In this document: in pieces, positions 1 through 64,000 of the stretch
Layout: each line of letters opens with the position of its first letter
Numbering within the stretch: position 1 is the first letter of the stretch
Assembly: GCF_039555335.1 (NCBI RefSeq)
Contig: NC_092646.1
Coordinates: 34,873,380 to 34,937,379, forward strand
Length of the DNA stretch: 64,000 bases
Direction: 5' to 3'
Source of the DNA: Amphiura filiformis
Taxonomy: Eukaryota > Echinodermata > Ophiuroidea > Amphilepidida > Amphiuridae
Made by a program: the position numbers and the translations under genes
Notes under the pieces: model-generated
The model's input: only the letters and a program-made list of their open reading frames with translations
The model's database searches: none
What the model was told of the DNA's origin: nothing

Positions 1-698
1 ATGTATCAAATTGTTCATTTTGATAAAACAAATCTAATAAGGATAGGAATGCGCTATCTAAGATGTTTCGTTTCCTAGATAGCACCGATTTTGCTGTGTT
101 ACCTAGGTAAAGAAACTTCCAAGATGGTGCAATCCTGTCCTTATTTGAATTGTTTTATCAAAACGAACATTTTGCCACCTCTTTTAGCAAAATCGGACCA
201 CTTTGATGTTTTTGACCACCATAGAGCCAAAAGGGACGCTTGACCTTTTCGGTTGTAACTCAAGAACGGTGCTATTCGTGGTATGTCAGTGTTGAAGGGA
301 CATTTATAGTATTTGCAATGTTGTTGATGAATTCATTTGTTCACTTCAAGACCTGTGAGTTTGAATTCCCGTTCGGACTGAGGCTTTAGCTGTTTCATGC
401 TACGGACTTCGTCGAAAAAACAAGAACAATTATACATGTAGGTCTGAAAATAACAGTCTTGGTTTCAACATGGGCATGAGTGTCTATACTAGGAGATTAA
501 ATTCGTATAATAATGTTTACGACTACAAGGCAGATTTGATGATCGGCATGCCTTACAACATGGGACATATTTGCTAGCTGTAAACCGGAAATAATACGCA
601 TTGGAACAAATAGCAAATTAATCTTATCAACATTATTTTCATATATCTCTAACTACTGTTCTTAACGACCAATCAAAATATGTTGCAGTATAACGTAC
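1..698. other. Intron 7 of gene A, homologous to gene C intron 7
   Basis: No coding sequence. It matches 31740-32590 through many shared runs, for example GGAGATTAAATTCG and the run ending in TGATGATGGGCATGC-like sequence, which shows the duplicated unit includes introns. The gene C copy carries an extra TA-flanked MITE (32336-32573). Confidence 0.7.
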
Positions 699-3600
699 CT
701 CCAAGCAGACATGATTCATATTCCCTGACTAATTCAATCCTTCCATCATCTGGCATTGCTTCCTCTGAGATGAATATGGCATCAACCTTAAAAGTATTTA
801 CAACACGATAATGAGAAAGGTGTACATATTTAGTGCATTAATTAAATTAATTAATTAAAAATAAATTTCATTCTACAAATCATATACTTTGAAAACTTGC
901 TTGATTTATTGTTGTTAATGAATTAAAAGCGTTGTTGTTTCAGTCATCTTTACAACATTACTCAAGAACCACAAGACCTGCAAATGTATATCTGTGATAT
1001 TTGAATTCTTCAACACACTCGCTATGAAATAATCAATGCAATTTTGCCAAAGCTCATATACCATTCCCAAGATGCTGTGAACTACCAAATCGCAACAGTT
1101 TAAAATAGTTGTTAACCTTAAAAGAGTATTATTTACCTCTCCACTTTCAAGGCCTTCTATAATGCTCTGGAGGTTCTTCGAATCTGTCTCATATCCAACC
1201 ACGTGGTCATCTCTGATGTCATAGCCCTGAATAAATCATCAAATAAGGGATTCATAACATTTAAAGCTCCCTCTAAGGGTGTTTGAAATAAATTATAAAA
1301 CAATTACGTAAACATTAATTTACTTTTATTAGCCTTATTTGTGTTACACACCTGGAAAAATTTATAGCGTTACACATCATTGTGACCGATCACAATGGTT
1401 CATTATGTAAAAATGAGGCCTTTTTAAAAGTTATATCTGAGTCCATAGGAGTCAATTCTAAAGATTGAGCGTAAAGTATTCCTGACACAGAATATTTTTA
1501 AACTTGTTTGAATTTGCCAAGTGAACAAAATTGCAACAATGTGATGGCTGAACACGCTTTACGAAACACAAAATAGCCATATCAGTTAGTGGAGAATTTT
1601 TGAGCTAATTACTTACAGTGACGCTGTAGAAACATGCCGAGTCAGCCCACCATCCAGTTAGAATACCAATCTTGATCCCATTAAGGTTGTCTGCATTAAC
1701 GCCGCTTGGATTGCCGCGGCGAGTAAGCAGCATAGGATGAGCTGATTTAACAACACTTTTTGAAAACTTGAGGGATCGGAGCCTTTCTGGCGAGATGCCA
1801 AAAGCTGACATAAACAAAAACGTGTGTTTCATAAATATTATTTATTTCTGGTTTGTATATGGGATTCCGATGGGGCTTCTGCTCCTATCCGCTATGATTG
1901 ATAAAACCTATTGGTTGAATACAAGGACATTTAAGACCGGCTTGCACTTTTGGATTCTGAAGGGGCTGAAAAGAATGTTTATCGCGATAGCGAGTATGGT
2001 CTCTACGTGATAAATTGAACTAAACAAATTCGCGAAACTCCAATTGACAATACAAACTTGCATCCTCTGGTCCTCTTACTATTAATATGTGTCCCACATT
2101 TTAAGTACCTTGGCAATATTTTTAATTTGGGAGCAATACAATTTGTATGTCACTTTATAAATATTTTGGCCTTTTTTTTACCGTATCAGAAAGTTTTTGA
2201 CTGTTGACACCCTAAAGTTGTTGTATACATCCCTTGTTTTACCTAAAGTTGATTATTTTAATCATATTTAGTCAAATGTCATAGTGCACTTATGTCCACG
2301 GCAAATTCACAGTGACCTTTCCAGCCATAAACCCACTTAGTGAAGATTAAACTGAGATATGCAGTACTAAACCATTATAGCAATCGATTGTCCAACGCAA
2401 ATTTATTACCACGTGATAATATTAATCCAATGAGCGATCGAATTGTCCGCTACGGTCGACTAATCAAATCGATAATGACGCTATTGAAATGTACGGGCGG
2501 AGCTCTACTGACTGAGTTTTGGGGTATTTATTCACTGGTTTGCTGTCATTTACTCATCAAGGAGGTCCCCCGTTATTATAAGGACTATGCTAATGATTTA
2601 AACCATACTTGATTGACGGAAAGTAGTGAAGTTGTACCTTTTACGGTTTCGTGACACTCCTCTTGCAAATGCGACCAAGCCAGGGCGGCCCGGTGAAGCA
2701 AAATGTGCATTGGAATAACACGGGGTTAAACGGCCAAAATAACCAGTAGGGTTACTTTCACTTTACCTTGTTATTTCAGCTCAAAATGGACAATTATTAC
2801 TAGTATTATTTTAGCATTTTGTGTATAGAATAACAAATTTAAAATTTGAAGAAAATCCTACATTAAGGGATGGGGTATGAACGTTTGGACAGAATTTATT
2901 GTGGGACATTAGAGCACATCAGACATATCGAATTGCATTCTGAATACGAAGAATGTCATTCTGATATCAAATAATTTAGATTTTTTGAAATTTGCAATGT
3001 AATACACCATTTGGTCTAATACCATTTGGTCTAATATCCATTTCGTCTACATCCATTTCGTCTAAACCCATGAGGTCTATATCCACTACGTCTATTAATC
3101 ATTTGGTCCTTTAACCATTTGGTCCGATAACCATTTGGTCCGATAACCATTTAGTCTAATAACCAATAAGTCTAAAACCATTTAGTCTAACAACCATTTA
3201 GTCTGATACTCATTTGGTCTATAACCAATAGGTATAATAGCCATTTGGTCTAATACCCATTTGGTCTACACACCATTTAGTCTTACAGGCATTTCGTTTA
3301 TTAATAAATAGACGAAATGGTATTAGACTAACTGGTTATTAGACCATACGAGTATTAGACCTAACGGTTATTAGACCAAACGGTTATTAGACCAAATGGT
3401 TATTAAAGAAATATTAGACCAAATGGTTATTTGACTATATGGTTAGTAGACATACCGGTTATTAGACCAAACAATATTAGACTAAATGGACATTAGACTA
3501 TATGATTATTAGACTAAGTGGCAATTAGCCTTTCTGGTAATAGACCAATTGAATATAGACTAAACGGGAATTAGACGAAATGGTATTAGACCAAATGGCA

Positions 3601-6600
3601 ATAGACCGTAATACACATTTTATGGCAAATGATTAAAAATTGATATTTTTGATATTTAACAGCACTCGAAGTAAACTTTATAAATCTGATGATTATACTT
3701 AAAGTGTATGAAGGTGGGATGAAAAGCCGACGATCAATTGAAAATTTTGACATTTCGTATTGAAGATATGGATTTTTTTCCTAAAATACCAAAATAAATT
3801 AGGTCTTTTTGGGAAAAAAATCCATATCTTCAATATGAAAGGTCAAAAGTTTGAATTGATAGTCGGCTTTTCCTCCCAGCTACATACACTTTAAGAATAT
3901 ATCAATAGATTTAGAAAATTTACTTCGAGGACTGTTATATATTAAAAATGTGAAAAATATCAAATTTCAATAATTTGTCATAAAATTTGTATTATATCGT
4001 GAATTTCAAAAAATGAAAATTATTTGATATCAGAAAGACATTCTTCGTATTCAGAATGCAATTCGATATGTCTGATGTGCTCTCATGTCCCACAAAAAAT
4101 ACTGTCGAAACGCTCAAAACGCTCATTCCAGATCCCTTAAGGCTATATCATAATAAAAATTAAGCTTACCCATACAACCGTCCAACCATCTGCCGAGTAA
4201 AGCTCTTTGGGGATATCCATCATACCAACAATCCTGCCAGTTAGTATCGAGAATCTCGCAATTCTTTCCCGCAATTCCACACACTATAAAGACAGAATTA
4301 ATGGGTCGTTAACGTATCCATCCACATATTATGTAACTTAAACACCGAGTGAGAGACCGTGGCATAGAGGTTAGAGGAACAGAAGAATCCACAGATACTA
4401 TTATGGCAGGTCTTCTCAGTAATAGGCCAATCAAATTAAGAAAAACAAAGGGTTAACCACTAATTGCAACAGAATCCATTTAATCAACATTCACTTCAGG
4501 AAAGCATGTTTGATAACAAGTTGGTAAGTTGGTGCAATCTTGTTAACACGTATACCAATATATTGCTCTCCTCATAAGGATTCAGATTCAGATTTTTCTG
4601 AATCCATATGACGAGAGCAATACTATGGTATGATTAGTAAGATTTGACTAAATTTGAAATTTCACCCTCTGCATAAGCGGCCATTTTAGATTTATGCAAA
4701 TTAGGCACTGTTCCACTACTTAGATTTTCGGGGACTTTTTAAATACGTTTTTATGTAAGTTTTTTGGAGATGGACGCATGCGAAATGGATTCTGCTGCAA
4801 TTAGTGGGTGGTGATTTTTTAATTTGATTGGCCTATAAGCCAGATTAACCTCCTACCGTAAAAACTCAATAGTTATTATTATGTGCTTACTATCGAGCGC
4901 TTTTGAAAACATGAAAATTGACCAAAGTCCGGCGCTTTACCAACTGAGCTAATGGGGCATACTGCAGTTACTGTCCGTTTTCCTTTACACAATACACAGT
5001 GCTCTCACCATTGACGCGCGACCTTTACAAATAGTGTATGAAGAAGTATATTGCATTTGCCTAGTTAACATCACTGTGTGAAAAATAACCGGCCAATATT
5101 TAAACTATTCTCCAAACTTCTAGCAAATATATTTCTCTAACATGACCTAAAATTACAGCTAGGTTAGATGTTCAGAAGGGGTCGCACTTTCGTAGAATAT
5201 GAGTGAGGGCAAAGCATAGCTAGCTCATAGCTAGCCAACTCCCCGTGTTAATTGAATGGAGATTTGACCGAAAATATTGAGCTATATTGGTAACGGACCG
5301 CTCCGTTCTGAAGGATGCCACAAAAAAACGGTACAAGCTACATTTAAACTATTCTATGAAATTCTAGAAAATATAGTTTTGTAACATGTCCTAAATTTTA
5401 GCTAATTTAGGTGTTTGGAGAGGTCGCACTTTTGTGTTTTAGGAAGGATATGTAAACGACAGATAACACCAAAAATATGAAGAAATTATTTCCAAACCGT
5501 GTTAAGTCAACAATCATTATGTTACTCATTTTCAAGAATGCTGGTTAACAAAAAGCAGGGCATTGTCTCATTTCGTGAACAAAGGTACACATACCATTGT
5601 TTCCTTCCGTTTCCTTTATAATCGGTTACCCAACTGAAGCTATAATACCAGCTTTATTGCGATATCGCACATTGAAAACAGACACATGTGCACAACCAGA
5701 GAAGATCCGATTTAATCAGTTGAGCTGTTTCAATGAGTGTTATCTTGGTTTAATAGCTTTTAATTGGGTTTAAGTCCTGCAAAGGTCGAGATGAATTCTA
5801 CTGTAGACATGACTGCATCATGGTAAACCCAGCCAACACAAAAAGTTTTTAAAAAACGTTTTAAATGGGTTATATTTTGTGTTTTGTTTTTGATAAAAAC
5901 GTTTTAATAACATTAAATGTCGGGTTATGTAAAGGGCATAAAAATGTTTTGTATGAAAACACACTTGCTACATATTTTTAATGTTGTCAAACTGTTGTTA
6001 TACGATAATATTTACAAACATTTTTTGCCAAATATTTTGCCAACACTTAAATAACAAAGTAATAAAAACGTTTTTTTACCCTTTACATACCCTTCATATA
6101 ACCCGAATAGTTGACATACATTCTGATTTGGGAACACTGGAATACCGTACAGTCGTATCTCAGTAAAATTAGCCAAATACTTGTATATTTGTATTTCTCC
6201 ATGGGCCGGTGGCCTAAAGACGTTATAAACAAACCTCAATATTTTTGCTCAGTAAATTGAATATTATCAGCCCGTATTACCTTCGTTTATAACGTCAATG
6301 AAATAGCCTCGCAATTGTCTGGTTTTCCGGTCTCTGAAATTTTAAGAATGAACAAAATTCTGAAAATCTTGTGTGTTACACAGAACCTTATAAACACATC
6401 AAAAGAAATAAGTCCCCCTCTGAACATGTCGTCATAACATTGTAAGGTTTCGTTTTGTATCAATAAAACTAACTTTGAAATAATTGAATATATGAATACA
6501 AAAGCCACCTAAGTCCATACTTTGGCCAAATTGAGTTAAGCATGGGAAATTGTTGCTATACATAGGCCTGTCATATACATGAAAGAACAACTCAAATTCA

Positions 6601-9525
6601 TCCCCTGTGTCTATTGGGCATGTGAAAAATAGCATGTATGAAAGAATCACCCAATTCCATGATTTGAGTCTTGTAACACATTGATTAAAATCCAGTATGT
6701 ATAAAAGTCCACTTGTAACACATTCATTGCTAGAGAATGACTTTTGAACAAAAAATGGGTTTAATAAAGGAAAGTGTGTGGTTACCCAACTGAAGCTATA
6801 ATACCAGCTTTATTGCGATATCGCACATTGAAATAAATTTAAAATGAACCCCACGAAGTCCCTGAAATGCTAATCGTCATACCTAATACAGGTTAATCCA
6901 CTCATTTGCACGTAAAACTTACCATATTGACCAGGTAAATCTAACTGAAGGAATTAAAATGATACACGGGTTTTTCTCTCAAAATAACTTCGCATGGACT
7001 TAGGTGGCTTTTGTATTCATGTATTCAATTATATAACTGTTTACTAAGTGCTGTGTGAAAATGAGAGATTGCCTTGACTTCAGGGCTTGAATTCTCCTAA
7101 ATTGAAGGCAAAAACTGCCCTTTTCAAAAGTCACAAAGTGGGCCTATGCTTGTCACAAAACTTGATTCATGGCTTGTTACTAATGGAAAACCCCATGTGT
7201 TTGAGTGCAGTTTAAAATCCTCACCAAGTGAACATTTACTGTAATTTGTATCGATTCTTGATCATTCTTGGCCAGTTCCATTCCTTGTCCCAATACGTCT
7301 TGCAGTTAACAAGCATAGGCCTACTTTGTGACTTTTGGAAAGGACAGTTTTTGTCTTCAATTTGGGTTCATTCAGCCATGAAGTCATGGACATCTTTCAT
7401 TTTCACAAAACACTTAGTAAACAATCATATAATTATTTCTAAGTAAGTTTTATTGGTACAAAGTTTTACTTTACGATGTTATGACGAAATTTTCAGAGGG
7501 AGACTTATTTATTTTGATGTGTTTATAAGCATGATAAGTGAATACGTATTTGTGTATTTGAGTTTGTAATTTCCTGTAGTTATGTGCTTTTCACACATTC
7601 CAATCATGGAGTTTGTTCACGCGTGAAATTGTATTGAATAATGCACGGGTGCAGAGATTAGATGTGTCTAAGGCCTCGTATCCATAGGCTGTTCCCTTGT
7701 GGCGTGTGCCCTTGTTCCGTGTTTACTTTTTCCCATGTGACCTGCCACACAGACAACGAACCTTTGTTTTGCTTAGTGGCCGCTACGGTTCGTTGTCTGT
7801 GTGGCAGGTCACATGGGAAAAAGTAAACACGGAACAAGGGCACACGCCACAAGGGAACAGCCTATGGATACGAGGCCTAATGCACGAGCCCCGAAAGGGA
7901 GTGGATTAGACGCATCAACATCTCAGTACAAGTGCATTTTATTATACACAATCGATGCACTCTGCGTACTTTTTCTAATTGCTTTTCTGATTTGCTGCTT
8001 TGATATAGGAGTTCATACATTATATATATCTACATATCAACACACACACAAAATTTCCAGTATATGAAGACGGATAGCTTCAAAAGATGCCTAATACTAT
8101 TATACGCCTAACCTTGGACGTACAAGATTACATCTGATCTTGGAAGTCCAAGAATTATTTTGCGGTAGACTTAAATCGACAGAGACTTAATTCAGCCTCC
8201 CTAAATCCGCCATTTTAGGCAAATTTGCTACATTATGAGCACCATATGTAAACCTATAGAAAGCACATTTTCTATCAATTATTTTACACCATCTCCCGAC
8301 ACTCCCAATTAATATTTAGCCCGTGCGGTTGATGCAGATTCCGACCAGACCATTCGTGGAATTTTGTAAAAAATATTCCATACTAAATGTCAAGTCTGTA
8401 TTTACTATAAATACTAACATGTAGATGTTACGGTTTTCCAAATTTCCCGCATGGAAAGACCAAACTGATTCATCATAGTGCAATTCATTGCCGGCACTGC
8501 TACCACTAGGATAATCTGGAATGCAATCAATCACATTTATAGAAATTCGGATTAAATTCGACGTTATGATAAGGAGTGATTGCAAACTCTGGTTTTACAT
8601 GGGATCATCTGTTGTTAATAACCACACACAACATACACACACACACACACACCCCCACACCCCTTCCACCCACACACTTAATATACATCCCACAAACACA
8701 AAACAGACATACTAATTCGAGTGCATCACATAGTGGCGTATTGAGGCAGGATACGCCACTATGTGATGCACTTTTTTCCTATCTATACATACGATACGCC
8801 ACTTCATACACGATATACCGTAAAACCTCGTCTACAAGCAAATAGATTGCTTTTGATGAAAGCTAAATTAATCCAGGCTTCTTCCATACACAAATTTATA
8901 ACGTTGTGGAGTTTGAGCGAATAAATTATAGATACAAGCGTATACAAACAAGTATTATTGTTAGACCGATCTATTGTATTGGCATATTGACGGCGGTGTC
9001 GTATTAATTTAGCTTTTATCACAAACACTCTATAACTCTAGACGAGGTTTTACGGTATACCACCATCATGTAGGTTTTCCATAAACTTCAGAAAAAGTGT
9101 ATCACAAAGTTGCATATGATGGCAGAAGTAATGCACCCGACGAAATGCCAAAATTAATTTATTGTGTCAGGCAATTTGTATAAGAAGGAATTTATACCTT
9201 TGTGAGACAATTTATCTCATGTTCATAATTACATGAAATGATCATCTGCCGGTTGAAAACAAACAAGCAATGAATCCAGAATCCAAACCGTTTTGAAGAA
9301 TATTATTTCTTTACCCATGTTACCTCCATAGTGTTGATCATATCCGCCCGAATCGGAGCTGTCCACATTGATATTAATAGGTGCTTCACCGCCTCTGTTA
9401 TAATTCAATATTGATATTACCATTCCAGCCGCAGCTACAATCCCGACAATAAGAACCAGAATGCACAGGAGGACAAATACACTGCCTCCTCCTCCATCTT
9501 CTTTTGCGTATTTTCCTTGTCCCAT
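699..9525 (-). CDS. Gene A: type II membrane-anchored solute-binding-protein-like protein, exons 1-7 (3' end outside window)
   Basis: Coding exons in transcript order: 9525-9315, 8515-8419, 6333-6281, 4283-4170, 1804-1617, 1226-1137, 786-699. All junctions have GT/AG ends and the frame stays open for 841 bases. Exon 1 gives a short tail (MGQGKYAKED), a glycine run with one Gly more than its paralogs, one hydrophobic segment (about residues 16-40) and an N-Y-N-R-G-G stop. The rest resembles a family 3 periplasmic solute-binding domain: W-S-F, G-Y-F-I-D-V-I, C-x6-C, S-P-E-R-L-R-S-L-K-F, N-L-N-G-I-K-I-G, G-E-V-D-A-I-F. The start codon is the Met conserved in all four copies. Exons 8 and 9 should lie left of base 1, because in gene C exon 8 is about 1.5 kb beyond exon 7. 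Exon 4 joins exon 5 with Ala where the paralogs have Gly. Expression is unproven. Confidence 0.85.
2085..2275 (+). repeat. Remnant of a LINE reverse-transcriptase 3' region (gene A intron 4)
   Basis: Matches the better preserved copies at 35160 and 54730, which translate on the plus strand to a K-Y-L-G-I motif and an I-G-L-F-Y-R-I-R-N motif typical of the end of non-LTR reverse transcriptases. It is heavily decayed, opposite in strand to the gene, and sits in the same intron in A, C and D. Confidence 0.5.
2863..4140. repeat. 1.28 kb TTAA-flanked foldback element with an inverted motif array
   Basis: TTAA at both ends (2863-2866 and 4137-4140), imperfect inverted termini TTAAGGGAT...ATCCCTTAA, and outer arms of several hundred bases (about 2867-3000 and 4000-4136, with inner arms at 3720-3900). 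The centre is an array of about 16-base units: CCATTTGGTCTAATA in forward orientation from 3005 to 3300, then the reverse complement from 3305 to 3610. TTAA ends suggest piggyBac-type mobilisation (inference). A 5' fragment occurs at 22334. No protein is encoded. Confidence 0.7.
4361..4422 (+). repeat. tRNA-like (box A) SINE head in gene A intron 3
   Basis: The run GAGACCGTGGCATAGAGGT resembles a tRNA box A. Homologous copies lie in the same intron of B (18087) and D (56253) but not C. The tail continues after a 413-base insert at 4836. Confidence 0.4.
4423..4835. repeat. 413-base TA-flanked palindromic MITE inserted in the SINE-like sequence
   Basis: Termini TAGGCCAATCAAATTAA and its reverse complement; arms about 55 bases, then an inner hairpin at 4561-4586 / 4597-4622. 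The gene D intron lacks it: sequence equivalent to both sides is continuous near 56333. No coding capacity. Confidence 0.65.
4930..4972 (-). repeat. tRNA-like 5' half (box A only)
   Basis: The minus strand reads GCCCCATTAGCTCAGTTGG followed by TAAAGCGCCGGACTTTGG, a good tRNA 5' half with D-arm and the start of an anticodon arm. No T-arm or box B follows, so this is a fragment or SINE head, not a working tRNA gene. Confidence 0.45.
5828..6115. repeat. Fragment of the CCCAGC...GCTGGG MITE family
   Basis: Begins CCCAGCCAACACAAAAAG and carries the family's AAAACGTTTTAATAACATT and GTCGGGTTATGTAAAGG parts, then fades before exon 3 of gene A. Better copies are at 44437 and 50861. Confidence 0.55.
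7671..7878. repeat. Near-perfect 92-base-arm hairpin with 24-base loop, TA target
   Basis: Left arm 7671-7762, right arm 7787-7878, loop 7763-7786. I see no mismatch between the arms. It splits a sequence that is continuous at 56893-56905 in gene D, and the flanks read TA on both sides, so it is a recent insertion of a hairpin element. Short open frames on the two strands start identically only because the arms mirror each other. Confidence 0.8.
8636..8705. repeat. CA-rich microsatellite
   Basis: A run of AC dinucleotides with C-rich interruptions in gene A intron 1. Related C/A-rich tracts sit at the same place in C (41880-41955) and D (58140-58215). Confidence 0.8.
8723..8772. repeat. Hairpin with GTGCATCACATAGTGGCGTAT arms
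   Basis: Arms of about 21 bases around a 9-base spacer, with TGCATCACATAGTGG and its inverse. The same arms occur in gene D (58247-58292) and one arm in gene C (41963-41985), all in intron 1, so the repeat predates the duplications. Confidence 0.6.
8816..9057. repeat. 242-base TA-flanked MITE
   Basis: Inverted termini ACCGTAAAACCTCGTCTA at left and the complement at right, TA on both sides, non-coding interior. Absent from the matching sites in C (about 42045) and D (about 58330), so it inserted after duplication. Confidence 0.7.
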
Positions 9526-9615
9526 TTTATTGGTAGTATACGCTACAACTCTTTCCTTTGCACGGAAGATAACTATTAAACACTATCAATCTGCAATGCT
9601 GTCGTGGGTACCAGC

Positions 9616-9624
9616 CATATATTG
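9616..9624 (-). promoter_or_regulatory. Candidate TATA-like element of gene A
   Basis: On the minus strand this reads CAATATATGG, about 95 bases before the gene A start codon. A similar AT-rich element lies about 90 bases before the start of genes B, C and D. That spacing would give a 5' leader of roughly 60 bases if no 5' non-coding exon exists. Confidence 0.4.
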
Positions 9625-9949
9625 AATGTCTTTTGTTAGCTTTAGGTAAGTGTCAGCTACTGTCCAAGTGATATGGCCAGATAGTTAGAATTTGGCCGTT
9701 ATGGTTGGTGATTCTGATCCCACCTTTGTCTTATATCAGATAATTAGCGCAATTAATATGACCCAAAATTGCTGTCCCTGACCGTAGTGGTAAGAAAATC
9801 CATGTTTTGTCAATAAGCGGTCAATTTCTTGACGTTTGTTTAGCTATGTCTTGAATTCAATTTTAAAGGAAATTCAAGACAGAATCAAGTAAAAATTAAG
9901 ACTTGACCATTTCTTGACCTAACATGGACTTTTGTACTTCCTAGTGTAT

Positions 9950-10095
9950 ATATTTTGCGCCCAAATAGCACCATATTATTTTGTACACAGTACTCTATTG
10001 ATGACTATGACCAAGTAATTACAGATTGCATATCCGAATGTAAGAGTCCACTGTAACTTCGTGCATGATTGCTTTATACGGTTCACTCTAAAAGG
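9950..10095 (-). promoter_or_regulatory. Conserved upstream block, gene A copy
   Basis: A block containing TTTTGCGCCCAAATAGCACC, followed by a stretch with ATGACCA, TCCACTG and CGTGCATGATTGC, about 430 bases before the start codon. It is shared with genes C and D over more than 100 bases and with B over its first half. It is either a proximal regulatory region or simply duplicated spacer. Its survival in the most diverged copy (B) favours function. Confidence 0.35.
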
Positions 10096-10151
10096 ATTGG
10101 TCATTGATAATAATTTTTTAAACACTTACCTTGTTGACGACTTGATTGGTT

Positions 10152-11337
10152 ACACTCTTTACTAAAGGAGGGGTGTATATCTATAGATTTGTATAACGCA
10201 CTCCCTACACTATTCTGTGTGGTACACGATTTACTAAAGGAGGTGTGGTGTTCCTATGGATTTATATAACACACTCCCTACACTCCTCTGTGTGGTACAC
10301 GATTTAATAAAGGAGGGTGGTGTTCCTATGAATTTATATACCACACTACCTACTCAATTATGTGTGGTACACGATTTACTAAAGGAGGGGTGGTGTTCTT
10401 GTGGATTTATATAACACACTCCCTACACTCCTCTGTGTGGTACACGATTTAATAAAGGAGGGTGGTGTTCCTATGAATTTATATACCGCACTCCCTACTC
10501 TATTCTGTGTGGTACACGATTTACTAAAGGAGGGGTGGTGTTCTTGTGGATTTATATAACACACTCCCTACACTCCTCTGTGTGGTACACGATTTAATAA
10601 AGGAGGGTGGTGTTCCTATGAATTTATATAACACACTCCCTACACTATTTTGTGTGGTACACGGTTTACTATAAATCGAGGGGTGGTGTTCCTATGGATT
10701 TATATACCATACTACCTACTCTATTCTGTGTGGTACACGATTTGATAAAGGAGGGGTGGTGTTCCTATGAATTTATATAACACACTCCCTGCTCTATTTT
10801 GTGTGGTACACGGTTTACTATAAAGGGAGGGGTGGTGTTCCTATGGATTTATATACCACACTAGCTACTCTATTCTGTGTGGTACACGATTTACTAAAGG
10901 AGGGGTGGTGTTCCTATGGATTTATATACCACACTCCCTACACTATTCTGTGTGGTACACGGTTTACTATAAAGGGAGGGTGGTGTTCCTATGGATTTAT
11001 ATACCATACTACCTACTCTATTCTGTGTGGTACACGATTTACTAAAGGAGGTGGTGTTCCTATGGATTTATATACCAAGCTCCCTACTCTATTCTGCGTG
11101 GTACACGGTTTAATAAAGGAAGGTGGCGTTCCTATGAATTTATATACCACACTCCCTACTCTATTTTGTGTGCTACACGATTTACTAAGGGAGGGGTGGT
11201 GTTCCTATGGATTTATATACCACACTCCCTACTCTATTCTGTGTGGTACACGATTTACTAAAGGAGGGGTGGTGTCCCTATGGATTTATATACCAAACTC
11301 CCTATACTATTACTACTACACTATTCTGTGTGGTACT
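10152..11337. repeat. Minisatellite, about 16 units of about 72-73 bases
   Basis: Each unit has TGTGTGGTACACGATTTACT, AAAGGAGGGGTGGTGTTCC, TATGGATTTATATACC and ACACTCCCTACTCTATTC. Related short arrays flank the other genes (29353-29615, 43470-43834, 45145-45512, 59245-59310). A long plus-strand open frame across it is a product of the repeat. Confidence 0.85.
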
Positions 11338-11437
11338 ATAACTACATGTATAATGATAAGAAAATGAAACGCAAATTATGTACAAAATCATAAATTTTGA
11401 TTTTGAACCCTTTATTCCTCTACATCTATGGTTCGAT

Positions 11438-11512
11438 TGGGCCATTCCAGTTGAAATCCACACTACCCCCGTGGAAGACTTTGGAAATATCTTCCACAGA
11501 GAGAGTATGTTT
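11438..11512. repeat. Half copy of the GGGCxATTCCA MITE family
   Basis: GGGCCATTCCAGTTGAAATC then CCCGTGGAAGACTTTGGAAA, matching the left end of the full copies at 12742 and 59944. The right half is missing. Confidence 0.5.
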
Positions 11513-11639
11513 TGATTGTAAAATAAACTCGCGAGCATGCTATCCATAATAAACTTATCTTCGGAGGCACATTAGTATTTGATTTGTTGGTCCAACAAAC
11601 AAGTAATATTTGTCGTAAAAGTAATGATGTAATAGGATT

Positions 11640-11990
11640 AATTACCATAGCAATAGGTGAATAAAATTTTTGAATGGATTGCCCTGCACTACAAGCAGGC
11701 TGCACTCATCACCTGTCATGTCTGTGTATGTGTGCAATCATAGATTAAAAACAATACCGGTCTTTTCAAAGACACTAATCGTACATGTGTGAGTTATTTC
11801 AACATAATGTAAAATTTCTATAGAATTACGATCCAGGTCTTTATGCCTATTCTTTGACAATCAATGGTGCGATGCAGAGTTGCAACGTACGTCTAAATTT
11901 TATTCACCTATCTCTGTGGTAATTAATCCTGTTACATCACTATTTCGACAGCGAATATCGTCACTTGATAATTAAGCCCAGATTAAAAAC
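11640..11990. repeat. Repeated spacer block shared with 14150-14480 and 61090-61450
   Basis: Shares ATTGCCCTGCACTACAAGC, AGAATTACGATCCAGGTCTT and CAATGGTGCGATGCA with the other two places. It lies 3' of gene B; the 61 kb copy lies 3' of gene E, and the 14 kb copy is in gene B intron 7. Confidence 0.6.
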
Positions 11991-12028
11991 CAAAATTGGA
12001 TAGTATACAAATATTTACTGTCTATGAG

Positions 12029-12113
12029 TGTGATGGTCGAAATATAATCACGAGGTGAAAGATGGAATGAAACAATACATCTTTCACTGAGTAATTATAT
12101 TTCGACCATTACA
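12029..12113. repeat. Inverted repeat, 36-base arms
   Basis: TGATGGTCGAAATATAATCA at the left and its near-complement at 12078-12113, with a short A-rich loop. Probably the tip of a larger foldback element, because more distant flanks (near 12010 and 12120) also pair. Confidence 0.5.
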
Positions 12114-12498
12114 CGAATTTAAGACAGTTAAATAAATTATTTGTTTTATATCACTCATACTTAAATTCTGTTGGTGTCTACCCCATTACTAAATCGGCGA
12201 GTCTATGTGTCAGCGCACGGCTTAGCGCAGGCGCACTACGGCGCAGCACTACTATGATGGTAAAAACTATCACACGGAGAGGCTAATGGTAAAAATGATA
12301 AATTGCTATCAACCAACTGTCTAGAATTTATGTATGAGTGATATAATACAATTCCAATCTATATTTATATAGTTTATATGGCCAAAAAAAGTGTATCAAA
12401 AATGATCCGGAGAAGTGGGACTTGATTATATGCCTACACCCCGAAATGGCTAGACTTTACGTTATTCTATATAGTGAAATATGTATTAAATGATTAAT

Positions 12499-15400
12499 TT
12501 AGAGGTTGACGCATATGTCAGCAGCGGAACTGCCAGGTTTGGACCCTGTAAAAAGTAGAGAAAAAAGCAGAATATCAATGAATACGTACGTAGGTTTGCA
12601 TAAAGTGTTATTTATGTTTAAAAAAAAGCTTATAGAATGTTTACTAATTTTTTATCCGAGTGTTTGTTTTAGAGTAGTGGTCAGCCAGAAAGAAACATTT
12701 TTATGAACAGTATTCAGTAAAAATTGCACTTGTCGGATAATGGGCTATTTCATTTAAAATCCATACTACCCCTATGGAAGATTTTGGAAATATCTTCCAC
12801 AGAGGGAGTATGAATTTCAAATGAAATTAACACATTAGCAGATCCATTTGAAACTCACTCTCCCTCCAGGGAAGATTCAAGTTGAATCTTTCTCAGAAGG
12901 TGTTTGAAATTCAAATGGAGCTGCTAATGTGTTAATTTCATTCGAAATTCGTACTCCTACTGTGGCAGATATTTTCAAAATCTTCCACAGGGGTAGTGTG
13001 GATTTTAAATGGAATAGCCCAATATCATTTGGTATGGTAGTACTTTTTAAGATGGCATACGGGTATGTTCAACAGCTTTGGGTGTATTTTCAAGAATTTT
13101 GGTATAGCGATTCACCCTCATACACCCATTGGGCGCATTTTGGGAAATTTATCCTCGAAAGCACCCAAGTTGGACAAAATTAGGTGTTTTTTGCGTGTTA
13201 ATGGGCTCTAAAATTTACTTATTACGTGATGCAGATTAAATATACTAACCATGAGCAGCAGGATCATCTATATCGTTACAGATTTCACGGTAGGCTCTTG
13301 AATTGACAAGTTTGTTAAAGGCTGGATCCCACCAATTCTTCAAAAGAGAATCTTTGCGCATCATCAAGGAGTCTCCTGTAAATAAGAAAAAAGAACTATT
13401 CTGTCAAAAGACCGTTATATGGGAATTTTATGATCCACAGCATCATCCCCCCACTTTTCTAAAAAAAGTTGAGATTTTTGTATCACTGGAAACCTCTGGC
13501 TACATAATGTTTATGTATAAAATATTTCTTGCAGATTAATTCATTTAGCAAAGATATCATGAAATTTGAATTTCATTCTGGTATATCAGAACGAAATTAC
13601 AACACATTGTCTATGGAGCAGTGTAATACACAAAATCATGCATAACTCGCAAACGCAAAACCGGAATCAACTGAAATTTTGGGAATAAGCTTTTTTCGTG
13701 GATATGTACTGAAAAATGTTATAAAAAGAGGATGCTAGGATCACGAAATACTGCTTTAATTTCAAATTAGTATTTTTAGTTCACATTAGACAACACTAAG
13801 GTGAACGAACGTTAACGCGTAACGTAAACGTGAGATGTCACGTGATGCCGTTGGCGTGTTAACGTACCGCGCTGACGTATCATGTTGACGTATCACGTAT
13901 GACGTTCACGTCTTCCGCTGACGTACCGTGTTCACGTATCGCGTACCGGTCTGTTTGATCAAAATTTACTTTATTTGGGCACATTTTAACACTGAAACGG
14001 TTCACATTTGTATAGGAAAATCAGCATTGCAGCGGGTGAGTGGGACGATTTGTATTGTGTTGCACATCGGTACTCTGCGTGCCATAAGATTCCGCCAATC
14101 TTGGCGCGGTCGCGCTATAAACTCCGGTCATTTCTTCTGTTATTGATATATTGATCTGCACTACAAGTATACTGTATATATCACATGCCATGTCTGTATA
14201 TGCCATGTACATGCCATGTCTGTGTATGTATGCAATCATAGATAGAATACAATACCGGTCTTTTTGAAGACTCTACTCGGACAGATGTGATTAAAACATA
14301 CATTGACCTAGTATGATAGAAAAATTCTATAGAATTACGATCCAGGTCTTTGTGTCTATGTCTATTCTTTGATAATCAATGGTGCGATGCACAGTAACAG
14401 CGCACGTCTAGTGCAGGGCAATATATTCAGAAATTGTTTCACCTGTCGCTATGGTAATTAATCCTGTCAATCACTATACTTCTACGGCGAATATTATAGT
14501 CAACTGGACGAAATAACTCCGTATGCACCTTCTGCCACAGAATAAAGCAGAGTCTTGTACATACAGGGTGATTTAAAATGAACTGTACCTATTTAAAAAA
14601 ATATTTGCGGAGATTGTATACATTAAAAAACTATCATAGAAAGCAGTGATACGTGTTTTGTAGTAGATATTTTAATTTTGATAATGAGTGGTTTTAGTCA
14701 GAAGATATCGCATTTTCAAGTTAGCATCCCATTTTAGACCAACACACAGAACTACTGTTAAATAATAAAATGTAGAACGAAGGACCCGTTGACTTGAAGT
14801 TATAGAGGTAAATTTGAATTCAAAGAGAAATGGTGCTGGTGCAATATCCATACATTTGTAATTTAGACCTGATTTTGTCACCACTTCTATATAGGAAACA
14901 TGGCTACTATCTTATTACAGCTTGCAATATAAAATTATTTAAATGTCGGTAAGTATTTAATTTTAATTGTATTTATTTATCAATTCATCTTATTTTCGTT
15001 TTTAAATAAACATGCGCAATTTATGTTGAACTGAAAGCGTCTGAGGCAATTGAGTGAGCAAAATGCTGTAGAACAGATTGTTTGAATATAATTCTTATCC
15101 GTGTGCAACATCGTTTTTAGTGTGTTTTCTAAGAATGTACTTTTCTTCAAAACCATCAGAGGTAAAGACATGGTTATTTCACCATTATTAAGAAACGCAC
15201 TATCCTGTTACGGCTTACAAACACAAATTATTCAATGCCGGTAAGTATTTTATTTAAATTTTTGAAGTTGGGTACAGTTAATTTTAAATCACCCTGTATG
15301 CACAGTGAGAATAGGCAGTAAAATTTGACGGCTTGGTGGTCAAACGCCAGTTAGTGGTCCTAAACAGCATGCAGCGAGGCTGTTTTTATAGGCTTTGACC

Positions 15401-18400
15401 GCATGTTTAATTATTATATTCTCTCTTTACTACTCTAATTAAAGTTGCTGCTCATACCTCCCAACAGACACGGTTCAAATTCTCTGACTAATTCAAGACT
15501 TCCATCCGTAGCCCTTGGTAGGGCTCCTGAGACGAATATGGCATCAACCTTTAAAAATAATAGAAGATAAACAGGAATAATTTAGTAAAACGACTTTTGG
15601 CGATCAATATTATCTCTTCTCCTCTCCTCTCATCCCTTCTCCTTTCCTCTCCTCTCCTCTCTTCTCCTCTCCTCTTTCCCTTCCTTCCCATCCCTTTCCT
15701 TCCCTTCCTTCCTTTCCCGTCCCGTCTCTTTCTTCTCTTCTCTTCTCTTCTCTTCTCTTCTCTTCTCTTCTCTTCTCTTCTTCTCTTCTCTTCTCTTCTC
15801 TCTCTTCTCTTCTCTTCTCTTCTCTTCTCTTCTCTTCTCTTCTCTTCTCTTCTCTTCTCTTCTCTCTCTTCTCTTCTCTTCTCTTCTCTTCTCTTCTCTT
15901 CTCTTCTCTTCTTCTCTTCTCTCTCTTCTCTTCTCTTCTCTTCTCTTTCTTCTCTTTTTTCTCTTCTCTCTCTCCTCCTCTCTCTCTCCTCTCCTCTCTC
16001 TCTCCAGGGCCGTTCCGACCATTAGGCCAGGTAAGGCGGTCTCCTAGGGCGGCAAACGTAGAGGGGCGCAAAAAAGGGCGAGAAAAAAAAAACGGGAATG
16101 GAGAAAGAAAAGGGAAGAAAAATTGACAGCGCCTCCCTTAGGGGCCGAATTGACCAATTCAGGATCGATTCTGCGCCCCTCCAAGTGATAAAAGTCAAAT
16201 TTTTCGCACGCTTCGCGCGCATTTCCACACAATTATTTGCAATATCAATTTAAGACCGATATTCAATATCATAACTAAAATAAATTAGTGGTAAGCCCTA
16301 TTTGTGCACATTTTTGCTCGCTCAGCGCGCAATTGTTTCAAGAATTAGAGGGGGGGTCATTATCCTTAGCCCAGGGCGCCACAAACCCTAGCTCCGCCAC
16401 TGGAAAACAACTGATGAGTTTTCAAGGGGGTAACCCCCTTAACACTTTTTTGGTATGCTCTGGTGGGGCGGCAGGGAGAGGCTTTGCCTAGGGCTGCAAA
16501 ATCCCTAGGAACGGCCCTGCTCCTCTCTCTCCTCTCCTCTCCTCCTCTCTCTCCTCTCCTCTCCTCTCCTCTCTCTCCTCTCCTCTCCTCTCCTCTCCTC
16601 TCCTCTCTAATCCTCACCCTCTTCTCCTCTCCTCTCCTTTATTCTCCTCTCCTCTCAACCCAGCATCATTCTACGCCACTCCTATTTTCCTTCCCTTTTT
16701 CATCTCCTCTCAACTGTCATGTCAAGTGCTGTCTGTTCTCTCCTGTCCTGTTATCTTCTCTCCTAGGTCCTCTTGTTGTACCGTTTTAAAAAAACATTTA
16801 CCTCACCACCATCAAGCCCTGCTACTAAACTATTCAAATTATCATCTTGGTCATACGCAAGTACTTGGTCATCTCTGATGTCATAGCCCTGTACAAAGCA
16901 TTAAATGTGAAAAGCATAGATACGTTTATACGACGAAGTAATACCAGTATTAAGAACTAGAAACTTCCGAATATGTTTTCGAGCTTTACATAATAACAAC
17001 ATGCTATTTTCTCGAAAAATTGGGCTAATAAAAAGGCTACTATACATAAAAACAATATACTAAGAGTAAACGTATCATTGCATCAACCCATTTAACCCCC
17101 CAGGTTTGCTAAGTGGTGTGCTGATGATTGCATAAGTGGTTGACGTATGTCGTGTTCCCATGAGAACCCATCAAGGGTTAATTTTTTGAACGGAGCCTTA
17201 TCCATTTCGAAGTGTAATTTCGCCCTAAATAGGACGAGTCAATATAGGTCAATATATGACATGTAGAATTTTGTCCTATAGAACTATCGGTGCCGTTTAG
17301 GTGACTCTTAACTTCACTCCCTGGAGATGTAATAAATTGTATCAAACATAATAATTAACATTTAATCATTTAAATACAGAACGAATGTAATGTTCAGGGT
17401 ACGATCAAAGTGCCATTGGTACCTCTTCGGACACCGATAGCGCTATAGGACCAAAAAGATGTTAGTCGAGAATCATTGACTTACAGTAACTCTGAAGATA
17501 CAGTATGCGTCTGCCCACCATCCAGCTAGTATACCGATCTTGATTCCATTAAGGTTGTCTGCATTAACGCCGTTTGGATTGCCGCGGCGAGTAAGTAGTA
17601 CAGGTCGGGTTGCTTTAGTAGTACTTGTTGAAAACTTGACAGATCGTATCCTATCCGCTGAGATGGAAAAACCTGATAAAAAAGTATAAGGGAGACAACG
17701 CTATTTAATTCTGGTTTGTATTTGGGATTCTAAAAGGACTGAATATGATATAAAGTTTACATGACACATGGATTGTATAAAGTAACGGTATAGCAACTGG
17801 GTCCTATCTTCTAGTGATTATTCAAACTAATTAAACGAATTCATTCTTAAAAAGTAAGGATTGAAGTAAGTTTAATCGAAATCTCAAGGCAAAATAAAAT
17901 GTTACACTTACCCATGCAACCGTCCCACCATCTCCCGAGTAAAGCTCGTTGTGGAAACCCATCAAAGTAACAATCTCGCCAATTACCGTGAACAATCTCG
18001 CAATTCTTTCCCGCAATTTGACACACTATAAAGACAAGAATGGAATGGACGTTAATAAATCCATCCATATTTTATGTAACCTAATTAGTGATAGACCGTG
18101 GCCCAGTGGTCGGAGTAAGAGAAGCCACCAGGCACTTCCCCAAAACAATTGTGGCTGGATACATTCCCTCAGAAAATCAATTGAGTTCCTATTCCTTTAA
18201 TTATATGGTTTCCTGTAAAACATGCCATCATAATGAACTAGTTAAATACCTACCATTTGCTATATTTGCTATTGGCATGCTATTGTTTTTTTTAAATTGA
18301 GAGTTTTAACTATAGATTCATAATACGCTGCATTGTTGGAAACATGTGACTTTAAAAGCTCTAAAACACCGGCTACAAAGCTATAGCTACCTGGCAATGT

Positions 18401-21395
18401 TTATCATGATAATTATTAACATTTTACCTTCGTTTATAATATCAACGAAATGACCACGGTGTTGCCTGGTTTTCCGGTCTCTGAAAAAGAATGAGATGAA
18501 AATGCCAAATAGTGCGTATTAAACAAACATGTATATTAGCGTACACGTGTAGCGGCTCTAGTTTTTCGGATCGCTTCACTCGGCCATGATTATTACATTT
18601 ATTTTATATTTTCTCTCTTTCTCTTGTTCCTTTTGTCTAGTGGGGGAAGATTTGCCCTAAACCGCTCCTGAGTATGCATAAGCATACACCCATAGCCTCC
18701 AATATATTTACAACATACGTATACACACGCCCTCACGGTTGGAATATTCTAAAACTGCTCCGGTATGAGCATTCTCGTGGTGTACTGTGGTGTACTGTGT
18801 AAGTTACAGCTTGTGGGGTATAGTTATAAATCCTGGTTCCCACAAGCCTATTGGTGGTACGTTTTTTGTATACCACGAGAATAATGTGATAAGAAATATA
18901 CACCTGAAAGAACCACTGGTATATTTTTTAATCACATAATTCTGGACCCCATAAGAATCTCGGTGTACGTAAAGGAGATAATCCACATCCGGCGGATTCG
19001 TAGCACCCCTGCCACTCTGTTGCCGACGAGCAGCCACCTGGACTCGGGGCCTTAACTGGGGGTGAGGGTCGACTTTCATGATTGGAGTTTTACTCGTTAG
19101 AGTGTTGACCTTCTATACATACTGGGCACACGGCCAGTTAATGTAAATGCAATTTTAATCACAAACGCTTCACTTTATTCCAGTGTCCAAAGAAACAATT
19201 ACGTCATGTGAAACAGCAATAATTGCAAATACGTAGCTATGTGAAACATCCAAGGTTTACGTGCGGCAAGATATGTCGAAAAATCGAACTATTGTTGTAC
19301 ATGGGGAAGTACTCCCTATTCCAGATAAACACAGGGGTTATAAAAATAGTATCATGTTTTTCCAAATGAAACATAGCTAAATTCTTATCCTTTAGTTAGT
19401 CCGAACTGGCAATAAAATTCAAATTTTAATGTTTGGTCAATATTTGGAAATAGGGGTCCAAAACATGCGTCTTAGGGTGTTTTTCGTATGTTTTGACAAT
19501 CAAGCCCAAAGACTTGTACTAAGACTAATTTCAGCTGATGCATTCTGATTTTTGGAAAAGACATGTTTCATTCCAACCATTTAATTAAAGTAACACAAAA
19601 AAGCGAAAATTAGAGCAAAATTTCGGCATATACTCAAGATTTTTAATGCTTATACTTGTTCCAAGTCTTTGATTTTTGTGATTCGATTGTCAGAAATCAT
19701 GCCGAAAATGCATGTTTTTGGCTCTTTGTTCAAGAAATTAGTATAATAAAAAACCTTTTCTTTTATCTTCAGTTAGGACTAAATGAAAGATTAGGATTGA
19801 GCTATGTTTCATTTGGAATAACTTGATAATATTATTTTAATCCCCCCAAAATAGTGCTGTATTTTTCTGGAATGGGGAATAAGTACTTACAAGTAGCTGA
19901 CACGGTTGTCGTTGTTTCCGTTAAGGAAGGACCAAATTGTTTCATCATAATGCGGATGATTCCCGGATTGCCTCTGAATCCACGGTGTATCAATATCACC
20001 ATCGTCACCATTAGAATATTCTGAAACACAATAACCCAGCAAACACAAAAACATTAACATTACGTTAAAATATTTGCACCAGGCAAACACAGAAATGTTC
20101 TTAAAATGATTTTTACAAGACGTTTTAATAACATTTAAATGTCGGGTTATATAAAGGTCATGAAAACATTTTTGTAAATATTTTGGGCAAACATTTTTTG
20201 GAAAATATTTTTTCAACCCCTAGATAACATTCTGTATAGAATGATTTGCACCAAGTTTTCAAAAATGTTTTTGGAATGTTATTTAAACGTTTGTATACCA
20301 TTTATATAACCCGACATTTAAATGTTTTCTGTAAAACATTTGTGTTTGCTGTGCAGTAAATTACCAGCAAATGTTTTTTAATGTTATGAAAACGTTTTGT
20401 ACCATTAATGTACCCTTTATATAACCCGACATTTAAACGTTTTCTGACAACCTTTTATAACCTTTTGCGAATGATGTCGAAAACGTTTTATTACTCTTTA
20501 CCCAAAATGCTGTAATAATATTTGTAATAACTGCCGTGAAGGGTTTCTGTCCATTTTAAGCTTAAATATAATAAACAAGGGAAAGTGAAAGAAACCTCAC
20601 TGGCTATTTTGGTCGTTTAACATGGAGTTCTATGGCGGACATAAAGTCAAATTCATGACTTTTAGTCAAAATTGCTCGATTGACCATTCAATTTAGGTGT
20701 AAGTTGGGACATGTGAAAACATTACAAATAATGTTTATGTCAAAAAATCAGGTTTTTTAAACAATTAACTAAATGCATATTATAAGATCGCACATTATGG
20801 CGATATAAGGAGTGATAGCAAACTGTAAAACCCGCATTATACGCACACCACCACCAACCCCCACACAACCTCTATACACAGACAAGCAAACTGCACAGAG
20901 ACATACCTCCACCCACCAAACAAAACAAAATAATTGTTTTGTGAAAGTAATACAGCCACTCAAATTTCACAGTTTAATTTCAACCACACTACATGGTGTT
21001 TGTCAGCAAAAATGGAATTGATATTGAATCAATTTCAAATCTTGTTAAACTATCCCCTACTTTCACGACTTTTACTGTAGTACAAACTTTGGTCGAATGA
21101 TGAAGGTTACAGCAAATAAGTCAATACATTAATCAAAATCCTAGACTGAAGGACACGTCCTTCTTTAATATCTTTATAGGGGATATCTTTCTATACCTGC
21201 ATTACCTCCTTCCGAACCGCCAGAATCGGAACCATCCACATTGATATTAATTGGTGCTTCACCGCCTCTGTTATAATTCAATACTGCCATTACCATTCCA
21301 GCCGCAGCTACAATTCCGACAATAAGAACCAGAATGCACAGGAGGACAAAAACATTGCCTCCTCCATCTTCTTTTGCGTATTTTCCTTGTCCCAT
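12499..21395 (-). CDS. Gene B: type II membrane-anchored solute-binding-protein-like protein, complete, diverged subfamily
   Basis: Nine coding exons: 21395-21206, 20020-19891, 18480-18428, 18025-17912, 17672-17485, 16888-16802, 15548-15458, 13375-13250, 12545-12499. They sum to 1026 bases (341 residues plus stop), with the same intron phases as C and D. The exon 1 donor is uncertain: a second in-frame GT at 21196 would add three residues. The membrane segment is nearly identical to the paralogs. Exon 2 is longer (130 bases against 97) and unlike the others until H-Y-D-E-T-I-W-S-F. Exon 4 has C-Q-I-A-G-K-N-C, exon 5 the ligand-type Arg in A-D-R-I-R-S-V-K-F and the Trp-Trp pair in A-G-W-W-A-D, and exon 7 V-D-A-I-F-V-S. 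The C-terminus is S-K-P-G-S-S-A-A-D-I-C-V-N-L. This is the most divergent full copy, yet no reading frame is broken, so it is probably functional. Ligand unknown. Confidence 0.87.
12742..13020. repeat. 279-base MITE with GGGCTATTxCATTTAAAATCC termini
   Basis: Inverted termini and inner repeats with CTTCCACAGAGGGAGTATG. It starts about 200 bases beyond gene B's final exon, in intron 8. A second full copy is at 59944-60221. Confidence 0.65.
13800..13955. promoter_or_regulatory. ACGT-dense cluster in gene B intron 7
   Basis: About a dozen ACGT cores in 150 bases, as TGACGTAT, CACGTG, AACGTAAACGTG and similar, in an otherwise AT-rich, CpG-poor intron. ACGT is the core of many bZIP and bHLH sites, so a regulatory role is possible; a degenerate tandem repeat is the plain alternative. 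Confidence 0.35.
14562..15298. repeat. 737-base TA-flanked transposon, non-autonomous
   Basis: Termini TACAGGGTGATTTAAAATGA and, at the right end, the matching inverse ATTTTAAATCACCCTGTA. TA at both ends suggests Tc1/mariner-type movement. The interior has internal direct repeats (CCGGTAAGTATTT and TGTCGGTAAGTATTT) and no transposase. Confidence 0.65.
15604..16004. repeat. (TTCTC)n pyrimidine microsatellite, about 400 bases
   Basis: An almost pure pyrimidine plus strand in gene B intron 6. Long open frames on both strands are artefacts of the repeat. It continues at 16520-16660 after a transposon insert. Confidence 0.95.
16005..16519. repeat. 515-base hAT-like MITE inside the microsatellite
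   Basis: Ends CAGGGCCGTTCC and GGAACGGCCCTG, with longer imperfect inner arms (CTCCTAGGGCGGCAAA against TTTGCCTAGGGCTGCAAA). It interrupts the TTCTC tract, so it is younger than the tract. No transposase. Confidence 0.65.
16520..16665. repeat. CTCTC microsatellite, right part
   Basis: Continuation of the pyrimidine tract, here mostly CTCCT units, ending about 135 bases before exon 6 of gene B. As the transcript is made from the other strand, it is purine-rich in the RNA. Confidence 0.9.
18085..18190 (+). repeat. tRNA-like SINE head in gene B intron 3
   Basis: ATAGACCGTGGCCCAGTGGT resembles box A. Homologous to the intron 3 copies in A (4361) and D (56253). Confidence 0.4.
20035..20530. repeat. 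CCCAGC...GCTGGG MITE family copy in gene B intron 1
   Basis: Starts CCCAGCAAACACAAAAAC right next to exon 2 (15 bases upstream of the acceptor), with repeated GTCGGGTTATATAAAGG and its inverse. The right end is eroded. Confidence 0.6.
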
Positions 21396-21482
21396 TTTCC
21401 TTACTGGTAAGTAGGTGCTACCCTCTGCGTTCCATGGAAGCTAAAGTTTAACACTATCTGTGCCTGCTGAAATTTCTATCAG

Positions 21483-21489
21483 TTATATA
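21483..21489 (-). promoter_or_regulatory. Candidate TATA box of gene B
   Basis: The minus strand reads GTATATAACTG, the best TATA match in the family, about 90 bases before the start codon and in the same position as the weaker elements of A, C and D. Confidence 0.45.
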
Positions 21490-21579
21490 CTTGATTGGTT
21501 TAACTACAGAATTAACACAATGCGAAGTTGACCGTTACGGTTGACAATCCTAATTAGCCCATTAATTGAGCTGTGACCC

Positions 21580-21660
21580 TGACAGATTTTGCGCCCAAAT
21601 AACACCTACTTTATTGCTGACCATAACAAAGGAATATCTGTTCAGTCGTAACTTCATATA
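21580..21660 (-). promoter_or_regulatory. Conserved upstream block, gene B copy
   Basis: Contains ATTTTGCGCCCAAATAACACC about 195 bases before the gene B start, then the TTGCTGACCATAAC part of the block also found before A, C and D. The sequence around it has diverged more than the block itself. Confidence 0.35.
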
Positions 21661-22333
21661 CGAGACTATCGGTAAATAAGTAAGTTGTCTTGTGACCCAA
21701 TGGATTATATTCAAGGCATTTCTCTATGATGACATACACATTGTACCCATTGCATATTGAACACATGTAAAAATGACATCGCACACTTGATTACGTAACA
21801 GCATATGCTTGAAACAATAGACTAGGGACACTTTTAAATTACAGCGAAGGTACGTGTTACGTTCAAGAACAGCAAAAGTACATGGTCTAGTTTTCTACAG
21901 AAGTAAACGCTAGGTCCTAGGTCTGCTTTGGGTCAAATTTGAGGCTTGCCATTATACTTGGCTGGAAATGGGATGTCTTTGAACTTCAAAAATTTCAACA
22001 ATTTTAGGACTTGAAGAGAGCTGGTACTCAGGACAGTGTTAAACTAATGCAAATCAAACATCAATCTGCACATGCGTAGGTGGGATATAACATGCTGGAA
22101 ATGTAAATATAAAAATTGCGAAATTTCGTGTAAACAGGGCTCAAAATATTACAAAATGCTATGTAAATAAAAATTAAACAATTCGTGTGACTTTTATGGA
22201 TGATTTCAACTTCCATCTCTTTGTACTTCTTTTTGTATAAACGTACCAATAGTAGAATAACAATTTTATTTTAATCACGGTTTCAAATATGTTTGGGGGT
22301 TAGTTAACAGAACTGGCAATTTTTTTGGCCACG

Positions 22334-22575
22334 TTAAGGGCTGGGGTATGAACGTTTGGACAGTATTTATTGTGGGACATTAGAGCACATCAGACATATC
22401 GAATTGCATTCTGAATACGAAGAATGTCATTCTGATATCAAATAATTTTGATTTTTTGAAATTCGCAATGTAATACACATTTTATGGCAAATCATTAAAA
22501 ACTGATATTTTTGATATATAACAGTGCTTGAAGTAAACTTTATAAATCTGATGATTTATACTTAAATTTCATTTA
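22334..22575. repeat. 5' fragment of the TTAA foldback element
   Basis: TTAAGGGCTGGGGTATGAAC and the following 230 bases match 2863-3000 plus 3610-3700. The motif array seen at 3005-3610 is absent, so the array is a variable module and not part of the core element. Confidence 0.6.
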
Positions 22576-24100
22576 ACTCAGGCGGCGAATGGCATGATCG
22601 AGCCGGCAACTTGTGAAACCGCCCAGCCGTATGGTATATTCCATATACTCGGTTAGTTTTGTGGGGTTCATTATCGAACCCCAACGGTTTTAGCTTGTAT
22701 TTATATTATTTATTAACATAGACCTATTTGTTTGAGATATTTCAAGCGTTTTAAAATTTCAAAATAATCCCATTCAATTACACGGTTGACGATGTGTCTT
22801 AAAAGCATTTCAGCCAGGAAGATATCGGGGCGATGACACTGTGCGCCCCTCGTACAGTATGCTTGCTTACGGTTATTGCTTTGGAAGAAAGCGTTTAGTT
22901 TTGGTGTGTTTGATCATCTGTGGAAATCCATTCTTTATTGAAACACACATAGCGAGCGTTATCACCACCGACACTTTACACACAGATTTCAAACAAGGAA
23001 TCAAAAGCAGACTTTTGCGCGGTTCATGCGGAAACAATAGACCTTTTCCCTCTTTCCCATCATGCACTATTCAAGGGGGGTATGAGTGTCGCGAAATACA
23101 TCATCTCCCCGGGGGAGTACAGAGTTATGTTCATTACATTCTGGAATACGGACATTTCGACTGGTGCCTTCATCACAAAAAAGGAATCCCCGATAATGAT
23201 AATGGCGCCACGATCACTAATACCTTTCGGGGGCAAAAAACAACATTTCTGTGCCTTATGGACATGGTGTCGTCGCCAAAAAAGTTTTGTATTGAAACCT
23301 AACTTTGTATACATTTTATAGACCTAATGGTGAAAAACTGATGACGGGACACGCAGTGATATTTTACCGGCGTCCGTTTCACTTTTTTTTTCGGAGTTGA
23401 AAATAAAACGAAAACAAAATCTCTTACACAGATGTTCTGCATCGCTCCGTAACTACATCACTCGTGTATTCAATAATTGCATAATTACAAACATCGATGG
23501 CCTTTAAGATAATCCGCATATATGGAATCAGTATGCCCATATTAAGACAAAATAATTGCAAAGGCCTGGCAAAGACCATCGGATGCACACGATCTATGAG
23601 GTTGATGAACTACGTCATACCCCCCATTGTGGGATAGAGGGAAAAAGGTCTATGAGTGATACGCATGGCGGAAGAGCTCTGTTAACCAGGCATTAAGCAG
23701 ATTGTAGGATTGTATATATGTTATACACTATCAGTACTTTTTCACTTTTGTATGATTTAGTTCTAGTTTTTTAAGGATCATGTAATGGACATACTGCACT
23801 TAATTAAGTATTTTCTAGTACACCACTAAGAGGTTATTTTACCCACAATTTGTACCAAAAAAGCATTATCACGGTGGATATAACTTTCTTAAGGATCCTC
23901 CGCAGTAAATTTTAATCTTCTCCATTATGTAGTTGTTGGTTTGCCAATATGCTCTGGACATAAATACATGCTGTGACACTAAGGACAAACAACTCCATCT
24001 CTGCCAGCATTTCAATTGATGAAACTTACACACTGCAATAATTGTCTTCAAAACTGCCGCTAAAGAGAGAATAGTTTTAGGTCATTCAAGCGTAACAAAT
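22576..24100. other. Gene-free spacer with a weak inverted repeat
   Basis: No supported gene. A 153-codon open frame near 22841 has no recognisable domain and competes with frames on both strands. Segments 23035-23086 and 23613-23651 form an inverted pair (ATAGACCTTTTCCCTCTTTC and its complement), which points to an old transposon. Confidence 0.5.
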
Positions 24101-24114
24101 CCTTTTTTCCATAC

Positions 24115-25700
24115 AAGGATTGCTTCGTAACAGTACGACAGCAATTTAGCTCACTTCCGGTAATTTTTACCGGCGTGACCTCTGATGTTACGTAACGTAA
24201 TTTTGAAAATCAGGTGGCAAGTACGGTTTTTCAGAAAACATCAAAAAAATGGAATACACGAGTCTTTTCTCCCTTCATTTCCATATTGAGCTCATAGATA
24301 AGATATGAAACAAGAGTACAAGGCAAAAAGTAATATGTAAAAGTCCAATTATTGTGGAGAAAAAGAATGTTTATTGTGCGCGAAGTAGCCTAAAAAATGA
24401 GAAAAAATGCATGTCACGATCACCAACATGGTTATATCTGCAACTATGAGCCAACGCCGGTCGTATGCTTTTCTGTAATGATAGATATTAACTAACTTGA
24501 GCTTGTATTGAATTTTCAGCGAAAATGATTGGTGGAATAATCGAGTCGTAGGTTGGAAAGTTGCTTTCAAAACGGCTTCGCCTCGCAATCGTGCATGACC
24601 ATTAGCGACCAGTGTCAGCAGGAAAATTAACAGCCGGCCTTGTCCATATATCGACTAATTATTGTCAAGATCGGTAGGGTGTAAGGACAGTGTAAAAATT
24701 TCAAATAATATTATGCCAAAATATCAGGTTTGAAATTCGTAAATTATGGCTGACGCTATCTCATTTTTTTAATATGTACGCATAAAGAAAAACATGGCAA
24801 ACGTGTTGCATAAGAAATATTTTCAAATGATTACAATACTGACGGGCCTACACACATACACCACAGGCCTAACAGAACAAGAGAGAAACATAATGAAAAT
24901 GCTGTAGGATTCGAACCTATCGCACTTCAAACCACGGCGTTAACCACTAGACCATCACAACCTGCTGTACCATACTCGTATCTTTTGCATTCTTATTTCT
25001 CATTCAGGGACTCGATCAACAATAATATTTTTAAAAGTGCTTTTAAGTTCAGTCAAATGAGGTGATATTACTTTTTATATTGACTTCAATATTTTGTAAG
25101 TCAATGCAGTATTTTGCTTGAATAAATAAATATCACTGGAGTCAACTGGACGATTCTGACGATTATTATTTGATATAATGGACAATGCCGGCTGCAATTT
25201 TGCTAGTGACACTTGTCACTAACGGGACACGCACGATTGCGACACGGGCCGTTTTGAGAGTAACTTTCCAACCTACGACTCGATTATTCCTCCAATCATT
25301 TTCGCTGAAAATTTAATACAAGCTTACGTGAGTTAATATCCATCATTACAGGAAAGCATACGATCGGCGTTTACTCACTGTTGTAGAAATAACCATTTTT
25401 GTGACATGCAATTTTTTCATTTTCCCGGCTACTTTGGACATGTTCAAGCTTTAATTTCAATATAATTCAACTTTTACTCGTTTTTTATTCTTTGCACAAA
25501 TGTTTGGTATCTTATCCGTGATCATGGTACGTAATATAAGCAAAAAATGACCCGTGTCTCCCATTTCTGGAGCTATTTCGCTAAAACATGTTTGCCGGCC
25601 AATTTTTCAACATTTAGTTACGTAACCCGTGTTCACCAACCCGTAAAATTTTTCTATCGAACAAAAGAGGTCACGAAGTTGCCGTCGTACTGGTAACATT
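24115..25700. repeat. 1.6 kb foldback element with long diverged arms
   Basis: The left arm (about 24121-24600) and right arm (about 25250-25695) are inverted copies, for example TCCAACCTACGACTCGATTA at right and its complement at left. The arms are separated by about 650 bases that include a tRNA-like stretch. No protein is encoded. Confidence 0.65.
24902..24968 (-). repeat. tRNA-like sequence (box A and box B) within the foldback
   Basis: The minus strand reads GTGATGGTCTAGTGGTTAAC (box A, tRNA-Glu/Asp-like D-arm) and later GGTTCGAATCC (box B), with a partly paired acceptor stem. The anticodon stem pairs poorly, so a pseudogene or SINE head is more likely than a working tRNA. Confidence 0.5.
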
Positions 25701-25867
25701 ATAAATAAGTTGATAGATATCAACTATTTAGTAGAGGTAAGAACAGGACACAAAAAATATACTGCATAACATTTTCCAAATAACTTTGTGCTGAACGGAT
25801 AGTAATTTTACAGGTTTTTTCAAAAAAGGCAGTTTTGTCAAAACTTGGAATTCACCATTTTTACGCA

Positions 25868-26056
25868 ATATCCTCCCACAAACGCAAAAACGTTTTAAAA
25901 ACATTTTAAATAAGTTATATTTTGGCTTTTGGTTTAAGTAAAAACGTTTTAATAACATTACAATGATGGGTTATATAAAGGTCATGACAACATTTTAAAA
26001 CGTTTTGTGTGAAAACACACTACAACAATATTTTTAAATGTTTTGTGTTTGCTGGG
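25868..26056. repeat. Short CCCAGC-family MITE copy
   Basis: Carries AAAACGTTTTAATAACATT, a changed GATGGGTTATATAAAGG and the right terminus TTTTGTGTTTGCTGGG. The left terminus is lost. Confidence 0.6.
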
Positions 26057-26211
26057 TAGGTCACCTTATATTACAAACGTCCAATTTTTCTTAAATCTAA
26101 AATTTCTAAGAAAGCTAAGTATATGTAAAGTCTAGAATTTAAAACAATACTACCAATTAGTAATGCCCTTCATACCTAAAATATACAACTTTCCCGGTAT
26201 AAATCATTATG

Positions 26212-26494
26212 AGGGACCGTTCACAAACACTTGTAAGGGGGGAGGGTGATGCAAAAAAAAAAACCTTCATCGCGAAATTTTTTCGGGGTCCCCCTGCACA
26301 GACCTCAAAAATTTCAAGGCCCCTACCTTTTTGACATGAAAATTATGGGTCAAACCCATAAAAGAGCACGTAAACCCAATTTTCCCAGGAAAGTTTGTGG
26401 TCATTTTCTTCAGGGCCCCTTTGGAGGGTCAACACATTTCAGGGCCCTCCATGTTTGCATCAGCCCCCCGAACAAGTGTTTGTGAACGGTCCCT
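26212..26494. repeat. 283-base MITE, AGGGACCGTTCACAAACACTTGT termini
   Basis: Clean inverted termini of about 22 bases at both ends. The short open frame inside is a by-product. Non-autonomous. Confidence 0.75.
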
Positions 26495-27731
26495 GAGACA
26501 CCCTGTATTTCAAGAAAGCGACATGCCACAGACAAACCTTTTGGCACATACATTGTTATTGTTAATACAACTATTTTCTGCATACCTGCGTTACAATTCG
26601 TTTTGGTGATTTAGTGATATTATAAATTTTGTGACTGCATTTTGGGGTTTTTAATGCGTTTTCAGCTTACCGTGGAATTAAGGGATGTGGCTATAGGAAT
26701 AAAGACCAAACAAACATATTCTTGTTTATGCCGTAATATTGTAGTCTTTCAACCCTTTCACAACTTCAACTGTGCAACTTACAAAAATTCCCGCTGAAAA
26801 GTGGTTCTTTTAATTTTAGAAAATAAATGAAAAATCGCTCTGGACTTTTAGTACTGATTATACTGTAGACGATCACAGACTATTTAGTTCTGATCATACT
26901 ATAGACTATTGTGACGTCATTGCCAGACAGTTTGTCTGTATTATGGCTATTGTTCCTTGTCTGGAAATATGTTCGGGCTTTATGTTATGTTCAGGGGCCG
27001 TGTTTTTAAAACGCCCGCCTCATCACAATAAGACATAGGACAGTACACTGATCGCATTGAGTTCAGTCAAGCATATTCCAGACCAATCCTTTTTCGCCTC
27101 GTTAAATATGTGTCACATTAGGTCAGGGACGCTATTTATAATGGGTTGAATCCTTTTATTTGAGGTCAATAGATAAAAGAGAGGCATTGAATTGAATCAA
27201 CACAGGTGTTGCTCTAGATATTATCATCAAATCTCCTATAGCACACAGGAGGCGGCTCTTGCTCATTCATAGCGCTCAAAATTCCATTGTAGGCCTACGC
27301 TTTATCTTGCTGAGTGCAAGGGCTGTTAATTTTTCCTCTCATGGTTAGGCCTATTACGCGTTTTTGTGTCGGTTAGTTTGGTCACATTGTACCATGTTGA
27401 TGTGCTTGCTTTTATCATGCTTTAGGCCCTACTTATAATATTGTCGGCCCTTTTGTATGCAATTGTATTATATATTTGGTTAAATTTGAAATTGTATCAT
27501 AATCCGGGACCTCCGATTTCATCCTGCTTTCAAAATCGGCGATAAGTTGTCAAAAACTAACTTCACCCAATCATGCCAATGGAATTTGGGGAACTGCTGA
27601 GATAATATTGGTGATGATGTTACAATCTAACAGCGGATAGGTGTGCGCCGTGTTCGGCTACAACCGGCATAGTTGATTCATAGCGCTATATAAATCTAAC
27701 ATGAATTTTATTATTTTGTATATTATATTTT
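26495..27731. other. Spacer, nothing recognised
   Basis: AT-rich single-copy-looking sequence between genes B and C. I see no exon of the local family, no RNA gene and no clear repeat. Confidence 0.5.
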
Positions 27732-28124
27732 CAGGACCGGATTTACCTTTTTTGGGGCCCTGGGCCAGGTCAAAATTCGGAGGCCCCCAAACTCACCGTG
27801 GGGAAGGCATGTGCACTCAAGTGACCAAGTTTTGGTTTAATAAGGGGCCTACAATAAGATGGGTTTTACTCAAACATTTGCGAAAGAATCGCGAGAAACA
27901 TTTTGATTTCAGAAAATAATTAGCCGAAAATGAAGGTGAATTTTGTTATAATTATAAAAGGCCAGTTGGTGCGAAGCGCGTAAAATTTGCAATGTTAGCA
28001 TATTTTGGTGCAAAATATGGTGTATTCGGGCTAAAAAGAAACATGCCCATGCCAAATTGGGGGCCCCCAGATTTCGGGGGCCCTGGGCCCTGGTCCATCT
28101 GACCCAATGGTAAATCCGGCCCTG
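27732..28124. repeat. 393-base hAT-like MITE
   Basis: Termini CAGGACCGGATTTACC and the inverse GGTAAATCCGGCCCTG, with inner G/C-rich arms (GGGGCCCTGGGCC). The flanks share ATATTTT, an 8-base-type target duplication. Confidence 0.75.
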
Positions 28125-29352
28125 CATATTTTATAAATATTTTTTGTTAACATAATCTACTGTGGTGCTTAGGACTACTACATGTGGAACCTATGCGGAA
28201 GGTCGGGTCTGCAAAATAATGATCAGTGCATGATGGCTGTAGTGATATAGCTTCATCATGTCCATGTTCAGTGTAATCAAATGAAACACTAGGCCTATAT
28301 AGCTGGATATCATAAAATCGTGGAAAATGGTATCGCCTATCGCAAACCACCAAATCTGTCGTAGGTTTGAATTGCTAATAGAAAAACCGTGAATTTAGTG
28401 TCACACATCTACGACTTGGTTTGAAATAAGGCGAGCCTGACGCCATTAACAGTTTTGGGAATATAGCACACCGTTCGGTGTGCAAACTTGTGCTAAAATG
28501 TAATTAAATAACTAAAATCGGATTACTGAAATAATACCAAACAGCAACGGACATTGAGTAAGGACTACGTGAGAAGTTTGGGGTAAGTAAAACATTTCCT
28601 TGTTATAAAAAACAGCCAAAAAGCTGTCCAAAATTGCACTTTTTATCACAAGGCGATATATCTCGAAACTAAATTTTGAGAGGGCCTACGCTGATTCTTT
28701 TAATTCTAGTTTAAAATCTATTCGTCACCTGCAGTCTGATATGGTATCTATGGTTTCATCCAATTCTTGGGAACTAATGTGGAAGGTATTTTGGTTAAAA
28801 AACCCGATACTGTTAAAAATATCGGTATTTATGCAAGCAACATTTCTATCGTGTAAAATGCATTGAAAATTGTCGGCTAAAGAGTGCATAAATAAAAATC
28901 GCGAACAGTAATATCAACAATAATTATCCAAGCGGAAACGCTTTTCAAAAACATACAACCGTTTTTCGGACAATCGCTGAAACCGAAATATACCATTCTA
29001 GGCCATCTGTAAAAAAGTGCGTGAGCGTTTGTGACTATGAACTTGGGTCACCGAAACAAATGTTTATATTGGTGTCAGGCCTTTCAAATTGATACAATAA
29101 TTAGCCCTACAATAATGGCTTTCATTTTAACCGTTATTTGTTAAACTGCGATTTTTACTTTTTTAGAAATCAAAGAACGTATCAAAAAACTTTTTGTAGA
29201 TCGCTTAAAAATGGCCCATCCCTTAACGCTGATATATCTGGTACTGTTCCTTTTACAATTTTTATCGTTTTTTTATAAAACGTTTTTGATATCTTAACCC
29301 TTACCATACTGATGCATTATGTGATAACACACTTAACCACCCATGTTGATTG
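28125..29352. other. Spacer, nothing recognised
   Basis: No supported gene or clear repeat in this stretch downstream of gene C. A short head-to-head minisatellite follows. Confidence 0.5.
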
Positions 29353-29615
29353 CTATACCAAACTCCCTACACTGTTCTACCCATGTGGTACACGCTTTAC
29401 TAAGGGAGGGGTGGTACCCTATGGATTTATATACCAAACTCCCTATACTATTATGTGGGGTCCACTTTTACATGGAGTTTGGTTTATAAATCTATAGTGG
29501 TATGTACTACACCTCAATAGTAAAGCGTGTACTACATAGACAAGTGTAGGGAGTTTGGTATATAAATCAATAGAGGTACCATCTCTCCCTAGTAAAGCAT
29601 GTATCATACAGAATA
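29353..29615. repeat. Minisatellite units in inverted arrangement
   Basis: Units of the 72-base family read forward at 29353-29455 (ACACGCTTTACTAAGGGAGG) and in reverse at 29466-29615 (TAGTAAAGCGTGTACTACAT), just beyond the gene C stop. Confidence 0.7.
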
Positions 29616-29689
29616 GTGTAACTTTAAGTCTACACAGAGCATGGAGAAACGTGTATTCTTTGAGTTAACTTAGAGTTTGACACATGTGT

Positions 29690-42969
<13,280 letters not shown>

Positions 42970-43052
42970 TTTAGTGGTAGTAGACGCAACAACTTTGCAC
43001 AAAAGATAACTATTAAACACTATTAATAAGCAATGCTGACGTGTGTAGCAGT

Positions 43053-43061
43053 CATATATTG
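43053..43061 (-). promoter_or_regulatory. Candidate TATA-like element of gene C
   Basis: The minus strand reads CAATATATGAC about 88 bases before the gene C start, matching the element before gene A in sequence and distance. Confidence 0.4.
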
Positions 43062-43289
43062 AAAGTGTTTTGTTAGCTTTAGGTAAGTGCAGTCAGCTAC
43101 AGTCTAAGTGATATGGCCAGATGATCAGAATTTGACCTACCAAGTCAGCAAATCCATGTTTTGTCAATAAGCGGTCAATTTCTTGACTTTTGTTTAACTA
43201 TATCTTTAATTAAATTTTGGAAATTCAAGATAGAATCAAGTAAAAGTCAAGGATGGGCCATTTCTTGACATAACATGGACTTCCTCGTG

Positions 43290-43440
43290 TAAAGATTTTG
43301 CGCCCAGATTGCACCGTGTTGTTTTGGACACAGTACTCTATTGATGACCATGACCATGACCAAGTAATAACAGGTTGCATACGAAAGTAAGAGCCCACTC
43401 GTAACGTCGTGCATGATTGCTTTATACAGTTTGCACTTCG
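43290..43440 (-). promoter_or_regulatory. Conserved upstream block, gene C copy
   Basis: Starts with GATTTTGCGCCCAGATTGCACC and continues through the ATGACCATGACC and CGTGCATGATTGC parts also present before A and D. It lies about 330 bases before the start codon. A 130-base inverted-repeat insert (43149-43278) separates it from the TATA-like element. The same insert occurs before A but not before D. Confidence 0.35.
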
Positions 43441-43469
43441 GACATGTTGTGGAAATAGAGAGTTTTTGT

Positions 43470-43834
43470 ACTCTATGTGGTACACGATTTACTAAGATAA
43501 GTGGTATTCCTATGGATTTATATACCACACTCCCTAAACTATAATTTTTCTATCTGGTACACGTTTTACTAAGATGGGTGGTATCCCTATGGATTTATAT
43601 ACCACACTCCCTATATTATTCTATGTGGTACACGATTTACTAAGCTGGGTGGTATCCCTATAGATTTATATACCACACTCCCTATACTATTCTATGTGAT
43701 ACACGATTTACTAAGATAGACGGTATCCCTATGGATTTATATACCACACTCCCTATACTATTCTATGTGGTACACGATTTACTAAGATGGCTGGTACCCC
43801 TATGGCTTTATATACCTAAATGTACCTACACTTT
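43470..43834. repeat. 72-base-type minisatellite upstream of gene C
   Basis: About five units with ATGTGGTACACGATTTACTA and TATGGATTTATATACCACAC, at the position equivalent to the large array upstream of gene A. Confidence 0.8.
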
Positions 43835-44436
43835 TCTGGATATGAACAAAACATAAGCCATAACATCTGTCCGCACATCCCCGTCACTACAAAAGTTGAA
43901 GGCCCCCGAGAACAAACAATTACACCTTAACAATAGGCTAAGTGACATTTCATGATTTAATTATAAATGAAACCACTAGACAATAAACTTTAAATGCTAC
44001 AAATTTATATAAATAGCGTCAATACTTTTTAAGATATGGATAATTGTGTAAATTTATATTTTTGCCTAATTGCCTAATAATCTCTGAGAAATGGATTTTC
44101 TGCTTTGCATAAACTTGAATGGGGGATTGTCCTAGGTCAACTGATAATAATTGGTTAAATAAACCCGTTTTCAAGGATTTGAAAATCCACTTGTCCTATA
44201 GTCCAACAGTCAAATACCATGACATTAAGAAATTCAAAATTTTAATTTTTATGGGAAGTTCATCTTTAGAAGCATATAACTCATTAACTGGTGACTTTCT
44301 GGTTTTCTGGAGTGAGTCACCTATGTCCTGAAAACATGTCAGTAAAACAAAGACAAATGACATGCATGATTGTAGAATAAACAAGCGAGTATGATACCCA
44401 GGCACGGTATTTGTTGGTGCAACAAACAAGTAACAT

Positions 44437-45133
44437 CCCAGCAAACACAAAAACGTTTTAAAAACGTTTTAAAAACGTTTTAAATAAGTTATATTTTGGC
44501 TTTTGGTTTAGGTAAAAACGTTTTAATAACATTAAAATGTCGGGTTATATAAAGGTCATGATAACGTTTTAAAACGTTTTGTATGAAAACACACTGCAAC
44601 AATTTTTTAAATGTTTTCAAAAAATGTTATTGTAAACTATTTTTGCAAACATTTTTGCCAAATATTTTGTCAATACTTTACATTAACATTATGTTAAAAT
44701 ATTTGAACCCAGCAAACACAGAAATGTTCTTAAAATGTTTTTTTTTTTCAAAACATTTTAATAACATTTAAATGTCTGGTTATATAAAGGTCATGATTAT
44801 ATAAAGGTCAATATTTTGGGCAAACATTTTTCGCAAAATATTTTATCAACCCCAAAATAACATTCTGTTTAGAATGTTTTGTATCAAGTTTTCAAGAATG
44901 TTTTTGCAAATATATCAAAACGTTTTTATACTCTTTATATAACCCAACATTTAAACGTTTTCTGTAAAACATTTTTGTTTGATGAGCAGTAGACTATCAA
45001 AAAATGTTTTTTAAGGTTATGAAACCGTTTTATACTCTTAATATACCCTTTATATAACCGACATTTAAACGTTTTCTGACAACCTTTTATAACCTTGTGC
45101 GAATGATGTCGAAAACGTTTTGTGTTTGCTGGG
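44437..45133. repeat. Full CCCAGC...GCTGGG MITE, 697 bases
   Basis: Termini CCCAGCAAACACAAAAACG and its inverse ending TTTGTGTTTGCTGGG. The inside is built from alternating AAAACGTTTT motifs, GTCGGGTTATATAAAGG and its inverse AACCC(G)ACATTTAAACG. Palindromic at several levels. Confidence 0.75.
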
Positions 45134-45144
45134 ATATCATCACT

Positions 45145-45512
45145 TTGCATTTTTCTGTGTGGTACGCGCTTTACTAATTGAGGGGTGCTATGGTACCACT
45201 ATGGATACCAATCTCCCTACACTATTCTATATGGTACACGTTTTACTAGGGAAAAGGGGTACCCCTATGGATTTATATACCAAACTCCCTACACTATTCT
45301 AGGTGGTACACGCTTAATAACTAAGGGAGGGTGGTTCCCCTATTGATATATACCACACTCCCTACATTATTCTGTGTGGTACAAGCTTTACTAGGGAGGG
45401 TGGTACCCAAAGGATCTATATACCAAACGCCTTACACTATTCTATATGGTATCCTCTTTTTGCTAAGGGAGGGATGGTACTCCTATGGATATACCAAACT
45501 CCTTAGCTATGT
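45145..45512. repeat. Minisatellite units, diverged
   Basis: About five degenerate units of the 72-base family (TGTGTGGTACGCGCTTTACT, TACCAAACTCCCTACAC), directly after the MITE. Confidence 0.7.
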
Positions 45513-46275
45513 GGTAAAAAAAGACAATAGCTGCATGTCACTTCTATTCAGTGATATCAAAATAAGTATCAACTTGACGTCACTTTGACGGCATAAAGTA
45601 AGTGCGTAAGTAAGTTCCAAAAAGGTCAATTGTTAATGCCTCAAATTCACATGGTTATTTGATAGCATGTAAAACTACGTTATTTTTAAGAAAAGGTGAA
45701 CACGGATGGCGCTATTTATCTTAAATCGTGTTTTAATCTTTGCAAGGGGCCGGGCAAACACTGGTATTATGGCATTATTATGAAATGTAAAGAATATATT
45801 ATATAAGTGATATTATTTGGCTAAATTAAATCAAAAATATATGTAAATAGCGTCCTCAATAATACAGTTTATAGAATAAAAAATACCACAAAAACAGAAA
45901 ATGATGAATAAGTTGATAAAAAAACCAAAAAGAAAAAAATGTTTAAAATAGCAAAAAATATGTTGATATTGTCCAGATCTATAATTGAACATTATATAAT
46001 GTTTTGTTAGAAAATTTAAACAATGATCACATCAAATAAATGTTGTTCAATTTACCTTTCCGTGCTACCTGCAATGGTTTATGGGATATATCGAGAAGGT
46101 GAATAGGTTTTCCATCGAATTAAATCTGGTTAATATTGAACACAGTTAATATTACGAGAAACTATAATAAAGTTTTAAAGCACATATATATACCTTTATT
46201 AATTACCATTTTATTTTTATTTCTACTTTTCATGATACAAAACTTTTTAAAGCTGTGGCCAAAAGAAATCAATTA
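45513..46275. other. Spacer, nothing recognised
   Basis: Very AT-rich sequence between genes C and D with no gene or clear repeat. Confidence 0.5.
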
Positions 46276-46277
46276 GG

Positions 46278-46365
46278 GGTTCATTCATAAGATTGAGGGC
46301 ATGATCACGTGAGCCGAGGGCATAAATCAACGATCATGCCCGAAATCCTATGAATGAACCCCGTT
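46278..46365. repeat. Hairpin, GGGTTCATTCATA arms
   Basis: GGGTTCATTCATAAGATTGA at left and its inverse at right, with an inner GGGCATGATC / GATCATGCCC pair. Confidence 0.6.
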
Positions 46366-47208
46366 CATACATACCCAACATTCTGAACATTCTTAGCAAT
46401 TCAATACAGATGAAAATAATAAGGGGGGATTTCCATACCGTTTTCCTTCAAAAATTGGGAGAAAATGAGAAGGCCTACTTGCACTATAAGCAGCTCGGCT
46501 CGTGAGGTCAACGGCCGGGAGTCAACGCGGCATATTTTGCGCTCCGCGTGAGATGGGCGCGGTGACATGCGCGTGTACGCAACACTAGCAAATCGTGGAT
46601 CGTGTTAATTGGTTTCCAACGCTGCGTGACGCAGCTTGTTTATGCCCTGCGTACTGGTCATAAACGGAATTTATGACTAGCAAAAAATGGCCCAAATCCA
46701 ATCAGAAACGTCGTTATATCGTGAGTATGTATGAACAATACATTTTCACCAGCTACGTCTTATTACCTATATAGCGATATTAATAAATTGTTTTAAGAAC
46801 TTTTTAAAAATCTTTTTTTAAATCTCCGTTTACCCATGCGTGCTCTCTTTTCCCGCTAAAAGTGAATAGTAAAGAGTGTTAAATTATCTATATACATAAC
46901 AAGCATGTATGCAGCAATTTGAATATAATACCATTCTCAGCTTTTTAGTGTTTGTTCTGAATAAGATTTGAATAAATTTGATATCATCAGATAAACATTT
47001 ATTCAGATGAAATACTACATGGCTGGGAATGGTATTATCCAAATTACTAGTGATCAGGGCGATAATTTAACGCCCTTTTAATAACTAACTTGTGTAAAAA
47101 AGAAAGACGAATTTATATGATTAATTCCCGAAAAGTCTTGAAAGGTATAAAATAATACTTCAGCGTCCCAAAATCGTTACAATCCACGAAAAGAATAAGG
47201 AAACAAAA

Positions 47209-47245
47209 AAACAAAACAAAACAACAACAACAACAACAACAACAA
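47209..47245. repeat. (CAA)n microsatellite
   Basis: A short run of ACA triplets in the spacer downstream of gene D. Confidence 0.85.
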
Positions 47246-47849
47246 ATATAAGTACTCTATTTTTTACCTATGTTTGTATCAGAAGAAAGCAAAATATATA
47301 CATATAATCGCAGTAAACAATGTTTGTTCTATCTGATCCAGAAAACTGACTGATGTACGTTTCAGCGAACACTGTTACCTTTGACAACACTTGATGATGA
47401 ATGATTGCTAAACCTGCGCTGGAGATACATCTATCGTTGGTTTGCAGTAACAACCTCATCATCAAGTGTTGACAAAGGCCAGAGTATTTAATGAAACGTA
47501 CACAAGTAAAAGCATTGTATGGATCAGATACGACGAACCTTGTTTAAATATCTACATCCAAATATATGTTGATTTATATAAAATTCTAATTGATCTATTT
47601 TCCCCTATACCTAGCCTGATGTGATCTGGTGTGAATTGTCTATGGTTCAATGTATAGACGACTCCAACGAGCAAAGTGATGGTCAGAATTCATTCGGCCT
47701 TTACTGTGTCCCCTCTGCACCAAGCTGGTGTTGTAACTGCATTAGATTGGGTTTTCACACTGAGACTACTCTTAGTATGCAGATACGACAAAAATTTGTC
47801 AAAAATATTGTCCACAGAAGTGTGACCTTATTGGATCACCCAATTTTGT

Positions 47850-48150
47850 ACTACACTCCTTGTTAAATTTGTGACTATTTTTGCATTTTTCTCAAAAACT
47901 TAAAAAACACTGGTAACAAAAGTTATGTATATTATAGGGGCAAGGAATCCAGTTACTACACAACTACATGACTGTAAATCCACAACTGTTGTCTGTGATG
48001 AAATAGAATTTTCAGTGCAGTAGTTGTAGTCCTTGCCCCTATAATCATGATAATATACATATCTTACTTGTCACCAATGCGCTATAATTTTTGAGAAAAA
48101 TGCAAAAATAGGCACAGAATTGGCCAGGGGTGTAATACCACCTTAAAGCC
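47850..48150. repeat. 300-base foldback element
   Basis: ATTATAGGGGCAAGG pairs with CCTTGCCCCTATAAT, and outside it TTTTTGCATTTTTCTC pairs with GAGAAAAATGCAAAAA. Arms of about 130 bases with mismatches. Confidence 0.65.
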
Positions 48151-48692
48151 ATAATGTGTGATTTGCTCCACACCAACGCCCTCAATTTTTCTCGAATTTC
48201 CAGTGGTGTACTAAAATACTACGTGAAGGTCTAAGCCTGAGGTGCTTTGATTACAGTAAATTTAAATTTTTATAATAAACCCGGAGATTTCACCGATTGA
48301 GTGATGGGAACACGTCGCGTGCGTGTGTATCATTGAATCATTGAATCAGTGACGTATAAACTGTGTGTATAGCGCTTCTTGTCTTACGTCTTGGCGTATA
48401 AACGGTGTGTATATCGCTATTCACCTTACGTCTTGTTTGTATATCCACATGCGTGAATATCCGCCAATAATCATGATTATAATACGATCAGCGAGCCAAT
48501 ACACACATTGTAGGTGCTGGAATGGAATAGCAATTATCTTCGTTTTGCCTCATTTGTTTGGCTCGAAATTAAACGAGGAGAATGTGATCAGTAGCTATCA
48601 GTAAAAACTAACATTTAATTTGAATCTATTCGTTATGTAAATTACACATCATGGCTTTAAGTCTATACAGAGCGTGTATTTTGTGATTTAAC

Positions 48693-51369
48693 TTAGAGGT
48701 TGACGCAGGTGTCGACAGCGGATTTTCCAGGTATGGATCCTGTAAAACGTAGATAAAATCATAGAATACCAATGAATACTTAAGCTTAATGTGTTATTAA
48801 GAGAAAAGTAAATGAAAACACACTATATAGGTATATACGTAAGATTGTGCTTGAAACAGATTTACAGAATGGGTCTCCTTTTGCATTTTTATTTTTGTTT
48901 GTTTGTATTTTGTTTTAGAAGAATTTTAGAACAGCAAAGATTTAATATAGCCTACTAACCATGAACAGCAGGGTCATCTATATCATTACAGATTTCACGG
49001 TAGGCTCTTGAATTGACAAGTTTATTAAAGGCTGGATCCCACCAATTCTTCAAGAGAGAATCTTTGCGCATCATCACTGACGGTCCTGTAAATAGGAGAA
49101 GAACATTATGCTGTTTGGAGTTTGTAGTTTTTATTTTCACTCCATCCCAGCTATCAATTTTTCGTTGTTACAACGTCGTCTAAAAGTTATATAAAGTCGT
49201 ATAAACGTAATATATGGACGTTGTAAGTACGTAAATCTGTGAACTCGTATTCGTGTTGTGACAACGTTATTTCCGAACGTTAATGTAACGTTATTATGAT
49301 GTTGTTTCGACATCAAGTTGTAAACGTCGAAACAACGTCACTATGACGTTATATCAACGTCCGAAAATAACAACGTTCACAAATTAACGCAATTACGACG
49401 TCCGTTGATTACGTTGTATCGGGGTCAGACCATGGCATTTATACGGCGTTGTAATAACGTGCTTTATACGTCGAGACAACGTGATTATGACATTATATTT
49501 TAATGTTAAAACATCCGGCAACAATGATGCTCAATCCCAAAAAGGGAGAGCGTATAAACATTCAAAGTTTAGAAATCCAGGAATAGAAGTCGTGACTTTG
49601 AGTTTTACGCTAAAGGCGATTGTCAGACGATACGATGGAGACATTTTGGCTGGACAACCATCTCCTTGGAATGGAAGAATTTACATTCCATGGTGTCAAC
49701 ATCCAAACTATTTTTCAGATTCGTATTTGTGTGACGTTTTCTGCACGTATTATTCAAACGTTGTCACCAGGTCTGGTCAAACATTGCATCAACGTCGAAA
49801 CAACGTCATAATGACGTTATACCAACGTCCAAAAAGCAACGTCGAAAATAGCGTTGTCACTACACGAATACGAGTTCACAGATTTACGTATTTACAACGT
49901 AAATGACAACCTAAGTCCAACGTCAGCGAACGTCGTGAAAATGTAGTGTGTTAGCTGGGATAACGCATCAATATCCGGTATATTCGAGAGAGTTCATATG
50001 CCAACACTTACATTAACACATACACAGACGTCAGTTAAATCAATTCACCTTTTGGGGCGCCCGCTACGGTGGTGCCCCATTATTGCTTGAATTTGCAAAT
50101 TGCTTCAAATTTCGTTTTTTCTAGATTTACTTTGCATCTGTTTTCTTGAAAAATACGTGCTTAGCTAACTTTGTTTTGATTTTATTACTGTTTATTAATA
50201 TGCATTGAATGCAAGTACAGTAGTTCAATATACAGCAGTAATTAGCGCTTAAAATACGAAATTATTGAAAATGTCTTGTAGGGAGGTCTTCTAAACACGC
50301 AAACGCCATTACATGCAATCAAGAGATTTCAAGAGATGGCCCTCTGAACACAGAGTACGATCCAGGTGAAGTGCGGCATGATTTACTGGAATAAACAGAG
50401 ACGACATAACCGCACACTCGTATGACACGTATTTTGCCCAATAAAAGAGAAAGTGAAGACTGGTTTCCTCGGTAGAGAGCCTGGTGTCCGATTTCTTGAT
50501 TTCTTGTAGGGGGTGCATGTGTGTTCGTGTGTGTGTGTGTGTGTGGGGGGGGTGTGGGGGGGTTGAGAGGTGTGTGGTGGGTAGGATGGGTAGGATGGAA
50601 GGGGTCCACAAAATCCACAATTTTATTTTCCTAGATAATTGATTGATTTTGTATTCCGGTACTACGGGCTGGCGGATTTTTAAAGTTTGGTCGGTCAGTT
50701 GGGCTATTGTTTTTGAAACTCATTCCTCAGCATATAACCGCTGAACGTAGGCTGTTTCAGTTGCGTATTAGTTTGATGAGTGAGTATAGTCTGATCAATT
50801 GTCTCAAATACAGCGCTTAGGTCTAACAAGGCCAGAACTGCCTAAGTATTCGAATGATTACCCAGCAAACACAAAAACGTTTTTAAAACATTTTAAATAA
50901 GTCATATTTTGGGTTTTGGTTTAGGTAAAAACGTTTTAATAACATTAAAATGTCGGGTTATATAAAGGTCATGATAACGTTTTAAAACGTTTTGTATGAA
51001 AACACACTACAACAATATTTTTAATGTTTTCAAAAAATGTTATTGGGCTTATTTGGCCTCTCCTTCACATGTTTTTTTTTTCACCCTTTCATATTATTCT
51101 CTTTCGTTTTCAAAATCTACTGAGTTACTGGTACTTTAATTAACTTTTTGTACAAATTAAATTTGTATCATTAATTGATATATAATCATAATCTTGCTGT
51201 GTAAATATTTTTATATAAATTTGTCCTACTATATATAATTTCGGAAATTGCGATTGTGATTTGTAATATAACCATTTAATTCTGTATTATCATTCAGATA
51301 CATTTCATTATGTTACCAACTTAATTAAATTTGTTTTTGTTATTGATGCTTAAATTTTGTATATAATAC

Positions 51370-51401
<32 letters not shown>

Positions 51402-52957
51402 ATTTTGGAAATATTGTTATCTATATATATGTGAAATCATGTGTGAATAAATTGAATGAATGAATGAATGAATGAAACTATTTTTGCAAACATTTTTGCC
51501 AAATATTGTGTCAATACTTAAATAACATTATGTTCAAATATTTGAACCCAGCAAACACAGAAATGTTCTTAAAATGTTTTTTCAAAACCTTTTAATGACA
51601 TTTAAATGTCGGGTTATATAAAGGTCATGAAAACGTTTTTAAAACGTTATTGAAAATATTTTGGGCAAACATTTTTCGCAAAATATTTTTTCAACACCAA
51701 AATAACATTCTGTTTAGAATGTTTTGTATCAAGCTTTCAAGAACGTTTTTGGAATGTTATTAAAACGTTTTTATACCCTTTATATAACCCGACATTTAAA
51801 CGTTTTCTGTAAAACATTATTGTTTGCTGAGCAGTAGATTATCAAAAAAAGTATTTTAAGGTTATGAAAACGTTTTGTACTCTTAATATACCCTTTATAT
51901 ATATAACCCGACATTTAAACATTTTCTGACAACCTTTTATAACCTTTTGCGAATGATGTCGAAAACGTTTTGTGTTTGCTGGGTAGTGAATGAGCCTGAC
52001 CCCTCAGATGGGAGGTGTTTGGTACCAGTTGGGGGGAGGGGGCAAAGCTGCACTGCTATCAGAGATAGATGACATCATGGGCTACACAAAAATGCCTGAT
52101 AGCAATTGAACCGGGGTAGCTTTTGGCGTGAAAAGGTCATCAAACTTTACACAGGGTCAAATTTCAAACTTGCACAAATTGTATTCAAAACTATTTCTCT
52201 TGACACAAGGATTCAGGAAATGTATAGTTTGACCTATTTAGGACGTACCGTTTTTGAGTTATAGCCTATAAGAGGCTGTGCAATAATTACGAAACCTGGT
52301 GGGACGGTAAAATGGGCAGGGGGGGGGGGCGCAAGTTCTTAACTGTTCTTAACTAGACCAACCAAAATAAGGTTGCAGCACGTACCTCCAAACAGACATG
52401 ATTCATATTCCCTGACTAATTCCAACCTTCCATCCTGTGGCGCGGGTGCTTGAGCTGAGATGAATATGGCATCAACCTTAATAATATTTACAACAAGATA
52501 ATGAGAAAGGTGTACATATTTAATATTTAGTGCATGTAATATTTAGTAAATTAATTAAATTAATTAAATAATTAGCGTAGCTAGAGCTTGTGGCGCCCGG
52601 GGCAAGGGTACATAATTACGCCCTCCGTAAAATAATTACGCGCGGACCGCGCGAAAAATTTTAATAATAATTTTGGTTATACTGAATTTCAGTGAATATC
52701 GGTTTGCTCGGTAGAGTGAATATCGGTCTTAAATGAAATTGATCTTTCAAATGAGTATTTGTGCTGAAATTCTCACGAATCGCAAGAAAATTTTGACTTT
52801 CACTGTTTGGAGGGGGCACAAAATCTATGCTATATTGGTCAAATTGGCGTTCCTAAGGTGGCGCGCAGGGCACGTGCCCCCCTCTGCCCCACGTCGCTAT
52901 GCCAATGTTTCAGTTTTATATCGTTAGCAAAACGTAAGATCCCTTTTGGGTGGCAAT

Positions 52958-53048
<91 letters not shown>

Positions 53049-56000
53049 TCTCTCTTATACTTCCGGCTCACTCCATGGTTGTCTTAATTATACCAATAAC
53101 ATGGACTATTAAAAATATTATTTACCTCTCCACTTTCAAGGCCTTCTACAATGCTCTGGAGGTTCGATTCAGTTTCATATCCAACTACTTGGTCATCTCT
53201 GATGTCATAGCCCTGTATAAATCATCAAATATAGGATCCATAACTTTTAAGTTCTCCTGAAGGCTTTTTGAAATAAATGATAAAACAATTACGAACTGTA
53301 AACATTTAATTTGCTTTGATTAGCCTTATTTGTGTTTATACATACCTGGACAAATTTATAGCGTCACACATCATTGTGACCGGTCACAATGGTTCATTAT
53401 GTGACGTTCATTATGTAGCAGTCAAGTCAGCTCAATCGGTAAGGCGTTCGACTATGGTGCGAGAGGTTGCGGCTTAATGGAATGATGTGTTTGTTAAGGG
53501 GATGAACATGATGAATAGGCCGGCCTATTTTACTGTTTTAAAGTTGTCTCCTATGGAATTTTTAAAACGGCCTCATTTTTTACATTAAAAAAAACCCGCA
53601 GTGATTTATAGTGCGCTACCCACAGGCACAACGCCTAGACGTTGATCCACAGGCCTCAGCATACTTTACAGATTGTCGCTGACCACTACGGTCCCACACC
53701 ATTCCATAAACCATTTAACAACAAATCAGGGACTTTGCTGCTTCAAGAGCGCACACCCTAGACATTCCACAAATAACCTTCGCAACCAGGATCAGCTACC
53801 CGAGTTTCGTACGGGTTACAACGAGACAATTAGCAGTAAGTTCCTTGTCCAAGGGAATTTCAAGCTAACTCAATTTTTCAACGAGAGCGTACTACACGGT
53901 TGTTTGATGTATATAGAATTGGCTTCATTATTAACTAAATGCAAACTATAGATGGCGCTATTTATCCTAAATCATATTTCTTTATTTGCAAGGGGTAGGT
54001 GATTAATACTCTCATTAAAACAGCTGGAATAGGTGAAACAAGCAACATGTCTGACGCTATACATTTGTCCATATTAACATTTTTTAAACCATTTTTCCAT
54101 TTATTTCGAAAAGCGTCTTAACCAAATGGCCTAAGAAGATTCAGTATTCCTGACACAGAATATTTTCAAGATTTCGAAGAGAACAATGTGATGCTACAAT
54201 GTGATGGCCGAACGCTTTACGAAGAATCTTTGAGTTAAATACATGACTGAACTTACAGACACGCTGAGGAAACATCCCAAGTCAGCCCACCATCCACTTA
54301 GAATTCCAATCTTGATCCCATTAAGGTTGTCTGCATCTACACCCCTTGGATTGCCGGAGAGAGTAAGCAGTACAGGTCGATCTGCTTTAGCAGTACTTGT
54401 TGAAAACTTGAGGGATCGGAGCCTTTCTGATGAGATGGCAAAACCTGACACAAAGAAAAACGTGACAGACAATGATATTTATTTCTGGTTTGTACATTTG
54501 GGATTCCGAAGGAGCTTCTGCTCCTATCCGCTGTGATTGAAAAACTATTGGTGGAATAGAAGGATATTTAAGTCATGTAAAGACTGGCTTGCATTTTGGG
54601 AATCTGAAGGGGCTGAATACGGGGCTGAATAGAATGTTTATTGTGATAGCTAGTATGGTCTCCGATTGTTTAAACTAAAAGAATTCGCGTAACTCCATTT
54701 GACAATACAAACGTGCATCCTCTGGTTCTCTTACTGTTAATATGTGTCTCACATTTTAAGTATCTTGGCATTTTTTTGACCAGCGGTTAACCTGTAAGCA
54801 CCAAATTGATAAAATTTGCATGTCTATTTATAAATATATTGGTCTTTTTTACCGTATCAGAAATGTTTTAATTGTTAACTGTTGACACCCTAAGGTTGTT
54901 CCCTTGTTTTACCTAAAGTTGATTATTGTAATCTTATTTGTTTTTTGATCATTGTAAATATCATACATGTCTCAAATTTTTTAAATGTCGGGGGGTACCT
55001 GGGGCGCTGATAACCCCCCCCCCCCAACCTCTGCAATATAAGTTTATTGATGATTATAATAAGTACAGTCTCAGATCAACTACTGGGAATTAGGTTATCA
55101 ATAAGATGTGAACTGAGACTAGCAAGAGAACTTTTCTGTTTAGGGGGCCTGGAATGATCTTCCCCGAAATACCTGCCAACACAAATGTTTCAAGAACATA
55201 TATAGTAACTTGCAATAATCTCTCCAAATTTTCCTGTTTAACTAACGTAAGGTTACGCTTAGTGGTGCATATAGGCTTCCTGGACAATAAGGGTTTTGGG
55301 TGTGGGCTGGGAGTCCCCCCAGTGGAGGTCCCACCTGCAAATGAGGGGGCTTTTATGTCTGTGCGTGATTTCTTTTTCATGGCAGGAGAGCCTATGTGCA
55401 CCGCTGGGCGAGTCCTTGTGGTATTTGGGCTTATGCACTTTCTTAATATATGGGGTAATTTTAAATATTTTCTTTTCTTTTATGCAGCTTTTGTAAATGT
55501 AATAATTTTATGTAATTTTAATTTCTTTTAGCTAGTATGTGCATAAATTATATGGTATTAATTGTATGCCTTCTATGTATATTTTAAAATAATTGTGCTG
55601 GTCACTGATTGCATGTCCAAGGTTAAAGAAGAAATAAATAAATACATTTGTTTATTGAACTATCAAAAGTTTTATCAAAGTCTCAAAGCAAATGGAGTAA
55701 TAAAAGTTAAGGTTACCCATACAACCGTCCAACCATCTTCCCAGTAAAGCTTGTTGTGGATATCCACCAGCCCAACAATCTCGCCAGTTAGAGTCGAGAA
55801 TCTCGCAATTCTTTCCGGCAATTTCACACACTATAAAGACAGAATTAAGGTTAGCAACTGTTTTAAACTGTTGCTATTTGGTAGTTCACAGCATCTTGCA
55901 AATGGTAGTGAGCTATGGCAAAAATTACATTGATCATTTCATAGCGAGTGTGTAGAAGAATTCAAATAGCACAGATATAGTTTTGTAGGACCTATGGTTC

Positions 56001-58842
56001 TTGAGTTATGTTGTAAAGAGGGCTGAAACAACAACACGTTTGTAAAACGTACATAACTCATTAACAACAATAAATCATGCAAGTTTTCTAAGTATATGAT
56101 TTGTAGAATGAAATGTTGCAAAACATCAAAGTTCTATTTTCAAAAATATATTAATTACGATAATGAGAATCGATTTTTTTGGCTGCTTGGACAAAAAATA
56201 CATCGTGTACCCTTTATGGATCGTTAACGTAACATCCACTTAAACATGGAGTGAGAGACCGTGGCGCAGAGGTCAGAGGGACAGAAGAAACCAGGTCCTT
56301 TCCAGATACTGTTATGACATGTCATCTCATTATAAGCCAAATTAACCTCCTATTCCTTTGTTCATGGTTTCCTATAAAACATGCCATTTTTGTTTATTGT
56401 AAACCCTTAGGAGTAAACTGGGTTAATCGCAGTTTATTATGATCCTATCATTTGTAAGTGTGTTCTTCTGATTGTTTTTAATACTATTAATTGACCATGT
56501 TGGAAAAATCTGGTTTTTAGTTTGAAAATTCTAAAACGTTATTGAAAGTTTTTGCTTTTCTCCATGGGCCGGTGGCCTAAAGAGGTTATAAATAAACCGC
56601 ACTGGAAATATTTTTGCTCAGTAAATGGAATATCATTAGCTCGTATTACCTTCGTTTATAACATCAATGAGATGGCCTCGCAATTGCCTGGTTTTCCGGT
56701 CTCTGAAATTTTAAGAATGAACAAAATTCTTGTGTGTTAAACAGAACCTTATATAAGTAAATACATGTGTGTTTATGCGTTTGTATTTCCTGTTGTTATG
56801 TGCTTTTCACACATTCCAATCATGGAGTTTGTTCACGAACGTGTATCACTTGAATAGAGTGAAATTGTACTAAATAATGCACGGCTACAGAGATTAGATG
56901 TGTCTAATGCACGAGCCCCGAAGGAGAGTGCATTAGACGCATCAACATCTCAGTACAAGTGCATTATATTGTACAATATCTCGAGCAAAAATTGAGTACT
57001 ACATTTATTAACCTTTCATACACGAGAACATTTTATAACAAATTGATCACTACAAATATTGGAAAATAGAACCAAACATAAATGCATCATCCCGTCCAAA
57101 ATTGAATCAATCCTATGTGACGCGAACGCGTGAGAAAGCACTGCGCGAAGTACACGGAGTGCCATTATACACAATCAATGCACTCCGCGTAGTTTTCTAA
57201 TCATTTTCTGATCGGCTGCTTTAATATAGGAGTGCATGAATTTTCTATATTCACATACCAACATACACAGATGTTTTACAGTGTATGAAGGCGGATAGTT
57301 TCAAAAGACGCATACTACTATATACTTAACGTCCAAGATTACATCTTGGAAGTCCAAGAACTATTTCGTGGTAGATTCAAATCGTATTCAATAATTGACC
57401 AATGGACGTCCAAGAAAATCTTTTAAGATTTCTAAAATCTTAGGCGTCTAAGATTTCATTGGCCAGGAATTAACACGCTTATATTCTTGGAGGTCGAAGA
57501 ATTTTTCTGCATATTTAATGTTAAACGTCAATTGCATCTTGGACGTCCAAGATTAGGCGTATAAACTTAGACGTCTTTTGACCACGGTTTGAATGTGTGA
57601 AAAATTATTTCCACGTGTGGGCAAATTTACAAGACAGGGTCCATTTTGTAGTTATGTTGTGTGAGTGTGGGTATGTTACTTAACTCTCTCCACGCGGGTG
57701 TCGACTGCAGACGACAAGTTTAAAAAAACCCTCAAAAATTCATACATTTCAGAATTGTAAATGTTCATAATCATATTCGAAATCAGCATGAAAAGTGCAT
57801 TAAAATGAGTACAAACAAGCCTAGTATTGGTTCAGCGGTTTTGAAGACAGCATGTGATATTTTGAGAAAATATTTCAAAACTTGGGACTTTTTATGTTGA
57901 AACCTATAGCTAGCATGTAGAGTATTAATGTATTTACTATAAATACTTACATGTAGATGTTACGGTTTTCCTTATCTCCCGCAAAAAAGGACCACACTGA
58001 TTCATCATAATGCAATCCATTGCCGGCACTGCTACCACTAGGATAATCTGGAATGCAATCAATCACATTTATAGAAATTTCAATTAAATTCGACGTTATG
58101 ATAAGGAGTGATTGCAAACTCTGCTTTTGCATGAGATCATCTGTCGGCCACATACAACATACACACACCGCCCCCATCCCACCCCCATTTCCACCCACAC
58201 ACATATATACATCCTACACACAAAACAGTTATAATAATTCGAGTGAATCAGATAGTGGCGTATCATGGCAAGATACGCCACTATGTGATGCCACTATTCG
58301 ATACGATACGTCACTTCGTATGATACACCACCATGTGATGTAGGAAAAACAATAAATATAGGAAAAAGTGCATCACATAGTGTAGTATTGGGGCAGAAGT
58401 CATAAACCCGACGAAATGTCACTAAAGTGAATTGATTATTTCAGGCAATTTGTAAAAGAAGGAATTTTTGCCTTCGTGAGACATTGTCTCATATGTTCAT
58501 ACTCTTCAATTACATGAAATGACCATTTGCCCGATGAAGATAAAATAAGCAATGAATCCTATTTAGAGAGAATTTCTATACCTGCATTACGTCCTCCAGA
58601 ATCCAAACCGTTTTGAATATTATTATTTCCTTACCCATGTTACCTTCATTGTGTTCTTCATATCTGCCCGAATCGGAACCTTCCACATTGATATTGATAG
58701 GTGCGTCACCGCCTCTGTTATAGTTCAATACTGCCATTACCATTCCAGCCGCAGCTACAATCCCGACAATAAGAACCAGAATGCACAGGAGGACAAAAAC
58801 ACTGCCTCCTCCATCTTCTTTTGCGTATTTTTCTTGTCCCAT
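48693..58842 (-). CDS. Gene D: type II membrane-anchored solute-binding-protein-like protein, complete
   Basis: Nine coding exons: 58842-58635, 58047-57951, 56702-56650, 55830-55717, 54444-54257, 53212-53126, 52476-52386, 49085-48960, 48739-48693. Total 1011 bases, 336 residues plus stop. Residues 1-14 form a polar tail, 15-39 a single membrane segment with Cys20, and 40-78 an acidic/Gly linker. The solute-binding-like domain follows: G-H-L-I-D-V-I (about 111-117), Cys121 and Cys128 spaced as in HisJ/LAO, W-L-D-G-C-M (152-157), Arg165 at the ligand-carboxylate position, lobe 2 start N-L-N-G-I-K-I-G, Trp209-Trp210 where bacterial proteins have a small hydroxyl pair, V-D-A-I-F-I-S with Ser256 where HisJ has its ligand Asp, and a Cys312/Cys333 pair near the end. 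There is no signal cleavage site and no second membrane segment, so a type II surface or luminal protein is inferred. Function and ligand unknown. Confidence 0.88.
49146..49959. repeat. 814-base foldback with CCCAGCTA termini and AACGTC repeats
   Basis: Ends CCCAGCTATC and GTTAGCTGGG, like the CCCAGC family but with a different interior: multiple AACGTCGAAACAACGTCA motifs and long arms (TGTGAACTCGTATTCGTG against CACGAATACGAGTTCACA). It sits just before exon 8 of gene D in intron 7. An open frame inside is not credible as a gene. Confidence 0.7.
50519..50585. repeat. GT/G-rich microsatellite
   Basis: TGTG repeats merging into a G-rich run in gene D intron 7. Confidence 0.85.
50861..51983. 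repeat. CCCAGC-family MITE split by a nested insertion
   Basis: Full termini at both ends. Aligned with 44437-45133, the element is interrupted at about 51046-51475. Confidence 0.75.
51046..51475 (+). repeat. Nested LINE/SINE 3' fragment with GAAT tail
   Basis: An AT-rich segment ending in AATTGAATGAATGAATGAAT, inserted within the MITE. A short tandem tail after a 3' region is typical of truncated non-LTR elements. It contains an (AT)n run at 51376-51400. Confidence 0.6.
52570..52905. repeat. Transposon remnant in gene D intron 6, shared with gene C
   Basis: TTGTGGCGCCCGGGGCAAGG at left, GGCGCGCAGGGCACGTG at right. Homologous to 33105-33385. Confidence 0.6.
52963..53056. repeat. (TC)n microsatellite
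   Basis: About 90 bases of pure TC in gene D intron 6, 70 bases from exon 6. Confidence 0.95.
53424..53482 (+). repeat. Degenerate tRNA-like sequence
   Basis: AGTCAGCTCAATCGGTAAGG resembles box A; the downstream GGTTGCGGCTTAA is a poor box B. Likely an old SINE head in gene D intron 5. Confidence 0.35.
54725..55650 (+). repeat. LINE 3' fragment in gene D intron 4
   Basis: Homologous to 35160-36090. The segment near 54830 translates to K-Y-I-G-L-F-Y-R-I-R-N-V-L, as in the C-terminal part of non-LTR reverse transcriptases, with frameshifts and a stop. Ends near AGAAATAAATAAATA. Confidence 0.55.
56251..56350 (+). repeat. tRNA-like SINE head in gene D intron 3
   Basis: GAGACCGTGGCGCAGAGGTC has the best box A of the three copies. 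Same intron as in A and B, so it predates the duplications. Confidence 0.45.
58247..58292. repeat. Hairpin in gene D intron 1
   Basis: CAGATAGTGGCGTAT and ATACGCCACTATGTG arms around a short spacer; counterpart of the 8723 hairpin. Confidence 0.6.
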
Positions 58843-58927
58843 TTTACTGGTAGTAGGTGCTACAAACCTATCCTTTGCACACAAAATGAATATTAAACAG
58901 TGTCTGCAATGATGTTGTGTCTACCAG

Positions 58928-58937
58928 CCATACATTG
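58928..58937 (-). promoter_or_regulatory. Weak TATA-like element of gene D
   Basis: The minus strand reads CAATGTATGG about 90 bases before the start, aligned with the elements of A and C but with one change that weakens the TATA core. Confidence 0.3.
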
Positions 58938-59034
58938 ATAGTCTTTTGTCAGCTTTCGTTAGCTAGTAATATGACCGGACGGTCCGAATTTGACCGTTAT
59001 GGTTGGTGATTCTGATGAAAAACACTGACCCATA

Positions 59035-59165
59035 TAGATTTTGCGCCCAAATAGCACCTTATTATTTTGTACACCTTACTCTTTTGCTGACCATGACCAG
59101 ATTGCATATCCAAATGTAAGTGCCCACTAAACTTCGTGCATTGCTTTATACGGTTTATACTTTGG
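59035..59165 (-). promoter_or_regulatory. Conserved upstream block, gene D copy
   Basis: Contains GATTTTGCGCCCAAATAGCACC about 200 bases before the gene D start, then the ATGACCAGATTGCATAT and TTCGTGCATTGC parts. Same order as in A and C. Confidence 0.35.
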
Positions 59166-59244
59166 ACGTGTTGGAGAAATAAGTATTTTGTTGTAATCGC
59201 CTGTGGAAATCCTCACTTATCGAAGTCTTGAAAATTTTCACGCT

Positions 59245-59310
59245 TAATAAGGGAGGGTGGTCCCAATATGGATTTATATACCAAACTACCAAACACTATT
59301 CTTTGTGATA
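59245..59310. repeat. Single minisatellite unit upstream of gene D
   Basis: One degenerate copy of the 72-base unit at the same relative place as the arrays before genes A and C: an unexpanded locus. Confidence 0.55.
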
Positions 59311-59943
59311 CCAAATAATACCTATGTGTCTCTTCTATTCATTGATATCAAAATAAGTACCAATATTCTCAACATGAAAATCTGGAAATGAACAAAACAT
59401 AGGCCACAAAATCGTACAAACATGCGATTTTTTACCAGTTTTTGACTAAATATTCTAATATCAATATCAACTTTTAACTCAACATAATTATATTTGATCG
59501 ACCACAATGCTACCCCTCCCGTAAAGTAGTAGGTCAGAAAAGGAATATCTAAATGCAACCTTTAACCTTTTTGTTTATAACTCCAGAACCATACATCACA
59601 GGTAACGCTAAAACCAAGCCAAACCATTTAAGAGCTTATTTGAGATTTAGATACACCAGAAAAATCTGATAGGGAGGTTGGTACACTTTGTAAGAGTGAT
59701 TTGCTTTCTGTTACATTGAAAGAGTAAGTATACATTTGTTTTTGGTATACTTGCGTATTGGCTTATTTCGTTTCAAGGTATAACATAACCCTTGCCTTTA
59801 AACCTCGATCAACATGATCAAATTCGTCACTCAATTAAACACATACTAAAATGATAATGATAAGAAAATCAAACTCAAATTATGTATATAAATCATATAT
59901 TTTGATTTTGAACCCTTTAATAATTTACATCTCTGGTACGATT

Positions 59944-60221
59944 CGGCAATTCCAGTTGAAATCCACACTACCCCTGTGGACGAGTTGGGAAATATCTTCC
60001 ACAGAGGGAGTATGTTTTTCAAATGTAATTGATCCGTGTTAATCATTTTGAAACTACCCCTGTATTATGGCTTTACCCATATCTTTCACAACTGGCGTGA
60101 GTATTTCAAATGGAAGTTACCCAATTGTCAATTATATTTGAAACTTATACTCCCTCTGTGGAAGACTTTAGCTAAATCTTCCACAGGACAGGGTTAGTGT
60201 GGATTTTAAATGGAATTGCCC
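59944..60221. repeat. 278-base MITE, second full copy
   Basis: GGCAATTCCAGTTGAAATCC at left, GGATTTTAAATGGAATTGCC at right. Same family as 12742-13020. Confidence 0.65.
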
Positions 60222-61738
60222 ATTTCGGGTAAGAATAAAATACCGGAACATTAGAAACATAGTTGAAAAACAATATACATTTATTAACATTCTTGGGTGT
60301 GTTAATTGTAACTACGTAAAACTTTGCAAGAAAGCAACGGTATACTTTAAACCAAATGTTAAATGTTACATGTGTTTACTTCTTAATTTACCCACATTAT
60401 AGAAATATTTACAGATCACATGGTTGTACGAACCCTTTTTAATTCAAAGTCATTAATATCATATTTAGATAAAACACTACATGACTGGGAATGGTATTTA
60501 TCAAAATTACTGCTGATAATGATGATAAGGAACGTCCTATACTACATCTTTTTTTAGTAAAACACAACACAAATATGATAGATTCCCGAAAGGATCAAGA
60601 AGGTATAAAATAATAATCCAAAAGTTTATAATCCAAGAAAGGGTTCACTCTGTTTACCCAAACAGAAGAAAGATAATTACTCTACATCTAAAGCATCTAC
60701 ATCCTAGCTTGACCTAACTTTGAATAAAAAAAAACAGCTAAGATTCCATATTCCATGAAATTGCTAAAGGGCAACAAATATGTATTTAGTGTGTTTTTGT
60801 ATGCTAGAACAATCACACCTAAACAATACTTAATACTTGCACAAGTCTGCGCATGCCGAGTTTTGGTAAAGCTACTTCACGTTTTATCTATGTCCTGATA
60901 AGATGTTAATAAAACAAAGACAAACAAAAGGTATGCATGATTGTAAAATAAACTCGGGAGCATGCTATCCATAATCAACTTATTTTCGGAGGCACATAGT
61001 ATTTGATTTGTTGGTCCAACAAACAAGTAATATTTGTCGTAGGAGTAATGATGTAACAAGATTAATTACCATAGCAATAGGTGAATACAATTTTTGAATG
61101 GATTGCCCTGCATTACAAGCAGGCTGCACTCATCACCTCTCTGTTTATAGATTGAATATAATACTGCTCCTTTCAAAGACACGAATTATGTTGAAATAAC
61201 TAAAGATGTAAGATGTGAGTTATTTCAGCATAATGTAAAATTTATATAGAATCACGATCCATGTCTTTTGCCTTTTCTTTGACAATCAATGGTGCGATGC
61301 AGAGTTACAGCGTACGTCAAGTGCGGGGCGATACATTCAAAAATTTTGTTCACCTATCTCTATGGTAATTAATCCTGTTACATCACTACTTCTACAGCAA
61401 ATATCGTCACTGGCCAAATAAACCTATGAGCATTCGGTATTGGACCTGTGAAATCAAAAGCTCCTATGTGAAAATTGAGCCCAGATTCAAAACCTCCTTT
61501 GATATAAAATTGGATAGTACAAAAACTGTGTGCAGCTTGAAAGTAATACTGTTAATCCACAATGATTAAAGTAATACTGTTAATATATAATGATAGACAT
61601 TCTAACGCGAATTTAGGCTTCGGCAATGTCTATTCTGTCAAATCCACGCCTATGTTTGAATACATATGATTTGAGAACAAAAAAAAACTTAAGGCTGTTT
61701 TTTGATACTGGGGACGCATGTTTATATGACAAGTGTAG

Positions 61739-61764
61739 CAAAAAAAAAAAAAAAAAAAAAAAAA
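61739..61764. repeat. Poly-A run
   Basis: About 24 A residues about 90 bases downstream of the gene E stop in transcript terms. On the plus strand it could be a retroelement tail; no element body was recognised. Confidence 0.6.
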
Positions 61765-61851
61765 GTCCGGAGATATGTGACCTGATTGTGTCCCCCGGAT
61801 TGGTTAGATTATACGTTATTCTTTAGTGAAAAATATTTTCTATGATTTAAT

Positions 61852-61898
61852 TTAGAGGTTGACGCATGTATCAGCAGCGGAATTGCCCGGCTTGGATC
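61852..61898 (-). CDS. Gene E: final coding exon only, rest outside window
   Basis: A 47-base exon with the same acceptor (TTTTTACAG) and entry phase as exon 9 of B, C and D. It encodes S-K-P-G-N-S-A-A-D-T-C-V-N-L and a TAA stop. It differs from gene B's last exon by two residues (N for S, T for I), and about 2 kb of downstream sequence also matches gene B, so E is probably a B-type paralog. Exon 8 was not found between 61.9 and 64.0 kb, so exons 1-8 should lie to the right of the window. Confidence 0.75.
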
Positions 61899-61899
61899 C

Positions 61900-63250
61900 T
61901 GTAAAAAGTAGAAAAAACACAGAATATCAATGAATACGTAAGTTTGCATAAAGTGTTATTCATGTTTGAGCTGAACTGATAGAATGTTACTAAATTGTGT
62001 TTGTCCATGGGTTTTTTCTGATTAAAGACAGAATTAAAAAGACTAGTTTGCATCCGACGCCACTGTCAATCAAACACACTTTGACCAAAAGTGTCATATT
62101 TTCTCTTAAAACTAATGTAACTTTGTAAAGGGGAAACTGTTGTACTGCCATTGTGCATATGTCATACCTAATAAGTAGTCAAACCAGATCATTAAAGTCA
62201 AAATATAAATAATTGTATTAATCAGGAGTTATGAGGGGGCTAATTTGGTGAAATACGGAAAACATGTGCATTTTTGGGAAAAATAGAAATTTAGTTTGGA
62301 TTCCTGTAGATTCCTGTACTGAAATTAATTTTATCATTTGTATACAAGTCTTAGAACTATGTTGATGGCAATTTTGTTTGCAAATATTTGCCAGCCTGCA
62401 TTCTAGGGTCCATCCAATGGACCCTATTTGCTCACTTTTCAGCTAATTTTGATAGATCAGTGCCCAGCGTACGTGTTTATGCATGCGCCCTCATAATGCT
62501 TACATACCCTGGGGATTTTGCGGTTTTCACATAACATTGTCAAAATTCTTTGAACATTAACTTTCTTAAAATGTACTATTTCTCACAGAATTTGCATTAG
62601 TTTTGTGACTTTTTAAATCATGATAAATGACATCATAAAACAATGTCATGAAAGTAGCTCAGTTACACAGTTTAGATGAAAAACGCTGTTATTAAGGACA
62701 TGTGATAGGCCGCTAGGCCTAAAGATGTGGTTGTTTTGGTCGAAAAAAAAACTAGATTTGGGATTACGTCTACTTTCAAAATCTAATTCACATTTCAGTA
62801 TTGGCCTATAACGACCAAATAACATGACGTAACTGTGTCATGTGTCTGGGAGGGGATAATGGAGAATTGCAATTTGAATCAGATTACATCATTTTAGTGT
62901 CATTCATGATGGTGTTGAGGGTTAATAAATTGTAACATCCTGGGTGGGGTCTCCTATTGACATGGTATACGTATATGTGCCTGTTGGTATAGCGATGGGT
63001 GGTTTTTCACCACAGACGAAAGCGCCCAATGCCCCAATATCACTGTGTATTTTGAGAAACATGTTGGTAAAAGCACCCAATTTGGGCAAAATCGGGTGCT
63101 TTTCAAGGAAATTGGTATAGGCCTATTGATGGGATACAAGTTAGGGCCAAAAAATGGCGACGTTTTGGAGTCCGGCAGGAACATTCATGTACAAATTTTG
63201 GGAGAGACCCCCCCATCTAGTCTGGTTGGTTGTTTGCTTGCTTATTTTTT
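61900..63250. other. Right-end sequence, nothing recognised
   Basis: Expected to be intron 8 of gene E. No exon 8 of the family was found. Confidence 0.5.
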
Positions 63251-63254
63251 ACAA

Positions 63255-63735
63255 TTAAAACGTCGGCATTTTATTGATGTCATATTTATTAGAAAATGCC
63301 GTTAGTACATTTTGCTTGAATATGCTATTTGATAATACTTTTCTAATCAGAGATTTGAATTACTGTTGTAAGAGTAATTAGCCAATCACGGCTCGGTATT
63401 TTAATGACGTCATATGCCTTGGAAAAAAGCTCTATTGGATTGGATTCTGCAGTCCTTAAAACCCCCGATTTGCTAGTTTTTGATCATAATTCTTACACAA
63501 GCATTTAAATAACTGTGGGAGGAGTAATTGACCAATCACCGATCAGCATATTAATGACTTCATACGCTTTCTAAAATGTCATCATTAAATTTTGCACCCC
63601 TTGGAACCCCTATTTTACCTTTTCAATTAAAATTCCAACATATGTCATTTAAAATACTGGTGTTAAAATAATCGACCAATCACCGTTCAGCATTTTGATG
63701 ACGTCACACATGTTTGAAAATGCTCCTATTGGATT
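63255..63735. repeat. Tandem repeat with CRE-like palindromes, 3-4 units of about 130-148 bases
   Basis: CCAATCAC and ATGACGTCAT-type sites recur together: CRE-like at about 63277, 63404, 63552 and 63700, with GCATTTTAATGACGTCAT surroundings. Unit contents have diverged, but the CCAAT and CRE-like parts are the best kept. Another GATGACGTCAG lies at 63910. Confidence 0.55.
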
Positions 63736-64000
63736 CTGCAGCCTCAAAAACCCCTAAAATAGTCTTTCTACCGTGTTTGTATTCATTTGATCATCCGTTT
63801 ATAATTTTGGCACACTTTGAGGCGATTCTGGCCCACTGTGCGCCGCCTTCACTTCAGGAACTCATCATCACGATACTTATAAACAAACCGTGCCCGAGTT
63901 TGAATGACAGATGACGTCAGACGCAAATTAGTCTTTTTAATTTTGTCTTTCATTATAGAGTAGTGATCAGCCAGGGAAAAATAATTTGTGATCAGCGAAA

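Follow-up and report, generated by a model that had tools for sequence, protein, structure and literature searches.

To our knowledge, solute-binding proteins of the bacterial type are not expected in animals, because animals lack the importers that these proteins feed. A 64,000-nucleotide stretch of the genome of the brittle star Amphiura filiformis (hereafter, the window) was predicted to carry five linked, intron-containing genes encoding such proteins, which raises the question of what these proteins are, what they may bind, and how they might work in an animal.

Structure of the gene array

Three complete genes (A, B, and C), each with nine coding exons and encoding 335-344 amino acids, were assembled on the minus strand of the window. 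Gene A (48693..58842; 336 aa) comprises exons 58842-58635, 58047-57951, 56702-56650, 55830-55717, 54444-54257, 53212-53126, 52476-52386, 49085-48960, and 48739-48693. Gene B (29670..42969; 335 aa) comprises exons 42969-42762, 41810-41714, 36609-36557, 36274-36161, 34887-34700, 34035-33946, 32676-32589, 31103-30981, and 29716-29670. Gene C (12499..21395; 344 aa) comprises exons 21395-21197, 20020-19891, 18480-18428, 18025-17912, 17672-17485, 16888-16802, 15548-15458, 13375-13250, and 12545-12499. Gene D (699..9525, minus strand; 280 aa) is cut by the low edge of the window and retains seven of nine coding exons (9525-9315, 8515-8419, 6333-6281, 4283-4170, 1804-1617, 1226-1137, and 786-699); its final two coding exons are expected past that edge. 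The fifth gene is represented by its last exon only (61852..61898, minus strand; GSKPGNSAADTCVNL, followed by a stop), which is homologous to exon 9 of A-C and identical in its letters to the C-terminus of the NCBI model P0001, and the rest of the gene falls outside the window, past its high edge. Thus, the predicted count of five linked genes held for three complete genes, whereas one is truncated and one is a single exon. The predicted span (699..61898) was exact: it begins at the base that closes exon 7 of gene D and finishes at the base that opens the terminal exon of the fifth gene.

In A-D, all internal exon boundaries were of the AG...GT type, giving GT-AG introns, and the joined frames were open and free of stops until the end. 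The NCBI model P0003 was the same as gene C across 258 identical amino acids, after which it runs into intron 6. At the level of sequence, the gene models A-D are independently supported by P0001 and P0003. The motifs of the original prediction (C-x6-C, ER-x-R-S-x-K-F, NLNGIKIG, and GE-V/I-DAIF) were all present in the joined coding sequences, with the second block reading DR-I-R-S-V-K-F in gene C, and the proposed local amplification was supported.

The pairwise identity among A-D was 70.5-87.1%, with dN/dS values of 0.41-0.66. Over whole genes, non-synonymous differences per site were fewer than synonymous differences in all six pairs, significantly so in five (Fisher p < 0.05; the exception was A-D, p = 0.10). 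A chance run of motifs was ruled out by the identity, dN/dS, and per-site difference tests. No segment tested among the A-D pairs showed a significant non-synonymous excess. Positive selection on the head was unsupported, as among the segments tested pN exceeded pS only for exons 5 and 7 combined in pairs A-B (0.127/0.112, p = 1) and A-D (0.155/0.098, p = 0.23). Single-exon point values of dN/dS, which carry no significance test, exceeded 1 for exon 2 (A-C, B-C, and C-D), exon 5 (A-B and A-D), exon 6 (B-D), and exon 7 (A-B and A-D).

Family and fold of the binding domain

The PF00497 profile (gathering cut-off of 26.4 bits) was matched above its cut-off by A (28.2 bits), B (26.7 bits), and C (33.5 bits), with E-values of 4e-8 to 5e-6, and all 71 family rows matched it at E <= 0.01. 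Among ten family rows scored singly, one fell under the cut-off (P0010, 25.1 bits). Gene B matched ArtJ in the PDB at 6e-5. A structure model was built for the close paralogue P0001, which stands in for A-D; it was confident, showed the complete two-lobe PBP2 fold with helices at the C-terminus, and had LAO and ArtJ as its best PDB matches. The predicted architecture of one membrane segment followed by a complete family 3 domain with a C-terminal helix was upheld by the profile matches and by the model of P0001.

For A and C, the scores against TIGR01096 (the NCBIfam lysine/arginine/ornithine family) were 19.7 and 22.2 bits, below its cut-off of 256.35 bits. The label "HisJ/GlnH-type" applies to the fold rather than to what is bound. 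The 71 family rows matched six families at E <= 0.01, none of them a glutamate-receptor family, and by sequence the family is nearer to bacterial SBP3 proteins than to glutamate receptors. The core of animal ionotropic glutamate receptors (iGluRs) was absent among the 50 matches listed, which is not evidence of absence. A lone iGluR core was rejected on the family profile matches.

Binding pocket

We take R77 of LAO to be the lobe-1 arginine binding the ligand carboxylate and D161 to be the lobe-2 acid anchoring the alpha-amino group. The arginine (R173 in P0001) was found in 75 of 75 family rows and 17 of 19 bacterial rows; in gene B, exon 5 (34700..34887, minus strand) carries it in the ER-x-R-S block together with the start of lobe 2 (NLNGIKIG...GWWAD). 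The lobe-2 Thr or Ser of bacteria is replaced by an aromatic residue in 68 of 75 family rows, and A, B, C, and D have Trp at column 217 of P0001. Exon 7 of gene B (32589..32676, minus strand) carries the IDAIFIS block, with Ser at the place of the bacterial Asp that anchors the amino group. At this column (264), Asp or Glu occurs in 5 of 73 family rows versus 17 of 19 bacterial rows, and A-D have Ser; hhalign agreed with the register, and when one column of slack was allowed (263-265), an acid was found in 23 of 75 rows, including B and D (Glu at 265). With its lobe-2 anchors replaced, the family does not resemble proteins that simply bind amino acids, and "arginine-binding", the label assigned automatically, may be a misnomer for all of its members.

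Membrane segment and topology

The membrane segment of gene A (58714..58800, minus strand; residues 15-43, VFVLLCILVLIVGIVAAAGMVMAVLNYNR) was placed from the helix and the hydrophobic peak of P0001, and B, C, and D have a segment at the matching place in exon 1. The helix spans residues 13-43 in the P0001 model, in which the hydrophobic peak begins at residue 15, and the predicted topology leaves a cytoplasmic N-tail of approximately 14 residues ahead of it. The N-terminal helix has no obvious cleavage site, and the head has eight conserved cysteines. These features fit a type II layout, with the N-terminus inside and the head outside or luminal.

Slow evolution of the anchor was clear only in pairs with C; in the pairs lacking C, p was 0.007 for A-B, 0.053 for A-D, and 0.83 for B-D. 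As exon 1 was slow at synonymous sites too in the pairs with C (p = 0.002-0.011), gene conversion may explain part of the anchor constancy. Conservation of the anchor relative to other family clades was not found in 14 pairs (z of -0.9 to 1.5). A family-wide membrane motif was rejected, since z exceeded 2 in only 21 of 105 representative pairs and in no pair involving the window clade (0 of 14). Within that clade, P0007 lacks the anchor and P0010 begins with a signal-like stretch, so a membrane partner would not be needed by every member.

Transporter partner

No ABC permease or ATPase was recognized when ten reading frames from the window were compared with Pfam; further genes may be concealed by introns, and partners need not be linked in animals. 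The noted lack of a transporter partner stood in that none was recognized, within a search covering these ten frames. Two of the frames hold array exons (window:918-1235, exon 6 of D; window:36321-36773, exon 3 of B), and none gave a match at the curated cut-off. The latter frame had one weak Pfam match (E of 0.057), which was taken as chance. Scanning the window for tRNAs and Rfam families gave zero matches.

Distribution and origin of the family

Relatives were found in all five echinoderm classes, hemichordates, the brachiopod Lingula, and the priapulid Priapulus; they include at least two models from the sea urchin S. purpuratus. Chordates, cnidarians, molluscs, and single-celled relatives gave no match in a search that detects only sequences sharing 5-letter words and that does not demonstrate absence. 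In a careful tree, 13 bacterial rows split from all others at 100/100; eleven Amphiura rows make up the window clade (100/100), which has a long stem and its own membrane segment. The 49 bacterial loci found were 21-29% identical in their best segment. Of the predicted bacterial or PBP2 origin, the kinship with family 3 was retained, whereas local acquisition was not, given the relatives in four animal phyla. Any bacterial entry must be ancient, because the family is shared by echinoderms, hemichordates, a brachiopod, and a priapulid, and the window array is a later expansion within an older family. The tree appears compatible with either ancient transfer or descent with loss and does not separate them. 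This old animal family is apparently undescribed; among the open-licence literature matches listed, no treatment of an animal SBP3 family was found by title or abstract start, which is weak evidence.

Comparison with known systems

The window family shares the PF00497 domain and the two-lobe fold with LAO, HisJ, and ArtJ, and it has two features in common with bacterial rows: C-x6-C, present in 12 of 19, and the arginine for the carboxylate, present in 17 of 19. Unlike LAO, HisJ, and ArtJ, it has an N-terminal membrane helix, eight introns, and six further conserved cysteines, while no importer was found and the lobe-2 Thr and Asp are replaced. Animal models named "L-arginine-binding protein-like" or "arginine-binding periplasmic protein-like" (Asterias, Saccoglossus, Ptychodera, Amphiura, and others) belong to the same family, as they share the conserved cysteines, the arginine, and a single tree with the window genes; their "arginine" names come from the sources, and no ligand test was found behind them.

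SLC3 heavy chains cross the membrane once in type II orientation, carry a large ectodomain of a bacterial enzyme fold, and form a disulfide via a linker cysteine. The window proteins would resemble them in the single type II pass and the large head of bacterial ancestry, but the SLC3 head has an amylase fold, whereas the window head is a binding protein. Compared with iGluR ligand cores and GluR0, the window family lacks a pore between the lobes and an iGluR profile match. Unlike the PBP2 sensor domains of histidine kinases (3h7m), the window proteins have no kinase or other cytoplasmic domain, with about 14 residues before the helix. Venus kinase receptors are reported to have heads resembling class C GPCRs, and the window proteins lack their kinase.

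Proposed function and alternatives

On balance, we lean towards the window proteins being type II flytraps that serve as receptors or co-receptors at the cell surface or in a lumen, encoded in a tandem array and probably binding a carboxylate ligand. We infer their topology, ligand class, partner, and role as follows. Each would have a short cytoplasmic N-tail, one membrane helix, a linker, and a disulfide-stiffened Venus-flytrap head outside the cell or in the lumen of a vesicle. The invariant arginine of lobe 1 would hold a carboxylate (or another anion), and lobe 2 would shut on the rest of the ligand with an aromatic wall in place of the bacterial Thr and Asp, which makes a plain alpha-amino acid an improbable ligand. 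The closed, loaded head would most likely act via a membrane partner as a receptor or co-receptor, since no importer was found and only approximately 14 residues are cytoplasmic. The partner may be bound partly through the helix, which hardly varies among the anchored members of the window clade, and local duplication would yield copies in which the anchor is retained and the head changes.

A rather unlikely alternative is scavenging or immune recognition, in which tethered or shed flytraps, diversified by duplication, would bind microbial or dietary small molecules in coelomic fluid or mucus with no signalling. A tandem array in which the heads diverge and the anchor stays more constant would suit such a role, as would the relatives that look secreted by eye (P0010 and P0013) and the recurrence of immune-related terms among expanded and contracted echinoderm gene families in one report (PMC11310086), but the absence of a significant non-synonymous excess in every segment tested speaks against it. 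A role as auxiliary subunit to a carrier of amino acids or organic acids, passing substrate to an SLC transporter by analogy with SLC3 heavy chains, seems improbable: the N-terminal helix, short N-tail, substrate-catching head, and rather constant membrane segment would agree with it, but A-D have no cysteine in the linker that follows the membrane segment from which to form a disulfide of the heavy-chain type, and no carrier domain was found in the ten reading frames tested.

A glutamate-receptor ligand-binding domain stripped of its channel is highly improbable, as the 71 rows matched SBP_bac_3 and no glutamate-receptor family (E <= 0.01), the only membrane-type helix of the P0001 model is N-terminal, with none separating the lobes, and C-x6-C is common to 12 of 19 bacterial rows. 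The bacterial fold and PDB matches could also suggest a recent bacterial transfer into brittle stars, or contamination, but this is scarcely credible; it is contradicted by the eight introns per complete gene, the relatives across four phyla, the low identity of the bacterial loci found, and the separation of the 13 bacterial tree rows.

Beyond the receptor or co-receptor role favoured for the window proteins, a broader and tentative proposal, which we hold to be doubtful, is an ancient bilaterian family of anchored flytrap receptors derived from bacterial amino-acid binders. Its specificity would have shifted to a carboxylate other than an amino acid, and it would serve chemosensation or metabolite sensing alongside the glutamate and ionotropic receptors, with dozens of brittle-star copies having different ligands.

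The array belongs to a disulfide-rich, mostly membrane-anchored animal family that is conserved in at least four bilaterian phyla and has retained the carboxylate grip, with amino-acid recognition apparently rebuilt. It raises the testable questions of which small molecule the heads bind and by way of which partner an animal makes use of a bacterial flytrap that has no transporter.

Gene Structure of the Array

Self-comparison revealed coding blocks recurring along the minus strand of the window. Manual assembly of the exons, with AG and GT required at every internal boundary, gave genes that are shown by sequence, with predicted splicing, and are stop-free over 336, 335, and 344 residues (A, B, and C, respectively) and over 280 residues in gene D, which is cut off by the window edge. 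The copies shared 70.5 to 87.1% pairwise identity, with dN/dS of 0.41 to 0.66. Over the whole genes A–D, non-synonymous differences per site were fewer than synonymous differences in all six pairs (p < 0.05 in five); judged by this pattern of sequence change, the array genes are under constraint and not remnants.

A protein search with gene B as the query retrieved nine models, all from Amphiura filiformis. P0003, the NCBI model of gene C, equaled that gene over 258 residues and then continued as NVFLKRYNKRT, exactly as the window reads when translated onward into intron 6, where the model ends (gene C stretch 16760-16888, minus strand). P0001, a close paralogue, ended in GSKPGNSAADTCVNL, which is also the sequence encoded by the last exon at 61898-61852; because of this match, P0001 is very probably the fifth gene, with its body outside the window. 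No model equal to A, B, or D was found among the tree rows, the searches covering proteins between 0.55 and 1.75 query lengths, so that a fused model would escape. The public annotation of the array thus looks incomplete.

Repeats and Other Elements

Self-comparison also located a minisatellite built of roughly 73-base units at 10142-11351, with copies near 29380 and at 43548-43784 and 45154-45393, whose open frames merely mimic protein. Long arrays of an 8-base unit (29856-30225 and 32769-33134), together with a CT-rich tract in 10-base steps (15592-15974), give rise to many of the window's long open frames. Two blocks were repeated between the gene units, one at 20110-20409, 44743-45042, and 51588-51887 and the other at 44460-44632, 50873-51045, and 25886-26058. 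These blocks were 81-96% identical, lay outside the coding exons, and may represent mobile elements or duplicated pieces of introns. A short plus-strand frame (35103-35420) containing KYLGIICDQRLTLEHQI, reminiscent of a reverse transcriptase remnant, had no match in Pfam.

Distribution and Phylogeny of the Family

The domain and its fold are already known; for the window proteins, the fold is shown by proxy through the modeled structure of P0001. Databases already contain models of the family, labeled for example L-arginine-binding protein-like. Among the open-licence papers listed by full-text literature searches, none was identifiable by its title or the start of its abstract as a description of the family, and six locus names gave no papers. 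The main text of the A. filiformis genome paper (PMC11310086) contains no words beginning with horizontal, arginine, solute-binding, or bacterial, and passages of PMC2950845 are concerned with prokaryotic glutamate-receptor channels.

Three protein searches gathered 78 relatives (P0001-P0078), which established the distribution of the family. By their printed names, A. filiformis contributed 21 models on a contig of 60,072,021 bases and 15 on other contigs, 27 came from other named animals, 13 had no species assignment, and two were bacterial (P0077, 2e-5; P0078, 5e-3); as the queries were mostly from Amphiura, copy numbers are no fair comparison between species. The other echinoderm genera were Asterias, Acanthaster, Patiria, Holothuria, Apostichopus, Strongylocentrotus, Lytechinus, Diadema, and Anneissia, which with Amphiura represent all five echinoderm classes. 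Relatives outside echinoderms were found in Ptychodera, Glandiceps, Saccoglossus, Lingula, and Priapulus. A prokaryote scan of one genome per species (84,980 species), using two patterns taken from alignment A3, yielded 49 loci encoding a relative, with best-segment identities of 21-29%.

Alignment A4 held 71 of the 78 proteins, excluding the fragments P0008, P0009, P0073, P0074, and P0076 and the bacterial P0077 and P0078. The tree input comprised 75 family rows (A4 and the four window genes), eleven of which are not proven animal, and 19 bacterial rows: P0077, P0078, and 17 of the 49 loci, a set thinned chiefly by removing Aeromonas. In a quick tree that included very long rows, the split between bacteria and family was supported at only 44. 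Once 19 rows had been removed (the long L037, L038, L049, and P0075, the truncated P0003, and 14 near-copies), the careful tree, which had 75 rows, placed 13 bacterial rows apart from the rest at 100/100. Priapulus, Lingula, and P0072 formed one side of the family (98/83). The other side comprised all remaining family rows (95/77), and within an 11-row Amphiura clade (100/100) lay the window genes. This branching order fits descent within Bilateria and is silent on an earlier entry from bacteria.

Conserved and Replaced Residues

Eight cysteine columns were conserved in A4, five in 71/71 rows and the others in 69/70, 69/69, and 67/68 letters. The first two (C-x6-C) were both present in 12 of the 19 bacterial rows, as in the family, whereas the remaining six were found in none. 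Residues were compared with three positions of the bacterial protein LAO: R77, which binds the carboxylate, D161, which anchors the alpha-amino group, and D30. The arginine equivalent to R77 was retained in 75/75 family and 17/19 bacterial rows. The D161 column held D or E in only 5 of 73 family rows (two others had a gap), compared with 17/19 bacterial rows, and was Ser in A, B, C, and D. When hhalign was used to align the family with 16 bacterial rows (E 1e-24), this column kept its register; one HMMER alignment to LAO placed a gap adjoining it, and with one column of slack either way, an acid occurred in 23/75 family rows, including B and D. Column 217 (P0001 numbering) was Thr or Ser in 17/19 bacterial rows, compared with W, F, or Y in 68/75 family rows and Trp in every window gene, and column 121 (D30), which was Asp in 18/19 bacterial rows, had Leu or Phe in A–D. 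This pattern suggests that lobe 1 keeps the carboxylate grip and that lobe 2 has acquired a new recognition.

Membrane Anchor

Within the window clade, the membrane segment was nearly invariant in P0001-P0006, P0008, and P0009, while whole-protein identity to P0001 was 50-60% for P0002, P0004-P0006, P0008, and P0009. Two members of this clade differ: P0007 lacks the segment, and P0010 starts with a signal-like stretch. Between clades, the segment showed only weak conservation: of 105 pairs compared, 21 exceeded z 2, and the 14 pairs involving the window clade contributed none of these. In P0044, a family member from Diadema setosum, part of the N-terminus is repeated and two hydrophobic segments are predicted; either the anchor was duplicated or the gene model is wrong.

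In each of the three pairs that include gene C, non-synonymous change was lower over the first 54 residues than over exons 3-7 (p ~1e-5 or less); the p values without C were 0.007 (A-B), 0.053 (A-D), and 0.83 (B-D). Synonymous change was also lower in the C pairs (p 0.002 to 0.011), a hint of gene conversion in exon 1. Since synonymous sites are slow too, gene conversion of exon 1 would explain the slow anchor as well as selection would.

Proposed Mechanism

A cysteine-rich head behind an N-terminal anchor points to a type II topology, and the protein would act extracellularly or in a lumen. Its ligand would carry a carboxylate but would not be recognized as a plain amino acid. The chief rival explanations are scavenging and service to a carrier. 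In the proposed mechanism, the protein would act via a membrane partner, because a cytoplasmic tail of approximately 14 residues would hardly be expected to signal on its own.
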